Source: Lactiplantibacillus songbeiensis | GTDB taxonomy: Bacteria > Bacillota > Bacilli > Lactobacillales > Lactobacillaceae | DNA length: 58,048 bases | Assembly (NCBI RefSeq): GCF_005405125.1 | Contig: NZ_BJDL01000029.1 | Span: forward strand, 1 to 58,048 | Direction of reading: 5' to 3' | Shown: positions 1 through 58,048 of the stretch, piece after piece | Layout: the number at the start of each line of letters is the position of its first letter | Position numbering within the stretch: position 1 is the first letter of the stretch | Translations under genes and position numbers: made by a program | The notes under the pieces: model-generated | The model's database searches: none | What the model was told of the DNA's origin: nothing | Seen by the model: the letters and a program-made list of their open reading frames with translations, nothing else

Positions 1-72
1 AGCTGGGTATCTACGCTCATTTTATCCATTATCAGAACACCTCAGATTGTGTTCCAACTTTTGGGGTACACC
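1..72 (-). mobile_element. Probable end of an insertion sequence running off the left edge
   Basis: Read on the minus strand, a terminus TGTACCCCAAAAGTTGGAAC lies at 72-53, followed inward by an ATG at 20-18 that opens a frame beginning MSVDTQ and leaving the window. The TG...CA terminus, with an open reading frame starting about 50 bases inside, is the layout of IS3-type elements. The bases beyond position 72 are the middle of a dispersed repeat, so the element seems to have inserted into that repeat. Only one end is visible, so the family assignment is an inference; it could also be another IS family. Confidence 0.4.
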
Positions 73-158
73 TCAGCCTTGGCTTCAAAATGGCCCATGG
101 CGTTCCAGCGTTTTAGAAACCAACCGGCAGGCGGCAATTTCAACTAGCACCAAGCGTA
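73..158 (-). repeat. Truncated half of the dispersed compound repeat (A half)
   Basis: Bases 83-158 match the A half of the intergenic element described at 4382-4710, in reverse orientation, ending in CAACTAGCACCAAGCG. The other side is cut off at the putative IS end at position 72. Confidence 0.7.
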
Positions 159-168
159 TTTTGGTGAT

Positions 169-216
169 AAAAATAGTGGTTCAGAAATTTCAAACTCATT
201 TCTGAACCACTATTTT
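169..216. terminator. Bidirectional intrinsic terminator
   Basis: A near-perfect palindrome with stem arms AATAGTGGTTCAGAAAT / ATTTCTGAACCACTATT is flanked by A and T runs. It lies just downstream of the stop of the minus-strand DNA glycosylase gene at 259. Confidence 0.8.
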
Positions 217-258
217 CATTAAATTCCAGACTCTTCGAAACCATTTAGCCATAATAGA

Positions 259-918
259 CTAAGGTTGTGGCAATAACAGTAACCGCTGACCAGCCAATGC
301 TGAGGCTTCAAATGCAGCGGTCGTCTTAACTTGCTTGCCATAGTCCACAATTAACGCGTGCAATTCCCGAGCATGGGCAAAATCATACGTCCAGGCGTGC
401 TCAATTAAAGCTTGTGCCTTCAGATAACCGCTGGGCAAGTCTTGACCTAACCAAGCGAATAACCGGCGTAAGTATGTATCAACAATGATCGTCGGGTTAT
501 TAAACACATACATCGAGAAATAATCCGCTGTTTCATCCCCAATACCCTTCAGCGCCTTTAACTCCCGTCGCAGTTGAACAGCCGGTAATTGACGCATGGT
601 CGTTAAGTTAAAGTCATACTGCTTAGCCCAAGTAGCCAAGCCCTGTAAAGTCGGTACCTTCCGCGTATAGAAGCCCGCGGGTTTGACTAGCGCGGTTAGC
701 TCCGTCGTTGATAACGCCAAGAGTTGCTGTGGGTCAAACTGTGTGGCCGCTTTCAAGTTCGCTAATGCATAGTCGACATTGCGCCAGTTCGTATTTTGAA
801 CCAGTACGCCGCCCCATAAGATTTCCCACGGCGTCTCTGCCGGCGCAACACCGGGTTCCAGCCAGTGTCTTGGACCTAAGTCAGTTAGTAAAGCCTGATA
901 TAAATCATCGATTGTCAT
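259..918 (-). CDS. HhH-GPD DNA glycosylase, endonuclease III-like (MagIII type)
   Basis: Predicted base-excision repair DNA glycosylase of 219 aa in the HhH-GPD superfamily. The helix-hairpin-helix LKGIGDETA is at residues 123-131 and the conserved catalytic aspartate is in VDTYLRR (D147). The lysine that gives endonuclease III its AP-lyase activity (GVGRKTA) is replaced by glutamate, and the C-terminal four-cysteine iron-sulfur loop is absent. That pattern fits a monofunctional enzyme such as the 3-methyladenine glycosylase MagIII better than Nth; the substrate is inferred. The start at 918 is chosen because CAGGAGGG lies just upstream; a longer frame reaching 957 begins inside the upstream terminator. 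An AT-rich hairpin separates it from the upstream gene, so it is probably transcribed alone. Confidence 0.82.
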   Translation of the reverse strand: MTIDDLYQALLTDLGPRHWLEPGVAPAETPWEILWGGVLVQNTNWRNVDYALANLKAATQFDPQQLLALSTTELTALVKPAGFYTRKVPTLQGLATWAKQYDFNLTTMRQLPAVQLRRELKALKGIGDETADYFSMYVFNNPTIIVDTYLRRLFAWLGQDLPSGYLKAQALIEHAWTYDFAHARELHALIVDYGKQVKTTAAFEASALAGQRLLLLPQP

Positions 919-933
919 TTTTTCCCTCCTGTA

Positions 934-980
934 CAAAAAAAGAGCCAAGACACACATCGTATGTCTGACTCTTTAGTTTT
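934..980 (-). terminator. Intrinsic terminator after the 80-aa gene
   Basis: On the minus strand AAAGAG...GACA, a loop, then TGTC...CTCTTT followed by a run of T ends the transcript of the gene at 1032-1274. Confidence 0.7.
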
Positions 981-1031
981 TCAACTAATTTAATTGACAT
1001 GGGTTCGGTAAGTCCAGCTTACCGAGCCAGA

Positions 1032-1274
1032 TTAGCTGCGTTGAACCGTTAACACGATATCCGCTTTTTTGTCATCGGACTTAACGCTTTCGTCGTAATT
1101 CAAGTCAGCGTCATCGAATAATTGCTTAATTTCTTTGCTGACAACCTTTAATTCCCGTGAATCACCTTTTTGACGGCGAATATAAACCACGTATTGGGTA
1201 TCTTGTTCTTCAAGTTCATAATCGACATCTTCATCGTTCAAAATCACATAAATCAACTTACGTTCTCTATTCAT
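1032..1274 (-). CDS. Small conserved-looking acidic protein of unknown function
   Basis: 80 aa, not recognised. It is hydrophilic and acidic (for example NDEDVDYELEEQD and KSDDKKAD), with no signal peptide, membrane segment or cysteine, so it is probably a small soluble cytoplasmic protein. A good ribosome binding site (GAGGAGC, read on the minus strand) precedes the ATG. It lies 57 bases downstream of the FMN reductase gene on the same strand, so the two could be co-transcribed, and it is followed by its own terminator. No function is proposed. Confidence 0.7.
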   Translation of the reverse strand: MNRERKLIYVILNDEDVDYELEEQDTQYVVYIRRQKGDSRELKVVSKEIKQLFDDADLNYDESVKSDDKKADIVLTVQRS

Positions 1275-1331
1275 CAGTTTCCGCTCCTCAAATTAATTAA
1301 GATTAATCGTCGTCATTAGCGGCGAGTTGGC

Positions 1332-1883
1332 TTACTTTTCAGTAGCCAACGCTTGAGCAAAGCTCAGATAATTCTTCATGCAGTGATCCAACCAATCAAT
1401 CGATGCTTGATCTGTTAACTGGCCCGCATTATTAAATTTATTCTGGACTAAACCCATTAAATATTCGTTTCCTGGCAAAACTCGGGCAGCCACACCGGGC
1501 GAGTCTAAGATTTGCCGCAAAGTCCCCTGTGCGCGCACTGTCCCCAGCGGACCCATTGTCGCACCTAAAATCATCACTGGTTTACCTTTTAAGGGATGCT
1601 CAACCCGTGACAACCAATCAATCGCATTTTCTAGCACGCCAGGAATACTATGGTTATATTCGGGTGTCACAAAAATGACCCCATCTGCTTGCATAACAGC
1701 TTTTTTGAGCGCCGTTACCGTTTGGGGTGCTTCAAGTTCAATATCTTGGTCATAAAAGGGCAACTCTCGTAAAGCTGGGATCGTCATATCAAACTGGTCA
1801 CTATACCGCTTTTGAACAAATTCCGCTAATTTTTGATTATAGGATGCATGTCGGATACTACCGACGAGGGCCACAATTTTCAT
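1332..1883 (-). CDS. NAD(P)H-dependent FMN reductase family flavoprotein
   Basis: 183-aa flavodoxin-fold reductase of the NADPH_FMN_red family, expected to bind FMN and pass electrons from NAD(P)H to flavin or small acceptors in the cytoplasm. Visible motifs are the phosphate-binding loop GSIRHASYN (residues 8-16), PEYNHSIPG (74-82) and the conserved LPGNEY near residue 135. It is closely similar to the N-terminal domain of the 784-aa fusion protein at 13193-15547, sharing the PEYxHxxP, WLS.., HPLxGKP, RAQ.. and SPGVxAxVLPGNE blocks in order. In L. plantarum a stand-alone protein of this type (HcrA) works with a fumarate-reductase-like partner (HcrB); no such partner is adjacent here. AAAGGAGC precedes the ATG. 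Confidence 0.88.
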   Translation of the reverse strand: MKIVALVGSIRHASYNQKLAEFVQKRYSDQFDMTIPALRELPFYDQDIELEAPQTVTALKKAVMQADGVIFVTPEYNHSIPGVLENAIDWLSRVEHPLKGKPVMILGATMGPLGTVRAQGTLRQILDSPGVAARVLPGNEYLMGLVQNKFNNAGQLTDQASIDWLDHCMKNYLSFAQALATEK

Positions 1884-2168
1884 GTTAATTAAAGCTCCTT
1901 TAAATGTATTTACTTTTAGTATACGCCTTTTTTTACTCTCGGGCGGAACCGGTTACAAGTTTGAGTTAATTTTTTCATGCCTTAACCCCTTTTTTTACCG
2001 CTTTTCTTACCTCAATACTGCAAACCACCACATATCAAAATTAACCACTTAACCACCACCAAAAATCTGCTTGTTTCTTAACTTTTTTCAAAGCTAAGTA
2101 TCCCACCCAGCCCCCACATAATCAGTCTGTTATACTAGCTGATAGAGAATTTGATCGGGGGTTTTAAC

Positions 2169-3419
2169 GTGTATTATCGTGGTGAAGTACTAGACTTTGT
2201 GAATATGCTCATGACAGATACCACCGTGCCTTTAATGCGGTCGCGAATCGTCTTTTCTAGTAAAATCGATGTCGAACGACTTAAAGCGGCAGTCCTAGCT
2301 TCGGCGCAAATCGTCCCCGAAATTTTTGCGCAATATCAAGCTGACCACAACCGCTTTGAAGTCACCTCGCAACAAGTTGATGACCTCGTTGTCGAAGCCC
2401 AAAGTCCTTATAGTCCAGAAAATTTTGCTTTTAATTTAACTACCGGACCACAACTCCAACTATTCGTTATCCATCACGATCAATATGATGTTTTACAAGC
2501 ATATATGAGCCATCTTCTAACCGATGGCGTTGGGTTCAAAGAATACCTATACTTACTTGCTCAGGCGTACAATCATGACGATCTAGCGGCCATCAGCAAT
2601 GAACGCCGGTTACGACCCGTGATTACCAAGTTGCAACGGCAATTTCACCGGCCACGGGCGCATGCGGATTTACCGTTGAACACGGTGCAATTACCACATT
2701 ATCAAGGTATCAACCTCCGCCACATTGGTCATATCATGTTGACGAGCAAGCAATTTATGCGCGTGCGCCAAGTTGCCAAAGCCCAAGATGTCGGCATTAG
2801 TGAAGCCATCTTAGCAGCCTATGCCAAAGCATTACAGGTCTTAACCGGACATACCACAATCACCTTACCTTGTCCGATTAACTTCCGCCACTTCACAACG
2901 GCCGAAGCCAATGTCACGCGCATCGCGAACTTGACTGGCACCGTTTATTTGAATATCAAAGTCGATGTTGATGCCCCATTCACAGCACTAGTTCAACATG
3001 TTCATGACTTGCTAGCAACTGAACGTGCCCATGCGGCTTTCTTATATCGGCTGACTAACTTGCAAAAGATGAATCATGCGATGCCAGTCGGCGTGATGCG
3101 TAAGATGGCCAATCGTTGGCTGGCGCATCAGCCACTAACGTATACGAATTTTGGTGTCGTTGACCAAGAAAAGTTACAGTTCCACGGGCTCAACGTGGTC
3201 AATTGTGTCTTCTCAGGGGCCTTTCGACCAACCCCCGCTATGGAGATTGCCGCTAGCACCTTTGCCGGAACTTGTACGTTGAGTTTTAACAGCATTGGTT
3301 CCGAACGTGATTATCAGCTCGGCATGAAGATTCTAGAAAACATTCAAGCCCAACTCTTAGTTTGGTCACAAACGGCCATCGTCGCTAACAAACTCAGTGC
3401 GACAACTGAAGAAAAATAA
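2169..3419 (+). CDS. Condensation-domain-like (CoA-dependent acyltransferase superfamily) protein
   Basis: A ~416-aa protein whose SHLLTDGVG, about 120 residues in, matches the HHxxxDG active-site signature of condensation-domain and acyl-transferase folds; the first histidine is serine, the second is kept. A later NFGVVDQEKLQFHG block is typical of the second half of such folds. The family transfers acyl or aminoacyl groups to amines or alcohols; no NRPS or PKS gene is near, so the substrate is unknown. A GTG start at 2169 is preferred because GGGGG lies 8 bases upstream; a TTG at 2151 would put that site inside the gene. A -10-like TATACT is at 2131-2136. It stands alone between opposite-strand genes. 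Confidence 0.72.
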   Translation: MYYRGEVLDFVNMLMTDTTVPLMRSRIVFSSKIDVERLKAAVLASAQIVPEIFAQYQADHNRFEVTSQQVDDLVVEAQSPYSPENFAFNLTTGPQLQLFVIHHDQYDVLQAYMSHLLTDGVGFKEYLYLLAQAYNHDDLAAISNERRLRPVITKLQRQFHRPRAHADLPLNTVQLPHYQGINLRHIGHIMLTSKQFMRVRQVAKAQDVGISEAILAAYAKALQVLTGHTTITLPCPINFRHFTTAEANVTRIANLTGTVYLNIKVDVDAPFTALVQHVHDLLATERAHAAFLYRLTNLQKMNHAMPVGVMRKMANRWLAHQPLTYTNFGVVDQEKLQFHGLNVVNCVFSGAFRPTPAMEIAASTFAGTCTLSFNSIGSERDYQLGMKILENIQAQLLVWSQTAIVANKLSATTEEK

Positions 3420-3426
3420 GATCATT

Positions 3427-3470
3427 AAAAGCAGCTTACCTGATTATGACATCAAGTGAGCTGCTTTAAT
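3427..3470. terminator. Intrinsic terminator
   Basis: Stem AAAGCAGCTTAC / GTGAGCTGCTTT follows the acyltransferase-like gene and also faces the end of the convergent doc gene. Confidence 0.7.
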
Positions 3471-3527
3471 TATCTCGATAGCCTAAAGTGATTCTATAAT
3501 GGTGTCCACTAATAATCCTGTCTTAGC

Positions 3528-3920
3528 TTATAGTTTTTTAATATGAGATTCTAATTTTTTATAGATATCATCGTATTTCAAGTCACTATCAGCAGTTTTA
3601 GCGATTTCGATAGTCCAGGCAGCCAATTCTTCATCACTGAAAGTAATCTGATAATCGTTAGCGTTGCAAAGAATTTGCAGGGTCAACACAGCAGTCCGTT
3701 TATTACCATCTTCAAAGCAATGTAGCTTAATCAGTTTAATAAAGATAATACCAACTTTGGATTCAAAAGACGGATACGGACTCATGCCGAAAAAGTCCTG
3801 CTGTGGCAGACTAACTAATGATGATAGTCCTTCAGGGTTGCGGACAAACGGTGTTTCATTATTTTGTGTAACGATACGAGCGTTAATATAGGTTAAATCG
3901 CGTTCGTTTAAATATTTCAT
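3528..3920 (-). CDS. doc: Doc/Fic-family toxin
   Basis: 130-aa Fic-fold toxin of the death-on-curing type. The signature HCFEDGNKR is at residues 67-75, matching the family's HxFxxxNKR catalytic loop with the histidine, asparagine and arginine intact. Doc of phage P1 phosphorylates EF-Tu with such a loop; the activity here is inferred. The length is normal for Doc. It starts one base after the stop of the upstream AbrB-type gene, the tight coupling seen in toxin-antitoxin operons. Notably, the partner is an AbrB/MazE-fold protein rather than a Phd-fold antitoxin. Expression should depend on the promoter at 4214-4242. Confidence 0.88.
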   Translation of the reverse strand: MKYLNERDLTYINARIVTQNNETPFVRNPEGLSSLVSLPQQDFFGMSPYPSFESKVGIIFIKLIKLHCFEDGNKRTAVLTLQILCNANDYQITFSDEELAAWTIEIAKTADSDLKYDDIYKKLESHIKKL

Positions 3921-3921
3921 A

Positions 3922-4185
3922 TTACTTATCGCTCTCCGCTAATATATCAAGTGCCCCTTGGTATTGCGCCATCGCTTGATCAACCAGGCCAGCAAGTTTC
4001 TGCTGTGAAATCACAGCATTTGCATCAAGTTTCAAAGTTTTGTCTGAATTCATTGAGACGGTCACGGTATCACCCTTTTTCAACTGTAACGCCGCCGCAA
4101 AGTCCGCTGGGATAGTAACCGCTAGTGAATTACCAAATTTTGCTACTTGTCGTTGGGTACTTTTCTCAAAAGCCTTCTCACTCAT
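3922..4185 (-). CDS. AbrB/MazE-fold antitoxin partner of Doc
   Basis: 87-aa protein with an N-terminal SpoVT/AbrB swapped-hairpin domain: QVAKFGNSLAVTIPADFAAA then LKKGDTVTVSM, roughly residues 12-48. Its C-terminal tail presumably wraps the toxin. Expected roles are neutralising the Doc protein encoded immediately downstream and repressing the shared promoter. The ATG at 4185 is chosen because GGAGGTGG lies 5 bases upstream; an in-frame start at 4215 would overlap the -10 box. A near-palindrome TATAGACGTATATATGTATA at the promoter is a plausible operator. The pairing with Doc is inferred from adjacency. Confidence 0.87.
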   Translation of the reverse strand: MSEKAFEKSTQRQVAKFGNSLAVTIPADFAAALQLKKGDTVTVSMNSDKTLKLDANAVISQQKLAGLVDQAMAQYQGALDILAESDK

Positions 4186-4213
4186 GAATACCACCTCCGT
4201 CATATTTACAGCC

Positions 4214-4242
4214 ATTATACAATCTATACATATATACGTCTA
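4214..4242 (-). promoter_or_regulatory. Promoter and probable operator of the AbrB/Doc operon
   Basis: On the minus strand TAGACG, 17 bases, then TATAAT. An inverted repeat (TATAGAC...GTATAGA) spans the -35 and spacer, a typical autoregulation site for an AbrB-type antitoxin. Confidence 0.6.
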
Positions 4243-4381
4243 TATTTTCACTCGAACTATTTCTAAATTAGTCAAATCGACTTCACTGAAGCTAACTTCG
4301 CTATTCACCAACAGCACACCTAAAAAGCCACCACGGCTAGCGGGCATTCTGAACGTTTTACCAATGGTGCTATAAAACCAC

Positions 4382-4710
4382 TACGCTTGGTGCTAGTTAA
4401 AATTGCCGCCTGCCGGTTGGTTCCTAAAACGCTGGAACGCCAACGACACGGCTGAGCATTTTAGGAACCAACCTCTCGGCTAAATAATCGAACTGAAGAT
4501 AATCAATCGTTAATTTGTCAATCCCCGTTAGTTAACGCCGGGCGGGTCAGAATTGGCTCAGTGGTGTCGTTTATCTTGGTCGGTGATTTTCCGGCCTTAG
4601 ATAAAACCCGGCTTTTGAGACCGCTCTGTGGCTCAAAAACGTGGCCACCACGTTCCAGCCGATTCTGGCCCAACCAGAGTGGCAATTTAAGCCAACTAGC
4701 ACCAAGCGTA
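4382..4710 (+). repeat. Compound intergenic repeat, most complete copy (A+B halves, 329 bp)
   Basis: The ends are inverted repeats: TACGCTTGGTGCTAGTT..AAATTGCC on the left, and its complement ending ACTAGCACCAAGCGTA on the right. Inside, half A is a hairpin with arms GGTTGGTTCCTAAAA / TTTTAGGAACCAACC. Half B is a long imperfect hairpin with outer arms CAGAATTGGCT / AGCCGATTCTG. It contains no gene; open frames inside are by-products recurring in every copy. No transposase is visible, so this is MITE-like. It occupies most of the 596-base gap between the antitoxin and the next gene. Confidence 0.85.
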
Positions 4711-4781
4711 ATCACTGACTATCCGGATGGTACTTTTTCTAAGTGCACTACCAACGTTATTGCCAAGCATAATCTTATTTT

Positions 4782-5462
4782 CTAGGAACATGCACGCGAT
4801 CCTTTTGGAAACGGAATAATCTTATGATCGGTAGCCCGGCTACATAATTCTTCAGCCTCGTCACCGGCATACCCTCGTGCTTGCAGCAAGCCATTGGGTC
4901 TAGATTGCCACTGCAAGGCTGGTGCAACGACAACACTTAACAAGCCACCAGCAGCTAAGTCAACACCGTAATTATGAAAACTTGGTTGAACGGCAATCCG
5001 AGCTGGCGCTTGCGTGCTAGGCTGCAATCGCGCCGTAGCTAAGTCACTGACTGTCACTTGCATGGCAGTGATTGGTTGAAATGGGGTTTCTAGTAAGTTC
5101 GTCAATAAGCCATCATACAAATGCAACACGCGCGCATCAGTCGGCTGCCAGACCGGCAAACCAGCTTGTAACCAGTTCAGGCCAAAAGTTAAAGCAACTT
5201 GGTCATGACTAATATCAACTTCAATTGGCACGACTTTTAAAGCCAATGCCGCTTGCTTAATCGCCGCGACTTGGTCATCGCCATGATGAACGACACAAAG
5301 AATTGTAAACCGTGGAAAGGCACTAATCTGACCCGTTGCACTGTCAGCTTGAAGTTGTTTTAAGCTAGTCGTTGCGTTCAAAACTGCCTGTAAGCCCAAC
5401 TGATACCATCGTTCATATTGAATCCGTGCTGCTGGTAATGCCGGTACAATTGATTGTGTCAT
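4782..5462 (-). CDS. Protein of unknown function, 226 aa
   Basis: Not recognised. It is a soluble-looking alpha/beta protein with no signal peptide or membrane segment. Notable stretches are FTILCVVHHGDDQ (about 54-66) and KIIPFPKGSRACS at the extreme C-terminus; the cysteine near the end and a ..EELCSRAT.. segment are the only unusual features. A strong site GGGAGGGG is just upstream of the ATG, so translation is credible. It is divergent from perR with a 191-base gap, so co-regulation with perR is possible but unproven. No function is proposed. Confidence 0.7.
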   Translation of the reverse strand: MTQSIVPALPAARIQYERWYQLGLQAVLNATTSLKQLQADSATGQISAFPRFTILCVVHHGDDQVAAIKQAALALKVVPIEVDISHDQVALTFGLNWLQAGLPVWQPTDARVLHLYDGLLTNLLETPFQPITAMQVTVSDLATARLQPSTQAPARIAVQPSFHNYGVDLAAGGLLSVVVAPALQWQSRPNGLLQARGYAGDEAEELCSRATDHKIIPFPKGSRACS

Positions 5463-5653
5463 TTTAATCCCCTCCCAATCACCGTTATGATGACGCTAGT
5501 TTACCGACTTTCAACGGCACATCGCAACCCCAAATGCCGAAGTCGTTATTTAATTTTGTCAAAAGTTTAATTTGGTAACGTTTCTAAATTGGAATCCTTC
5601 TAAAAAGTGTGGTTTAATAAGGGTGAATAAATCGGTAAAGGAGGAACCGCATC
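5463..5653. promoter_or_regulatory. Divergent promoter region between the 226-aa gene and perR
   Basis: A candidate perR promoter is TTGGAA at about 5590, an 18-base spacer, then TTTAAT at about 5614. AT-rich half-sites such as TTCTAAATTGGAA could be a PerR box, but no clear match to the consensus is visible. Confidence 0.35.
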
Positions 5654-6136
5654 GTGGCAGCAGATATGTTAACCCAAGCAATTCAAGAACTCAAAGACCA
5701 TAAGATTCGGGTCACCCCACAACGTCAGATCATCTTGACGTATCTGGTCACCCATCACAATCACCCGTCCGTTGAAACGATCTACCAAGCGCTCGATACG
5801 CAATTACCTAATCTAAGCCTGGCAACCGTTTATAATACGTTAAAATTATTTGTTGATTTAGGGATCGTCATCGAACTGCAGAATGGTGACGCTGGGACTC
5901 ATTACGACTTCTTCGGTCGCCCACATTATCACGTTGTCTGTGAAAACTGCGGTAAGATTACTGATGTCTTTGAACCAGATCTCTCCGGGGTTGAAGCTAA
6001 GGCCGCCGAACTTTCTGGCTATTTAGTCACAAGTCATAATATGGAAGTCTACGGTCTATGCCCTGATTGTCAAAAGAAACTCGGCGTCACGCGCACGGCA
6101 GAGCTCCGGCGCTTAAACTTATCACATGTCGACTAG
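5654..6136 (+). CDS. perR: Peroxide-sensing Fur-family repressor PerR
   Basis: 160-aa Fur-family regulator. With the GTG start at 5654, the regulatory-site residues fall at H37, D85, H91, H93 and D104, and the structural zinc cysteines at C96, C99, C136 and C139; I recall the same numbering in Bacillus subtilis PerR. D85 (in HYDFF) is the residue that separates PerR from Fur, so peroxide sensing through iron-catalysed histidine oxidation is the likely role. The helix-turn-helix is around residues 52-66 (NLSLATVYNTLKLF). AAAGGAGG at 5638-5645 gives 8-base spacing to GTG; an ATG at 5666 would be too far away. Downstream lie a terminator and the relic of a siderophore-binding protein. Confidence 0.9.
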   Translation: MAADMLTQAIQELKDHKIRVTPQRQIILTYLVTHHNHPSVETIYQALDTQLPNLSLATVYNTLKLFVDLGIVIELQNGDAGTHYDFFGRPHYHVVCENCGKITDVFEPDLSGVEAKAAELSGYLVTSHNMEVYGLCPDCQKKLGVTRTAELRRLNLSHVD

Positions 6137-6151
6137 TCCAAATTACATGCT

Positions 6152-6190
6152 AAAAAGCCATCCAGTCACAACTGCTGGATGGCTTTTCTG
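6152..6190 (+). terminator. Terminator of perR
   Basis: AAAAGCCATCCAG, 8-base loop, then CTGGATGGCTTTT. Confidence 0.85.
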
Positions 6191-6249
6191 TTGGTCACAA
6201 ATCGTTTAATGGACCCAGGATAAGCTGTTAGCAAAGTTGCCAAACTAAT

Positions 6250-6420
6250 CTAAGCTGATAACGCTTTTAAAACCATCTCAATCATTTGTGAATACGCAAT
6301 CGGCCTGGAATACTGCCAACTGCTGACATCGCCATATTGATACAAATGATGCTGTTTAACGGCTTTAATGTTCTGCCATAATGGATCCTTAAATAAAGAT
6401 GCACTATGTTCGTTCGCACT
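6250..6420 (-). pseudogene. C-terminal fragment of a siderophore/heme ABC transporter substrate-binding protein
   Basis: The ~57 codons ending at 6250 read FSANEHSASLFKDPLWQNIK, then AVKQHHLYQYGDVSSWQYS and a tail ending MVLKALSA. This is the characteristic C-terminal region of FecB/FhuD-type periplasmic-binding lipoproteins (LF.DPLW..IKAVK....Y). The lipobox, the N-terminal lobe and any credible start are missing, and the frame is cut upstream by the terminator hairpin at 6421-6462. A formally open frame continues to 6507 only by reading through that hairpin. It is most likely a deletion relic of an iron-uptake gene next to perR. Confidence 0.75.
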
Positions 6421-6462
6421 AAAAAAACGATTTTGGCTAAACTTAACCAAAATCGTTTTTTG
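6421..6462 (-). terminator. Terminator of the PLDc_N-like small gene
   Basis: AAAAAACGATTTTGG, 10-base loop, CCAAAATCGTTTTTT; symmetric, with a T run in both directions. Confidence 0.8.
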
Positions 6463-6470
6463 ATATGGGA

Positions 6471-6698
6471 CTAGTCGTGGGCTTGACCAAAGGCAAAATA
6501 AAGCCACGGGCCAATCGGTTGCACAAATGTTAATAACAACCAGCCAAGCTTATGGCCGCGCCGGACTGACTTAGCCCGCAGAATATCGGCAATCGCAATA
6601 CTAGTCGCTGTAAATTCAAACGCCGCAAACGGGGCAATCCGTTGTCGAACGCGCCGTGACAACTGGGCATGATGCTGAAAACGACAATGTGGTGACAT
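6471..6698 (-). CDS. Small membrane protein with a PLDc_N-type (cardiolipin synthase N-terminal) motif
   Basis: 75 aa. The C-terminal half (SVRRGHKLGWLLLTFVQPIG followed by PWLYFAFG) is the hallmark of the phospholipase D / cardiolipin synthase N-terminal domain, found alone in many small Firmicutes membrane proteins; the same PVAGFIAYAFLGRK-type motif occurs in the Cls gene at 29582. The N-terminal half is more polar than usual (HHAQLSRRVRQRIAPFAAF), and the first hydrophobic helix is weak. GAGGGGG lies 8 bases upstream of the ATG. There are one or two membrane segments, and the role is unknown. Confidence 0.75.
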   Translation of the reverse strand: MSPHCRFQHHAQLSRRVRQRIAPFAAFEFTATSIAIADILRAKSVRRGHKLGWLLLTFVQPIGPWLYFAFGQAHD

Positions 6699-6756
6699 GT
6701 TATCAACCCCCTCATCTAATTGCTATCATTATACGCTGTTTGAATTGTAAACGCTA

Positions 6757-7611
6757 TCAAGCAAAGATTTCCGGTGGTCGTTTCGTCAAAAACTTCGTGG
6801 AAGGGACTTGAATCGTATCAATGACGGTAGGTAACTGCAATAATTGCCGCACCGTGACCCCGACCTGGCCGCGATCAACCGTAATAATCTGATAACTACT
6901 GCTTTCGCGCACCTCATGTAACTGCGGATCAGTACAATCAATATCATACGCTGCCGAACCGGCGACCACATTAAGCACGTGGTCGCCAATCAGATATTCA
7001 GTCGGAAAATGGACATGGCCTGAAAAGACCCCACCAATATTATGACCGCGCAAAACTGATAATAATTCGGAGGTGTTCTGTAAAATCGCGTAATGCATAT
7101 TACTCATCGTCGGTCCATCGAGCGGATGATGTAGGAAGATAAAGGCGCGTTTTGTCGGCGCCTGGCGTAAATGTTTACCCAGCCATTGTAGTTGTGACGC
7201 GGACACCCAACCAGCTTCATAGCCACTAATTTTGGAGTCTAAAAAGTAAAAATCATTGTTACCAATCCGCATCCGATTAGCATAGTATGGCCCCGGATCT
7301 GCTGGTAGATATCCCTCATAAAAGGCTTGGCGGTTATCATGATTGCCAAGCAAGACCCGGACATGGCAGTTAAACTCAGCCTTCATCATATGCACGACAC
7401 CATGCAGCCGCTGATAGTCATCCGCAGAACCACCATGCATCAAGTCACCCGTAAATACGATCAGATCCGGCTCATACGGCAACGTTCGAATATCTTGGAT
7501 AATTGCCGTTAGTTTGGACCACGGATCAGTCTGCTGCTGATGCGCTGGCACGTCGCCATGCGGGGTCAAGTGGGTATCTGAAATCTGAACAATATGCAAA
7601 CGTTGCACCAT
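6757..7611 (-). CDS. Calcineurin-like metallophosphoesterase (CpdA-like cyclic-nucleotide phosphodiesterase family)
   Basis: ~284-aa class III metallophosphoesterase. All metal-binding blocks are visible in order: SDTHL near the N-terminus, GDLMHGG, GNHDNR, HHPLDGP and GHVHFP. These ligate a di-metal centre and cleave phosphodiesters. The overall length and the DTHL..GNHD..GHVH layout resemble E. coli CpdA (cAMP phosphodiesterase), but lactobacilli lack classical cAMP signalling, so the substrate is open. The ATG at 7611 is preferred; GTG at 7617 is the alternative, and the site AGAGAAG is modest. It is cytoplasmic, with no signal peptide, and transcribed alone toward the small membrane protein gene. 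Confidence 0.85.
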   Translation of the reverse strand: MVQRLHIVQISDTHLTPHGDVPAHQQQTDPWSKLTAIIQDIRTLPYEPDLIVFTGDLMHGGSADDYQRLHGVVHMMKAEFNCHVRVLLGNHDNRQAFYEGYLPADPGPYYANRMRIGNNDFYFLDSKISGYEAGWVSASQLQWLGKHLRQAPTKRAFIFLHHPLDGPTMSNMHYAILQNTSELLSVLRGHNIGGVFSGHVHFPTEYLIGDHVLNVVAGSAAYDIDCTDPQLHEVRESSSYQIITVDRGQVGVTVRQLLQLPTVIDTIQVPSTKFLTKRPPEIFA

Positions 7612-7740
7612 AATCACTTCTCTACTCTAGGATTCACCAAATGGTTAACTTCAGCATACTAATCAGACGTAAATTTTTAACAAGCTATCCTGTAAAATAA
7701 TTGTAAATTTTATGTTTTGCTAATCTAAAGATAACCGAGA

Positions 7741-8062
7741 TTAGTTAAACTTGCCGCCTACCGGTTGGTTCCTAAAATGCTGGAACGCCATGGGCCATTT
7801 TGAAGCCAAAGTACGGTCTTCAAAACTGGCCTTGGCCTAAGTCCGAGCAGACCACTCGCACTAAGGCCAACGACACGGCTGAGCATTTTAGGAACCAACC
7901 TCTCGGCTAAGTGACTGACCTTCAAATAATCAATCATTAATTTTTTTATTCTCGTTAGTTAACGCTGGGCAGGCCAAAATTGGCTCAGTGGTGGTGTTTA
8001 TCTTAGTCGGTGGTTTCCCAACTTAAATAAAGTCTGGCTTGGAAGACTGAATCTTGGCTTCC
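7741..8062 (+). repeat. Compound intergenic repeat (A+B, B half internally deleted)
   Basis: It begins TTAGTTAAACTTGCCGCC and continues into a full A half. Within A there is an extra nested hairpin around TTGAAGCCAAAGT / GGCCTTAGTCC-type arms. The B half lacks the stretch carrying the ACGTGGCCACCACGTTCC block. The right end is degenerate (GGCAATCATTACCAGTAGCG). It fills the 537-base gap before the GNAT gene; the rest of that gap shows no gene. Confidence 0.8.
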
Positions 8063-8148
8063 AACCAGCGTGGCAATCATTACCAGTAGCGATTTAAAAC
8101 GGAGTGGGCTATGATAGGTCTAATTAGTAAAACAAGTGAGGGATTATT

Positions 8149-8700
8149 TTGAAAAATATTTTTGTCGGCCCACGTGTGGCTTTGGCTGTGCCACAGCCAG
8201 AAGATTTCGATGAGATTAGTGATTGGTATACTGATGGTACGTTTGTCCGTAATCTGGACACCATGCCAGCACGGCCATTGTCCGGGGAAGACTTAGAACA
8301 AACTTACCGCAACCTTAACCGTGATACTGAATTTTACTTCCATATTCGCGCTTTGGATGACGACCGTCTGTTGGGATTTGTGACGTTGTTCAACATCGAC
8401 TGGCATAACCAGATTTGCCAGTTGGGATTGGCAATTGGGGATGCCGATGATCGGGGTCACGGCTATGGCACGGAAGCTCTAAATTTGATGCTTAATTATG
8501 GTTTCAATGAGTTAAATCTATATAAGGTTTGTTTGGACGTCATTTCAACTAACCAAGCTGCCATTTCTGTTTATCAGAATAGCGGCTTCGAATTTGAAGG
8601 CACGAATCAGCGTGCTATCAAGCGTGACGGCCAACGTCTAGACCTATATAGCATGGGGTTATTTGCCGAAGATTTCCAGCCACGCATAAAATTTAACTAA
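8149..8700 (+). CDS. GNAT-family N-acetyltransferase (RimJ/RimL type)
   Basis: 183-aa GCN5-related acetyltransferase, expected to move an acetyl group from acetyl-CoA to an amine. The acetyl-CoA pyrophosphate loop is DDRGHGYGTEAL (about residues 104-115), preceded by the beta strand LGLAIGD and followed by LYKVCLDVISTNQAAISVYQ and GFEFEGTNQ, the full motif A/B set of RimL-like proteins. The substrate cannot be told from sequence. A TTG start at 8149 is supported by GAGGG 7-8 bases upstream. It is a monocistronic gene; the 655-base gap after it carries candidate sRNA 1 and two structured repeats. Confidence 0.87.
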   Translation: MKNIFVGPRVALAVPQPEDFDEISDWYTDGTFVRNLDTMPARPLSGEDLEQTYRNLNRDTEFYFHIRALDDDRLLGFVTLFNIDWHNQICQLGLAIGDADDRGHGYGTEALNLMLNYGFNELNLYKVCLDVISTNQAAISVYQNSGFEFEGTNQRAIKRDGQRLDLYSMGLFAEDFQPRIKFN

Positions 8701-8717
8701 TCAATCAGCGCAATTAG

Positions 8718-8746
8718 TTGCAGCCGGTAGCGTTTGCAATTATAAT
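8718..8746 (+). promoter_or_regulatory. Promoter of candidate sRNA 1
   Basis: TTGCAG, 17-base spacer, perfect TATAAT. Unlike the promoters of sRNAs 2-4, it has no TTCACA direct repeat. Confidence 0.65.
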
Positions 8747-8752
8747 AGTCGC

Positions 8753-8956
8753 AGATTGATAGAAAGTGTCGAACTGACTATCAATCCTTAATATTCTTTA
8801 GTTTTTAGATCACAGCCGGTGTTGCTGCCATAATGCCGGTGCGATCACTTTCATTCATAGACTCCCCCAAGCCTTATGAATGGGGTTCATCAAAGCCCCC
8901 ACTTTGATGTTTCCTACTCCTTGACCACTGCATCCCCTGATGTGGTGGCTTTTTTT
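8753..8956 (+). ncRNA. Candidate small RNA 1 (C-rich-loop family)
   Basis: A ~204-base predicted transcript between the promoter at 8718-8746 and an intrinsic terminator (CCAC..GCAT / ATGTGGTGG plus seven T) at 8925-8956. It contains two hairpins: ATTCATA / TATGAAT with CUCCCCC in the loop (about 8853-8881), and a perfect 8-bp stem CATCAAAG / CTTTGATG closing a CCCCCA loop (8888-8909). A single-stranded TTCCTACTCC follows, and the terminator loop is CCCCTG. The repeated C-rich loops are complementary to GGGG/GGAGG ribosome binding sites. No convincing open reading frame with a binding site is present. Expression is inferred. Confidence 0.55.
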
Positions 8957-8957
8957 G

Positions 8958-9081
8958 TAGAGTGGTCACTCAGACGGGTTGACAGTGAGCATTGCCTAGT
9001 TAAGACAAGTACTCGGTGAACTTTCCGAGTGATTGGCTTAGCGTAGCAAGCGGAACTGGCAGTCTGAGTGAGCACGTTTCA
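8958..9081 (+). repeat. Structured ~124-base palindromic element, copy 1a
   Basis: It starts in the terminator tail of sRNA 1 and folds end to end. Outer arms are GTCACTCAGAC / GTCTGAGTGAGC, then fixed blocks GAGCATTGCCTAG and GCGTAGCAAGCGGAA, then the inner stem ACTCGG / CCGAGT. It ends CACGTTTCAG. See the covariation finding. Confidence 0.8.
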
Positions 9082-9098
9082 GCAAATTTGTAGCCTGT

Positions 9099-9220
9099 GA
9101 GGTTTGACGGGTTGGGGATGAGCATTGCCTAGCCAAGACAAGTACTCGGTGCTTTTTCCGAGTGGTTGGCTTGGCTTAGCGTAGCAAGCGGAACTGGCAG
9201 TCTGAGTGAGCACGTTTCAG
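9099..9220 (+). repeat. Structured palindromic element, copy 1b (tandem)
   Basis: Tandem second copy with the same fixed blocks and ACTCGG / CCGAGT hairpin. Its left outer arm has diverged (GAGGTTTGACGGG), so only the inner part pairs. The remainder of the gap, 9221-9355, shows no gene. Confidence 0.75.
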
Positions 9221-9355
9221 CCAGATTTATAAAATCCACAAAAAAAGGCCGCCCCAGCCCCAAACGGAGCCAAGTCGACCACCAACCTTAAATCCGACTG
9301 GTGCGCCATCTACTCACAATCTCAGTAAATCGTTCACCACCCAAATCTAACGTCC

Positions 9356-9772
9356 CTATTCTTCTTCCATCTCAACCACGTCACCACGTTTCGACCAGCG
9401 TTCCTTAAGCTGTACCAAACCCCACGCAATCCCCGCGGTAAATAGCAACAACATCAACGTCGACATCACAATCACAATGATAATCTGAACCCCTTCTGCT
9501 TTTAACACATCCAGCTTCGTCACTAATGCAATCCCGGACGGAATAAAAACCAAACTAATGATTTGTACGAAGAAATTACTAACGCCTTCCACTTGTTCGA
9601 GCTTGACGATTTTCAATGTTAACAATAGGTATAACATGATCATTCCAATTAAGGCGGGCGGCATCGGAAATCCTGGCCAGATTTGATTAACCAATTCCGA
9701 AATCAAACTACTAGCTAATAGAATCAAACCGTAAATCATGATTTGCTTAATAAATTTGCCTTTATTTTTCAT
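9356..9772 (-). CDS. lrgA: LrgA/CidA-family holin-like membrane protein
   Basis: 138 aa with four predicted membrane helices, the length and topology of LrgA/CidA. Recognisable segments are QIWPGFPMPPALIGMIMLYL (about 31-50), with the family's P..P...IGM signature, and SLVFIPSGIALVTKLDVL. In staphylococci LrgAB/CidAB act as holin/antiholin-like proteins affecting autolysis, and in other Firmicutes as pyruvate transporters; which applies here is unknown. The C-terminal tail is charged (RWSKRGDVVEMEEE). It lies 8 bases downstream of the lrgB stop, so the gene order is lrgB then lrgA, the reverse of the common lrgAB order. AGGAGG precedes the ATG. Confidence 0.88.
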   Translation of the reverse strand: MKNKGKFIKQIMIYGLILLASSLISELVNQIWPGFPMPPALIGMIMLYLLLTLKIVKLEQVEGVSNFFVQIISLVFIPSGIALVTKLDVLKAEGVQIIIVIVMSTLMLLLFTAGIAWGLVQLKERWSKRGDVVEMEEE

Positions 9773-9780
9773 AAGTCCTC

Positions 9781-10509
9781 CTAACCTAACCCGATTAACT
9801 GTGCGAACCCCGGCACCATAAAGTTCACTAAGATACCGGCCACGACGAACGCAATCGCGCCAGTCGCCCCAGCCGCTTCACTCACTTCAATCGCCTTTGT
9901 CGCGCCAACCGCATTACCCGCAATGCCAAAACCTAAGCCCGCGCCTAACGGATTCTTGTGCAGTTTGAACCACCGAATAAAATGATCACCCAACGCATAA
10001 ATCAAGACGGAGTTCAAAATGACTGCAAACGCCGCAATTGCTTGATCGCCACCAACCGATGCGGCGACTGGTAACGCAATCGCCGTGGTCGCCGCTTGAA
10101 CCAACATCGCACCAAGTGCCGCATCGGTCAAACCAAGTAACATCGATACGGCATAAATCCCAAAGAGTGATAATAATAGGCCTAAAAATAAGGCAATCAA
10201 AATCACATCCCAATACTTCTTAAAAATATCATTTCGCTTATACAACGGCACCGCAAAGGAAACGGTAGCCGGTGCCACAAACCAAAATAACCAATCGCCA
10301 CCAACTTGATACGCTTGATAAACTTTGTGCAACGGTGCTTGCAGGGCCGACGCAATCAATACCAGCAAACCAATCCCGAGCAGCATTCCAAAAAATAAGG
10401 GTTGGAATAATACAAACCGATTCGTTTTATGATAGAAATACTCGCCAATCCCATAGACTAGCACGGATAGCCCGATGCCAAAGAATGGATTATTGAGAAG
10501 ATAAGTCAC
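9781..10509 (-). CDS. lrgB: LrgB/CidB-family membrane protein
   Basis: ~242-aa polytopic protein of the LrgB family, the usual ~230-residue size. It begins at LLNNPFFGIGLSVLVYGIGE and contains APATVSFAVPLYKR and a C-terminal GNAVGATKAIEVSEAAGATG with the typical GIGTAKA-like signature. It pairs with LrgA in the membrane. A GTG start at 10509 is chosen because GTAGGA lies 6 bases upstream; an ATG at 10563 would add 18 atypical residues. An extended -10 (TGCTATAAT) at about 10638-10646 gives a leader of ~120 bases. No LytTR or LysR regulator gene is adjacent. Confidence 0.86.
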   Translation of the reverse strand: MTYLLNNPFFGIGLSVLVYGIGEYFYHKTNRFVLFQPLFFGMLLGIGLLVLIASALQAPLHKVYQAYQVGGDWLFWFVAPATVSFAVPLYKRNDIFKKYWDVILIALFLGLLLSLFGIYAVSMLLGLTDAALGAMLVQAATTAIALPVAASVGGDQAIAAFAVILNSVLIYALGDHFIRWFKLHKNPLGAGLGFGIAGNAVGATKAIEVSEAAGATGAIAFVVAGILVNFMVPGFAQLIGLG

Positions 10510-10674
10510 ATAATTTCCTACTTTCTTTTGTGAAATCAAAGTTACAAAAAAGGCGCCCCACATCGGGTCTAGTCATCATTTACCATGGTGGTTAGGCTCG
10601 AGCAGTGCGCCAACACGACTCTAAATATTATGTTTTAATTATAGCAAACAAAAGTAAATAATGATAGGAAGAAT

Positions 10675-11514
10675 TTAATCAACTACATAAAACATCAAAG
10701 CATACGCCCCAAGTCCCGTATGAGTCGCAATAATTGGACTCGTCCGCTCAACTAATAAATCCGCTTGCGGCGCGACTTCTTCAACTAACGCTTGGGGGGC
10801 TTTAGCCACCTCATCGTCACCGACATACGAAATTCCCGCCGCTTCAACCCGGGTCACATCAGCTAGGTCATTTAAGATTTGGGCTTGGGCTTTAATCAAG
10901 GCTTTCTTCCCGCGACCACGGGTGTAAAGCTTCAACTTACCATCGACGATTTCAAAGACAAACTTCAACTTAATTAAGTTAGTCACCATGCCGGCGATTT
11001 TCGGTACCCGGCCACCTTTAACCAAATTATCCAGCGTATCCACGAACAAATACACGTGGGTCTGCGCACGAATCACGTCAATCTTAGCGATAATGGCCTC
11101 CAAGTCTGCTCCAGCATGCGCCATGCGGGCAGCTGTCAAGACTTGAAAGGCCATGCCACGATCGGCCGACTTAGTATCAATCACAATCACGTGGCCTTTA
11201 GCCAGTTGGGCCGCTTGCCGCGCCGCATTGACCGTGCCACTCAGGGTTTCGGTTAAATGCAGCGACAAGACGGTACTGCCATCCGCGGTCAAATGGTCGT
11301 ACAAATCCACAAATGACCCAATCGCCGGCTGACTAGTGGTTGGCAACAAATCGCTAGCGGCCATCTTGCGGTCAAAATCAGCCCGTGAAATGGTATCATC
11401 GGCAACCAAATTTCCATCAAATCCCACCATTAACGACACAATGTGAATCTCATACTGTTTGATCTCGGCCGGGGTAAGTTGGACCGATGAATCCGTCACG
11501 ATTTTAATTGTCAT
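10675..11514 (-). CDS. DegV-family fatty-acid-binding protein
   Basis: ~279-aa DegV-fold protein, related to FakB, which presents fatty acids to the kinase FakA. It starts IKIVTDSSVQLTPAEI, with the family's TDSS motif. It also has LLPTTSQPAIGSF (TSQPS-like), LSLHLTETLSGTVNAAR (LSxxLSGT-like) and a C-terminal THTGLGAYALMFYV (HxGPGA/LG-like). All the fatty-acid pocket motifs are present, so it is probably functional, with an unknown acyl preference. The start at 11514 is preferred to GTG at 11526; no strong binding site is seen for either. The promoter is an extended -10 (TGCTATAAT) near 11551. A direct repeat similar to the sRNA operators overlaps it (see findings). Confidence 0.86.
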   Translation of the reverse strand: MTIKIVTDSSVQLTPAEIKQYEIHIVSLMVGFDGNLVADDTISRADFDRKMAASDLLPTTSQPAIGSFVDLYDHLTADGSTVLSLHLTETLSGTVNAARQAAQLAKGHVIVIDTKSADRGMAFQVLTAARMAHAGADLEAIIAKIDVIRAQTHVYLFVDTLDNLVKGGRVPKIAGMVTNLIKLKFVFEIVDGKLKLYTRGRGKKALIKAQAQILNDLADVTRVEAAGISYVGDDEVAKAPQALVEEVAPQADLLVERTSPIIATHTGLGAYALMFYVVD

Positions 11515-11721
11515 AATTGACGCCACGCTTTCAAGTTGTTTTGCTGGCTATTATAGCATTCACAGTTTCATCAACCGTTTTAAAGCCCGTGATAACAACG
11601 TTTAGCAAGTATCAAAACGAAGCGACGATCACAATTTAGTTATAAACTTTGTAAAACACAACTTTTAACCCACACCCAGCACTGCTTTTTCAAGAACACA
11701 TCACTGTTTTGGCTGCATGAT

Positions 11722-11753
11722 GTCACAGTTTCTTCAAAAACCGCCGTTATACT
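11722..11753 (+). promoter_or_regulatory. Promoter of candidate sRNA 2 with regulator direct repeat
   Basis: GTCACA-GTTTC-TTCAAA, exactly 9 bases, then TATACT (11748-11753). The same layout is found at 18508 and 21087. Two hexamers repeating every 11 bases in place of a -35 box are typical of activation by an OmpR/PhoB-type response regulator. Confidence 0.6.
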
Positions 11754-11759
11754 ATGTCC

Positions 11760-11909
11760 ATAGTCAATTAGGAAATCCCCGTTTCCGAACGACGCCCTAA
11801 CTTTTGAATTCATTTACTTCTCCCAAAAGTAATGAATCATGTGTGTGCACAACCTAATTTAAGTCCCACTTCCCTTTTCCACCATCTTCCCCGGATGGTG
11901 GTTTTTTTA
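11760..11909 (+). ncRNA. Candidate small RNA 2 (C-rich-loop family)
   Basis: A ~150-base predicted transcript ending at a strong terminator, CCACCATC / GATGGTGG plus seven T (11879-11908), with TTCCCC in its loop. Upstream elements are a small hairpin GGAAA-TCCCCG-TTTCC and a stem ATTCATTTACTT / AAAGTAATGAAT enclosing CUCCC. It is clearly homologous to sRNA 3: both share TAGTCAATTA, CCGAACGAC, CCCTAACTTTT and the terminator. Three C-rich loops per molecule suggest a ribosome-binding-site antisense regulator. It sits in the 627-base gap before the DyP gene. Confidence 0.65.
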
Positions 11910-12032
11910 GAGTGTGAACGAAGACGGGGTGCTGGTGAGCATTGCCTAGCTATGTCACTGACTCGGCGGGCTTTCCGAGTGAGTGACATAGCGTAGCAAG
12001 CGGAACCAGCAGTCTTCGTGAACACGTTTCAG
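11910..12032 (+). repeat. Structured palindromic element, copy 2
   Basis: The best-paired copy. Outer arms are ACGAAGAC / GTCTTCGT, middle GCTGGT / ACCAGC, inner GCTATGTCACTGACTCGG against CCGAGTGAGTGACATAGC. Fixed blocks are GAGCATTGCCTAG and GCGTAGCAAGCGGAA. It abuts the sRNA 2 terminator. Confidence 0.82.
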
Positions 12033-12081
12033 AAAAAACAACAACTCACCGAAACAACCCCACCCAAACATTTCACTTTAA

Positions 12082-12110
12082 TTGACGCTAGCCCACTAAC
12101 CGGTTACGCT
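12082..12110 (+). promoter_or_regulatory. Possible promoter of the DyP peroxidase gene
   Basis: TTGACG, 17 bases, TACGCT; a good -35 with a weak -10. Confidence 0.35.
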
Positions 12111-12141
12111 GAACTCAACTACAAGTGTTGGAGGGATAATT

Positions 12142-13098
12142 ATGCCAATTGCACCAAGTCACGCCCAAGATGTCTGGAAAGATGTCGGCGAACATGTTCA
12201 ATTCACCGTTTTAAGCTTAACGCGTCAAGATCAAGCCCAAGCACAAGCTGTATTTCAAGAATTTGCAGATCGGTCGCAAGCGATTATTCGCTCATTGCGG
12301 ATTCGCGATGCTAAGCCCGAATCGGGGTCGCAGCTCAAAGTCAGTATCGGTCTGAGTAACGCTGCATGGGATTATTTATTCCCCAATGCGCCGAAACCCC
12401 AAGAATTAGAAACTTACACGACCTTAACTGGACCTAACTATCAGATGCCGGCCTCAGCTGGTGACCTCTTCTTCCATATTCGCGCTAGCAATGAAGCGAT
12501 TGTCTACGAATGCCAGACACAATTCCGGCGGGTTCTAGACGACATTACAACCGTTGTCGATGAGACTAAGGGGTTCCGTTATTTCGAAGGCCGGGCCATT
12601 ATTGGGTTTATTGACGGCACGGAAGCGCCAGCGGTGGAAGACGCCGCTGATTACGCTTTGATTGGCGATGAAGACGCCACCTTTGAAAATGGTTCATATG
12701 CCTTTGCGCAAAAATGGCAGCATGATATGCCCGTATGGGAACACATGTCGACTGAAGATCAGGAAAAAGCCGTGGGGCGTGAAAAGTTCAGCGACTTTGA
12801 ATTAGCTGACAAAGATAAATTCAAGAATGCGCATAACGTCGCTTCCAAATTCGAAGTAGACGGTGTGGAACAAAAAATCGTACGGATGAATGTGCCATTC
12901 TCCAACCCCGCCGCTGGTAATACCGGCACCTACTTTATTGGCTATGCGCGGCACTGGACCGTTACTAAAGGGATGTTACAAAACATGCTGGATCAAGGTG
13001 ACTTTTTATTGACCTTCTCTAAATTGCTGTCTGGTCAATTATTCTTCATTCCGTCCCGTGATCTACTCGCGCAAATCGCTGACGACGACTTCCACTAA
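12142..13098 (+). CDS. DyP-type heme peroxidase
   Basis: 318-aa dye-decolorizing-type peroxidase. The family signature GFIDG is at residues 155-159, with the catalytic aspartate in it. NAHN around residue 231 is the likely proximal heme histidine, and R248 (RMNVPF) the conserved distal arginine. There is no Tat or Sec signal, so it is cytoplasmic, and no encapsulin targeting tail or encapsulin gene is visible. Such enzymes reduce peroxide while oxidising phenolic or porphyrin-like substrates; the physiological substrate is unknown. TTGGAGGG precedes the ATG with good spacing. It stands alone between sRNA 2 and the flavin reductase. Confidence 0.9.
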   Translation: MPIAPSHAQDVWKDVGEHVQFTVLSLTRQDQAQAQAVFQEFADRSQAIIRSLRIRDAKPESGSQLKVSIGLSNAAWDYLFPNAPKPQELETYTTLTGPNYQMPASAGDLFFHIRASNEAIVYECQTQFRRVLDDITTVVDETKGFRYFEGRAIIGFIDGTEAPAVEDAADYALIGDEDATFENGSYAFAQKWQHDMPVWEHMSTEDQEKAVGREKFSDFELADKDKFKNAHNVASKFEVDGVEQKIVRMNVPFSNPAAGNTGTYFIGYARHWTVTKGMLQNMLDQGDFLLTFSKLLSGQLFFIPSRDLLAQIADDDFH

Positions 13099-13120
13099 AC
13101 CTTATTTCCTTCAGAGAACA

Positions 13121-13170
13121 AAAATAGCCTTGCAGAAATTTCGGTAATTTCTGCAAGACTATTTTTTTTT
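13121..13170. terminator. Bidirectional terminator
   Basis: Arms AAAATAG.CTTGCAGAAAT / ATTTCTGCAAG.CTATTTT between two converging genes. Confidence 0.88.
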
Positions 13171-13192
13171 AACCCATCAGTTTACTAAACCC

Positions 13193-15547
13193 TTATTTGA
13201 CTTGTTTCAACGCATCCTGAACGGCTTCTTTAATCGCTCGACTAGAAGCCGATGCACCAGAAATCGCATCAACATCGGTCGAATTAGCGGCCACGATTTC
13301 TTTTGGCAACTGGTCAACTGCGACTAAGCCAACGTCTTCACTTTCATGATGTTGAACAACTTCAACATTTTCAATCTGCTTAGCGCGATACGTGACCCGC
13401 ACGGTGATCTTACCACCTAAGCCACTGTTGGAACTGCCTAAATACTGATCAGCGCCAAGATCGACTTTGGCTGCATTTTCGGTATCTACAATATCATTGA
13501 CCCCGTTGACGTCATCGGCATCGACATCATCGGCATCGGCCTTTGCAGTTGCCGCTTGTTCGCCGGCTAGCTTACCGAAAATTAAACATTCCGCTAAGTT
13601 ACCGCCACCTTGGTAACAGTTTGAGACAATTCCACCGAGTTCACCGGCACCATAAAGATGTGGAATCGGTTGATCATTGACACCTAAGATTTGCGCCTTT
13701 TCGTTGCGTTCAGGCCCACCTTGGGTATTCAAGACATCGTTAGCGACCGCAATCGCATAGTAAGGCCCATCGTCAAAGGCCCGCATACTCTCAACGTGCC
13801 GGCCAAATTCATAATCTTCACCGGCTGCTTTAAATTGATTAAAGCGAGCGACAGTCTTTGCTAGATTATCAGCTGGTACGTCCATTTGGGTGGCTAATTT
13901 AGCTAAAGAATCCGCGGAGATCAATTTATCCATAAATTCGGGGTAAGGTAACCGACCGTTAGCGGCTAATTCTTGCTTGAAGTCATTGTATTGAGCTTGA
14001 TCAAAGACCAAGTATGGATGCAAATTCTTCATCGGAATCAACCATGAGCCATGGGTCTTAATATGACCATGCCGATGTGGTGAGTCTTCTGGGAAGTAAC
14101 GGGTCCCGTCATCAGCGGTCACTAAGATACTTCCTTGCTTCAATAATGGCCAGTTCAATTGCCGACCACGTTCATTATCAGCTTCTTTAAAGGTCAAACC
14201 TGGCAAAACACCGTGTGATTCATAGTTGGCCATATGCCACATCTTGGCCCCTACCGTTTGGGCCATCTTAACCCCATCACCACGGTTATAGAGCGTACCT
14301 AATGGCGTTAAGCGCTTGCTATGCAAGTAAGTCTGGACGAGTTCAGGGTTATTTTCAAAGCCGCCCATCGCTAAGACGACCCCATTCTTCGCATGCACAT
14401 TGATCACTTGATCGTGACGTTTGATTTGCACGCCACGAATAATGCCAGTACCAGGTTCTTGAATCAACTTTTGAGCCCGGGAATCCAACCAAATATCAAT
14501 CTTGTCGGTCCGATCCATGACTTGTTGCCGTAAGACTTTCCACAAGCCAGCGTCTTTGTCACGTTTGTGGACCAGCGCAAAGTCAACGGTCTCGCTACCC
14601 TTTAGTTCTGGGTATTCCGCCATCGTCTTCTTCATATCAACCGCATCGCCAGGCTTAACATCATGCTTCCAGCTAACAGCTTTAATGCCTAAGTAATTTT
14701 CAAAGTAAGCGGGAATCTGGCTCATCCCACGTAGATAAGCCTGCAAAGTCTTTTCTGGGGTGACGAACGACCCATTCAAGCCGTGATAGTAATCGGTCAA
14801 GTCTTTTAAGCTTTCACCCATGACCACGTGTTGGGCAGAATAACGGGTATTCCCACCTTCACGACCATAAGGTGCCGTTTCAACAACTAAGACCCGCGCG
14901 CCATTGTCAGCGGCAAACCGGGCAGCCGAGGCTCCGGCACCCCCAAAGCCTAACACGATCACATCATAATTGCCTTGCCATTTAACGGCCAACGCGGGCG
15001 TACCGTTTTGCATTTTAACTAATTGCGTGAAATGCGCAAAACAACTTTCCAAGAAACTAATCGTCTTTTGGTCAACTAAGCACCCTTGGTCATCAAAGGC
15101 TTTCGGTGCAAAGCTCAACATAAATTCATTGCCAGGTAAGACGGTCGCCCCAACGCCAGGTGAGTTCAAGATTAACCGTAATTCATCTTGGGCGCGCGAC
15201 GTGCCTTGGATGCCTAAGGACGTGCCGACAATCATTAGCGGTTTGCCATTTAACGGATGCACACTATAGGAGAGCCATTCGATGACACTCTTCAAAGCAG
15301 CTGGCACAGCGTGATCATATTCAGGTACCCCAATAATGACCCCATCGGCAGCGTCAATTTGATCGGCTAAGGTCTGAACAGCGGCTGGTAATTCAGCGTC
15401 TTTACTAGGTTCTTTAAATAATGGGACTTGATCAATTTCAGCCACGGTCATGCTGACTTGGGTACTGAAATGATGTTGCATGTAATGTAGTAATTCACGA
15501 TTATATGATTTTTCGGCATTCGTACCGACAATAGCGACTAATTTCAT
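13193..15547 (-). CDS. Three-domain flavin reductase: FMN reductase - FAD (fumarate reductase-like) - FMN-bind
   Basis: 784-aa cytoplasmic flavoprotein. Residues 1-180 form an NADPH_FMN_red domain (PEYDHAVPA at 75-83). From 194 an FAD-binding fumarate-reductase/KstD-type domain begins with GFGGAGASAAR (200-210) and ends with QGGGNLAECLIFGKLAGEQA. An acidic linker leads to a C-terminal FMN_bind domain whose DAISGASASS (about 760-769) matches the ApbE flavinylation motif, so covalent FMN is expected. This architecture is that of L. plantarum enzymes reducing C=C bonds of hydroxycinnamates or vinylphenols (HcrB, VprA) and of NADH:fumarate/acrylate-type reductases. The divergent dicarboxylate-type transporter and LysR gene hint at an imported unsaturated acid as substrate. 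AAGGAC precedes the ATG. Confidence 0.85.
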   Translation of the reverse strand: MKLVAIVGTNAEKSYNRELLHYMQHHFSTQVSMTVAEIDQVPLFKEPSKDAELPAAVQTLADQIDAADGVIIGVPEYDHAVPAALKSVIEWLSYSVHPLNGKPLMIVGTSLGIQGTSRAQDELRLILNSPGVGATVLPGNEFMLSFAPKAFDDQGCLVDQKTISFLESCFAHFTQLVKMQNGTPALAVKWQGNYDVIVLGFGGAGASAARFAADNGARVLVVETAPYGREGGNTRYSAQHVVMGESLKDLTDYYHGLNGSFVTPEKTLQAYLRGMSQIPAYFENYLGIKAVSWKHDVKPGDAVDMKKTMAEYPELKGSETVDFALVHKRDKDAGLWKVLRQQVMDRTDKIDIWLDSRAQKLIQEPGTGIIRGVQIKRHDQVINVHAKNGVVLAMGGFENNPELVQTYLHSKRLTPLGTLYNRGDGVKMAQTVGAKMWHMANYESHGVLPGLTFKEADNERGRQLNWPLLKQGSILVTADDGTRYFPEDSPHRHGHIKTHGSWLIPMKNLHPYLVFDQAQYNDFKQELAANGRLPYPEFMDKLISADSLAKLATQMDVPADNLAKTVARFNQFKAAGEDYEFGRHVESMRAFDDGPYYAIAVANDVLNTQGGPERNEKAQILGVNDQPIPHLYGAGELGGIVSNCYQGGGNLAECLIFGKLAGEQAATAKADADDVDADDVNGVNDIVDTENAAKVDLGADQYLGSSNSGLGGKITVRVTYRAKQIENVEVVQHHESEDVGLVAVDQLPKEIVAANSTDVDAISGASASSRAIKEAVQDALKQVK

Positions 15548-15674
15548 AGTTAACAGTCCTTTTCAGTTTTATGTCTGATTTCATTTAACAGCGTGTGGTT
15601 GTTCACGAGGTCAATATAACGACTTTTGACGAAAAGGCAATGTGAAATTTTGATTAAGTCGATTAAAGGCTGGT

Positions 15675-15705
15675 ATATCAGGTTAAATTAGCCTGATATT
15701 TTTTT
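15675..15705 (+). terminator. Terminator-like hairpin inside the divergent intergenic region
   Basis: A perfect stem ATATCAGG / CCTGATAT is followed by seven T on the plus strand, ~45 bases after a possible promoter TTGACG-N17-TTTGAT (15626-15654). It could mark a very short RNA, an attenuator of the transporter gene, or an operator. Confidence 0.4.
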
Positions 15706-15928
15706 GAACAGGCTGATTATCATTGTGTAAAGCGCTTACTTTAGCTAAATAATTGTTTGATATTCATAAATATTATTAATGAATATTACTAGATTAAAAC
15801 CGACACTTAACGTTTAAAACCATGTCGTAATAATTAATTCCGTGGGGTTTCTCTTCTATTATTCCTATTAAATCAACATTTAAATGATTATTCAATCTCA
15901 TCTATTAGTCTTACCCCCTATCCAAGGA

Positions 15929-15956
15929 TTGACAATTACAAAATAAAAGTTATGAT
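15929..15956 (+). promoter_or_regulatory. Promoter of the DASS transporter gene
   Basis: Perfect TTGACA, 16 bases, TATGAT. The ~135-base leader includes an inverted repeat GATCACTGACG / CGTCAATGATC (16018-16046). Upstream, GTAAAGCGCTTAC at about 15727 resembles a catabolite-repression site with one extra base. The rest of the 551-base gap holds no gene. Confidence 0.6.
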
Positions 15957-16098
15957 ATCTCATGAATCTTAAGCAAACGCATTCAATCTCCATATTCATG
16001 TGAATCTTTTATCAATTGATCACTGACGACGGTTGCGTCAATGATCGTGATTGCCATTATTCATGGTTCAAACCATCAGCATAAAGGGGCTCAAAATT

Positions 16099-17514
16099 AT
16101 GATTAGTAAAATCAATTGGAAAGCATTTCTCTTACCTTTAATTCTCGGCATTGCTATCTGGCTGCTGACACCATTTAAGCCAACCGATATTAATACCGCC
16201 GCTTGGCATTTATTTGCCATCTTCGTCGCTACCATCGTGGCCTGCATTACCAAGCCACTGCCAATGATGGCAACGACCTTAATTGGGATCACCATTGCGA
16301 CTTTATCAGGGATCTTTACGATGGATGAAGTCACGGCGGGCTTTGGGAATTCGACCGCTTGGATGGTCGCGATGTGTATGTTCATGGCCGCTGGCTTCAT
16401 CAAGTCCGGTTTAGGCAAACGGATTGCTTACCTCTTCGTTAAATTATTTGGTAAGCACACGTTGGGCTTAGCTTATGCATTATCAGCCGTCGATACCGTT
16501 TTAGCCATTGGCATTCCAAGTAACAACGCCCGGGTCAACGGGATTATGTATCCAATCATCGATAACCTCTCACACGAGATGGGTTCCGATCCGAAAAAAG
16601 GCACCCAGCGTAAATTAGGCTCATTTTTAATCTTTAACGAATACGAAATCAATAACGTTACTTCTGGCTTATTCCTAACTGGACTGGCTGGGAACATGGT
16701 CGCGTTAGGTCTAGCTAAGACGCAAGGGATCACCGTTTCTTGGTTACAATGGTTTGCGGCCGCGAGTGTTCCGGGGATTCTCTCGCTATTAGTCATCCCG
16801 TTCGTCCTTTATAAAGTCTATCCACCCGAAGTCAAAGAAACGCCCAATGCCCATGCGTGGGCCGATGCCCGCTTAAAAGAAATCGGTAAAATGACCTTGA
16901 GTGAAAAGATCATGTTAACGACCTTCGTCTTGGCGATTGGGCTCTGGCTCGTGGGAACCAAGATTGGTATCGACGCCACTGAAGTCAGCTTTATTGCGGT
17001 TGTCATCCTCTTAATCACGGGGGTCTTAACGACCAAGGATATGTTAAAAGAAAGCTTTGCGTGGAATATCTTAGTGTGGTTATCAGTCATTATGTTAATG
17101 TCTCAAAAGCTCATGACATTAGGCTTCTTCCCATGGTTCTCAAAGACGTTGGGTAACGCCTTGCACGGGATGAGCTGGCTGTTTGTCTTAATCATCTTAT
17201 TCTTAGCTTACTTCTACTTACATTACATGTTCCCAAGTGTCTCAACACAAATCTCCGCCCTGTATGCCGGCTTCCTCTCCGTAGCGATTGGGGCAGGGGT
17301 GCCCCATACATTAGCGGCCTTAATGTTGGCCTTTTGCGGGTCAATCTATTTATCTACGACCCCTTATTCAGCCGGCCCAGCCGCGTTGCTTTCCGGTACT
17401 GGTTACGTTTCTAATAAAGAATGGTGGCAGCTAAGTGCCCTGATTGGGGTTATCTTCAACGTCATCTGGCTCGGTGGCGGTCTCTTATGGACCAAGGTCA
17501 TCGGCCTCTGGTAA
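16099..17514 (+). CDS. DASS/SLC13-family divalent-anion transporter
   Basis: 471-aa membrane protein with about a dozen helices, of the divalent anion:sodium symporter family (CitT/SdcS group), which moves di- and tricarboxylates. The two conserved SNT-type substrate motifs appear as IPSNNARVNG in the first half and STTPYSAGPAALLSG near the C-terminus. In CitT-type members transport can be an exchange such as fumarate or tartrate for succinate. The ATG at 16099 is chosen over in-frame starts at 16051 and 16063 because AAGGGG lies 9 bases upstream and the hydrophobic N-terminus then begins correctly (MISKINWKAFLLPLILG). It is divergent from the flavin reductase and followed by the LysR gene. 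Confidence 0.88.
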   Translation: MISKINWKAFLLPLILGIAIWLLTPFKPTDINTAAWHLFAIFVATIVACITKPLPMMATTLIGITIATLSGIFTMDEVTAGFGNSTAWMVAMCMFMAAGFIKSGLGKRIAYLFVKLFGKHTLGLAYALSAVDTVLAIGIPSNNARVNGIMYPIIDNLSHEMGSDPKKGTQRKLGSFLIFNEYEINNVTSGLFLTGLAGNMVALGLAKTQGITVSWLQWFAAASVPGILSLLVIPFVLYKVYPPEVKETPNAHAWADARLKEIGKMTLSEKIMLTTFVLAIGLWLVGTKIGIDATEVSFIAVVILLITGVLTTKDMLKESFAWNILVWLSVIMLMSQKLMTLGFFPWFSKTLGNALHGMSWLFVLIILFLAYFYLHYMFPSVSTQISALYAGFLSVAIGAGVPHTLAALMLAFCGSIYLSTTPYSAGPAALLSGTGYVSNKEWWQLSALIGVIFNVIWLGGGLLWTKVIGLW

Positions 17515-17522
17515 TCAAAAAT

Positions 17523-17578
17523 TAAAAACCGCTCCTAAACTAATTTACGCTATACTTAACTTAGTTTAGGGGAGGTTT
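17523..17578 (+). promoter_or_regulatory. Hairpin combining terminator, -10 box and LysR ribosome binding site
   Basis: Arms AAAACCGCTCCTAAACTAA / TTAGTTTAGGGGAGGTTTTT pair almost fully. The right arm contains the GGGGAGG that serves the LysR gene, and the loop contains TATACT, a good -10 sequence. Read-through from the transporter would hide the ribosome binding site or terminate; initiation inside the loop would leave it free. Confidence 0.6.
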
Positions 17579-17583
17579 TTTTG

Positions 17584-18471
17584 ATGAATGAGCGCGATTT
17601 AAAATACTATTGTCACTTAGTCGAGAGTGGCAACTACACAGCAACGGCCAAACACTTTCAAGTGACCCAGCCCGCCATTTCGGCTGCTTTGAAACGGTTA
17701 GAAACCCAATACGGGACGCAGCTCTTAAGCCAGCCCAATCATCGCGCCCGCTTAGTCACGACCGCTGCCGGTCAAGTCCTATATATTCGCGCGCGCAAGC
17801 TCATTCAAGAATTCGCTCAAGTTACTTTGGATGTCCGGCACGCCGATGATCAAAAGGTTCGACTAGGCTTTTCACATAACGCCGCTAGTATTTGGTTGCC
17901 TAAAGTGATTGAAACCTTTGCGCATCACCAGTTACTGCCAGCCATTACCACGACCGTCGCGATGTCGGAGCCTTTGTTCGACCAGCTTCATCGCCATAAG
18001 TTAGACGCTGCCATCTTGTCGACTTTACAGCCGATGCAATCAGCGGACTTGCAGGTCTTTCAGTTAACGACCCACCCACTTTGCGTGTTGGTTAATCGAC
18101 ATCACCCGCTCAGCCAGCAATCGATGATCCAAGCAACCGATTTACAGCAAGTCCCAATCATCGCGCGCTTACCGCACTCGTTGCCGCGCACTGCGCTGGA
18201 ACAGTACTGCCAACAGCGACAACTGCAGCCAAATATTATCTACGAGGCTCATTCGAATCAATTAGTTGAAAAATTAGTCGCCCGTAATCTCGGCATCGGC
18301 TTTGTGATCGCCGGCTCGGTTTCGCTGAGCCAAGACGTTGTGGCCGTGCCATTAAAGTCCAGTGAAGCAATTAACTGCTACATGCAACTCGTCGTCCGCA
18401 AGTCCTTCTTACCAACGGCTCGGCAAGTCCATTGCATTAGTCTGCTCAAAAAAATTCCAACCCAAGGATAA
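17584..18471 (+). CDS. LysR-type transcriptional regulator
   Basis: 295-aa LysR-family regulator. The N-terminal winged helix is canonical (NYTATAKHFQVTQPAISAAL, about residues 18-37, then KRLETQYGTQLL). It is followed by a two-lobed effector domain beginning near residue 90 (KVRLGFSHNAAS). Adjacent to the transporter and close to the divergent flavin reductase, it is the obvious candidate activator of both, responding to their substrate; this is inferred from position. ATG at 17584 is chosen over the overlapping TTG at 17581, with GGGGAGG 9 bases upstream inside the hairpin at 17523-17578. Confidence 0.88.
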   Translation: MNERDLKYYCHLVESGNYTATAKHFQVTQPAISAALKRLETQYGTQLLSQPNHRARLVTTAAGQVLYIRARKLIQEFAQVTLDVRHADDQKVRLGFSHNAASIWLPKVIETFAHHQLLPAITTTVAMSEPLFDQLHRHKLDAAILSTLQPMQSADLQVFQLTTHPLCVLVNRHHPLSQQSMIQATDLQQVPIIARLPHSLPRTALEQYCQQRQLQPNIIYEAHSNQLVEKLVARNLGIGFVIAGSVSLSQDVVAVPLKSSEAINCYMQLVVRKSFLPTARQVHCISLLKKIPTQG

Positions 18472-18507
18472 TTCGTCGATTCAAAATCATAGCTTTAGCC
18501 GAAAGCC

Positions 18508-18539
18508 GTCACAGTTTGTTCACAGGCCACGGCTATACT
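18508..18539 (+). promoter_or_regulatory. Promoter of candidate sRNA 3 with regulator direct repeat
   Basis: GTCACA-GTTTG-TTCACA, exactly 9 bases, then TATACT (18534-18539). Confidence 0.62.
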
Positions 18540-18545
18540 TTAGGC

Positions 18546-18692
18546 ATAGTCAATTAAGGAATTCCCCGTTCCCGAACGACACCCTAACTTTTAAATTCAT
18601 TTACACCCCCAAGTAATGAATTGTGTGTGATATACCCTAACTTTAAAGTTTTACCCCTTTTTCCACCATTCTTCCCCGGATGGTGGTTTTTT
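18546..18692 (+). ncRNA. Candidate small RNA 3 (C-rich-loop family)
   Basis: A ~147-base predicted transcript, homologous to sRNA 2 along its length, ending at CCACCAT..CTTCCCC..GATGGTGG plus six T (18663-18692). Hairpins are GGAA-TTCCCCG-TTCC, and ATTCATTTAC / AAGTAATGAAT with CACCCCC in the loop. The single-stranded part TTACCCCTTTTTCC is also pyrimidine-rich. Sequence differences from sRNA 2 concentrate outside the C-rich loops. Confidence 0.65.
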
Positions 18693-18693
18693 A

Positions 18694-18817
18694 TAGAGTG
18701 TGAGGTAAAGCGGGGTGACGATGAGCATTGCCTAGCTATGGCAATTATCCGGTGACTTTCCGGATGGTTGGCATGGCGTAGCAAGCGCAGTCGCTAGCTT
18801 TGCCGAACACGTTTCGA
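18694..18817 (+). repeat. Structured palindromic element, copy 3
   Basis: The inner stem is ATCCGG / CCGGAT here instead of ACTCGG / CCGAGT, and the outer arm AGGTAAAGC pairs GCTTTGCC, so both stems changed in a compensatory way. The fixed block GAGCATTGCCTAG is retained. Confidence 0.8.
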
Positions 18818-19034
18818 CAAATTCACAGAAAAAGTCGCTGTCACTAGCACTACTAAGGCCTTAACAGCCTTAAATTTTCCCATTCACCAAAAAGATTCCA
18901 CCCGTTTAGTAAGTCCGCACCCCAATCCAACCCATTAGCTCACCTAACAAAGTCCCCATCACACCGGCATTTCGTTGACCAAGCTAAGCAACCTATCGTA
19001 AGCTGGCACTACTTTAAAGATGGGGGAAAATCAT
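18818..19034. other. Intergenic stretch without a recognised feature
   Basis: Between the structured repeat and the amidohydrolase gene. No open reading frame with a binding site and no strong hairpin is seen; a promoter for the amidohydrolase gene presumably lies here. Confidence 0.5.
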
Positions 19035-20216
19035 ATGTCTAAAACTACATTCAAGAATTGCCAGTTATTCGACGGCGCCCATGACGCCATTCAAGCTAAT
19101 AGTTGGTTCACGGTTAATGATGCTGGTCGGATTACCGCGATGGGGACCGGGACTGCGCCAAGTAGTGACCACGTTGTTGATCTCAATGGCAAATACGTCA
19201 TGCCCGGGTTGATCAATGCTCACACGCATATCACGATGGACCCCAAAGTCGGCAGTGGCGACACTGGCGTCGATGAAGTCACCGCGACCGTCCGCGCCGT
19301 TCAAAACTTGCATGAGCTCTTAAAATCCGGTGTCACTTATATTCGCGAATGCGGCTGTACATTTAACATCGACGTCACACTTGAGAAACTACGCGCAACT
19401 GGTAAATTAACCAAGATTCCCAACATTTTACCGTCTGGCCAACCATTTTCAATGACGGGTGGGCATGGCGACTTGCCAAACTTCGGCAAACTAGTCGATT
19501 CACCCGACGAAATGCGTAAAGCCGTGCGAACAGCCTTACGTGATGGCGTCAAAGCCGTCAAACTCATGGCAACCGGTGGCGTCATGACCCCCGGTGACTT
19601 TATGGATGATCCGCAATTGACCATTGAAGAAATGTCAGTCGCGGTCGCCGAAGCCCATCACAAGGGTAATATTGTCGCCGCCCATGCGGAAGGCAACCCC
19701 GGCATCTATAACGCCATCAAAGCCGGCGTTGATTCGATCGAACACGGCTGTTACGTCACCGATGACGAGATCGACATGATGCTCGATCAAGGCACTTACT
19801 TGACACCCACCCTAGTCGCCGCTTGGACGATTCCTGAATTTGGCCCGGGTAAGTTACCTGACTGGGAAGTCAAAAAATCCGCCGATGCCTGGGGCGATAT
19901 TTGCGTCAACATCGAACATGCCCGTCAACGCGGCGTAAAAATCACGTTGGGGACCGATGCCGGTACGCCCTACAATGACTTCTCAATGACGCCAGTTGAA
20001 TTCGAATTAATGGTCCGGAATGGTGCGCCGAACTTTGCCGCCTTACAGACCAATCAAAATTCGGCGGCATTATTAAACATCGCCGATGATTATGGAACGT
20101 TGGTTGAAAATAAAATTGCGGACTTCTTAGTGTTAGACCGCGATCCGTTAGCGGACGTCAAGGCTGTCCAACAATTAGACAAGGCCGTCTATAAATCAGG
20201 CGTCCAAGTGTATTAA
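19035..20216 (+). CDS. Amidohydrolase (imidazolonepropionase/prolidase-like, metal-dependent)
   Basis: 393-aa TIM-barrel amidohydrolase. All metal-site elements are visible in order: NAHTHITMD (HxH, about residue 65), VKLMATGG (the lysine that is carboxylated in this subgroup), AAHAEGNPG, EHGCY and GTDAGTPY (catalytic Asp). This set matches the cytoplasmic Xaa-Pro/Xaa-Arg dipeptidase and ochratoxinase-like subgroup rather than HutI itself; the substrate is unknown. There is no signal peptide. ATG at 19035 is chosen because GGGGGAAA lies 7 bases upstream; an in-frame ATG at 19020 overlaps that site. Confidence 0.86.
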   Translation: MSKTTFKNCQLFDGAHDAIQANSWFTVNDAGRITAMGTGTAPSSDHVVDLNGKYVMPGLINAHTHITMDPKVGSGDTGVDEVTATVRAVQNLHELLKSGVTYIRECGCTFNIDVTLEKLRATGKLTKIPNILPSGQPFSMTGGHGDLPNFGKLVDSPDEMRKAVRTALRDGVKAVKLMATGGVMTPGDFMDDPQLTIEEMSVAVAEAHHKGNIVAAHAEGNPGIYNAIKAGVDSIEHGCYVTDDEIDMMLDQGTYLTPTLVAAWTIPEFGPGKLPDWEVKKSADAWGDICVNIEHARQRGVKITLGTDAGTPYNDFSMTPVEFELMVRNGAPNFAALQTNQNSAALLNIADDYGTLVENKIADFLVLDRDPLADVKAVQQLDKAVYKSGVQVY

Positions 20217-20227
20217 ACTAAGGCATC

Positions 20228-20258
20228 AAAAAAGGTTGGGCTAGCGTCCAATCTTTTT
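20228..20258 (+). terminator. Intrinsic terminator
   Basis: AAAAAAGGTTGG / CCAATCTTTTTT after the amidohydrolase gene. Confidence 0.8.
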
Positions 20259-20341
20259 TAATAGCCACTATTCAGTAGGCAAACGCAGCAAAATTTGCTA
20301 GAATACCCCTTAATAATTAAAACTTGAAGGGGGAACCCACT

Positions 20342-21034
20342 TTGTTCTTTTTTGACCCAACTTACTTTCTCGTTATTATCGGCTTAATCATCTCGATGGC
20401 CGCTTCCAGCTACGTTAACCGCACGTTCCATCATTATGATAGTTACCGTAGCCAAAGCAACCAGACCGGGAGCGATGCGGCCCGCTTTATCTTATCGCAA
20501 TCTGGTATTCAAGATGTCGGCGTCCAAGCCATCAGTGGCGACTTAACTGATAATTATAATGGCCAGACTAAGGTACTCAGCTTGTCTGAATCTACCGCCA
20601 ACTCAACCTCAGTTGCCGCAATTGGTGTCGCGGCGCACGAATGTGGACACGCGGTTCAAGATCACGTCAATTACTGGCCGATGCGCTTACGAACGGCCTT
20701 AGTTCCCGCCGCCAATCTCGGGTCAACATTATCATTACCAATAATCATCGTCGGGGTCTTGTTGAGTTACAACACAACGTTAATCCATATCGGGATCTTC
20801 TTATTCTCATTAGCATTACTTTTTCAATTAGTCACCTTACCCGTAGAATTCAATGCGTCCCGGCGTGCTTTAAAAATCTTGTCAAACGGCCAAGTCCTAA
20901 CGCCAACCGAAGTCCCGATGGTTCGCAAAGTTTTAGTCGCAGCGGCGCTAACTTATGTTGCCGCGGCGCTATCGACTTTCCTACAACTCTTGCGGCTGGT
21001 GCTCTTATTCGGCGGCAACCGCGACACCGATTAA
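20342..21034 (+). CDS. Membrane zinc metallopeptidase (YugP family)
   Basis: ~230-aa membrane protease. The zinc motif AAHECGHAVQ (HExxH type) sits near residue 98, preceded by STANSTSVAAIGV, the typical layout of YugP-like neutral zinc peptidases. An N-terminal helix (FLVIIGLIISMAASSYV) and two further hydrophobic segments (SLPIIIVGVLLSY, IGIFLFSLALLFQLV), with a C-terminal helix, place the active site at the membrane. EFNASRRA supplies the conserved downstream glutamate region. A TTG start at 20342 is chosen because GAAGGGGGA lies 6-8 bases upstream; the in-frame TTG at 20324 overlaps that site. The biological substrate is unknown. Confidence 0.86.
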   Translation: MFFFDPTYFLVIIGLIISMAASSYVNRTFHHYDSYRSQSNQTGSDAARFILSQSGIQDVGVQAISGDLTDNYNGQTKVLSLSESTANSTSVAAIGVAAHECGHAVQDHVNYWPMRLRTALVPAANLGSTLSLPIIIVGVLLSYNTTLIHIGIFLFSLALLFQLVTLPVEFNASRRALKILSNGQVLTPTEVPMVRKVLVAAALTYVAAALSTFLQLLRLVLLFGGNRDTD

Positions 21035-21086
21035 AAGTTAGCTTAACAAATGCTTAGGGATTTTTTCACGACATTGCACCAGTTCG

Positions 21087-21118
21087 TTCACATATTCTTC
21101 ACAGGCACTCGGTATGAT
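21087..21118 (+). promoter_or_regulatory. Promoter of candidate sRNA 4 with perfect regulator direct repeat
   Basis: TTCACA-TATTC-TTCACA, exactly 9 bases, then TATGAT (21113-21118). This is the cleanest copy of the repeat. Confidence 0.65.
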
Positions 21119-21124
21119 AGCATC

Positions 21125-21277
21125 ATAGCAATTGAGGTAAAGCTCATTGTTACTATCTACAACCTAAAATTTTTCATTTACTCCTCCAAAGTAATGAAAT
21201 TAATAACGTCAGGTGACTCCCCATCACCTGACTACCCTACTCCTTTTTCCACCGTATCCCCGTACGGTGGTTTTTTT
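21125..21277 (+). ncRNA. Candidate small RNA 4 (C-rich-loop family)
   Basis: A ~153-base predicted transcript. Stem TTCATTTACT / AGTAATGAA has CCTCC in the loop. A perfect 9-bp stem GTCAGGTGA / TCACCTGAC closes a CTCCCCA loop (21208-21232). Linker CCCTACTCC follows, and the terminator CCACCGTA-TCCCCG-TACGGTGG carries seven T (21249-21277). Three C-rich loops face outward, each complementary to GGAGG or GGGGA. Confidence 0.68.
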
Positions 21278-21278
21278 G

Positions 21279-21402
21279 TAGAGTGTGAACGAAGACGGGT
21301 TGCTAGCGAGCATTGCTTAGTCATGCCAATTACTCGGTGGGTTTCCGAGTAGTTGGCGTGGCGTAGCAAGCGGAACTAGCAGTCTGAGTGAACACGTTTC
21401 AG
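21279..21402 (+). repeat. Structured palindromic element, copy 4
   Basis: Middle stem GCTAG / CTAGC, inner ACTCGG / CCGAGT, and the pair ATGCCAATTACTCGG / CCGAGTAGTTGGCGT. Fixed blocks are retained. A partial copy with the central stem deleted follows at about 21430-21482 (GACGAGCATTGCAAGCGGAA). Confidence 0.8.
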
Positions 21403-21586
21403 CAAGTTTGAAGAAAACGCAAAGTAGGTCGGTGACGAGCATTGCAAGCGGAACTAGCAGTCTGAGTGATCATATTTCAGCCAATCCCCTCAAAAGCCAC
21501 CCACAGTTTAAACGAAAACTTTACAATTTCCATAACTTAGCACATATCCCTTTAACTTTTACCCCCCAAGTCGTTATACTAGGAAC

Positions 21587-21731
21587 ATGGCAGTTGAACT
21601 TGTCACTCAACTACCATAATCTTTTTCATTTACTCCTCCAAAGTTAATGAAAAATTAGTTTCGTTGGGCACTCCAACCTGACGAAAAGAACTACTCCTTT
21701 TGCCGTCGCTTAACAGCGATGGTTTTTATTT
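21587..21731 (+). ncRNA. Candidate small RNA 5 (C-rich-loop family)
   Basis: A ~145-base predicted transcript from a -10 box TATACT at 21575-21580 to terminator CCGTCGCT / AGCGATGG plus a T run (21702-21731). The 5' hairpin is ATGGCAGTTGA / TCAACTACCAT. It then has TTCATTTACTCCTCCAAAGT, a block nearly identical to sRNA 4, whose loop is CTCCTCC, and a hairpin around CACTCCAACC, then CTACTCC. It lacks the TTCACA repeat upstream and is not followed by a structured palindrome, so it is a more divergent member. Confidence 0.55.
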
Positions 21732-21806
21732 TTACTTTCAGAAAACTTGCAATTCTAAAACCGGCAAGCGTATGATAATCGAGGAAGCTTAATAAGGAGT
21801 GATTAT

Positions 21807-22745
21807 ATGAAGAAGCGTAGTTGGGTCGCGGCGTTAGCGACGCCCCTAACGTTATTTACCGCCACATTGTTAGCTAGTGAAAAGTTATATAACTTTGCTT
21901 TCAAACGGGTCGATTATGTCCCCGAAACCTCAGCCGACAAGCAAAAGTACGCGGATGCTTATTGGGCTTACGTCAACTGGTTGTATCGCCAACCAATTCA
22001 AAAGTGGCAATTGAATCTTGACGATGCTGAAAACCGTCTTGTTGCGCAATACGTCCCGGCTAAGGCCAATAGTCGCAAAACAGTTATTATTTCGCACGGC
22101 TATAAAGGCGACGGCGAAACGATGGCGAATTATGCCTATATGTTCCATAACATGGGCTATAACGTCTTGTTGCCAGATGATCGTGGTCATGGTAAAAGTG
22201 CCGGCAAATATATCAGTTTTGGCTGGCAAGACCGGCGCGATTACCTCGGTTGGGTCGATCAAGTCATTAAGACGGTCGGCAAGTCAGCCGAAATCGTGCT
22301 CTTCGGTGTCAGCATGGGTGGGGCTACTGTTGAGATGATGAGTGGCGAAGAATTGCCATCCCAAGTGAAAGCCATCATCGCTGACTGTGGCTACACCAGT
22401 ATTGAAGAAGAACTAGCCTACTTGTTAAAACGGCAATTTCATTTACCAAAATACCCATTTGTGCCAATTGTTAGCTTTATCAACCGCCACCGCATGGGCT
22501 ATTTCTTAAGCGATGTCAGTTCAGTCGAACAGTTACGCCATAATAAGTTACCAATCTTCTTCATTCATGGTGAAAAAGATGTCTACGTCCCAAGTTGGAT
22601 GTTGAAGAAAAACTACCGTGCAACGACCGCGCCTAAGATGATGTGGCAAGTACCGAATGCCACGCACGCGGAAAGCTTTTGGATTGGCCCCGCGGCTTAT
22701 GAAAAGCATGTGAGTGCCTTTTTGAATCGTTATCTAGATGACTAA
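21807..22745 (+). CDS. Membrane-anchored alpha/beta hydrolase
   Basis: 312 aa. The N-terminal hydrophobic segment (VAALATPLTLFTATLLA, about 6-22) acts as signal anchor, so the catalytic domain probably lies outside the membrane. The nucleophile elbow is GVSMGG with the active serine. The oxyanion region is ISHGYKGDG, and LPDDRGHGKS is typical of the serine aminopeptidase/lysophospholipase-like group. FIHGEKDVYVP carries the acid and NATHAESF the histidine, so the triad is complete. It is an esterase, lipase or peptidase of unknown substrate. GGAGTG precedes the ATG. It follows sRNA 5 and ends at a shared terminator. Confidence 0.86.
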   Translation: MKKRSWVAALATPLTLFTATLLASEKLYNFAFKRVDYVPETSADKQKYADAYWAYVNWLYRQPIQKWQLNLDDAENRLVAQYVPAKANSRKTVIISHGYKGDGETMANYAYMFHNMGYNVLLPDDRGHGKSAGKYISFGWQDRRDYLGWVDQVIKTVGKSAEIVLFGVSMGGATVEMMSGEELPSQVKAIIADCGYTSIEEELAYLLKRQFHLPKYPFVPIVSFINRHRMGYFLSDVSSVEQLRHNKLPIFFIHGEKDVYVPSWMLKKNYRATTAPKMMWQVPNATHAESFWIGPAAYEKHVSAFLNRYLDD

Positions 22746-22749
22746 ACCT

Positions 22750-22791
22750 AAATAGGTGGTGAAAACTGTAAAAGTTTTCACCACCTATTTA
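22750..22791. terminator. Bidirectional terminator
   Basis: Perfect 17-bp arms AAATAGGTGGTGAAAAC / GTTTTCACCACCTATTT between converging genes. Confidence 0.9.
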
Positions 22792-22804
22792 TTTTGAATT
22801 CAGT

Positions 22805-23926
22805 TTAGTGACGGCTGGCCGCAGTCACAATGCGCGCCAATCGATCCGCCATCTTCGCCAAGTTAGCCGGTCCTTGGGTCATCGCTTCATCCAAAGTCGA
22901 CACATGGTCCACAATCGGCAAGACCGCCGTGACGCCATGCTCCGCAAAGGCTTGATTCGCCCCTTGTTGATTACCGACTAATAAGTAACATGGCTTATCG
23001 GCAGCTTGAGCCAATTCACTGATTTGAATCGGCACCTTGCCCATAAAGCTCTGATCATCAACTTGCCCTTCACCAGAAATCACCCAGTCAACGGCTTGAA
23101 TTCGTTCAGCTAACCCACTGAGCTTAGCCACCAGTTTAAATCCAGATTGAACTTGTGCACCTAGAAACTGCCGCAATGCAAACCCAATTCCACCAGCCGC
23201 ACCATCGCCAAGGTGATCACTGACTTGGCCGGTCGACACTTGCATGAAGTGTTGCATCGCCACATCGTAAGCTTCAATATCGGCCTTGGGTAACCCTTTT
23301 TGCGGACCAAAAATCGCCGCCGCCCCCTGTTCACCCGTTAATGGATTGGTTACATCTGAGGCATTGACGAACTGAACCGCTGTCAACGCCGGTAAGACTT
23401 GAGCGGTCTCAACACGAGCTACGTTTCCTAAGTCAGCGCCAACCATCATCAATTCGTGGTCATCAGCATCAAAGAATCGATAGCCTAGTGCTCGTAAAAT
23501 TCCCGCACCGCCATCGACCGTCCCACTGCCACCTAAACCAATCACAATCTGCTTGGCCCCGCGTTGTATGGCATCTTTAATCAACAGACCGGTGCCGTAT
23601 GTATTGGTCTGACTAGGCGTCAGTTGATCGGTAACGAACTGAATGCCGGAAGCCGCTGCCACTTCAATCACGGCCAATCGTTGTTCAGCAAAGTACCCGT
23701 AACTAGCCGTAATCGGGCGCTGGGCAATATCAACCGTTGCAACCGAAACTAACTCGCCACCTGCTTGGTTCGCTAAAAAAGCAGCGACCGTCCCTTCACC
23801 GCCATCCGCAATCGCGATTTGATCGGCACTAATTCCTTGCGCTTTTAGTTGATCCGCCACGATTTGATTAGCTTGAATACTCGTCATTGAGTTTTTAAAT
23901 GAATCAATTGCTATTAAGGCTCGCAC
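22805..23926 (-). CDS. Glycerate kinase
   Basis: ~373-aa member of glycerate kinase family 1 (GlxK/GarK), phosphorylating D-glycerate with ATP. Diagnostic segments are the N-terminal IAIDSFKNSMTSIQAN, DGGEGTVAAFL, GLGGSGTVDGGAGILRALG and DWVISGEGQVDDQSFMGKVP, the last holding the conserved SGEGxxDxQTxxGK block. The GTG at 23926 with GGTGAG upstream is preferred; ATG at 23938 is the alternative. Physiologically it feeds glycerate into glycolysis; no glyoxylate or glycerate transport gene is adjacent, so it is a stand-alone unit. Confidence 0.92.
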   Translation of the reverse strand: MRALIAIDSFKNSMTSIQANQIVADQLKAQGISADQIAIADGGEGTVAAFLANQAGGELVSVATVDIAQRPITASYGYFAEQRLAVIEVAAASGIQFVTDQLTPSQTNTYGTGLLIKDAIQRGAKQIVIGLGGSGTVDGGAGILRALGYRFFDADDHELMMVGADLGNVARVETAQVLPALTAVQFVNASDVTNPLTGEQGAAAIFGPQKGLPKADIEAYDVAMQHFMQVSTGQVSDHLGDGAAGGIGFALRQFLGAQVQSGFKLVAKLSGLAERIQAVDWVISGEGQVDDQSFMGKVPIQISELAQAADKPCYLLVGNQQGANQAFAEHGVTAVLPIVDHVSTLDEAMTQGPANLAKMADRLARIVTAASRH

Positions 23927-24012
23927 TGAACTCACCATTCCCTTTTCCTATTCACTATCATTACTACCAGCGTTCCATTATCAATCATACGCCGAAATGC
24001 TCATTGCTGCCG

Positions 24013-24044
24013 AAAAAAAGCGACCCAGCCGCAGCTAGGTCGCT
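24013..24044 (-). terminator. Intrinsic terminator on the minus strand
   Basis: AGCGACCTAG / CTGGGTCGCT followed by seven T; it probably ends the purB transcript. Confidence 0.75.
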
Positions 24045-24084
24045 CATCATTGATATTAGTTTAACTTTAATGTCAGTTGACTTT

Positions 24085-24297
24085 TTCCTGCCGGTTAGTC
24101 TCTAAAACCCCAACAATTAACGACGGGCGGGCCAGAATTGGCTCAGTGGTGTCGTTTCACTTAAGCGAGTGATTTTCTCGATTTAGTGAAAGCCCGGCTT
24201 TCGAGACCGTACCATGGCTCGAAAACGTGGCCACCACGTTCCAGCCAATTCTGGACCAACCAGAGTGGCAAGTCCAATCTAACTAACACCAAATAGA
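24085..24297 (+). repeat. Compound intergenic repeat (B half with A remnant)
   Basis: CTGCCGGTTAGTCTCTAAAA is all that remains of A. B is complete, but its inner hairpin has changed to TTTCACTTAAGCGAG / CTCGATTTAGTGAAA, different from TTATCT..AGATAAA in other copies yet still self-complementary. The right end is AACTAACACCAAATAG. Confidence 0.82.
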
Positions 24298-24304
24298 TTA
24301 GTTT

Positions 24305-25603
24305 TTAATCATCCAAACCCAAACGCTTAAAGATATCGTCCACATGGCGTAAATGATAATGATAATCAAACGCATCATCAATTGCTGCTTGGTCCAAATG
24401 CTGCCGAATCTCAGCATTGGCTTCCACCAATGGCTTGAATTGTAAGTGTTCATCCCAAGACTTCGCCGTCAATGGTTGGACTAAATCATAGGCCCCTTCA
24501 CGTGACATACCGGTATCGATCAACTTCAACATCACCCGTTGACTGTAGATTAAACCATAAGTATCACCCATGTTTTCCTTCATCCGTTCTGGGAAAACGG
24601 TCAACGTCCCGATAATCTTATTAATCCGAGTTAAAATGTAATCCGTTAAAATCGTGGTATCAGGTAAGATAATCCGTTCCGCAGACGAATGCGAAATATC
24701 GCGTTCATGCCAAAGTGGAACATCTTCATAGGCTGTCATCATATGGCCACGAATCACGCGAGCTAACCCGGTCACATTTTCAGAACCAATTGGATTCCGC
24801 TTATGCGGCATGGCTGATGAGCCTTTTTGACCTTTATTGAAGAATTCTTCAACTTCGTGGGTTTCTGACTTTTGAAGACCCCGAATTTCAGTGGCGAAGA
24901 CTTCAACACTCGTCGCGATTAACGCTAAAGTGGCGATGTATTCGGCATGTAAATCCCGTGGTAAGACTTGCGTCGAGATTTCTTGAGCCCGAATGCCTAA
25001 TTGATCACACACGAATTGTTCAACAAATGGTGGAATGTTAGCAAACGTCCCGACTGCCCCGCTAATCTTGCCCGCTTCCACGCCAGCAGCGGCATGTTCA
25101 AAGCGCTCAATATCACGGTTGATTTCGGAATACCAACGAGCCAGCTTTAAGCCAAAGGTCGTTGGTTCGGCATGCACACCATGGGTCCGGCCCATCTCAA
25201 CGGTGTACTTGTACTTCTTAGCTTGCGACGCCAACGTTGCGCGTAAGTCTTGTAAATCTTGACGAATGATAGCATTGGCCTGCTTTAACCGGTACCCTTG
25301 CGCCGTATCAACGACATCAGTACTGGTCAAGCCATAATGCACCCATTTACGTTCATCACCGAGTGATTCGGACACATCGCGCGTAAAGGCCACGACATCA
25401 TGATGGGTCACGGCCTCAATCTCCGCAATCCGATCCACATCGAACTTAGCATTTTTACGAATCTTAGCGACATCTGCCGCGGGGATCTTGCCTAATTCAG
25501 CCCAGGCCTCATCGGCGGCAATTTCAACAGCTAACCAAGCTTGGTACTGATTTTCAAGGGACCACACTTTGCCCATCTCTGGACGCGTATAACGATCAAT
25601 CAT
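24305..25603 (-). CDS. purB: Adenylosuccinate lyase
   Basis: 432-aa fumarase/aspartase-superfamily enzyme acting twice in purine synthesis: SAICAR to AICAR, and adenylosuccinate to AMP, releasing fumarate. The mobile catalytic signature loop [11 protein letters not shown] is intact. [20 protein letters not shown] and [18 protein letters not shown] provide the other two conserved regions. Length is normal for bacterial PurB. GAGGATT precedes the ATG; an extended -10 (TGCTATAAT on the minus strand, -10 hexamer at 25653-25658) drives it. It is divergent from purA, so the two steps from IMP to AMP are encoded side by side. Confidence 0.97.
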
Positions 25604-25921
25604 TGCTAATCCTCATTTCTATAGCCTCATTTACTAACAAAACACGAACATTATTATAGCATACCCGCTTCGTAAATCATAGGAACGGTTATTGGAAATA
25701 GCTAGTTAATTTTCATTACTTTTCATATTAAAATCCTTATATCACGGTTAATTGCGAATAAACATGAACGTTTATTAACTAGTAAATTAAGAACATTCGT
25801 ATTTAAGGTTGCACTCGGCCATTAAAATTGCTATACTTCTTGCTGTTGGGTTGGTGAACGTTTGGCCACCAATTGCTGTTAAACATTCATATATTAAAAT
25901 AATTTAATGAGGTGGAAAATT
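25604..25921. promoter_or_regulatory. Divergent purB / purA control region
   Basis: It contains the purB -10 (25653-25658) and a purA promoter TTGCAC-N17-TATACT (25809-25837). Several GAAC-containing motifs (ACACGAACATT at about 25636, AATAAACATGAACGTTTATT at about 25757, AGAACATTCGT at about 25791) resemble degenerate PurR boxes. The purA leader can form TTGGTG..CCACCAA. Confidence 0.5.
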
Positions 25922-27211
25922 ATGGCATCAGTCGTAGTAGTAGGGAGCCAATGGGGCGATGAAGGTAAAGGAAAGATCACGGACTTTTTAAGTCAGGAAG
26001 CAGATGTGGTATCACGTTACCAAGGCGGCGATAATGCCGGCCACACCATCGTATTTAATGGTAAAACTTTCAAATTACGGCTGATTCCTTCAGGGATTTT
26101 CTTCCACGATAAGACCAGTATCATCGGGAACGGTGTCGTTTTAAATCCGAAGTCGTTAGTTGAAGAACTCCAATACCTCCGTGACAACGGGGTTAATCCG
26201 GATAACTTACGCATCTCCAACCGCGCTCACATTATCTTGCCTTACCACATCACCTTAGATGGCGCCCAAGAAAAAGCCAAAGCTGGCGATAAGATTGGGA
26301 CGACTAACAAAGGGATTGGCCCGGCTTACATGGATAAAGCCGAACGAATCGGGATTCGGGTTGCTGATCTTTTGGAAAAAGACACCTTTGCCACCCTCTT
26401 AAAACGTAACCTTGAAGAAAAGAACCAAATCATCACCAAACTATACGGTTTAGAACCCCTTAATTTCGATGATATTTTTGAAACTTACTATAATTATGGT
26501 CAAGAACTCAAGCCATTCGTGACCGACACTTCTGTCGTTATCAATGACGCTTTAGACAATGGCAAACGCGTCTTATTCGAAGGCGCGCAAGGCGTCATGC
26601 TCGATATCGACCAAGGGACTTATCCTTACGTTACCTCTTCTAACCCCGTTGCTGGGGGCGTGACGATTGGGAGCGGCGTTGGCCCATCAAAGATTGACAA
26701 CTGTGTCGGGGTCTTAAAAGCGTATACCTCACGCGTTGGTGACGGTCCATTCCCAACTGAATTATTCGACGAAACGGGTGATTTCATTCGTGAAACGGCC
26801 CATGAATACGGGACCGTGACGAAACGCCCCCGTCGAATCGGTTGGTTCGATAGTGTCGTTCTCCGCCATGCTAAGCGGGTTTCAGGATTAACACATTTAA
26901 GCTTGAACTGTTTAGATGTTTTGACCGGCTTAAAGACCATCAAGATCTGTACGGCTTACGACTTAAACGGCGAAACGATCTATCATTACCCTGCTAGCTT
27001 AAAAGAACTCGAAGCTTGCAAACCAATCTACGACGAATTACCTGGGTGGGATGAAGATATTACCGGCGTGAAGACCTTAGCCGAATTACCTGAAAATGCC
27101 CGTAACTACTTGAAGCGGATTGAAGACCTCGTTGGCGTTAAAGTGGCGACCTTCTCCGTTGGTCCTGACCGCGACCAAACTAACGTGATCGACCAAAACA
27201 TCTGGGACTAG
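25922..27211 (+). CDS. purA: Adenylosuccinate synthetase
   Basis: 429 aa. It catalyses GTP-dependent condensation of IMP with aspartate, the first committed step to AMP. The N-terminal [11 protein letters not shown] nucleotide loop, [43 protein letters not shown] and [10 protein letters not shown] are all canonical. ATG at 25922 is selected with GAGGTGG upstream; the in-frame ATG at 25907 overlaps that site. It lies 18 bases ahead of guaC, so the two probably form one transcript interconverting IMP, AMP and GMP. Confidence 0.97.
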
Positions 27212-27229
27212 CTTAAGGGAGCGATTGAC

Positions 27230-28201
27230 ATGGAGATTTTTGATTACGAAGATATTCAACTCATTCCAAACAAATGTGTCATTAATAGCCGTTCAGAAGC
27301 GGACACGACCGTTGACCTTGGCGGCCGTAGCTTCAAGATTCCGGTCGTTCCTGCTAACATGGCGACCGTCATTAATGATGACCTCGCCAAGTGGTTGGCT
27401 GGGAATGGCTACTTCTATATCATGCATCGCTTTGAACCGGAGCAACGGCGGCACTTTATCGAAACGATGCACGCTAACCAGCTATTTGCATCGATCTCAG
27501 TCGGTGTTAAGCCCAGTGAACATGACTTTATTGACGCTTTAGCCGACGATAACCTCGTACCCGAGTACATCACGATTGATATCGCCCACGGTCACGCCGA
27601 TAGTGTGATTGAGATGATCAAGCACATTAAAGTGGCCTTACCAGATAGCTTTGTAATTGCCGGTAACGTTGCGACTCCCGCAGCCGTGCGGGACTTAGAA
27701 AACGCTGGTGCCGATGCCACTAAAGTTGGTGTTGGTCCTGGGAAAGCTTGTATCACCAAGGTCAAGACTGGCTTTGGGACTGGCGGCTGGCAATTAGCTG
27801 CTGTCCGTTGGTGTGCCAAAGCTGCCCGTAAACCCATCATCGCGGATGGCGGTGTGCGGACCAATGGCGATATCGCCAAGTCGATTCGCTTCGGCGCCAC
27901 GATGGTTATGATTGGATCTATGTTGGCTGGTCATCAAGAATCACCTGGGAATATTCTCAAGATCGATGGCAAAACATATAAGCAATATTACGGTTCCGCC
28001 AGTGAGACCCAAAAAGGTGAACATAAAAACGTTGAAGGTAAGCAGATGCTCGTCCCATATCGGGGCCACTTAGCTGATACCTTGAACGAAATGCAAGAAG
28101 ATCTCCAGTCCTCAATCTCATACGCCGGTGGTCGTGATCTCAAAGCGATTACGAAGTGTGATTATGTGGTCGTTAAAAATTCAATCTATAATGGTGATTA
28201 A
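27230..28201 (+). CDS. guaC: GMP reductase
   Basis: 323-aa IMPDH/GMPR-family barrel. It reduces GMP to IMP with NADPH, recycling guanine nucleotides. The catalytic cysteine loop is [18 protein letters not shown]. The lack of CBS domains and the short length separate it from GuaB, and [20 protein letters not shown] is the phosphate-binding strand-loop. The ending at SIYNGD is typical of the Firmicutes GuaC2 type. AAGGGAG precedes the ATG. Downstream of purA, it supplies the IMP that PurA consumes. It is followed by a terminator. Confidence 0.94.
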
Positions 28202-28210
28202 TCACCGCGC

Positions 28211-28241
28211 GAGTTTGGCTAAGGCCAAGCTCTTTTTTTGT
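28211..28241 (+). terminator. Terminator of purA-guaC
   Basis: GAGTTTGGC-TAAG-GCCAAGCTC followed by seven T. Confidence 0.85.
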
Positions 28242-28379
28242 TAGTCTGGAATACAACACGTCCGAGATTTTAGTAAATCCTTAACCCCTTTTCCCTGACG
28301 CTTATTGGTCAAACCAGTTATACTTAAGGTAACGATGTCTTGGCACCTGCCAGGGCGACTACTAATCGAGGTAATCAAG

Positions 28380-29165
28380 ATGGAACATAATCGTGTTTTA
28401 CGTTTAGAACATGGGATTAATTTCCGCGAACTCGGCGGTTACGCCACTACTGGCGGCCAAACAATCAAATGGCAAAAACTCTTACGTTGTGGGGGCATGT
28501 CGCTGCTGTCAGCCAATGATCTCGCCTACTTAGATAACTACGGGTTACGCTACGATATTGATCTACGGCAGACCAGTGAGACCCAAATGTCGCCGGACCG
28601 TTATCCAAAGCACACAACCTATATCAATACCTCTGTGTACCCGTTCGCTGATAATCGGCGGATTGACCGACGTCTCAAACGACTCTTTAAACGGTTAGTG
28701 GCGCCGGATTCTTTCGGTACCCAAGTCTACGCCCGGATGATTACCGACAGTCATCCGGTCAAAGTCTGGCAACAGCTCTTCACTACACTGCTCGCTAATG
28801 ACCAGCCGAATCAATCAGTGCTCTTCCATTGTGCAGCTGGTAAAGACCGGACTGGCGTTGCGGGTACTTTGATTATGACGGCGCTAGATGTACCGCGGGA
28901 AACGATTATTCAGGATTATTTATTGACCAATGCTGTCTTTATGGCGGCTGATCAAGTCGACAATGACACGATCATTACTGAAGCGAACAATGGTGACTTA
29001 GCTAGTCGCTTCAATTCGGCTTTGAACGTTGAAGCTGATAACTTAAAGATGATTTTTGCTGTTTTCGATGATCTCTATGGTGGTGGTATTGGCTACTTAC
29101 GGGAAGTCTTAGGACTTAGTCAAGCCGATATTAATGACTTGCGGCGTCTTTACTTAGACGATTAG
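28380..29165 (+). CDS. Tyrosine/phosphoinositide-type protein phosphatase (LipA-like)
   Basis: 261-aa phosphatase. The CX5R active-site loop HCAAGKDRTG has C151 as nucleophile and R157, with a lysine inside the loop as in Listeria LipA and other bacterial Tyr_phosphatase_3 members that can act on phosphotyrosine and phosphoinositides. The family N-terminal motif NFRELGGY is at residues 14-21 and YDIDLRQTSE at 58-67. There is no signal peptide. ATG at 28380 follows GAGGT; a promoter CTGACG-N18-TATACT ends at 28324. The biological target is unknown. Confidence 0.9.
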   Translation: MEHNRVLRLEHGINFRELGGYATTGGQTIKWQKLLRCGGMSLLSANDLAYLDNYGLRYDIDLRQTSETQMSPDRYPKHTTYINTSVYPFADNRRIDRRLKRLFKRLVAPDSFGTQVYARMITDSHPVKVWQQLFTTLLANDQPNQSVLFHCAAGKDRTGVAGTLIMTALDVPRETIIQDYLLTNAVFMAADQVDNDTIITEANNGDLASRFNSALNVEADNLKMIFAVFDDLYGGGIGYLREVLGLSQADINDLRRLYLDD

Positions 29166-29170
29166 CGATT

Positions 29171-29475
29171 GAAAGTTGTTTAACTGGCTGCCTACCGATT
29201 GGTTTCTAAAATACTGAAACGCCAACGACACGGCTGAGCATTTTAGAAACCAACGGCTCAGCTAAAATCCTGACTGCAATAAATTAACGTTAATTTATCA
29301 ATATCCTTTAATTAGCGGCAGGCGGACCAGAATTGGCTCAGTGATGTCGTTTACCTTAGTCGTGGGTTTCGACTTAGATAAAGCCCGGCTTTCGAGACCG
29401 ATTTGTGGCTCGAAAACGTGGCCACCACATTCCAGCCGATTCCGGGCCAACCAGAGTGTGGCAATCCAAGTATTA
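29171..29475 (+). repeat. Compound intergenic repeat (A+B)
   Basis: A is shortened to a clean hairpin TTGGTTTCTAAAATACT / AGCATTTTAGAAACCAA. B is complete. Outer ends are degenerate. Confidence 0.82.
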
Positions 29476-29532
29476 AGACGCCTCATCTAACAGTACTTAT
29501 AATTGATTTAGAGTTTTAAACTTCACCATGTT

Positions 29533-29579
29533 AAAAAAGCGTTGGATTTAGTTAATTTAACTAAGTCCAACGCTTTTTA
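29533..29579. terminator. Terminator of cls
   Basis: Long near-perfect palindrome, arms AAAAAGCGTTGGA.TTAGTTAA / TTAACTAA.TCCAACGCTTTTT. Confidence 0.9.
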
Positions 29580-29581
29580 AG

Positions 29582-31027
29582 TTACAAGATTGGTGATAAC
29601 AACCGGGAAAATGTTTGTTTAAACTTCAACCAGAATGATTGTTGCTTAAAATCTTGCACAGTAATTAAGCTACTCTTCGCTTGATCCGCTAAGAAAATCG
29701 TTTCTAGTTCTTGTGCCAAGTCGGTATCATACAAGAACGCATTAACTTCAAAGTTTAGCTTGAAGCTACGGAAATCCATATTCGCCGACCCTACCGATGC
29801 AATCTGGCCATCGATAACCATCGTCTTTGCATGAATAAAGCCATTGTTGTAATAATAAATCTTGACTCCGGCCTCCGCCAACTCCCGCGCATAATATTGC
29901 GTGGCACGATAGACAAAGGCATGGTCCGGTTTATCTGGCACCATAATCCGGACATCGACACCCGACATAGCCGCAATTCGAATCGCATCTAATACGGAAT
30001 CATCCGGGATCAAATAGGGGGATTGAATCCAAAGTCGCTGTTGCGCTGTGGTAATCATCTTGATATAGCCTAACTTAATCTGTTGGGCATCGCTGTCAGG
30101 ACCACTGGAAACAATCTGTAGTGACGTGTTCCCCTTGACTTTAATGACTGGAAACATCTGATTGTTCGGTTCGATTCGATGATCGGCATCGGTCGCATTC
30201 CAATCACGAATAAACCGTTCCTGAAGTTCGAAAACCCCGGAACCCACGATTCGCAAATGGGTATCACGCCAATAACCGAACTTTTTATCACGACCCAAAT
30301 ATTGGTCACCCACATTGAAGCCACCGACATAGCCAACCCGACCATCAACGACCACAATCTTACGGTGATCACGGAAGTTCAATCGAAAGTCGAGTACGGC
30401 GGAATGGGCACCTAAGAACGGCCGCGCATGACCGCCAAGTTCTTCTAAATGCTTGAAGAAACTACGGAAAGTTCCCATTGACCCCCACGGATCATACAAG
30501 ACGCGCACATCGACCCCTTGCGCGGCTTTGCGTTCTAACAGATGTAACAATTCGTTCCCAATGCGATCGTTATAGAACGTGTAATATTCAATATGAATAT
30601 GCTTCTTAGCCGCTTCAATATCTTGAAACATCGCGTGGAACTTCGCATGACCATCAGTATAAATCTTGACCCGATTCTTCCGACTCAGTAAGGCACCGTC
30701 TGAGTTCAAGAATAGGCTGACCATGCCACGCACCGAACTCGTCACCGCATCGGCAGGTAAGAGTTCCGAACCTAATTCGTCACGTTGACGCTGAATCGCT
30801 TCTTCCAAGCGAATCTGAGTTTCTTTCTTTAAACGAAATAACCGGTTCTTGGGCAGCTTCCGGCCAAGAAAGGCGTAGGCAATAAATCCGGCCACCGGAA
30901 TCATCACTAACACCAATAACCACGCCCAAGTCGCCGCAATATCGCGCCGATCCCGGAACACCGTAATGACCGCGGCGATCGCGTTAATCACGACGATGAT
31001 GTTTAAAATTGGCAAAATATATTGCAA
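29582..31027 (-). CDS. cls: Cardiolipin synthase
   Basis: ~481-aa membrane enzyme of the phospholipase D superfamily making cardiolipin from two phosphatidylglycerols. Two N-terminal helices form the PLDc_N region (IIVVINAIAAVITVF and AWLLVLVMIPVAGFIAYAFL). Two HKD motifs are present, HRKIVVVDGRVGYVGG and HAKTMVIDGQIASVGSAN. Length is standard. The start is uncertain: GTG at 31036 lies directly against AGGTGG, whereas TTG at 31027 has 9-base spacing and is preferred. It ends 2 bases before the terminator hairpin. Confidence 0.93.
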   Translation of the reverse strand: MQYILPILNIIVVINAIAAVITVFRDRRDIAATWAWLLVLVMIPVAGFIAYAFLGRKLPKNRLFRLKKETQIRLEEAIQRQRDELGSELLPADAVTSSVRGMVSLFLNSDGALLSRKNRVKIYTDGHAKFHAMFQDIEAAKKHIHIEYYTFYNDRIGNELLHLLERKAAQGVDVRVLYDPWGSMGTFRSFFKHLEELGGHARPFLGAHSAVLDFRLNFRDHRKIVVVDGRVGYVGGFNVGDQYLGRDKKFGYWRDTHLRIVGSGVFELQERFIRDWNATDADHRIEPNNQMFPVIKVKGNTSLQIVSSGPDSDAQQIKLGYIKMITTAQQRLWIQSPYLIPDDSVLDAIRIAAMSGVDVRIMVPDKPDHAFVYRATQYYARELAEAGVKIYYYNNGFIHAKTMVIDGQIASVGSANMDFRSFKLNFEVNAFLYDTDLAQELETIFLADQAKSSLITVQDFKQQSFWLKFKQTFSRLLSPIL

Positions 31028-31158
31028 TTGAGGCACCCACCTATTTTATTGATAATTTCATTTTAACGCAGATTGTCATTGGATAATAACCTTTTGCGAT
31101 TGGAATCATTGCTTTTTTCGCGAAAAACGGTAATACTTTCGACATGGAGGTTTTGTCG

Positions 31159-31311
31159 ATGTTAGCTATGCTAGGAATTCATGGACTGGGACCTATTCGG
31201 ATGTTTCATCTAACCGAACGGGTCGCCGGCTCGCGGGGTGCCATTGGGATTCTGCTCATTATTATTTTACTGTACATTGCTTACCGCCATTATCGACGGC
31301 AACAGAAATAA
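31159..31311 (+). CDS. Small single-span membrane protein, 50 aa
   Basis: A short unlabelled gene. ATGGAGG at 31144 gives a strong ribosome binding site 8 bases before the ATG. The product begins MLAMLGIHGLGPIRMF, then has a polar stretch (HLTERVAGSRGAIG), a single hydrophobic helix (ILLIIILLYIAY) and a basic tail RHYRRQQK. It is divergent from cls and closed by a hairpin terminator at 31318-31360, so it looks like an independent transcript. Small proteins of this form in lactobacilli are of unknown function. Confidence 0.7.
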   Translation: MLAMLGIHGLGPIRMFHLTERVAGSRGAIGILLIIILLYIAYRHYRRQQK

Positions 31312-31317
31312 CCTTTT

Positions 31318-31360
31318 AGCGGCTCGATCTGGTTTATTAACCAGTCGGGTCGCTTATTAA
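31318..31360 (+). terminator. Terminator of the 50-aa gene
   Basis: AGCGGCTCGATCTGGTT / AACCAGTCGGGTCGCT followed by a T-rich run. Confidence 0.65.
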
Positions 31361-31361
31361 T

Positions 31362-31532
31362 TTAGTAGCACTTTGTCACCCTGGTTGGTCCAGAATCGGC
31401 TGGAACATGGCGGCCGCGTTTTTGAGCCACAGAACGGTCTCAAAAACCGGACTTTGACTAAGCTGTAAAAACCACCAGCTTAGTCAAACGACACCACTGA
31501 GCCAATTCTGACCCGCCCGGCGTTAATTAACC
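31362..31532 (-). repeat. Compound intergenic repeat (B half only, reversed)
   Basis: CCCTGGTTGGTCCAGAATCG to CCGGCGTTAATTAAC. The inner stem reads ACTAAGCTG / CAGCTTAGT, again different from other copies but self-complementary. Confidence 0.82.
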
Positions 31533-31945
31533 AGACAGTCCAAATTTCATCGTAAACTTGACCAAGCGATTGAAGGATAATGTCATAATAGCTAACACAC
31601 ATGGTCAATGAGTTAAAAAATTTCTCTGCCACTTTCTCTTTTAGCGATTATCATTCAATTTATTCTCAAAATATCAAAATCCCAATAAAATTAACTTTAC
31701 AACCATTCCCGCTTTTAATCCTTCCTCCTAACCCTTATTCAAGCCTCTTGAGAGCGGTTAACCAGCTTTAGTCAGGAAACGTTAAACTGAACGATCAAAA
31801 TAGTCAATTCACCAATTATTCGGATATTTTTAGCTATATCAGCTAAAATGGCTAACAAAAATTTATAATTCAGTCAAAATAACTAGTTCATTTTATTAAA
31901 AACCGATTAGAATAGAACCCATCAAATCGAAATGGGGCGATTTTC
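31533..31945. other. AT-rich leader region of the amino-acid permease
   Basis: 413 bases with no open reading frame carrying a binding site. There are scattered TTGACC (31558) and TAGAAT (31909) boxes but no convincing pair, and no T-box or riboswitch was recognised. Confidence 0.4.
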
Positions 31946-33394
31946 ATGGATCTTACGCATACGCATTTGCTTCGTAAAAAAGATATTGGGGCCATGTTAG
32001 CCAATTACCATAGTCCGCTGAAAAAGGAACTCAAAACATTTGATCTCACGATGTTAGGGATTGGGGCCATCATCGGGACTGGGATCTTCGTGTTAACCGG
32101 GACTGGGGCGCTAACCGCTGGACCCGGCTTGATGATTTCCTTCGTGATTGCCGCGATTGCCTGCTTGTTCGCGTCCTTATGCTACGCCGAATTTGCAGCG
32201 ATGGTGCCCGAAAGTGGGTCAGCCTACACGTACTCCTACACGACATTAGGTGAAATCGTCGCGTTCATTATCGGCTGGGATTTGATGTTGGAATATTTAT
32301 TCGCCGTCTCGACAGTCTCCGCTGGTTGGTCAGGTTATTTTCAATCATTTTTAGCCGGCTTCGGCTTACACTTACCGACTATCTTGACCGCCGCTCCGGG
32401 TTCTGTTCCGGGCGTTACTTCGTACTTCAACTTACCGGCCTTTGCCATTATCATCTTGATTACCGCGCTGTTATCCTTAGGCGTCAAAGAAACCAAGCGG
32501 GTCAACAACATCATGGTTGTTATCAAGTTAGCCGTCGTCTTACTCTTCATCTTCACGGCGGTCCGCTTCATCAAACCTGCTAACTGGTCACCATTATTGC
32601 CATTCGGGATGAAAGGCGTCTTCGGGGCTGCTTCCAGCGTGTTCTTCGCGTTCATCGGCTTCGATGCGATCTCATCCAGTGTTGAAGAAACGCTGGAACC
32701 TTCCAAGACCTTGCCGAAGTCAATGTTACTTTCACTCGGTATCTGTACGGTCTTATACGTGGCCGTTTCCGCAATCATGACCGGCGTGGTGCCTTTCCGG
32801 ATGTTCGCTAAATACATCGACCATCCAATCTCAGCCGTTCTCATCTATTCCGGCCAAAACTGGTTAGCTGGAATCGTTGACTTAGGTGCCATCTTAGGGA
32901 TGACCACCGTCATGTTGGTCTGCTTATATGGGCAAACGCGGATTTCCTTCTCAATGTCACGCGACGGCTTACTCTCACCACTCTTCAGCCGAATCAGTAA
33001 ACGGACAGGCGCGCCGGTTGCGTCAACGATGTTATTCGGTGTCGTTGCTGCCGTCATCGGTGGCTTCATTCCATTGGCTGACTTAGCCGAATTGGTTAAT
33101 ATCGGGACCTTGACCGCCTTCTTACTCGTTTCTTTCTCTGTCATGCGGCTCCGCAAGACCCAACCGAACTTGCGCCGGCCATTCAAGACCCCTTGGGTAC
33201 CATTCGTTCCCATTATGTCGATGATCAGCTGTATCTTCCTACTGATCAACTTGAAACCTGTCACTTGGCTACGTTTCGTGATTTGGTTAGCGATTGGGAT
33301 GGTCGTTTACTTCACCTACTCAATCAAGCACTCCAAGTTAAGCCCAGTGCAATTGGCTAAAGCCGACGAACCGGAAGAAAAAGAGATTAAATAG
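31946..33394 (+). CDS. APC-family amino-acid permease (YfnA/cationic amino-acid transporter type)
   Basis: 482 aa with about twelve membrane helices. The first helix carries the family motif GIGAIIGTGIFVLTG, the substrate backbone-binding site of APC transporters. Further blocks are CYAEFAAMVPESGSAYTYSY, FFAFIGFDAISSSVEE and RISFSMSRDGLL. It resembles the YfnA/GkApcT/CAT group, which imports neutral or cationic amino acids with protons; the substrate is not resolvable. The C-terminal tail is charged (DEPEEKEIK). It is monocistronic; the terminator is at 33403-33444. Confidence 0.9.
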   Translation: MDLTHTHLLRKKDIGAMLANYHSPLKKELKTFDLTMLGIGAIIGTGIFVLTGTGALTAGPGLMISFVIAAIACLFASLCYAEFAAMVPESGSAYTYSYTTLGEIVAFIIGWDLMLEYLFAVSTVSAGWSGYFQSFLAGFGLHLPTILTAAPGSVPGVTSYFNLPAFAIIILITALLSLGVKETKRVNNIMVVIKLAVVLLFIFTAVRFIKPANWSPLLPFGMKGVFGAASSVFFAFIGFDAISSSVEETLEPSKTLPKSMLLSLGICTVLYVAVSAIMTGVVPFRMFAKYIDHPISAVLIYSGQNWLAGIVDLGAILGMTTVMLVCLYGQTRISFSMSRDGLLSPLFSRISKRTGAPVASTMLFGVVAAVIGGFIPLADLAELVNIGTLTAFLLVSFSVMRLRKTQPNLRRPFKTPWVPFVPIMSMISCIFLLINLKPVTWLRFVIWLAIGMVVYFTYSIKHSKLSPVQLAKADEPEEKEIK

Positions 33395-33402
33395 GATAAA
33401 TT

Positions 33403-33444
33403 AAAGACTGCTGACTTAGGTGGATGACTAGGTTAGCAGTCTTT
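33403..33444. terminator. Intrinsic terminator
   Basis: AAAGACTGCTGAC / GTTAGCAGTCTTT. Confidence 0.75.
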
Positions 33445-33525
33445 TGTTGTGTACATTCATTTGATAACTGCTCTTCTTACGGTCATGACAACAATTGCTG
33501 AATCAGTTGCCGCTGTTATTGGCTT

Positions 33526-33593
33526 GGATTGTAACATATTATTTTTAATTGTAACATCAACATGTAACAATAATTTTAAGAATGTTACAATCC
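33526..33593. repeat. 68-bp AT-rich palindrome with TGTAACA motifs
   Basis: The outer arms GGATTGTAACAT / ATGTTACAATCC are perfect. Inner arms ATTGTAACAT / ATGTAACAAT pair with one mismatch around CAAC. It lies between two converging genes, beyond the permease terminator. Confidence 0.75.
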
Positions 33594-33634
33594 TGCTTTA
33601 TCACCGAAAAGTGGGCAAATTCCCTCTTCAGCCC

Positions 33635-34207
33635 TTAATCATCATCGGCCACGCGCACAACCTTCCCAGTATACGTGTCAACCTGAACCTCACTCACCTG
33701 ACGACCGTGCTTCACCTTCACTTCCCAAAGCACCGTGCCATTTTCATGATCCATTGACCATTCAACGGCCGTTCCGCCACCAACCCGCTTTTCTGCTGCT
33801 TTTGAAATAGTAGCAAGTGGCTTTAATCGTGTGACGTCAATCGCTGTTTGGGTACGGTCATCGCCATCAGCTTCTAGTTGTTCTTGTTCATGCCGAATAA
33901 CGTGCCCCGTTTGTGCATTGAGGGTTAATTCATATTCATGGCGCTGATCCAAACCGCTGACTTCATATTGATACTGGCCATTCTCACGTTCAAGTGAGAG
34001 TTCACTGACAGTAGCTTTGGCCCCAAATTGATCATGATACTTGGCCACCGCCTGCTTCACGCTAACCTTAATCGTTGACGGTGACACTTGCTTAGTTGTC
34101 ACCTGACTATGCTTATCTTGACTGCTAGTGGCGTCATGGTTAGCCGGCTGGGCGCTACAGCCTGCCAAGACTAAGGCCACCAATATTAGACAACTTAACT
34201 TTTTCAT
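33635..34207 (-). CDS. Lipoprotein with two PepSY domains
   Basis: 190 aa. The signal peptide ends at the lipobox LAGC, so it is lipid-anchored outside the membrane. A Ser/Thr/Gln-rich linker follows, then two PepSY-type repeats. The first is about residues 48-105 (VKQAVAKYHDQFG...YEVSGLDQRHEYELTLNAQT) and the second about 128-188 (PLATISKAAEKRVGG...LWEVKVKHGRQVSEVQVDT), each ending with the family's D..TGxV motif (QTGHVIR, YTGKVVR). PepSY domains often inhibit peptidases or sense envelope state. A second ATG at 34207, 7 bases after GGAGG, is preferred over 34210. Confidence 0.88.
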   Translation of the reverse strand: MKKLSCLILVALVLAGCSAQPANHDATSSQDKHSQVTTKQVSPSTIKVSVKQAVAKYHDQFGAKATVSELSLERENGQYQYEVSGLDQRHEYELTLNAQTGHVIRHEQEQLEADGDDRTQTAIDVTRLKPLATISKAAEKRVGGGTAVEWSMDHENGTVLWEVKVKHGRQVSEVQVDTYTGKVVRVADDD

Positions 34208-34432
34208 CATTATTCCTCCATTCCTCCCTTGAATGCGATTACATTAGCACTTTTTATTTTAGCAACAACCGCGTTAAAACGCCACTTTGACTGGTCCGGT
34301 CAGTGAGCTAACAAAAGTCGGTTATAAATTAGCATAAAATAATTAATTTATCGACTTTCCTGCCACTATCACCGCCAAAAGCGCGTATCCTAATAGGCAC
34401 CAATCAAGATGACCACTAGGGGGCGGGCACAC

Positions 34433-36460
34433 ATGCGACAACAGAAGCTACAGTCACGGTCATTATTCGGGATGTTAATCACGCTTGGTGTTGTTTACGG
34501 CGATATTGGAACTTCGCCACTATATGTGATGAACGCGATCATTAATGATGCGGGTCGCTTAAAGTCAGCGACCCCGGATTACGTTATCGGCTGTGTGTCC
34601 TTGATTTTTTGGACACTAATGCTAATTACAACGATTAAGTACGTGCTGATTGCATTACGGGCAGATAACCACCACGAAGGCGGCATTTTTGCGCTGTACG
34701 CGTTAGTCCGACAACGGGCTAAATGGCTGATTTTTGTCGCGCTAATTGGCGGCGCCGCTTTATTGGCTGATGGTACCTTAACTCCCGCCGTTACTGTGAC
34801 TTCCGCCGTCGAAGGCTTACGCGGCTTACCCGGAACCGCCAGCTTCAGTCAGCATCCCTTACTGGTACCATTAACAGTCACCGTCATCTTACTTGCGCTA
34901 TTCATGATTCAAGGCCTAGGCACCGCACTGATTGGGCGGTCATTTGGTCCGTTAATGCTGTTGTGGTTTACCGCTATTGGTGTCGTTGGACTAGCCAACA
35001 TTGGCACCGCACCAGTTATTTTAAAAGCGTTCTCGCCCTTTTATGCACTCAAAGTGCTCGTCAGTCCAACGAATAAGATGGGCATCTTCATCCTTGGTAG
35101 CGTCTTTCTCGCGACGACCGGGGCCGAAGCCTTGTACTCTGATATGGGCCATGTCGGTAAAGCCAATATCGATGCTACCTGGCCATTCGTCTACGGCATG
35201 CTCATCTTAAACTACTTGGGTCAAGGTGCTTGGATCATCCAACATTATCAGCAAGCCGGCTATCGTAATGCGGTAAACCTTAATCCTTTTTATGAGATGA
35301 TTCCGGCTAACTTACGCGTTGCCGCCATTATCCTCGCTACTTTAGCCGCCATTATCGCCTCGCAAGCTTTGATTACCGGCTCATATACCTTGGTCGATGA
35401 GGCGATTGGCTTGAAGTTTCTACCGCGCATGATTATTAAACATCCTAGCCAGATTCGCAGTCAGATCTATATTGGCGCGATCAATTGGTTATTGTGTGGC
35501 GTCACTTTGGCCATCGTCTGGCTCTTCCAGACCTCCGCTCATATGGAAGCTGCCTATGGATTGGCGATTACGATTACCATGCTGATGACCACGATTTTAC
35601 TGACTCAATTCGTCCAGTTACGCGGTCATCGCTATGCGGCACTCGGCCTACTAGCCGGGTTCGGTAGTCTTGAAACAGTCTTCTTGGTGGCCAGTCTGAC
35701 CAAGTTCATCCATGGCGGTTACTTAACGCTAGGCCTGACGCTACTAATCTTCGCTATCATGGTCATCTGGTATTTCGGGAACAAACGGCGCCTGTGCTAC
35801 AACCGCGACCAAGAACAAGTCAGCCTACTCGACTATCGCCAGCAACTCACCCAACTTAGCCACGATGACCGCTTGCCGTTATTCGCCACTAACTTGGTCT
35901 ATCTCGCCAAAGTCGACGCGAATTATCACGTTAAACGTGCCATTCCGTATTCGATTCTAGATAAACGACCGAAGCGGGCCCGGGTTTACTGGTTTATCAC
36001 GATTAACGAGACTAACCAACCCTACGACTGCAACTACACCGTAGATATGCTAGGCACTCGCAACATCGTCGAAGTTCAATTGAACCTCGGCTTCAAGAAG
36101 TCGCAACACGTCACAATCTATTTACGCGAAATCGTGACTTACTTGATTGCCAACCACATCATCGATCCACAGCACCCGCACTACGGCACCCAGACTAACC
36201 GCAATGTGGGCGACTTCAAGTTCGTTGTGCAGAATCAGCAGATTATGGATCTCAGCAGTTATCCGACCATGCGCCAGCTCGACCGGATCTTAATCGGTGG
36301 GCGGGTCCTACTGCAAAACATCACGCCATCATCGGCCAGTTGGTACGGCTTGGAATTTAGTGATGTCTTGGAAGAAACGATTCCATTATTCACGAATCCA
36401 GCGACCGATGCGACCTTGACCAATCGAGCGGTCCGGCATCAGATGCAACCACCGAAATAA
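34433..36460 (+). CDS. kup: Kup-family potassium transporter
   Basis: 675-aa potassium uptake protein of the KUP/HAK/KT family. The signature [14 protein letters not shown] is in the first helix. It has about twelve helices ([43 protein letters not shown]) and a ~230-residue cytoplasmic C-terminal domain. GALYSDMGH and the acidic residues in helix 1 match proton-coupled K+ uptake. ATG at 34433 follows GGGGGCGG; an in-frame start at 34409 would overlap that site. Some lactobacillar kup genes are controlled by c-di-AMP; no ydaO-type riboswitch is recognisable upstream. Confidence 0.95.
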
Positions 36461-36508
36461 CAAAAAAACTCACTCGACCTTACACAATAATCCAAGTGAG
36501 TTTTTTGT
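36461..36508. terminator. Bidirectional terminator
   Basis: AACAAAAAAACTCACT / AGTGAGTTTTTTGTT between converging kup and the AI-2E-family gene; it overlaps the stop codon of the latter. Confidence 0.85.
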
Positions 36509-37539
36509 TATTTCGATGTCATTCGTTTCGGATGTTCAGAATCCTGCACCCCAAGAACATCTAAGAAGAACGCAACAATTGGAATCCCAACGATCAAGCC
36601 CCAAGCACCTAACAAGCTTTCCATAATAATCAGCGTGATAAATGTGGCAAAGACCGGTAAATCAGTTCGGTCGGCCATGAGTCGGGGATGTAAAAAGTAA
36701 GATTCAAACGCATGGATAATAATGACCAAGACGATAATCTCGGCAACACGGACTAAACCACCAGACGCAAAGGCCAGCAAGGTCAATGGAATCATCGATA
36801 ACAAGACCCCTGCTACCGGCACTAAGCCTAAGATGAAGACGATAATTGCCAACACCATAATACTCGGCATGCCGATAATGGCAAAACCAATCGTCATTAA
36901 GATGGTATTAATGGTACAAATAATCAATTGGGTTTCGATAATTTTGCCTAAGATTAGAACAAACTTCCGACCTAAATAGTAGACATTGTGGAAGAACTTA
37001 CTGAACCGCGACGTTAAGAACTGGCGACCAAAGCTCATCATCCGGCCACGCGTTAACGTGAAGATGAAGCTTAAGAAAATTGCCATCAAGACGTGCGTAA
37101 AGCCAGTTCCAATATGACCGGCCTCTTTAATCCCAGTCACTAACAAGGTCTTTCCATTTTGAATCAACTCGCTACTATGAATCGCTTGATCGACCCACTT
37201 ATCAATATTTTTATTCCAGACCGGATGATTGGTGACCGCTTTTGTCAGCATATCCGGAATCACTTTTAACTGCGTGATTAACGTTGGCGCGGCATAGGAT
37301 AAAGCCCCAATCAACACCCCAATGACGACCACGTAAACCACAATCGCCGCAATCCAATATGGCAGATGGGTCTTCACGTTCAACCAACGACTAACTTTCA
37401 CCGCTAAAAAGGCAAAGATCACCGTCAGTAAGATGACCGTCGCAAAGCCACGCATTAAGTAAATGAGCACGATTAAAAACGCTAGCGTGAGATACATATC
37501 CACATCGTCACGCTTCAAAAAACGAATGATTCGATCCAT
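36508..37539 (-). CDS. AI-2E family transporter-like membrane protein
   Basis: 343-aa polytopic protein of the AI-2E transporter family (TqsA/YdiK/YhhT group), many of which export small molecules or act as Na+/H+ antiporters. Hydrophobic segments cluster at both ends, with a central soluble stretch (LITQLKVIPDMLTKAVTNHP onward). The conserved AIIGMPSIMVLAIIVFILGLVPVAG-like segment and the terminal LLGAWGLIVGIPIVAFFLDV are typical. ATG at 37539 follows GGGGGAC at good spacing; the frame is open to 37554. The substrate is not inferable. Confidence 0.86.
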   Translation of the reverse strand: MDRIIRFLKRDDVDMYLTLAFLIVLIYLMRGFATVILLTVIFAFLAVKVSRWLNVKTHLPYWIAAIVVYVVVIGVLIGALSYAAPTLITQLKVIPDMLTKAVTNHPVWNKNIDKWVDQAIHSSELIQNGKTLLVTGIKEAGHIGTGFTHVLMAIFLSFIFTLTRGRMMSFGRQFLTSRFSKFFHNVYYLGRKFVLILGKIIETQLIICTINTILMTIGFAIIGMPSIMVLAIIVFILGLVPVAGVLLSMIPLTLLAFASGGLVRVAEIIVLVIIIHAFESYFLHPRLMADRTDLPVFATFITLIIMESLLGAWGLIVGIPIVAFFLDVLGVQDSEHPKRMTSK

Positions 37540-37586
37540 TAACAGGTCCCCCAAATCTTCTTACTTCTAATATATATACGACTAAT

Positions 37587-37932
37587 AACGCTTGGTTCTA
37601 GTGGGCTTAAATTGCCACTCTGGTTGGTCCAGAATCGGCTGGAACGTGGTGGCCACGTTTTCGAGCCATAGTGCGGTCTCGAAAGCCGGGCTTTATCTAA
37701 GTCGGAAAATCACCGACTAAGATAAACGACACCACTGAGCCAATTCTGGCCCGCCCGTCGTTAACTAACAGGTATTAAAAAACTAACGATTGATTATTTT
37801 CAGTTCGGTCATTTAGCCGAGCGGTTGGTTCCTAAAATGCTCAGCCGTGTCGTTGACTTCAAAATGGCCCATGGCGTTCCAGCGTTTTAGGAACAAACCG
37901 GCAGGCGGCAAGTTTAACTAGCACCAAGCGTA
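37587..37932 (-). repeat. Compound intergenic repeat (B+A, reversed, near-complete 346 bp)
   Basis: It runs from AACGCTTGGTTCTAG to CTAGCACCAAGCGTA with both halves complete, in the opposite orientation to the copy at 4382. The inner stem is TTATCTAAGTCGG / CCGACTAAGATAA. Confidence 0.85.
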
Positions 37933-37989
37933 GCAACATTACTTGTCATTATAGCATTGCCCCCTGCAAAACGTGGGGTCAGCCACTTC

Positions 37990-38335
37990 CTTAAGCAAAA
38001 CTTGACTTTCAAGATTTGAACCGGTAAAATGGTTTCAACATTAAAGAACGATTAAAAGATGAGTAGATCAGTAGTGGTGTTAAGCGAGCATTGGGTTGGT
38101 GGAACAATGTCGCCACGCTGATTGAAGATGGTCTTGGATTAAGTTCACGTTGGTGAGTGATCCCCACAAACTAGCGTCGCCGCAACTGCCCGTTACCGCA
38201 GTTAGGGATCGTGACACCTGTCACCGTCCTTATGAGCAAGCACCCAGCTTGAAACTCAGGTGGTACCACGGCCAAACGTCGTCCTGATTGATTTAACGAT
38301 CAATCAAGGACGGCGTTTTTTTCGTTCTTAACTAA
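37990..38335 (+). ncRNA. T-box leader of the MetE-like gene
   Basis: A long structured leader with the invariant T-box sequence AGGTGGTACCACG at 38258-38270, followed by terminator GTCGTCCTGATTGAT / GATCAATCAAGGACGGC plus seven T (38278-38324). Stem I contains AGTAG and GATCAGTAG, an AGTA/loop-E-like element. An ATG in GAAGATGGTC (38128-38130) is a possible methionine specifier, which fits the downstream gene, but I could not place the specifier loop with certainty. T-boxes bind uncharged tRNA and allow read-through. Confidence 0.88.
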
Positions 38336-38357
38336 AAAAATTATGAGGTGTTCAATT

Positions 38358-39485
38358 ATGACAGAATCAACTTTAACCGCACCATTTCGCTACGATGTCG
38401 TCGGCAGTTTACTCCGACCGACCGCTTTAAAACAAGCCCATGCCCAACTAGCTGCGGGTGATATTACCGCTGAAGCAGCCTTACGGGTCCAACAAACTGA
38501 GATCAAACGCATTGTTGACGAACAGGTTAAGCTCGGCTTACATGCCGTGACCGATGGTGAATTTTCACGGAGCTGGTGGCATCTCGACTTCTTATGGGGC
38601 CTAACCGGCGTTGGTAAATATGACTATCATCAGAGTTATAAATTCAAAGGCGACCATACCCGGACTGATAATGCCGAATTGGTCGGCAAAGTCGCGTTTA
38701 ACCCAGACCATCCCTTCTTCAAAGCTTTTAGTTACTTACAATCAATCGTTCCCGATGGCGTCTTAGCCAAACAAACGATTCCGTCACCATCAATGCTCTT
38801 CCGGGACAACCGCAGTGACAACTGGCATCAATTCTATGACAGTTGGGACGCATATCTGGACGACTTAGCGACAGCTTATCACGAAACGATTTTACATTTC
38901 TATGACCTCGGCTGCCGCTATATTCAACTCGATGACACCACTTGGGCCTTCTTAATCAGTAAGCTCAATGACGATCAGTTATCCGCCGCCGATCACGACC
39001 ATTACTTGCAAGTCGCCCAAGACGCTGTGACTGTAATCAACACGTTGTTAGCTGACCTCCCTAGTGACCTGACTGTAACCACGCATATTTGCCGCGGAAA
39101 CTTTAAGTCGACATACCTCTTCTCTGGTAGCTATGATGTTGTCGCTGATTATTTAGGGCAACTGCATTATGACGGGCTATTCTTGGAATATGACAACCAA
39201 CGTGCGGGTGGCTTTGACGTCTTAGATCGGATCTGGAACGGTGACGCTCACAAACGAATTGTCTTAGGCTTAGTCACGTCTAAGTTCCCAGAACTTGAAG
39301 CCAGTGACCACCTGATTGCCCGTATTCACGAAGCCGCGACGAAGGTGCCACTAGCTAACCTGGCCTTATCCACACAATGCGGTTTTGCTTCGACTGAAGA
39401 AGGCAACCAGTTGACTGAAGCCAATCAATGGGCCAAGCTACAACTGGTCATTGATACTGCTAATAAAGTCTGGCCAGAAGCTTAA
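38358..39485 (+). CDS. Cobalamin-independent methionine synthase-like protein (MetE C-terminal/YxjG-YxjH family)
   Basis: 375-aa zinc-dependent methyltransferase resembling the catalytic half of MetE. Predicted zinc ligands are H243 and C245 (TTHICRGNFKS), E277 (LFLEYDN) and C341 (STQCGFAS). The N-terminal VVGSLLRP is the family's opening motif. Lacking the N-terminal MetE half, such proteins use a folate or other methyl donor, or demethylate S-compounds; the exact donor is unknown. Control by the T-box leader suggests induction by amino-acid (probably methionine) starvation. ATG at 38358 uses GAGGTG at 38344; the ATG at 38343 overlaps that site. Confidence 0.9.
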   Translation: MTESTLTAPFRYDVVGSLLRPTALKQAHAQLAAGDITAEAALRVQQTEIKRIVDEQVKLGLHAVTDGEFSRSWWHLDFLWGLTGVGKYDYHQSYKFKGDHTRTDNAELVGKVAFNPDHPFFKAFSYLQSIVPDGVLAKQTIPSPSMLFRDNRSDNWHQFYDSWDAYLDDLATAYHETILHFYDLGCRYIQLDDTTWAFLISKLNDDQLSAADHDHYLQVAQDAVTVINTLLADLPSDLTVTTHICRGNFKSTYLFSGSYDVVADYLGQLHYDGLFLEYDNQRAGGFDVLDRIWNGDAHKRIVLGLVTSKFPELEASDHLIARIHEAATKVPLANLALSTQCGFASTEEGNQLTEANQWAKLQLVIDTANKVWPEA

Positions 39486-39492
39486 TGAACCC

Positions 39493-39540
39493 AAAAGGCT
39501 CTCGAATCTGTTAATCGATTCGAGAGCCTTGTTTTATTTT
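39493..39540 (+). terminator. Intrinsic terminator
   Basis: AAGGCTCTCGAATC / GATTCGAGAGCCTT followed by a T-rich run. Confidence 0.88.
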
Positions 39541-39550
39541 TACACTCAAT

Positions 39551-39814
39551 TACGCTTGGTACTAGTAGAATTAAATTGCCACTCTGGTTGGCCCAGAATC
39601 GGCTGGAACGTGGTGGCCGCGTTTGGAAGCCAAAGTGCGGTCTTCCAAGCCGGGCTTTATCTAAGTCGGAAAATCACCGACCAAGATAAACGACACCACT
39701 GAGCCAATTCTGACCCGCCCGGCGTTAATTAACGTGAATTAATGACTATTTATTGTCGACCACAAATCAACCGGCAGGCGACAATTGGCGGTAATTTTAA
39801 CTAGCACCAAGTAT
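39551..39814 (-). repeat. Compound intergenic repeat (B with A remnant, reversed)
   Basis: Starts TACGCTTGGTACTAGT and ends CTAGCACCAAGTATA. A is reduced to about 45 bases (CAACCGGCAGGCGACAATTG). The loop GGAAGCCAAAGTGCGGTCTTCC has swapped both arms relative to GAGCC..GGCTC copies. Confidence 0.83.
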
Positions 39815-39999
39815 ATTCAATTAATTATGTATGGCCCGTGACCATCGCCCATACACCTAAAATAATACTGACTTGCCGACAAAAAGAGTCATCAATCATT
39901 ACAACAGTCATTTTATAATTGAACTGGATTATGGGTCACAAAATAGTTTAACTGCTAAAGGCGTCTTATACTAAGTTAAACGAAAGGAGACTCACCCTG
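39815..39999. promoter_or_regulatory. Promoter region of the MazE-like gene
   Basis: A -10-like TATACT is at 39967-39972 and AAAGGAG just before the start codon. No other feature. Confidence 0.35.
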
Positions 40000-40215
40000 A
40001 TGGAAGTAAAGATAGTAAGTCGCAGTAACACTTCAGCATTGAGTTTACCGAAAGACAAACGTTTCAAAAAAGTCCAACGTTGGCTGCTAATCCCTGCCAC
40101 AGACGGAGAATCTTTCACTTTGGTTCCAAGAATGGAAAATCCATACACCCCAACTAAAGGCTCAAAATCTATAACTGAAGAATGGTCTGACGTTAATTGG
40201 AGCGAAGTAGAATAA
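40000..40215 (+). CDS. MazE/PemI-like antitoxin
   Basis: 71 aa. The N-terminal half (VSRSNTSALSLPKDKRFKKV) resembles the DNA-binding hairpin of AbrB/MazE antitoxins, and the acidic, tryptophan-rich C-terminus (EEWSDVNWSEVE) is the type that occupies a MazF active site. AAAGGAG precedes the ATG. Its stop codon overlaps the start of the downstream toxin remnant (TAATG), the standard coupling of a toxin-antitoxin pair. The toxin is broken, so this antitoxin may be a leftover or may still restrain a related toxin elsewhere. Confidence 0.75.
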   Translation: MEVKIVSRSNTSALSLPKDKRFKKVQRWLLIPATDGESFTLVPRMENPYTPTKGSKSITEEWSDVNWSEVE

Positions 40216-40429
40216 TGGTATATACACCTAAGCAAAAAGATCTCATCTGGGTTACCTGACCTTAGATAATACTTCCCAGATTCAGGGCCAAATTATCGCT
40301 GCACAAATCTACTCATTTGATGCATCGCCCAATGCAAATCGTCAAATCGACTTCATTGAGACTATGCGTGACGAAGACTTTTATCGAGCCGCACAAATTG
40401 TTTACGACAACTTTGATTTTCCGTTTTAG
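40215..40429 (+). pseudogene. Deleted MazF/PemK-family toxin
   Basis: The frame opens MVYTPKQKDLIWV, the classic start of PemK/MazF toxins, then hits a stop. From about 40246 another frame encodes a normal MazF C-terminus (TLDNTSQIQGQIIAAQIYSF, DASPNANRQIDFIETM, then DFYRAAQIVYDNFDF). About 45 central residues, including the RRP-type substrate loop, are missing and the junction shifts frame. This is a clear internal deletion; the gene cannot make active toxin. Confidence 0.85.
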
Positions 40430-40479
40430 GTCAATCAAGGTCATTTGACCACACGTATCAGACAAATAGATCTAAACAA

Positions 40480-40527
40480 AAAACAAGGTATCTCACACAA
40501 CTTTTTCAGCTGAGATACCTTGTTTGT
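40480..40527. terminator. Bidirectional terminator
   Basis: AAACAAGGTATCTCA / TGAGATACCTTGTTT between the toxin remnant and the converging SMR operon. Confidence 0.9.
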
Positions 40528-40535
40528 ATAGTCAA

Positions 40536-40919
40536 TTAATTACGCGTGGTCCGTGACCGTAGTCGTTGCCGCCACGGTTTAACCGGCTGCGAACTGCTCG
40601 CCTTAATGGGCCGGTTGAGTAAGATAACGCCAATAATGATCGCCGCAAACCCAACAATTTTGGCTCCGGTCAAGACTTCACCGAACGCCCAGACACCGAT
40701 CAAGCCAGTAATGGCCGTGCCAACCCCTGCCCAGATCGCATAACCGACGCTGAGTGGTAACTGACGCAACGCTAAGGAAAAACTAAAAACAGCTAAGCCG
40801 TATAATAACATCCCCGCGATGCCGATCCATTGATGGTTAAACCCATCTGAAAGTTTCAACAAACTAGTCCCTAAAATTTCCACACCAATTGCTACTATTA
40901 ACTGTACCCATGCCCGCAT
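40536..40919 (-). CDS. SMR-family transporter, second subunit
   Basis: 127-aa four-helix small multidrug resistance protein. The essential membrane glutamate is E14 (VAIGVEILGTSLLKLS), and the signature VGYAIWAGVGTAITGLIG is in helix 3. An unusually basic tail (KPWRQRLRSRTTRN) extends beyond the normal ~105 residues. It is 15 bases downstream of a second SMR gene; paired SMR genes commonly form heterodimeric exporters of cationic compounds. AAGGGGGT precedes the ATG. No guanidine riboswitch is recognisable upstream of the pair. Confidence 0.9.
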   Translation of the reverse strand: MRAWVQLIVAIGVEILGTSLLKLSDGFNHQWIGIAGMLLYGLAVFSFSLALRQLPLSVGYAIWAGVGTAITGLIGVWAFGEVLTGAKIVGFAAIIIGVILLNRPIKASSSQPVKPWRQRLRSRTTRN

Positions 40920-40934
40920 GACACAGACCCCCTT

Positions 40935-41243
40935 TTAGCTATTTAATAAAATCGCGCCAATCACAATGGCCAATAAGCCACTGATTCGACTGAGACTAAG
41001 CCGTTCCCGGTACACGACGACGGCTAAGATCACCGTAGCAAACGTGCCAAGACCTGCCCACATGGCATACGTCACCCCTAATGGTAACTTTTGCATGGCG
41101 AGCGTCACCAAGACCAAAGAACTAAAATACCCCAACAACACCATTATCGTCGGTACCAAATTCCGAAATCCGTTCGCTTTCTTCAAGAAAAAGCTGCCCA
41201 CGACTTCCATTAAAATACCGCCAAACAATAATACGTATGCCAT
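40935..41243 (-). CDS. SMR-family transporter, first subunit
   Basis: ~102 aa, the normal SMR length, with four helices. The conserved glutamate is in GGILMEVVGSFFLKKANG (E13), and the helix-3 signature is VTYAMWAGLGTFATVILA. It differs from its partner by having almost no tail, so the two subunits have different charge biases, as in EbrAB/YkkCD-type pairs with opposite topologies. GCGAGGTG precedes the ATG at 41243; the frame is open to 41252. Confidence 0.9.
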   Translation of the reverse strand: MAYVLLFGGILMEVVGSFFLKKANGFRNLVPTIMVLLGYFSSLVLVTLAMQKLPLGVTYAMWAGLGTFATVILAVVVYRERLSLSRISGLLAIVIGAILLNS

Positions 41244-41401
41244 ATTTATCACCTCGCTAAAATTTTCGCTGTTCTCCCATTCTACGGAAGTTTTTCTAAA
41301 AAGGCAATCAAAAGATACGCCTGGCTGATTACAGTTTCATGACAAAATGAAGACAAACAAATAGCGTCATCTAGCCAACTAGCTAAATCACGCTCAAAAT
41401 T

Positions 41402-42040
41402 TTAAATATAGAAATAGATGGAAAAGTACATCAAGGTCGTCCCAATCATCACGAAGATATGCCAGATGACGTGCAAGTATTTGATATGCGGGAAGCTGTA
41501 CAATAAGGCGCCCAAAGTAAACGCCACCCCACCAGCAACCAAGAGCCAGAACCCAGTCAGACCCAGATTCAGCCACAACTGCCGACCACCAGCCAAGCAC
41601 ATCCAGCCCATCAACACATAGATAATCGTTTCAATCTTATGCAGACGTCCCGGCCAGACCGCATTTACCGTAATCCCCGCAATCGCCAGAATCCAGATGG
41701 TGATTAGAATCGTCCAACCAAGCCAACCGCGAATCGCCAATAAGCTAAACGGCGTATATGTACCGGCAATCAACACGTACACCCCACTGTGATCTAAGAT
41801 TCGGAACACTTCCCGCGCTTTGGTAAAGTACAGACTGTGAAACATCATCGAACAAGTATAGAGCACCAGTAACGAGCAGCCATAAATGATAAAAGCTGTC
41901 CATTCTAATCCCCGACCGTCTTCATACGCTTTGAACATCAGAAAGACAAACCCGACAATGCTCATAATCAAGCCAATGCCGTGAGTGACTGCATTTAAAA
42001 CTTCATTCGTAATTTGATAGCGCCGCGTTGGCTGTTGCAT
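41402..42040 (-). CDS. Hemolysin III / PAQR-family membrane protein
   Basis: 212-aa seven-helix protein of the HlyIII (YqfA) family. The metal-site histidines and aspartate are in place: MMFHSLYF in helix 2, DHSGVYVLIAGTYTP in helix 3, and YLHVIWHIFVM in the last helix. The family is homologous to adiponectin receptors, which are zinc-dependent ceramidase-like hydrolases; bacterial function is not firmly known. GAGGTG precedes the ATG at 42040, with the frame open to 42049. Confidence 0.92.
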   Translation of the reverse strand: MQQPTRRYQITNEVLNAVTHGIGLIMSIVGFVFLMFKAYEDGRGLEWTAFIIYGCSLLVLYTCSMMFHSLYFTKAREVFRILDHSGVYVLIAGTYTPFSLLAIRGWLGWTILITIWILAIAGITVNAVWPGRLHKIETIIYVLMGWMCLAGGRQLWLNLGLTGFWLLVAGGVAFTLGALLYSFPHIKYLHVIWHIFVMIGTTLMYFSIYFYI

Positions 42041-42137
42041 GTTAATCACCTCGAAATATCATTGGGTCTAGCATACCATCATATAATGTTAATATCAATA
42101 CATCTAGTCTATAAAACTAGATGATTAGATTACTTTA

Positions 42138-42366
42138 CTTAGTTTGGTGTGGATTGCCACTCTAGTTGGACCAAAATTGGCTGGAACGTGGTGGCCACGT
42201 TTGTGAGCCGAAGAACGGTCTCACAAGCCGGGCTTTATCTAAGTCGGAAGACCACGACTAAGATAAACGACACCACTGAGCCAATTTTGGTCCGCCCGTC
42301 GTTAACTAGTAGTAGTTATAGATAAACTAGTTACTAAAACTGCTCAGCTGGGGCGTTGGTCTTAAA
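42138..42366 (-). repeat. Compound intergenic repeat (B with A remnant, reversed)
   Basis: AGTTTGGTGTGGATTGCCAC at the left. The B loop is TTTGTGAGCC..GGTCTCACAAG, a further arm-swapped variant. A is reduced to CTAAAACTGCTCAGC. A small hairpin CATCTAGT / ACTAGATG is just upstream at 42099-42124. Confidence 0.82.
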
Positions 42367-42401
42367 CAATCTAAAATCAACCTTTTAACCTATCTCATAG
42401 C

Positions 42402-42444
42402 TAAAAAATCGCGTACCCAGCTGATGACTGACCACGCGATTTGA
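42402..42444 (-). terminator. Terminator of the serine-hydrolase gene
   Basis: AAATCGCGT / ACGCGATTT with a T run on the minus strand. Confidence 0.8.
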
Positions 42445-42447
42445 TAC

Positions 42448-43269
42448 TTAACGATGTTGATTCAAATAAGTCTCAACATCGCGACCTAAGTGATTCATGC
42501 CGCGGTATTGTTGATACTGGTTTCCACTTTGTGCCAAGACAACAATGCTATAGACACCTTGCTTCGTTTTAAAGAGAGCCGCATCGTTTTGAACACCTTT
42601 ATCTGGATACTCGCCCGTTTTATTGTAGACAGTCGCCTGCTTGACCAGCGCCGGCAACTTACTGTGGTTACGACAGCCTTTTAGCAACGTCAGCATTTTC
42701 CGGTCGTAGGTCCGGCCTAACAGTCGGTGCTGATAAACGCGGGTCAAGAAACGGGTTAAGTCTGATACCGACGTATAGTTATCATGCCCGTGCCGTAACG
42801 CTTGCGTATCTAACAAATGTCGTACTAACGTGGTTTGCTTAAAATGAAACGCCTTAATCGTCTGATTAACTGCTTTTAGGCCACCAGCCCGCTTGATTAA
42901 ACGATTGGCCGCCGCGTTATCAGAGTTATGAATCATTAATTGTAAATCTCGCTGATTTTGAGCCGTCAATCTAAACCGCTGTTGCTGCACCCGGCGATAA
43001 ATCGCCAGCATAATATAAACCTTAATCGTGCTAGCCGCGCGTTGCCGCCCAACCTTGCCATTACCAGTCTGTACACTGACTGGCCGTTGACCCAGGCGCG
43101 TCACTTTGACCGACCAGCGACCACCCATGGGCTTTAGGTCCCGTTTGGCTATTTTTTTAATCGCCGTTTGCTCCTGCTTTAAGCTCGTCGCTTGGGCGTT
43201 AGTCGTCCATAACCCAAGACCGACAACTGCAAGTAGCATGACTAAAACGAATTGACTGAACTTTTTCAA
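42448..43269 (-). CDS. Secreted serine hydrolase of the class A beta-lactamase fold
   Basis: 273 aa with an N-terminal signal peptide (VLVMLLAVVGLGLWTTNAQA). All three penicillin-recognising motifs are present: S80-T-I-K83 (SxxK), S116-D-N118 (SDN) and K217-T-G219 (KTG). The omega-loop glutamate of true class A beta-lactamases is not evident, so it is more likely a cell-wall serine hydrolase or D,D-peptidase-like protein than a resistance enzyme. It is very rich in Arg/Lys/Gln/His, as are its neighbours. It begins 15 bases downstream of the next secreted-protein gene, so the two are probably co-transcribed. Confidence 0.88.
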   Translation of the reverse strand: MKKFSQFVLVMLLAVVGLGLWTTNAQATSLKQEQTAIKKIAKRDLKPMGGRWSVKVTRLGQRPVSVQTGNGKVGRQRAASTIKVYIMLAIYRRVQQQRFRLTAQNQRDLQLMIHNSDNAAANRLIKRAGGLKAVNQTIKAFHFKQTTLVRHLLDTQALRHGHDNYTSVSDLTRFLTRVYQHRLLGRTYDRKMLTLLKGCRNHSKLPALVKQATVYNKTGEYPDKGVQNDAALFKTKQGVYSIVVLAQSGNQYQQYRGMNHLGRDVETYLNQHR

Positions 43270-43284
43270 GCGAAGACCTCCATT

Positions 43285-43758
43285 TTAGTAGTAATACCCA
43301 CGCTTAGGCTGAAACTTAGTCCATACGAGGTTTGGCCCCATTTGTGCCGTTTCAATTAAGACTTTATGTGATTTGTGCTTAATCGTACGCTGACTCGCAC
43401 GTATGTCCGGCGCATCCGTAAACTGACCCAACACAATTCGATAGGCACGCACAGACCGATTATTTTTAAGGGACATCGTCGATTTATATGCCCGCAGCTT
43501 CTTACCGGTCAGCTTAGTCACAAGATGCCATTGATGACTTTTCTTCATATACTTTCGAACGGAACGGGGTTTGATCACTAACCGGTAATGATGCCCATCG
43601 CCACTTAAAGTCGCATTGTTATAAAAATACCAAGTACCGCGCAACGATTTTGGCATCGTCCGTGTATAGTCACTCGCTTGCGAGTTAACTGGTGCCACCA
43701 TCAATCCTATGCCAGCCGTAACGGTTGCCAGTCCTAATATCCAACCAAACTTTTGCAT
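43285..43758 (-). CDS. Secreted basic protein of unknown function
   Basis: 157 aa with a signal peptide (ILGLATVTAGIGLMVAPVNS|QAS). The mature part is strongly basic and opens with TMPKSLRGTWYFYNN, a start seen in many secreted lactobacillar proteins of unknown role. It ends RGYYY. GGAGGT precedes the ATG. It is sandwiched between a membrane-anchored duplicated protein and the serine hydrolase in one apparent operon. Confidence 0.78.
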   Translation of the reverse strand: MQKFGWILGLATVTAGIGLMVAPVNSQASDYTRTMPKSLRGTWYFYNNATLSGDGHHYRLVIKPRSVRKYMKKSHQWHLVTKLTGKKLRAYKSTMSLKNNRSVRAYRIVLGQFTDAPDIRASQRTIKHKSHKVLIETAQMGPNLVWTKFQPKRGYYY

Positions 43759-43776
43759 GCTTCAGACCTCCAAGTC

Positions 43777-44691
43777 TTAATTAATCTGATAGTCCCCTTT
43801 AATATGTTGGAAACTTGTCTCTACACTGTATTCGCCATCGTCCATATCGACTAACCGCAACGTATACGTCTGCCCAGGCGCGGCGGTGATACTCATCATT
43901 TTAAGTTTCGTTGAATAACCGTCATTCGTACGATAATCGACTCGGGCTTCTTCAATTGTTCCCCGCTCGTTCGACCACAACCGCCAATGCCAACCATCGT
44001 CAGTTTTAAAGAATTTTGAATAAGTGACTTCATTGTTGTTACGAGTACTACTTTCTTCCGTAGCCGTATCGGTGAATTGATCTAACGTTTTGGTCTTTCG
44101 ATCAGTATCATTATCACCATAATGATACTGCCCTTTTAAATGCTGAAAACTGGTTTCAATACTATATAAATAGTCTTCAGCCCCGACAAACTTTAAGGTA
44201 TAGTGCTGCCCATTTTGTGTCACACTCGACATATTTAAATACCACTCCATCCCATCAGTCTTACCTTGATCGGACAAGATGCGCCCCTTTTCAATTGTTC
44301 CACGTTTATTAGAGGTCAACTCCCAATACCAACGACCACCTGTCTGATAAAACTCTGAATAGGTGATTTCATGATTATTCATTGTGCTATCATCTTCCAT
44401 TGCTTTGACGTTACTGACGCCATTCAAGATGGTCACTAATTCATGATTAAGTGGTTTAACATCCTTAGTCTCACGCGTCGTACTCGTTACTGCGGTACTA
44501 CTACTAGCAACCGAGCTAGTTGTCGATACTGACGACGCCCTACTACTGCTAACAGCGGCATGACTCGATGCCGTCGTAGGTTGCGTCTGGTTATCACTCG
44601 ACGCCCCCATCCAAAATAAGCCTACTAAGAAGATCATCGCACAAAGTCCCATTCCCAGTAGTACCCACAAGATCCATAATCCTTTTTTCAT
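43777..44691 (-). CDS. Membrane-anchored protein with a tandem-duplicated extracellular domain
   Basis: 304 aa: one N-terminal helix (GLWILWVLLGMGLCAMIFLV), a ~45-residue Ser/Thr/Ala linker (residues 35-80), then two homologous ~95-residue repeats. Each repeat reads E.TYS.F..T...W.W.L.SN.RGTIE..R, then YTL..V...D..YS.ETSFQH.KG.Y; the first spans about 100-190 and the second about 205-304. The duplication is visible by eye, and the domain is unknown to me. ATG at 44691 follows GGAGGAG; an upstream in-frame ATG overlaps that site. It is the first gene of the three-gene secreted operon. Confidence 0.82.
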   Translation of the reverse strand: MKKGLWILWVLLGMGLCAMIFLVGLFWMGASSDNQTQPTTASSHAAVSSSRASSVSTTSSVASSSTAVTSTTRETKDVKPLNHELVTILNGVSNVKAMEDDSTMNNHEITYSEFYQTGGRWYWELTSNKRGTIEKGRILSDQGKTDGMEWYLNMSSVTQNGQHYTLKFVGAEDYLYSIETSFQHLKGQYHYGDNDTDRKTKTLDQFTDTATEESSTRNNNEVTYSKFFKTDDGWHWRLWSNERGTIEEARVDYRTNDGYSTKLKMMSITAAPGQTYTLRLVDMDDGEYSVETSFQHIKGDYQIN

Positions 44692-44842
44692 AAGCTCCTC
44701 CAAAATTAGCTGGTTTTAATGTCGTGATAATTATAGCAAATATCACCATATGGGAACGCCATTATTAAAGAAAACGGTCTAACCAACGTTAAATCTGCTA
44801 AAATATCCATAAGGGGACCTTAAAAGGAGGAGTTTGTTACAT

Positions 44843-45535
44843 ATGGAAAAATTGACCACATTACTCGCATTAGGTGCTATCACTGGGGGCTTAGCCTGGG
44901 CACAACCATCTAAAGCCGACACGACCTCAGCCAGGACCACAACTGCCAAAACGACCAAAAAGGTAACGAAAAAGAAAAAAGCCAAGCATCATTACTTATT
45001 AGTGATGGGCCACGGGGCTGGTGACCCCGGCGCCCGCGGTCAAGGCACAACTGAAGCTACTTTTATGCGGCAAAAGTTAATGCCCAAGTTAGCGAAATAC
45101 GCGAAAAAGATTAAAAAGAGCAACGTGACAATCTACAATCCTAGCCACAACATTGTCCGTGATACATTAGTCTTCCATAAGGGTTCCTACAAGATCAAGA
45201 AACATACAACCGTCATTATGTTCCATCTTGACGCCACCACGAGTGCGTATGCACACGGGGGCCATGTGATTATCCACAAAAGCAAACCGACTAAACGTGA
45301 CGTTAAGCTCCGGAAAGTCATTAAACAATATGTCGGTTTGAACCCCGCCAACAACGGCTACAGCTTCCGCACCAACTTGCGGAATTGCAACGTTTTACGT
45401 AAACGCGGCATCGACTACAGCTTGATTGAAACGGGCTTCATTACTAATAAGTCCGACTTCAAGCACATCAACAAACACTTAGATCAGATTGCCAAGGGTT
45501 ACGTTGAAGCGATTGCGAACGAAAAAATCAAATAA
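44843..45535 (+). CDS. Secreted N-acetylmuramoyl-L-alanine amidase (Amidase_3 type)
   Basis: 230 aa with a signal peptide (LTTLLALGAITGGLAWAQP|SKA), a Thr/Lys linker and then an Amidase_3-like zinc hydrolase domain. GHGAGDPGARGQGTTEA gives the first histidine and glutamate, FHLDATTSA the second histidine region, and IETGFITNKSDF the catalytic glutamate. It would cut the muramyl-alanine bond of peptidoglycan. The mature protein is strongly basic, fitting wall binding. AAAGGAGG precedes the ATG at 44843. It is divergent from the secreted operon on the other strand. Confidence 0.88.
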   Translation: MEKLTTLLALGAITGGLAWAQPSKADTTSARTTTAKTTKKVTKKKKAKHHYLLVMGHGAGDPGARGQGTTEATFMRQKLMPKLAKYAKKIKKSNVTIYNPSHNIVRDTLVFHKGSYKIKKHTTVIMFHLDATTSAYAHGGHVIIHKSKPTKRDVKLRKVIKQYVGLNPANNGYSFRTNLRNCNVLRKRGIDYSLIETGFITNKSDFKHINKHLDQIAKGYVEAIANEKIK

Positions 45536-45542
45536 GGCAACT

Positions 45543-45577
45543 AACAAGGACTGAAACCACAACGTTTCGGTCCTTTT
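45543..45577 (+). terminator. Intrinsic terminator
   Basis: AAGGACTGAAAC / GTTTCGGTCCTTTT. Confidence 0.82.
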
Positions 45578-45673
45578 AATTATCCCGCCACAATACTATC
45601 CCAAAAACGATTGCCATCTCGCCCTGTGTTAAACTAAGCTTAGTCATTACTAAACGAAAGAAGTGGCATCAAC

Positions 45674-46420
45674 ATGTTAATGTCAATCAGTCTAATCATT
45701 ATCGGCTTTTTAGTCGGGCTATTAGTAATCTCCACTGGCGGCGGTGGCGCGGCGATTTACTTGGGACTACTCACCAGCGTCTTCGGCCTTGCCCCAGCCG
45801 TCGCCGCTTCAACGTCCCTCGTCACGGCGTTCCCATCACTGTTAGTTGGCGCCTATGGGCATTATCGAACCGGCCAGATTCACTTTAAGGTCGGTAATCA
45901 AATGCTGATGACCGCCATCCCAGCGACGATTGTCGGGGCATTAGTCGCGCCTTACATTTCTTCAGTTGCATACACTTGGATTGTCGCCATCATTCTAACT
46001 GGCCTAGGTATTCAGATTCTAATCAAACGCTTTTTCAGTCATGGGGATCATCCGGTCCAACACCAAGGCAGCCAAGCCGCTATTTATGGGCTAATCAGTG
46101 GGATTATGGTTGGTGTGGCCGGCTTAAGTGGCGGTGGTCCGATTATCGCGGGGTTACTTGTCTTAGGACTCGATATGCTACCAGCCGCGGCGACCTCCTC
46201 ATACGTACTAGTTGGGACGTCATTGGTTGGCCTACTCTTTCACCTATCGGCCAACAACATTAATTGGTCAGTCGGTCTCAGTCTGATGGTCGGTGCGGTC
46301 GTTGGTGCTTTTTGTGCCCCGCGCCTACTAGCTAAAGTCGATGCCGCCAAGCTTAATGCGTATGTGAAACCGTTTATGGGCGTGTTGTTAATCATTATGG
46401 GATTACGGATGCTAGTTTAA
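45674..46420 (+). CDS. TauE/SafE (TSUP) family anion transporter
   Basis: 248-aa membrane protein with about eight helices, arranged as two homologous halves typical of TSUP. Each half has a glycine-rich motif: VISTGGGGAAIYLGLLTSVFG near the N-terminus and VAGLSGGGPIIAGLLVLGLD in the middle. The family moves sulfite, sulfoacetate and other organosulfur or small anions; no sulfur gene is adjacent, so substrate and direction are open. It starts at ATG 45674 or 45680; binding site AAAGAAG is modest. Confidence 0.87.
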   Translation: MLMSISLIIIGFLVGLLVISTGGGGAAIYLGLLTSVFGLAPAVAASTSLVTAFPSLLVGAYGHYRTGQIHFKVGNQMLMTAIPATIVGALVAPYISSVAYTWIVAIILTGLGIQILIKRFFSHGDHPVQHQGSQAAIYGLISGIMVGVAGLSGGGPIIAGLLVLGLDMLPAAATSSYVLVGTSLVGLLFHLSANNINWSVGLSLMVGAVVGAFCAPRLLAKVDAAKLNAYVKPFMGVLLIIMGLRMLV

Positions 46421-46425
46421 GCCAC

Positions 46426-46468
46426 ACTAAAAGTCCGGTTATCGCGCTAACGATAATCGGACTTTTTA
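46426..46468 (+). terminator. Intrinsic terminator
   Basis: AAAAGTCCGGTTATCG / CGATAATCGGACTTTTT. Confidence 0.88.
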
Positions 46469-46475
46469 TGACCCA

Positions 46476-46691
46476 TACATTTGGTACTAGTTGAATTTAA
46501 CCCCCAAATTTAGCCGAGAGGTTGGTTTCTAAAATACTCAGCCGTGTCATTGGCCTTAGTGCGAGTGATCTGCCCGGACTTAGGCCAACGACAATTTCAA
46601 AGACCGAATTTTGGCTTCAAAATAGCCCATGGCGTTCCAGCGTTTTAGAAACCAACCAGTAGGCGGCAACTTTACCCAGCACCAAGCGTTG
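46476..46691 (-). repeat. Compound intergenic repeat (A half only, with both outer ends)
   Basis: It begins ACATTTGGTACTAGTTGAAT and ends CAGCACCAAGCG, with only half A between them. Arms GGTTGGTTTCTAAAATACT / CAGCGTTTTAGAAACCAACC are kept, plus an extra nested stem TTGGCCTTAGTGCGAG / CCGGACTTAGGCCAA. It shows that A can stand alone between element ends. Confidence 0.82.
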
Positions 46692-46699
46692 ACCCATGA

Positions 46700-47041
46700 T
46701 CAAACTCGTTCTTCCGCATGGGCCGCAACTTGCTGGAAGATACTGATGATATGCTTATCTGCCAGTTGGTAGTGGACGTTGCGCCCATTACGCGTCCCGA
46801 CCACCAACTTTAAATTCCGTAGCACGGATAGTTGGTGCGAAATATTCGATTGCGTTAAATTCAAGCCGGATGCGAGTTCCCCCACACTTAGCTTCGAAAC
46901 GCCTAAAGCATACAGAATACGGGCGCGTGTGGGATCACCCAAGGCTTTAAAGATGGCGGTAATTTGACTCAGCTCCGCGTCTTGCGGGATTAACTGACTG
47001 AGCTTAGTGACGATGGCTTGATGTTCATTTTCTGGATTCAT
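46700..47041 (-). CDS. ArsR/SmtB-family zinc-type metalloregulator
   Basis: 113 aa. The winged helix is LSVGELASGLNLTQSNISHQ then LSVLRNLKLV. The C-terminal helix DKHIISIFQQVAAHAEE carries Asp, His, His and Glu with the spacing of the alpha-5 zinc site of SmtB/CzrA (DxH...H..E/H), indicating a Zn/Co/Ni sensor. There is no alpha-3 cysteine box, so it does not look like an As/Cd sensor. It is divergent from the CDF exporter and should repress it through the site at 47093-47108. ATG at 47041 follows GGAGC; an open frame continues to 47104 over the operator. Confidence 0.9.
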   Translation of the reverse strand: MNPENEHQAIVTKLSQLIPQDAELSQITAIFKALGDPTRARILYALGVSKLSVGELASGLNLTQSNISHQLSVLRNLKLVVGTRNGRNVHYQLADKHIISIFQQVAAHAEERV

Positions 47042-47092
47042 AGTTGCTCCATTTTCCGATTGTTTCCACAAATTAAAGGTGTTACAATACAC

Positions 47093-47108
47093 ATGAACAG
47101 TCATTCAT
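47093..47108. promoter_or_regulatory. ArsR-type operator between the metalloregulator and czcD
   Basis: The inverted repeat ATGAACAGTCATTCAT has half-sites TGAA-N6-TTCA, the core of SmtB/CzrA 12-2-12 operators. A further TCATTCAT half-site is at about 47116. Confidence 0.75.
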
Positions 47109-47178
47109 ATGTCTGGTCATTCATAAATTAATTATAACCATTCAACGGTCAAATTCAACTTAGAAGGGTGCGATTCGA

Positions 47179-48066
47179 ATGGCGCATGATCATCAAATCA
47201 AACAACAGACCACGGCTTTTAAAGTTGGGGTCATCTTAAATTCAGTCTTTATCGTCTTAGAAGCCGGCTACGGGTTGTCGAGTCACTCACTGGCCTTAGT
47301 CGCCGATGCCGGTCACAATCTCAGTGACGTTCTCGGCCTCCTAATCTCTTGGTTAGCACTATGGCTCGGACAAAAAAGTGCCAATGCGAAGTACACGTAT
47401 GGGTATAAAAGCTCCTCGATTCTCGCGGCGCTTTTCAATGCCGTCTTCCTACTAGTTGCCATTGGTGGGATTTCGGTCGAAGCCATTCAACGACTCGACC
47501 ATCCGGCCCCCGTTGCCGAATGGGATGTCATTATCGTGGCTGCCATCGGGATTTTAGTGAACGGCTTCACGGCCCTCTTATTCATGAAAGGGCAAAAACA
47601 TGATTTAAATATTAAAGGCGCCTTTCTCCACATGGCTGCCGATGCCGGGGTATCACTAGGCGTGGTCTTAGCCGGTTTCGTTATCTTAATGACCGGCTGG
47701 TACTGGCTAGACCCTGTGATTTCCTTACTGATTGCGGTGGTCATCTTAATCGGAACTTGGGGCTTACTCCGCGATGCCATGAATTACTCGTTGGAAGCCG
47801 TGCCTGACAATATCGATCAACAGGCGATTCGCGATTACTTACTATCACGGCCAACGGTTAATCAAGTCCATGACCTGCATATCTGGGGCATGAGTACGAC
47901 CGAAACCGCGATGACTGTCCATCTTTGTCGTTCAACTTTAAACGATAATAACGTCTTTCTGGAAAAGCTCAATAAGGGTTTGAGCGAACAGTTCCCGGTG
48001 ACCCATATTACGGTACAAGTAGAACTTGGCAAGGTCGATTATGAAACGACAGATACTTCGATTTAA
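47179..48066 (+). CDS. czcD: Cation diffusion facilitator (zinc efflux, CzcD-like)
   Basis: 295-aa CDF exporter with six membrane helices. Helix 2 and helix 5 metal-site residues are intact: VADAGHNLSD (HxxxD) and HMAADAGVS (HxxxD). The C-terminal cytoplasmic dimerisation domain contains VHDLHIWGMSTTETAMTVHL, the regulatory zinc region of CzcD/ZitB members. Expected to exchange Zn2+ (or Co2+/Cd2+) for protons. The divergent ArsR-type sensor and shared operator give a complete zinc-responsive efflux unit. AGAAGGGTG is just upstream of the ATG. Confidence 0.92.
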   Translation: MAHDHQIKQQTTAFKVGVILNSVFIVLEAGYGLSSHSLALVADAGHNLSDVLGLLISWLALWLGQKSANAKYTYGYKSSSILAALFNAVFLLVAIGGISVEAIQRLDHPAPVAEWDVIIVAAIGILVNGFTALLFMKGQKHDLNIKGAFLHMAADAGVSLGVVLAGFVILMTGWYWLDPVISLLIAVVILIGTWGLLRDAMNYSLEAVPDNIDQQAIRDYLLSRPTVNQVHDLHIWGMSTTETAMTVHLCRSTLNDNNVFLEKLNKGLSEQFPVTHITVQVELGKVDYETTDTSI

Positions 48067-48074
48067 AACTAAAA

Positions 48075-48372
48075 ATGGTTTGGGACAAAAGTCCTAGAAC
48101 CTAAATAAGTAAGTGATGTCAATTTCCGGTTTGTGGCGATTGACACCACTTTTCTTTTTAGATTGAGTTTTAAAGTGGTTTGATTACTGGTATAATTCAT
48201 TTGCATGGAGCTAACGATCTCTTTTCTTTTTTGGTTTCAGCGCCTTAAGAATATCAGGGATCGTCATCTCTGTGTATACATAAGTTTAAAAAAGGTAGTT
48301 CTGAGAAATCAAATGATTTCTCAGAACTACCTTTTTTAATGCAAGCCGGGAGCTTTTGTCCCAAACTCATCT
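48075..48372. repeat. ~298-bp element bounded by inverted GTTTGGGACAAAAG repeats
   Basis: GGTTTGGGACAAAAGTCC at the left is mirrored by GGGAGCTTTTGTCCCAAAC at the right. The interior has no credible gene. It contains a -10-like TATAAT at 48191 and, near its right end, a perfect bidirectional hairpin GGTAGTTCTGAGAAATCA / TGATTTCTCAGAACTACC within A/T runs (48283-48338). It could be a mobile mini-element or a terminator cassette. Confidence 0.7.
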
Positions 48373-48390
48373 TTTTTAGACTCATTAAAG

Positions 48391-48627
48391 TTAGTCCGTA
48401 CCAAGCTTAGCAATTTCGGCATCAAAATCAATCTTATCAAACTCACCGTTTAACCAGGGATTGTTTTCAATGGGTTGATATTTTATGAGTCCTGCTGGCT
48501 TAGCAACTAATAAATACTTCGTTTTTGCGGAAATTTCTGTTTCCTGTGAAACCGTTAACCCAATTGACTGACCGACTTTGCGCATCTCATACCCGCCAAT
48601 GACAGGCATTTTACTGCTAACTAACAT
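48391..48627 (-). CDS. Orphan MazE/PemI-like antitoxin
   Basis: 78 aa. The N-terminal part (MRKVGQSIGLTVSQETEISA from about residue 15) is an AbrB/MazE-type hairpin. The C-terminal part (YQPIENNPWLNGEFDKIDFD) is acidic with a tryptophan, like the tail of the antitoxin at 40000-40215. No toxin gene is adjacent on either side, only the inverted-repeat element at 48075-48372 where a downstream toxin would be expected. The start at 48627 is chosen because GGAGG lies 11 bases upstream; spacing is long. Confidence 0.7.
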   Translation of the reverse strand: MLVSSKMPVIGGYEMRKVGQSIGLTVSQETEISAKTKYLLVAKPAGLIKYQPIENNPWLNGEFDKIDFDAEIAKLGTD

Positions 48628-48695
48628 ATTTATAGTCGCCTCCACTTGCCATACAACGACACTCAATTTAATGCTAACTCTGGATCAACCAGCCC

Positions 48696-49223
48696 TCAAT
48701 TAACTTGAATAATCCCAGCCGCTAACAAGAACATATGCGTCACCACTGGCCCGACAAAAGTAAAGCCATGGCGATGCAAGTCTTTCGCCACCCGCGCCCC
48801 AAATGTCGAACGCGTCGGTAATTCATCGTCTGGTGCTGGCATGATTAACGGGGTTGCATCGACAAACGCCCATAAATAGTGACTGAAACTGCCATATTCG
48901 GCTTGTAGCTTTACAATCGCTCGCGCATCGGTCATGATTGCACGTAACTTCCGACCATTATGCATCACACCGGGTGCTTGCATGAGCCGTTCAAAGTCTG
49001 GTTCATCAAAACCAGCTACTTGCTCAACTCGCAATCCAGCCATGTGTTGACGTAGGAGCGGTAATTGACTCGCCGCGACCTGCCAACTGAGCCCGGTTTG
49101 CAAGATACCGACGATCAACAGTTCAAATAAGACATGATCATCGTGCGTTGGGGTGCCGAAATACGCACTGTAATCCGCAACTCCATCGGTCGTAATCTCA
49201 TTAAAATCATCGCTTGCAATCAT
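48696..49223 (-). CDS. tag: DNA-3-methyladenine glycosylase I
   Basis: 175-aa alkylation-repair glycosylase of the Tag family. FELLIVGILQTGLSWQVAAS corresponds to the FE.L.LE.FQ.GLSW signature, and GFTFVGPVVTHMFLLAAGII to the C-terminal G..FVGP....F..A.G motif. The zinc-snap cysteines and histidines of E. coli Tag are not evident, so this is a diverged member. Its start overlaps the folP stop by three or four bases, so it is the last gene of the folate operon transcript. Confidence 0.88.
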   Translation of the reverse strand: MIASDDFNEITTDGVADYSAYFGTPTHDDHVLFELLIVGILQTGLSWQVAASQLPLLRQHMAGLRVEQVAGFDEPDFERLMQAPGVMHNGRKLRAIMTDARAIVKLQAEYGSFSHYLWAFVDATPLIMPAPDDELPTRSTFGARVAKDLHRHGFTFVGPVVTHMFLLAAGIIQVN

Positions 49224-50368
49224 TCAGCACTCGCCAACCAATACCCATTTTCAATCCGATTCAGCAACGTCACCAGCTGTTTGGTTTCGGCAACGTCGTG
49301 TACCCGCAAGATTCGGCCACCTTTTAACATCATCGTGGCTTCCGTTACTAAAGTCATTGGCAAGCGGTCTTCTTTTTTCAGACCCAATAAGAGTCCCAAG
49401 TAACCTTTGCGTGAGATAGCAACCATCATCGGCCGTTTTAAATAGTTGAATTCATCAATATTACGCATCATCACATAGTCTTGTTCACCATGAGCAACTT
49501 TGGAATAACCAATACCTTGATCTAAGGCGATTCGTTCTAGATCAATCCCCGCCGCGGTCAATTCAGCTAGATTCTGCTCGAAAAACTGCCGCATACTACT
49601 CGTTAAGTCTGCATACTCTTGGTCGCGACTACTATGCATCGTCAATAGCCCCACCCGGCTATCTGCCATTAATTGTAGCTTACGCGGATCATCCGTGAAG
49701 GCATTCACGTCATTAATAATGCTGACGCCTTCCGTTAAGACCGCCTGCATCACGGGATACTTGTACGTATCGATAGCCAAGACGGCTGCTGGAAATTGCG
49801 CTTTGATGGCGCGAATATATGGCAAGGTTCGGTCTAATTCTTCGGCTGGCGTGACTTCTTTAAAGCCAGGCCGCGTCGTCTGACCATTGACTTCGATGAC
49901 ATCGGCACCCGCTTGGAGCATCTCATCGACGTGGGCCAAGACATCAGCCATCGTTTCGTAGCGGCCACCATCGTAAAAGGAATCGGGCGTAATATTCATA
50001 ATGCCATAGATTAAGGGCTTTGTCGTTAAGTTGAAACGATGATCACCCGCTTGCCAGTAGATGTCATATTGCTTCATGATTTGCGTCAATTGAATCTGTA
50101 CGGTCGCCTGTTGTTGAAAGACTTGGGACCAGTGCCGTGTTAATTGACGGGCCGCTGGTTGGCTGAGCAGCATCGTCAAAGCCGCGGGACTCGCCTGCAC
50201 GACGCCATCTAATTGGTGTGCCAACTGGGTTAACTTGACTTGTTGTTCCCGGTCATACTGCGTAAAACGGAGCACGAGCTGTTGTTCCCGGTTGATTTGG
50301 GTACTCAGCGCCTGACTAGCAAAGTCGCGCGCTTCAGCAAATGTACTGGTAATATCTTGAACTAACAT
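49220..50368 (-). CDS. folP: Dihydropteroate synthase with N-terminal extension
   Basis: 382 aa. The C-terminal ~265 residues form the DHPS barrel, joining pterin pyrophosphate with p-aminobenzoate: IYGIMNITPDSFYDGGRYE, LAIDTYKYPVMQAVL, IINDVNAF, DQGIGYSKV and ISRKGYLG. The usual GGESTRPG loop reads NGQTTRPG, so the double-glycine/Glu part is changed while TRPG is kept. A ~115-residue N-terminal extension rich in Gln and Leu has no obvious motif and is absent from ordinary FolP. ATG at 50368 is used with TAGGTGG upstream. It is encoded in the fol operon just after the HAM1-like gene. Confidence 0.92.
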   Translation of the reverse strand: MLVQDITSTFAEARDFASQALSTQINREQQLVLRFTQYDREQQVKLTQLAHQLDGVVQASPAALTMLLSQPAARQLTRHWSQVFQQQATVQIQLTQIMKQYDIYWQAGDHRFNLTTKPLIYGIMNITPDSFYDGGRYETMADVLAHVDEMLQAGADVIEVNGQTTRPGFKEVTPAEELDRTLPYIRAIKAQFPAAVLAIDTYKYPVMQAVLTEGVSIINDVNAFTDDPRKLQLMADSRVGLLTMHSSRDQEYADLTSSMRQFFEQNLAELTAAGIDLERIALDQGIGYSKVAHGEQDYVMMRNIDEFNYLKRPMMVAISRKGYLGLLLGLKKEDRLPMTLVTEATMMLKGGRILRVHDVAETKQLVTLLNRIENGYWLASAE

Positions 50369-50392
50369 CGATGCCACCTAACCTTTCCTTGT

Positions 50393-50980
50393 TCACAATT
50401 GTTGTTTCAGTTGTTGAGCGGCTTGACCGCGATGACTCAGTGGAATCCGCCATTGATCTGGCAATTCGGCTAAAGTCCGACCAAAGTGCGGTAACCAAAA
50501 TAACCGATCAAAGCCACCCGAATACCGACCGATTTGGACCGGTAATAAATAGCCAGTCACCGTTGCTTGGGCAACCACGACACGTCCATCCGGCCAAGCC
50601 GCTGCCAAGGTTGCGCGCATCGTGGCACGGCGTTGCGCTAACGGTAATGCATTTAACGTGGTAATTAGCTCACGGTTACGCTCAAAGCCACTCGTTTGCA
50701 CACCCAAGTCCCGCGCCGTCGTCACCCCGAATATATCCGGGCGTGCTGGCAACTCTAAGCCACTATCATCCGCAATAACTGGCTGTTGCAAGGCCTGCGC
50801 CGCAAATCTAGCTTTACCGACAGCATTGTCGACATAACTGGTCGTCGTTTCAACCGGAAAGGCTAAGCGCGGATAGCGGGTCAAATATTGGGACGCCGAG
50901 ACACCATAATAGGCTAAGCAACGCCGTAAATCATCACTTTTTCCTCGATTATTGGAGGCAATCAGCCAATCAATGCCCAT
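50393..50980 (-). CDS. HAM1-like nucleoside triphosphate pyrophosphatase in the folate operon
   Basis: 195 aa. The Ham1/RdgB fold is recognisable from IASNNRGKSDDLRRCL (substrate loop), VDNAVGKARFAAQ and VIADDSGLEL (catalytic Asp pair), plus GGFDRLFWLPHFGRTLAELP (GYDPIF...G.T.AE-like). The family normally cleaves XTP/dITP to the monophosphate. No Nudix-type FolQ is present in this operon, so it may supply the missing dihydroneopterin-triphosphate pyrophosphatase; that is inference from position. It overlaps folC by 11 bases. Confidence 0.86.
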   Translation of the reverse strand: MGIDWLIASNNRGKSDDLRRCLAYYGVSASQYLTRYPRLAFPVETTTSYVDNAVGKARFAAQALQQPVIADDSGLELPARPDIFGVTTARDLGVQTSGFERNRELITTLNALPLAQRRATMRATLAAAWPDGRVVVAQATVTGYLLPVQIGRYSGGFDRLFWLPHFGRTLAELPDQWRIPLSHRGQAAQQLKQQL

Positions 50981-52322
50981 CACTAAACACCTGCCAGCCC
51001 GTTTGTTGTAATTCACGCATCACATAAAAGGAACCCGTCACAATAATCGCCCCATTATCAGCCACAGCTTGTTGCGCTAACGTTAAGGCCGCTTGAATCG
51101 TTGACACCGCTTGAATCTGTGGTTGAACCTGTTGTTCGTCCGCGACCGTCTGAGCCACCGCAACTAAAGCATCGGCTGACAACGCTCGTTGCGGATTAGC
51201 CGGCGTATTGGTAATCACCATGGTTGCGGCTGAAACGAGTTGTTGGAGCATCGGTTCATAATCTTTGTCCTTTAAGACTCCGACAACCCAGACTAACGGC
51301 CGTTGGGGCAATAATTGCTGCACACTTGTGACTAACGCCTGCATACCATCGGGATTATGCGCACCATCCGCAATAATTAGTGGTTGTTTTTGAAGAACGG
51401 TCAAGCGGCCTGGTAAGCGAACTTGCTGTAGACCAGTCCGCACCGCCGTAGTGGTAATCGCTACCTGTTGCCGTTGCAGCACCGCAACAACCGTTAAGAC
51501 TAAGCTGAGATTTTGTAACTGATAATCGCCTACTAAACCGAACTTTAACGCTGACCAATCGAATAAATCGCTACTCATTGAGACCGTCGTGCCAGTAATG
51601 TCACGTTGTTGCACGTGGACCTTTAATTGCTTTGCGACCACTAACGGAACGTTTTGCGCCTCAGCTTCAGCCGCAAAAACGGTATCCGCAGCCGGTGCTT
51701 GATTGGCTAACGTCACAACCGTCGTTTTCGGCTTGATAATCTTCGATTTATTGCGAGCAATCGCCGTAATCGTCGACCCTAAAATGGCGGTATGGTCTAA
51801 AGCGACTTTCGTAAAGACAGTGATTTGTGGGCCGGCCAAAGCATTGGTCGCATCATATTGACCACCTAGCCCCGCTTCAACCACAGCCCAATCAATCCCC
51901 AGATTACGGAACCAAACCATCCCAATCAAAAAGAACCATTCAAAAATCGACACATCCGCCGCCGTCAGTCCCATATTTGTTAAAACGGGCACGATCTCCT
52001 GGTACGTATCAATAAATTCCGCCGCTGTAATCCAGCGACCGTTCACTTGTAATTGCTCACGCGCATCATTAATCGCTGGGCTACTAAAACGCCCCACTTG
52101 ATAACCTTGCGCTTGTAAGATACGCGCTAACATCGCGCCAGTTGAGCCTTTGCCATTCGTCCCCGCTAGATGAATCACGTGGAAATGCCGATCTGGCTGA
52201 TTCAAATGCTGCATAATCCGTCGTAATAACGGGACTCGGTCGGCTTCAGTCACGAGCATCGCTTGATTCAATTGACCTAATAAATGCTGATAACGAGCTT
52301 CAATCTTAGTCGTTGTCGTCAT
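50970..52322 (-). CDS. folC: Dihydrofolate synthase / folylpolyglutamate synthase
   Basis: 450-aa Mur-ligase-fold enzyme that adds glutamate to dihydropteroate and folates. The P-loop HLAGTNGKGSTGAML is near residue 55. FSSPAINDAREQLQVNG provides the folate-binding lid, VVEAGLGGQYDATNAL the second ATP-site strand and IIADGAHNPDGMQAL the C-terminal domain signature (DGAHNP). AGGTGACAC precedes the ATG. It lies between folE (11-base gap) and the HAM1-like gene, all in one operon. Confidence 0.95.
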   Translation of the reverse strand: MTTTTKIEARYQHLLGQLNQAMLVTEADRVPLLRRIMQHLNQPDRHFHVIHLAGTNGKGSTGAMLARILQAQGYQVGRFSSPAINDAREQLQVNGRWITAAEFIDTYQEIVPVLTNMGLTAADVSIFEWFFLIGMVWFRNLGIDWAVVEAGLGGQYDATNALAGPQITVFTKVALDHTAILGSTITAIARNKSKIIKPKTTVVTLANQAPAADTVFAAEAEAQNVPLVVAKQLKVHVQQRDITGTTVSMSSDLFDWSALKFGLVGDYQLQNLSLVLTVVAVLQRQQVAITTTAVRTGLQQVRLPGRLTVLQKQPLIIADGAHNPDGMQALVTSVQQLLPQRPLVWVVGVLKDKDYEPMLQQLVSAATMVITNTPANPQRALSADALVAVAQTVADEQQVQPQIQAVSTIQAALTLAQQAVADNGAIIVTGSFYVMRELQQTGWQVFSDGH

Positions 52323-52333
52323 GTGTCACCTGC

Positions 52334-52912
52334 CTACTGATTAATTCGTTGTAAGAATTCCCGCTTTAAGTCTAAATCATCACGGAATTTCCCGCTATAA
52401 TAACTGCTTTCGGTCTGAACCCCCGGCTTGCTGACACCACGCATCTCCATACACATATGCCGCGCCGTAATCGATACTGCAATCCCAGCTGGGTCTAAGA
52501 TTCGTTGGAGTTCGGTTGCAATCGTCACCGTTAAACGTTCTTGGACGTTAGGCTGTTGACTGCAATAATCGATTAGCCGTGGAATCTTGCTCAGCCCAAT
52601 CACCTGCTCATGTTGTGGCACATAGGCAACTTGAACCGTCCCAAAGAAAGGTAACAAATGATGTTCACACATTGAATAGAACGGGATGTCCTTTAGTAAG
52701 ACCATCTCAGTCGGATCAGTGATTTTAAACAACTTATAGTTATCGAATGGCGCCGCGGTCTTCGTTGCAAAGACTTCCGCATACATCCGAGCGACACGAT
52801 CGGGGGTCTCAACTAACCCAGGACGATCGGGATCTTCACCAATCGCCGTTAAAATCTCACGTACTGCATGGCGAATCGTCGCCTGTTTCGTTTCATCAAT
52901 CATCTTGCTCAC
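52334..52912 (-). CDS. folE: GTP cyclohydrolase I
   Basis: 192-aa T-fold enzyme making 7,8-dihydroneopterin triphosphate from GTP, the first folate step. The zinc and catalytic residues lie in YSMCEHHLLPFFG; IGLSKIPRLIDYCSQQPNVQ and ARHMCMEMRGV complete the signature. A GTG start at 52912 is chosen because AGGGA lies 6 bases upstream; an ATG at 52903 is possible. It overlaps the end of folK, showing translational coupling. Confidence 0.96.
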   Translation of the reverse strand: MSKMIDETKQATIRHAVREILTAIGEDPDRPGLVETPDRVARMYAEVFATKTAAPFDNYKLFKITDPTEMVLLKDIPFYSMCEHHLLPFFGTVQVAYVPQHEQVIGLSKIPRLIDYCSQQPNVQERLTVTIATELQRILDPAGIAVSITARHMCMEMRGVSKPGVQTESSYYSGKFRDDLDLKREFLQRINQ

Positions 52913-53405
52913 TCACATTCCCTACATTTTTAATCCAACTCGTATCTTGATTAGCCGCAATCAAGCCGGCTAGCTGAGGCGCTACTAATGGATCATCTTT
53001 CGCAATCTCAGCGGTTGGTAATAGCACAAAGTTTCGTTCACCAGCATGCGGATGCGGCACTTGTAACGTTGCCGTGTTAATCCGTCGGCGACCCCAGAAA
53101 ACAATATCTAAATCAATCGTCCGCGGTCCCCAATGAACATCACGTTGCCGGTGTAACTGATGTTCAATCGTATGTAACGCAGTCAATAGTTGGTCTGGCG
53201 TTAAAGTGGTCGTTAATGCGACCGAAACATTATAAAAGTTAGCTTGGTCCCGATTACCCCAAGGCTCTGTCTCATACCAGTTCGACGTGGCTAGCACCGT
53301 CACCGCTGGTAAGGCCCGCAACTGGGCTAACGCTTGTTGAATCGACGCCACACGCGGATGAATATTCGAGCCAACACTCAGATAGACGCGTTCTTCACTT
53401 GGCAT
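52896..53405 (-). CDS. folK: HPPK, 6-hydroxymethyl-dihydropterin pyrophosphokinase
   Basis: 169 aa. It transfers pyrophosphate from ATP to hydroxymethyl-dihydropterin. SVGSNIHPRVASIQQAL, SNWYETEPWGNRDQANFYN and GPRTIDLDIVFWG (ATP/Mg site DxD) are canonical, and HPHAGERNFVLLP ends the core. ATG at 53405 follows TGGAGGGGG; an open frame extends upstream to 53495 inside folB but lacks family sequence. It overlaps folB by 11 bases. Confidence 0.95.
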   Translation of the reverse strand: MPSEERVYLSVGSNIHPRVASIQQALAQLRALPAVTVLATSNWYETEPWGNRDQANFYNVSVALTTTLTPDQLLTALHTIEHQLHRQRDVHWGPRTIDLDIVFWGRRRINTATLQVPHPHAGERNFVLLPTAEIAKDDPLVAPQLAGLIAANQDTSWIKNVGNVSEQDD

Positions 53406-53763
53406 GCGGCGCCCCCTCCACTTCAATCTCGACATCATCAAAAATTCCCGGCATCGGGACACTATACTTCCGAATTTTGACATTAATCGTCTCAACGGTC
53501 GGAAAATGATCCAGTAAAGCCGTTAGCAAGTGATTGGCCAACGATTCAATCAACTTATAGGAATGTGTGGTGACGAATTCATCTGTAATCGCACGGACTT
53601 CAGCGTAATTGATCGTCTCATGCACATCATCATGCCGAACTTTCGTTTCGATCGGATATTTAATTGCAATATCCAAGGCTAATTGTTGCCCGTTGCGCCG
53701 TTCTTCTGGTAGTACCCCGTTAAACGTATGGACGCGCAAGTTATTAATCCGAATCATTCCCAT
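53395..53763 (-). CDS. folB: Dihydroneopterin aldolase
   Basis: 122-aa T-fold enzyme converting dihydroneopterin to hydroxymethyl-dihydropterin. GVLPEERRNGQQLALDIAI (conserved Glu), INYAEVRAITDEF and IRKYSVPMPG (conserved Lys) are present. It is the first gene of the folB-folK-folE-folC-HAM1-folP-tag operon, all closely packed or overlapping. AGAGGGA precedes the ATG. An extended -10 (TGCTATTAT on the minus strand, hexamer at 53795-53800) is a plausible operon promoter. No pABA synthesis gene is in the window, so folate production may need external pABA. Confidence 0.95.
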   Translation of the reverse strand: MGMIRINNLRVHTFNGVLPEERRNGQQLALDIAIKYPIETKVRHDDVHETINYAEVRAITDEFVTTHSYKLIESLANHLLTALLDHFPTVETINVKIRKYSVPMPGIFDDVEIEVEGAPHAK

Positions 53764-53875
53764 TAGAATCCCTCTTTAGCTGTTTTTAACTACCATAATA
53801 GCATGAAGCACCCGCTTAGTGATAGTAATCCGATGAATATCGAACTTTCATTCCCATAACGTTTGTCAATTGACC

Positions 53876-53915
53876 AAAAAACACGAACCTTCCAGTTCGA
53901 AGATTCGTGTTTTTA
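53876..53915. terminator. Bidirectional terminator
   Basis: AAAAACACGAACCTTC / GAAGATTCGTGTTTTT, upstream of folB and downstream of cvpA on the minus strand. Confidence 0.85.
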
Positions 53916-53920
53916 AGTTT

Positions 53921-54184
53921 TACGCTTGATGCGAGTTGAAATTGCCGCCTGCCAGTTTGTTCCTAAAATTGTGGTCGATAATAGATAATCATTAATTTCC
54001 ATTAATTAACGCCGGGCGGGCCAGAATTGGCTCAGTGGTGTCGTTTATCTTGGTCGGCGACTTTCCGACTTTAGATAAAGCCCGGCTTTCGAGACCGTAC
54101 CAAGGCTCGAAAACGCGGCCACCACGTTCCAACCGATTCTGGCCCAACCAGAGTGGCAATTTAAGCCAACTAATACCAAGCGTT
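53921..54184 (+). repeat. Compound intergenic repeat (B with A remnant)
   Basis: TACGCTTGATGCGAGTTGAA to CTAATACCAAGCGT. A is cut to about 55 bases; B is complete. The right end stops only 4 bases from the cvpA stop codon, so the element lies inside the cvpA 3' untranslated region, between gene and terminator. Confidence 0.85.
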
Positions 54185-54188
54185 AGGT

Positions 54189-54719
54189 TTATGAATTTTG
54201 CAGACCCGTTTCGAATTTAAAGACATTCCCAAGATATTGACTAGTTAACCCCGGTGTCCGCTCCACGATAAACGTGGCAACTGGCGACTGGGCCATTTGG
54301 GTCTGAATAAAGTCCGTATTGACCAAGTTGGCTAATGATAAAACAACAAAGATCACTAGGTAGGTCAACACAAAGGCGACGGCCCCACCCGCCAAGCTAT
54401 TCACTTGCTTAATCACGGGTAGCCAGGTCACACCGCGTGACACTCGAGCTAATAAGCGAACCACCGACCACCCTAACGATGAGAGTAAGAAGAATGACAC
54501 TAAGTTAATCACCAAGCCACTGATCGCATTTTGATTCATGAGCTTCAGACTAGTTAACAAATTCGCGATAAACGTGCCTAAGGGTTGATAAAGTACTCGT
54601 GCAAACACGAGCACCCCAATCGTTCCAATTAAGTGCAACACTTCAATAACAAAACCGCGGTGAAAGCCGCGCATGATCGCCATCACTAATAATAGTAAAA
54701 TCACAATTGTAAAAATCAT
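54189..54719 (-). CDS. CvpA-family membrane protein
   Basis: 176 aa with four predicted helices and the opening IVILLLLVMAIMRGFHRGFV, matching the CvpA G.rRG. motif. Named for colicin V production; proposed to act in envelope homeostasis or purine-linked secretion, with no firm biochemical role. The C-terminus is a soluble tail ending FETGLQNS. GGAGGTTTC precedes the ATG. It is monocistronic, with an intergenic repeat in its 3' untranslated region. Confidence 0.88.
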   Translation of the reverse strand: MIFTIVILLLLVMAIMRGFHRGFVIEVLHLIGTIGVLVFARVLYQPLGTFIANLLTSLKLMNQNAISGLVINLVSFFLLSSLGWSVVRLLARVSRGVTWLPVIKQVNSLAGGAVAFVLTYLVIFVVLSLANLVNTDFIQTQMAQSPVATFIVERTPGLTSQYLGNVFKFETGLQNS

Positions 54720-54907
54720 CGATGAAGAAACCTCCTATGTTCGTGACCTTATTTTACCAGTTCAACTTCTGACAATGACGATAGCCCACTAAAATTAACC
54801 CAAACTTAGAGGTCATCAGCCTGAGCAGCGGGTGATGGCCCAACTTGTCGCCACATGACACTAACCTTAACTCGTCAACTTGACTTCCGAACCGTTTTTC
54901 GTTACCT

Positions 54908-54930
54908 TTAATAGTAACTATTACCATTTA
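54908..54930. promoter_or_regulatory. Zur-box-like operator
   Basis: The palindromic half-sites ATxGTAA / TTACxAT (TTAATAGTAACTATTACC, continuing to 54930) match the Gram-positive Zur consensus (TAAATCGTAATNATTACGATTTA, from memory) at about 18 of 22 defined positions. It lies 37 bases before the start codon of the metal-binding lipoprotein. Confidence 0.7.
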
Positions 54931-54966
54931 AAAATGGCCATTATTTTAGAAACGGAGCACCCTCAC

Positions 54967-55863
54967 ATGCGTTTAAAGCAGATCTTCTTAGGCACCGTCC
55001 TACTACTAGGACTCAGCGGCGTCTTAGCCGGCTGTCAGCAGATAGCTAGCCCAACCCGTCACGGTCAAATTAAAATCGTGGCCAGTTTGGATTTTTACGG
55101 CCAGACCGCTAAAAAAGTCGCTGGTAAGTACGGACAGGTCAGTTCAGTGATTGATCGACCAAGTATCGACCCGCATGACTACGAAGCCACGGTTCAAACA
55201 GCCAAGCAAACGAGTACCGCGCAATTATTAATTTACAACGGTTTAGGCTATGACGACTGGATGAGCAAGCTGATTACCAACAAAGCGCAAAACGCACAAG
55301 TCATTCAAGTCGGTCAAGATGTGGCCGGATTAGCCGATGGTGCCAATGAGCACGTCTGGTACGACCCGGCCACCATGCCCAAGTTAGCATTGCTAATTGC
55401 TAAGCACCTTGGCCAACTACAACCAGCCCATCGCCACTATTTTCTTAAGCAGGCCAAAGCCTATAACGCGAGTTTGGCTCCCTTAATGACCGAGATCAAG
55501 CAATTGAAACAACATGTCCACGGTCAAAAAGTTGCCGTTAGTGAACCAGTCTTCGACTATGCCTTAAAGGCGCTAGGCTACCAGATCAGCAACAATCATT
55601 TCGCCAAGTCGATTGAAGAAGGTGCCGATCCGTCACCAAAAGATATTCAGCAGATGCAACAAGATATCAAACATCATCGGATTGCTTTCTTTGTTGAAAA
55701 CACCCAATCAGACAGTAACTTAGTCGACAATATGGTGAAACTAGCTAAAAAATCCCACGTTCCGGTCCTTAAAGTCACCGAAACCCTACCAGTCAACCAA
55801 ACGTATGCCAGTTGGATGCTGAATCAGTATCGTCAACTGGCTAAGATTCAAGCCCAAAACTAA
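54967..55863 (+). CDS. Metal-binding lipoprotein (zinc/manganese ABC transporter substrate-binding protein)
   Basis: 298-aa cluster A-I solute-binding lipoprotein with lipobox LAGC. Likely metal ligands are H in DPHDYE, H in NEHVWYDP, E in SEPVFDYAL and D in ENTQSD. That H-H-E-D set is the one found in manganese-type members, whereas typical ZnuA has a third histidine. The Zur-like box upstream nevertheless suggests zinc regulation. No permease or ATPase gene is adjacent, so it must work with components elsewhere. ATG at 54967 follows GGAG; an open frame begins at 54880 but has no binding site and contains the operator. Confidence 0.9.
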   Translation: MRLKQIFLGTVLLLGLSGVLAGCQQIASPTRHGQIKIVASLDFYGQTAKKVAGKYGQVSSVIDRPSIDPHDYEATVQTAKQTSTAQLLIYNGLGYDDWMSKLITNKAQNAQVIQVGQDVAGLADGANEHVWYDPATMPKLALLIAKHLGQLQPAHRHYFLKQAKAYNASLAPLMTEIKQLKQHVHGQKVAVSEPVFDYALKALGYQISNNHFAKSIEEGADPSPKDIQQMQQDIKHHRIAFFVENTQSDSNLVDNMVKLAKKSHVPVLKVTETLPVNQTYASWMLNQYRQLAKIQAQN

Positions 55864-55871
55864 CAGCGTGT

Positions 55872-55916
55872 TACTAAAAGGCCCTTTCAGAAAATTTCTG
55901 AAAGGGCCTTTTAGAT
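55872..55916. terminator. Bidirectional terminator
   Basis: CTAAAAGGCCCTTTCAGAAA / TTTCTGAAAGGGCCTTTTAG between converging genes. Confidence 0.92.
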
Positions 55917-55921
55917 TAAGT

Positions 55922-57334
55922 TTAATTTTTTTGTCGTTCATCACGCAATAATAGCGCTAAAATGACACCAACAATTTCAACGCCTAACATCGTCAAGAAG
56001 ACGGCATGGTAGCCATGCAAGTTCGCCGTTAACGTTGGGACCCCAGCTTTTAACTGAGACGCGGTCACATTGGACAGAATTAACGTCGCAATCGCAACCC
56101 CGGCAGAACCTAAAATTTGGCGTACCGTGGTAATAACTGCAGTCCCGTGTGAAATCAGCTGATTTGGTAATGAATTAGCTCCTAAGGTCACAGCTGGCAT
56201 CATGACAAAGGCATTGCCACCTTCAATTAAAGCGGCAATCAGGATCATTGTGACCAGATTAAGCTTGGCTGTGACTAACGCTAAAATCAGCCAACCAACC
56301 ACGATCATACTCATCCCAATCAACATAATCTGTTTGTAACCGATCTTTTCCGCCAACTTCCCAGTTAAGGGATTCAAGATACTTAAAAAGACGGCGCCAG
56401 GAACTAAAGATAGCCCTGAAATAAAGGGTGATACCTTTAAGATCCCTTGATAATACAATGGGAAGACAATTGTGACCACAATTAACGCAATATAAGAAAT
56501 GGCCGTTAAGAAGATCGCTAAGTCGTAATTAAACGTCTTTAAGACTCGTAATTCAAGTAATGGCGTCTCCAGATGGAATTGCCGATACGTGAAGTACGCC
56601 ACGGCTAGAACGGACACGATTAATAAGACCCAACCAAATATCCAATTAACATTCGGCTTGCCAATCTCGTTAACCACATATAAGATTCCGGCAAAACCTA
56701 GTAGCATCACGATTGAAAGTCCATCAAGCTTCGATGGCTTGCTGACCATGACATCTTGGATTGTGACAAAGCTCAACACGATTAAAATCGTGGCAACCGT
56801 AATAAAGACTAAGAATAAGCCGTGCCAATCCGTAAACTTCAACACAACCCCAGAAATAATCGGCCCGCTGGCTAGGGCAGACCCCATCACGAGTCCAGCT
56901 ACCCCCATGGTTGAACCACGCTTAGCTTCTGGCGTAATCGTCAATAAAATAGATTGATACGACGGAAACAAGACTCCGACCGCCGCGGCTTTGATCAAGC
57001 GGCCAACCATCATTACCGCAAAGCTTGGCGCAAAATAAATAATGATGGACCCAATATCAAATAAAACTAAAACAGTCAAAAATAATTTCTTAAAGCCAAT
57101 ATTATTTAATAACCACGGACTGATCGGCATCATCACGACCATCGTTAACATAAACCCTGTCGTTAGCCATTGGACTGTTGATGCTGAAATCCCGAAGTCC
57201 CGCATAAACGTTGGGTAAACCGTGGATAATGACGATTGACTAATCGACATCGTCCAAGTCCCTGTTAACAACGTAAAAATAAACCAGAAACGGCGCCGCC
57301 CAGCCAGGGTGATCGTTGTTTTGGAATTAGTCAT
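55922..57334 (-). CDS. MFS multidrug exporter (DHA2/EmrB-QacA type)
   Basis: 470 aa with about fourteen membrane helices. The N-terminal half contains TVQWLTTGFMLTMVVMMPIS, NNIGFKKLF and VGRLIKAAAVGVLFPSYQSI. GVAGLVMGSALASGPIISGV is motif C, which marks antiporters. Expected to export drugs or toxic compounds with proton exchange. GAGAGGGAGAG precedes the ATG. A promoter with an embedded palindrome lies at 57382-57410; no regulator gene is next to it. Confidence 0.9.
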   Translation of the reverse strand: MTNSKTTITLAGRRRFWFIFTLLTGTWTMSISQSSLSTVYPTFMRDFGISASTVQWLTTGFMLTMVVMMPISPWLLNNIGFKKLFLTVLVLFDIGSIIIYFAPSFAVMMVGRLIKAAAVGVLFPSYQSILLTITPEAKRGSTMGVAGLVMGSALASGPIISGVVLKFTDWHGLFLVFITVATILIVLSFVTIQDVMVSKPSKLDGLSIVMLLGFAGILYVVNEIGKPNVNWIFGWVLLIVSVLAVAYFTYRQFHLETPLLELRVLKTFNYDLAIFLTAISYIALIVVTIVFPLYYQGILKVSPFISGLSLVPGAVFLSILNPLTGKLAEKIGYKQIMLIGMSMIVVGWLILALVTAKLNLVTMILIAALIEGGNAFVMMPAVTLGANSLPNQLISHGTAVITTVRQILGSAGVAIATLILSNVTASQLKAGVPTLTANLHGYHAVFLTMLGVEIVGVILALLLRDERQKN

Positions 57335-57381
57335 CTACTCTCCCTCTCTCACTTTAGAACTATTATTATCTAACAGTTACT

Positions 57382-57410
57382 ATTGTACTCATTTTAGGCT
57401 AAAATGTACA
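57382..57410 (-). promoter_or_regulatory. Promoter and palindromic operator of the MFS exporter gene
   Basis: On the minus strand TGTACA-N17-TACAAT. The spacer holds the near-perfect palindrome ATTTTAGGCTAAAAT (57391-57405), extended outward by GTAC..TAC. This is a typical site for a TetR- or MarR-type repressor. Confidence 0.55.
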
Positions 57411-57423
57411 GGTGCGTTCACAA

Positions 57424-57469
57424 TAAAAAAAGCGGTTAACCTAAGGGATTTAACCTAGGTTAACCGTTA
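57424..57469 (-). terminator. Terminator of the DUF2187-like gene
   Basis: AACGGTTAACCTA / TAGGTTAACCGCT followed by seven T on the minus strand. Confidence 0.85.
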
Positions 57470-57479
57470 ATTATGCGCT

Positions 57480-57740
57480 TTATTCAGCCAACATGGCGGC
57501 ACTGACCGTCTGTAGCTTGGTGTGGTCTAATTCGCCAGCTTTGACTAACGCCATCTTCTTCAGCGCAATCACCGCCCGATATTGTAGTTCAGCCACGTTG
57601 ATATCGTCCCGTAGATCATAATGGGTTATCGTGACGTAAGCAGAGTTTTCGTAAACTTTTTCCACTTTAGCATAAAAATCATAATCGGTATTACCATTCT
57701 TTTGGCACTTAACACGATCCCCCACAGCAATTTTAGCCAT
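57480..57740 (-). CDS. DUF2187-like small protein
   Basis: 86 aa. AVGDRVKCQKNGNTDYDFYA and VEKVYENSAYVTITHYDLRD recall the DUF2187/YkvS family, a small beta-barrel (SH3/KOW-like) domain of unknown function. The C-terminal part (ELQYRAVIALKKMALVKAGE) is the extension seen in lactobacillar members. ATG at 57740 follows GGAGTG; an in-frame GTG at 57749 is less likely. It lies between the rRNA operon end and the MFS gene, with its own terminator. Confidence 0.75.
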   Translation of the reverse strand: MAKIAVGDRVKCQKNGNTDYDFYAKVEKVYENSAYVTITHYDLRDDINVAELQYRAVIALKKMALVKAGELDHTKLQTVSAAMLAE

Positions 57741-57931
57741 CACTATCACTCCACTTCATAAAATATGCTCATAACATAGCACGGAATGTGGTGAATAACA
57801 ATTAACAACACCGTTAACTGTGAAAATCCAGGGCTATTTTAAAGTATCTTTACAAAAGTAAGGCAACGTAACGAATGAAGGACTATCGGTTCTAGCCGTT
57901 AATGGGGTTATTTTCTATAATTGAAGATACA

Positions 57932-57966
57932 AAAAAAGTGTTCAGGTTTTATCCTAAACACTTTAC
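57932..57966 (-). terminator. Terminator of the rRNA operon
   Basis: AAGTGTTTAGG / CCTGAACACTT followed by seven T on the minus strand, just after 5S rRNA. Confidence 0.85.
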
Positions 57967-57971
57967 TGTTT

Positions 57972-58048
57972 GCATGGCAACGTCCTACCCTCGCAGGGAG
58001 CGATCCCCCAACTACTCTCGGCGCTAAGAAGCTTGACTTCTGTGTTCG
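57972..58048 (-). rRNA. rrf: 5S ribosomal RNA, 3' part (continues beyond the window)
   Basis: The minus strand reads CGAACACAGAAGTCAAGCTT, continues through GCGCCGAGAGTAGTTGGGGG and ends at GACGTTGCCATGC, which is the characteristic 3' two-thirds of Lactobacillaceae 5S rRNA. About 77 of ~117 bases are inside the window; the 5' part, and presumably 23S and 16S, lie to the right. Confidence 0.95.

Follow-up and report, generated by a model that had tools for sequence, protein, structure and literature searches.

C-rich-loop islands of Lactiplantibacillus songbeiensis as candidate genes of a multicopy antisense RNA family in Lactobacillales

The closest described counterparts of the RNAs considered here are the LhrC family of Listeria, the csRNAs of Streptococcus, and Ref84 of Enterococcus. 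LhrC1-5, Rli22, and Rli33-1 of Listeria are multicopy and carry a CU-rich motif in loop A, the linker, and the terminator loop, and both two-component control and pairing with the Shine-Dalgarno (SD) sequence are reported as demonstrated for this family (PMC4132741, PMC5880928). For instance, LhrC4 is described as using redundant UCCC sites to pair around the SD of lapB, and stem A opens in the authors' model (PMC4132741). RsaE, FsrA, SprD, and RNAIII, as cited in the same source, use a UCCC motif in target binding, a motif that the present RNAs share. Ref84 (Rfam RF02846, Enterococcus sRNA 84) corresponds to sRNA_109 of E. faecalis and sRNA_093 of E. faecium, and no function is assigned to it in PMC7724050. 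Lactobacilli are stated to lack Hfq (PMC4132741), and no characterised trans-acting sRNA family of such a kind was recognised for them in the open-licence literature.

The window analysed here is the whole 58,048-nt stretch of L. songbeiensis contig NZ_BJDL01000029.1 (assembly GCF_005405125.1). Five neighbouring non-coding loci, I1 to I5, all on the + strand, were found at the positions named in a preliminary description. It is likely (probability of roughly 0.7) that these islands encode small antisense RNAs, with I2 to I5 being paralogous, that I2 to I4 are under two-component control, and that the RNAs block translation through multiple sites. The homology, the paired structure, the operator, and the genus-wide cluster described below were established by computation.

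I1 is an sRNA candidate of about 200 nt (8753..8956), delimited by folds and conservation, with the -10 box TATAAT at 8741..8746; an operator scan found no TTCACA operator upstream. It folds into a 5' hairpin (8754-8786), a hairpin with a CTCCCCCA loop (about 8852-8885), a hairpin with a CCCCC loop (8888-8909), and, after the linker CCTACTCC, a terminator (8925-8948). Its identity is 84-100% in 21 of 21 genomes of the genus; in the alignment of 19 genomes the -10 box is invariant and the C-rich hairpins, the linker, and the 5' arm of the terminator are nearly so.

The remaining islands were scored with covariance model R2, which comprises 104 matches in 96 loci, recognised Lactiplantibacillus loci being left out. 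I2 (11760..11910; 37.3 bits, E 2.6e-4; also supported by folds) contains a 5' hairpin with CCCC in its loop (about 11771-11786), hairpin A with loop CTCCC (11808-11837), a C-rich linker, and a terminator with loop TCCCC (11879-11901). Its operator GTCACAGTTTCTTCAAA (11722..11738; 19.3 bits in a position weight matrix (PWM) scan) stands 9 nt before TATACT (11748-11753). I3 (18545..18695; 41.5 bits, E 4.6e-5), which shares 80% identity with the I2 region along 193 nt, has hairpin A with loop CCCCC (18594-18622), the linker TTACCCC, and a terminator with loop TTCCCC (18663-18686); its operator GTCACAGTTTGTTCACA (18508..18524; PWM 20.8 bits) lies 9 nt before TATACT (18534-18539). The highest-scoring member, I4 (21125..21278; 54.9 bits, E 2e-7), carries hairpin A with loop CTCCTCC (21172-21199), hairpin B with loop CTCCCC (21208-21232), the linker CCTACTCC, and a terminator with loop CCCC (21249-21270), and is preceded by operator TTCACATATTCTTCACA (21087..21103; PWM 25.5 bits, and a pattern match with 0 mismatches) at 9 nt from TATGAT (21113-21118). 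Lastly, I5 (21587..21732; 50.4 bits, E 1.2e-6) follows a sigma70-like promoter with TATACT (21575-21580), before which the PWM scan found no operator above 9 bits, and consists of hairpin A with loop CTCCTCC (21622-21654), hairpin B with a loop containing ACTCC (21659-21686), the linker CTACTCC, and a terminator with loop TAAC (21702-21723). The CCCC-looped terminator originally ascribed to all five islands is therefore accurate in part: the terminator is present in each, and the CCC-containing loop, absent from the other hairpins among those listed, is found in I1 to I4 and missing from I5.

The several C-rich sites per molecule of the preliminary description were confirmed, with three to five C-rich runs on the sense strand of each island and 0-1 on the antisense strand; three or more such runs occur in about 5% of random 155-nt windows. 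Among the 39 C-rich tetramers in the islands, the mean unpaired probability exceeds 0.9 in 29 and is below 0.5 in one (I3, position 18570, 0.33). C-rich content alone is unspecific, since the islands make up five of the 21 clusters with at least four C-rich runs in the analysed stretch (16 on the + strand, 5 on the - strand). Similarly, a mechanical promoter scan returned 23 sites against 22.5 expected and is thus uninformative by itself, and Rfam at the gathering threshold gave no match in the window. The set nevertheless exceeds chance: with R2, from which recognised Lactiplantibacillus loci were left out, the four best matches in the window are, in this order, I4, I5, I3, and I2 (E between 2e-7 and 2.6e-4), and I1 is conserved in all 21 genus genomes.

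I2 to I5 are paralogues of one RNA family. The homology initially noticed within the pairs 2/3 and 4/5 exists and was too narrowly drawn, as all four match one model, and the family is not one of five only, at least two further members being located elsewhere in the same genome. I1 scores 17.1 bits with R2 (fifth in the window), and its membership is unproven because of an E value of 0.99; it is proposed to be either a more distant family member or a separate C-rich sRNA of the same cluster. The family is present in all 21 Lactiplantibacillus genomes, and in 20 of them members detected by the family model R1 share the strand of I1 and are at most 20 kb downstream of it. Across the order Lactobacillales, it occurs in 126 of 295 genomes and 38 of 74 genera, with up to 13 matches per genome, and all six positives of a class survey of 200 genomes fell within that order. 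Some relatives carry tandem arrays of three or four copies spaced about 195-213 bp apart (L414, L415), and at least 118 stretches contain the 18-mer TTTACTCCTCCAAAGTAA without any mismatch. No R1 match was found in 11 listed genomes of group f4/g20, which is presumed to be Streptococcus. Some of the names used for relatives (Enterococcaceae, Streptococcus, Vagococcus, Trichococcus) are likewise assumed, in part from named matches.

In the 99 distinct matches not selected by the 18-mer, pairing is retained in 93.0% of cells compared with 64.6% after shuffling, and both-side changes are seen in 448 cells compared with 145, counts that come from an alignment fitted to the model and whose significance is overstated by shuffling because the sequences are related to each other. 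Both-side changes affect five of the seven pairs of hairpin A, with the C-rich loop kept, and nine of nine pairs of the terminator. Conservation of the loop in relatives, on which the preliminary description had staked its proposal beforehand, was observed: a C-rich tetramer in loop A is kept in 94 of the 99 distinct matches, although this count is partly circular because the search model itself contains C-rich loops. A C-rich terminator loop is present in just 32 of the 99.

The direct repeat upstream of the -10 box in I2 to I4 did not feature in the preliminary description. Among 85 sRNA upstream regions from named genomes (two loci, L154 and L159, and two copies with less than 170 nt upstream were left out), 67 contain TTCACA-N5-TTCACA with at least 10 of 12 matches, compared with about 1.3 expected by shuffling, and for 64 of the 67 the distance to the first TANNNT downstream is exactly 9 nt. 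Among the 77 sRNA operators with a score of 9 or more, the third base of the half-site is C in 68 first halves and in 76 second halves. The exact 17-mer operator occurs 42 times in 251 family genomes, versus 0 for the reversed control among the matches listed, and it also precedes protein genes in 6 of the 30 loci read. A loose scan of the L. songbeiensis genome (up to two mismatches) gave 24 sites versus 12 for the reversed control, and its non-sRNA sites form no clear regulon.

Comparison of the seven OmpR-type response-regulator loci in the genome revealed a site above 10 bits only at the PieR-like one (17.5 bits); none was found at the other six, over about 3.2 kb each. NCBIfam PieR and PieS are the best matches to this system and yet remain below the cut-off (PieR, 290 of 450 bits; PieS, 434 of 850 bits). 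The operator precedes the PieR-like two-component gene in four of four Lactiplantibacillus genomes examined and in none of 27 genomes outside the genus (best 10.1 bits). The exact PieR-promoter operator was recovered in only 4 of 21 genus genomes by a pattern search allowing one mismatch, and seven near variants of the site (L389-L395) have no response-regulator ORF behind them. On the basis of these sequence matches, a PieR-like OmpR-type regulator is possibly the protein that binds the sRNA operator.

The proposed mechanism is built from these features and extends, by inference, to transcription, the regulator, the inducing signal, the targets, and the translational block. An OmpR-type response regulator, possibly PieR-like, would activate I2 to I4 under cell-envelope stress by binding TTCACA-N5-TTCACA a short distance upstream of the -10 box, I1 and I5 being without the operator. 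Each RNA would expose multiple C-rich stretches in unpaired form, in loop A, loop B, the linker, and the terminator loop, and an SD sequence would be contacted first by loop A (CUCCUCC, CUCCC, or CCCCC). Opening of hairpin A would then allow its 5' arm (CAU-N3-6-C-rich) to pair across the SD, spacer, and AUG, blocking the ribosome. The 5' arm and loop of hairpin A do read as the antisense of such a region: in all five islands a CAU precedes the C-rich loop by 3-6 nt, and one precedes it by 2-10 nt in 68 of 96 family sequences, where 25.8 would be expected. In the 49 window genes, to which target prediction was confined and among which it ranks no target, pairing with the start region was better than with one coding window each in 45 for I4 loop A and in 29 for the I4 terminator loop, a comparison that is partly circular because starts were chosen by SD. 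The earlier statement that GGAGG or GGGGA precedes most genes was not upheld, as these occur before 13 and 5 of the 49, respectively, with starts chosen to favour SD sequences.

The logic of csRNAs and LhrC that was originally invoked does fit: there are multiple copies per genome, the anti-SD C-rich segments are unpaired, and the spacing between the direct-repeat operator and the -10 box is constant. csRNAs, which depend on CiaRH, similarly have several genes per genome, a direct repeat of the form hexamer-N5-hexamer some 10 nt upstream of the -10 box, and anti-SD and anti-AUG segments, and no CiaH homologue is reported as found in Lactobacillus (PMC3091779). However, the CiaR repeat is TTTAAG-N5-TTTAAG rather than TTCACA-N5-TTCACA, and the csRNA anti-SD is described as lying in the unpaired region that separates two stem-loops (PMC3091779), whereas in the islands it is unpaired within a loop and the CAU, present in all five, lies within a stem arm. 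For LhrC5, the LisR-responsive element was mapped upstream of -53 (PMC4132741), in contrast to a window operator ending 9 nt before the -10 box. The LhrC pattern, in which loop A, the single-stranded linker, and the terminator loop each carry a C-rich motif, is found in I1 to I4, and I5 lacks the terminator-loop motif. LhrC is a possible relative.

Judged by sequence and element order, Ref84 is a relative of the window family, and the family, which the preliminary description did not recognise as a described one, is in part already on record, its Enterococcus relative being Rfam RF02846 (PMC7724050). In a whole-genome search, the Ref84 model reached 37.2 bits at I4 (E 0.005) and 30.0 bits at I5 (E 0.097), short of its gathering score of 52, with full-length alignments (1-87) preserving the order of elements at both. 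Conversely, R2 detects the Ref84-positive loci of L413 as well as I2 to I5. Shared features are an ACAAC-rich 5' start, UUUUUCAUUU followed by hairpin A, a CUCC linker, and a terminator. The window members differ in being longer and in the C-rich terminator loop of I1 to I4, and the Enterococcaceae-type loci in mostly lacking a loop-A C-rich tetramer (5 of 6 examined). Convergence of LhrC, Ref84, and the window RNAs is conceivable, as these RNAs are short and of low complexity and pyrimidine-rich sRNAs with a terminator look alike; moreover, the Rfam LhrC model (RF00616) scores 24.7 bits at I4 and 33-35 in three Trichococcus-like loci, against a gathering score of 110. Overall, convergence is rather unlikely; the common order of elements counts against it for Ref84 and the window RNAs, and LhrC may be convergent.

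Other readings concern what the RNAs do and what controls them. I2, I3, and I5 lie upstream of same-strand genes, encoding a Dyp-type peroxidase (12142, +), an amidohydrolase (19020, +), and an alpha/beta hydrolase (21807, +), respectively, and could be cis-acting 5' leader attenuators with the terminator as switch, instead of trans-acting RNAs. However, I1 is followed by lrgA/lrgB on the other strand and I4 by I5, and the tandem copies and copy numbers seen in relatives also make such leaders very improbable. Titration of a protein by the C-rich loops would suit the recurrence of similar motifs within a molecule and of genes within a genome, and protein binding has been raised as speculation for LhrC (PMC4132741), but the complementarity of the loop to the SD and the preceding CAU fit an antisense role, and titration is hardly more probable than the leaders. 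A stronger contender, though somewhat short of even odds, keeps the same RNAs and mechanism and substitutes a LisR/ArlR-type or PhoP-type response regulator, or several. Listeria LhrC depends on LisR (PMC4132741, PMC5880928), the operator is missing before the PieR-like gene in the 27 genomes examined from other genera, and a solute-binding-protein gene adjoining a PhoPR-like system bears the similar repeat TTTACA-N5-TTTACA. Against it stand the six other response-regulator loci without a site and, for PhoP-type, the third base, which is T before that gene and C in most sRNA operators.

Antisense RNAs under two-component control remain the preferred reading and, more tentatively and with the odds leaning against it, Lactobacillales may have inherited an ancestral sRNA regulon, with Ref84 and possibly LhrC as derived members and csRNAs as a functional substitute after its loss. 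In this regulon, a two-component system that is conserved, together with its cognate direct-repeat operator, fixed 9 nt before the -10 box, would drive a set of antisense RNAs in which hairpin A is a ready-made complement of the SD, spacer, and AUG. The multicopy, order-wide candidate family offers an operator that can be tested, a candidate regulator, and a prediction of how the RNAs pair. Enterococcus Ref84, and perhaps Listeria LhrC, would be linked to one regulon, so that studies of a food-grade species could shed light on each of them.

As to small peptides, the longest ORF within any island has 24 codons (I1) and is not preceded by an SD sequence. A 135-bp repeat following the terminators was considered as part of the family and rejected, as its 49 matches genome-wide also lie after other terminators or after none.

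The five islands proposed as small RNA genes (I1, 8753-8956; I2, 11760-11910; I3, 18545-18695; I4, 21125-21278; I5, 21587-21732) span positions 8753-21732 of the forward strand, between protein genes, in a genome of 3.03 Mb. The window aligns with five named Lactiplantibacillus contigs and one uncultured Lactobacillus contig, out of 80 named loci, at 70-86%, and the genome is on this basis probably a Lactiplantibacillus. As the preliminary description had claimed, the islands are intergenic and each has a terminator. Their C-rich runs are concentrated on one strand (three to five per island in the sense direction, none or one in the antisense direction; three or more runs occur in about 5% of random 155-nt windows). 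Most of the C-rich tetramers are predicted to be unpaired (29 of 39 with a modelled unpaired probability above 0.9), and the loop types include CCUCC in I4 and I5 and CCCCC in I1 and I3. Sixteen further C-rich clusters are present elsewhere in the window, and it is therefore comparison with relatives, not C-richness, that decides the matter.

A first covariance model (R1) was built from 24 sequences, namely four window islands and 20 matches from other genomes to Ref84, the Rfam model RF02846 of an Enterococcus small RNA. To avoid circularity, a second model (R2) was built from 104 R1 matches in 96 loci, with recognised Lactiplantibacillus loci left out. Run across the window with filters off, R2 ranked I4 (54.9 bits, E 2e-7), I5 (50.4 bits, E 1.2e-6), I3 (41.5 bits, E 4.6e-5) and I2 (37.3 bits, E 2.6e-4) highest, and on this sequence ranking I2-I5 are members of one RNA family. 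The suggested family of five thus stands for these four; for I1, the fifth match, R2 gives only E 0.99 (17.1 bits, with background adjoining at 16.4 bits). Independently, the comparison with Rfam that had been proposed returned Ref84 at I4 (37.2 bits) and I5 (30 bits), both below the gathering score of 52, and the family is a sequence relative of Ref84 at sub-threshold scores. The Listeria LhrC family (RF00616) is a possible sequence relative, its model scoring 24.7 bits at I4 and 33-35 bits at three Trichococcus-like loci (L409, L411 and L412) against a gathering score of 110. In contrast, the family is not csRNA, because its repeat is not the csRNA one, and we recognised no description of it in lactobacilli in the open-licence literature. 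I1 itself is found by DNA search once per genome in all 21 genomes of the genus, at 84-100% identity. Its -10 region, both C-rich hairpins, CCTACTCC linker and terminator 5' arm are near-invariant and the rest varies (19 of the 21 genomes aligned); R1 members lie downstream on the same strand within 20 kb in 20 of the 21, and on a different contig from I1 in the remaining one.

Conservation was examined in 116 matches picked without the exact 18-mer of hairpin A (the main C-rich-loop hairpin), 99 of which were distinct. In these, 93.0% of cells were paired, compared to 64.6% after shuffling, in an alignment fitted to the model, which favours pairing. Changes on both sides of a pair occurred in 448 cells versus 145 in the shuffled set, and the covariation score was 0.690 versus 0.154 (0.174 for the best slid version). 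Hairpin A was 88.3% paired, with both-side changes at five of seven pairs, and the terminator 96.8%, with such changes at all nine. The preliminary description had made its proposal depend on conserved loops in relatives, and loop A retained a C-rich tetramer in 94 of the 99 matches, a partly circular count because the search model itself includes such loops; the linker kept a C-rich piece in 95, and the terminator loop contained CCC in only 32.

R1 matches were found in all 21 genus genomes at E ≤0.1 (two to eight per genome), and at E 0.01 in 126 of 295 genomes of the order (38 of 74 genera; maximum 13 per genome) and in 6 of 200 genomes of a class sample, all six from the same order. Since search filters are stricter above 40 genomes, the order and class counts are lower bounds. 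At least 118 stretches contain the exact 18-mer, and 78 of the 80 loci listed are titled Lactobacillales. Of the other two, a locus labelled Sedimentibacter (L154) has a sequence almost identical to that of a Trichococcus locus (L124) and is, on this basis, probably a misassigned contig, and a Paracoccus locus (L159) has the 18-mer without surrounding family elements, which looks like a chance occurrence.

Many copies share a direct repeat, TTCACA-N5-TTCACA, upstream of the -10 box. This operator (≥10 of 12 positions) precedes 67 of 85 small RNA copies in named genomes, with about 1.3 expected from shuffles, and for 64 of the 67 the distance from it to the start of the first TANNNT is exactly 9 nt. 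In the window it precedes I2, I3 and I4; a PWM scan did not find it before I5 or before I1, whose promoter is plain. Among 251 Lactobacillaceae genomes, 35 contain the exact 17-mer TTCACACTTTCTTCACA, at 42 sites in all, with no reversed control among the matches listed. In 30 exact-operator loci read by eye (31 of the 42 sites), a C-rich hairpin RNA lies downstream in 22, a protein gene in six (L267, L277-L280 and L282) and neither in two. When a fixed rule was applied, requiring ≥3 C-rich runs within 210 nt, the sense strand passed at 16 of 31 sites and the antisense strand at one of 31, compared with 10.6% of random stretches. In the genus, 16 of 19 operator loci have a strict loop A pattern no more than 220 nt away, as do 8 of 20 stretches with weaker variants, there no more than 200 nt away. 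At three loci in other Lactobacillaceae (L265, L266 and L281), the C-rich RNAs that follow the operator bear little resemblance to hairpin A, and thus the regulon may include unrelated C-rich small RNAs. Additionally, in genus g14 (L277, L278, L279, L280 and L282) the operator stands ahead of a gene for a small protein, 168-171 codons long in the three cases translated and lacking Pfam matches in the single case scanned, and this protein may belong to the regulon.

Seven OmpR-type response-regulator matches are present in the genome. One of these loci alone, on contig C24, has a strong operator site, GCCATACTTTTTTCACA (17.5 bits), upstream of the regulator gene; for scale, 34 sites, the known operators among them, exceed 10 bits across the 349,210 positions covered by own-genome loci. 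In NCBIfam, this regulator best matches PieR, and its kinase PieS, both below cut-offs. A PhoP-type regulator is an alternative, and a TTTACA repeat does precede a solute-binding-protein gene adjoining a PhoPR-like system. As for the PieR-like regulator, a close homologue is found in 30 of 30 chosen genomes (61-99% identity; next-best among the matches listed ≤49%). The operator precedes its gene in this genome and in three other Lactiplantibacillus genomes (G006, G008 and G015), and in none of 27 genomes examined outside the genus (best 10.1 bits); the exact PieR-promoter site is found in 4 of 21 genus genomes. By sequence, the PieR-like system is a lead, not proof, as the regulator of the operator-bearing small RNAs.

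Outside the window, two more members combine the operator and hairpin A with a second C-rich hairpin and a terminator; they lie at contig C7:56484 (L241) and, in a larger form, at about 14463-14738 of contig C2 (L351). Comparison of the latter with seven relatives shows a second C-rich hairpin whose stem varies between genomes and whose CCCC-containing loop is constant; the stretch GAGCGGCATGTGAACGTCCCCCCGCTTATATGAATAAACGCTC is nearly the same in all eight genomes. Contig C16:31053 (L408) has the operator, a -10 box and I2/I3-like sequence without C-rich loops, possibly a relic.

All five islands have CAU 3-6 nt ahead of a C-rich loop, and across the family 68 of 96 sequences have CAU at a distance of 2-10 nt, versus 25.8 expected, an excess overstated by relatedness of the sequences. 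In I4 and I5, CAU-UUA-CUCCUCC is the complement of GGAGGAG-UAA-AUG, that is, of a Shine-Dalgarno sequence, spacer and start codon, and the opposite arm of hairpin A, AAAGUAAUGAA, looks like the target sequence itself. This layout suggests that loop A would find the Shine-Dalgarno sequence of a target mRNA, and that hairpin A would then open, with its 5' arm covering the start codon. The predicted mode of action is like that of LhrC and csRNAs, and hairpin opening also figures in the published model for LhrC4 and lapB (PMC4132741). Additional C-rich sites could provide redundancy or multi-target capture. Since loop types differ between islands and Shine-Dalgarno types vary among window genes, partial specialisation is possible.

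A foldable 135-bp repeat with 49 matches in the genome lies directly after the terminators of I1-I4, with window copies at 8951-9085, 9087-9224, 11902-12035, 18687-18787, 21272-21406 (predicted MFE -62 kcal/mol) and 21444-21481. A T-run lies just upstream of 14 of 30 copies read (random 4.8%), as if the repeat tended to insert after terminators. Another family of dispersed repeats, its core similar to GGGCCAGAATTGGCTCAGTGGTGTCGTT, occurs in both orientations, at 4520-4709, 24106-24295 and 53994-54183 and inverted at 31372, 37611, 39575 and 42153.
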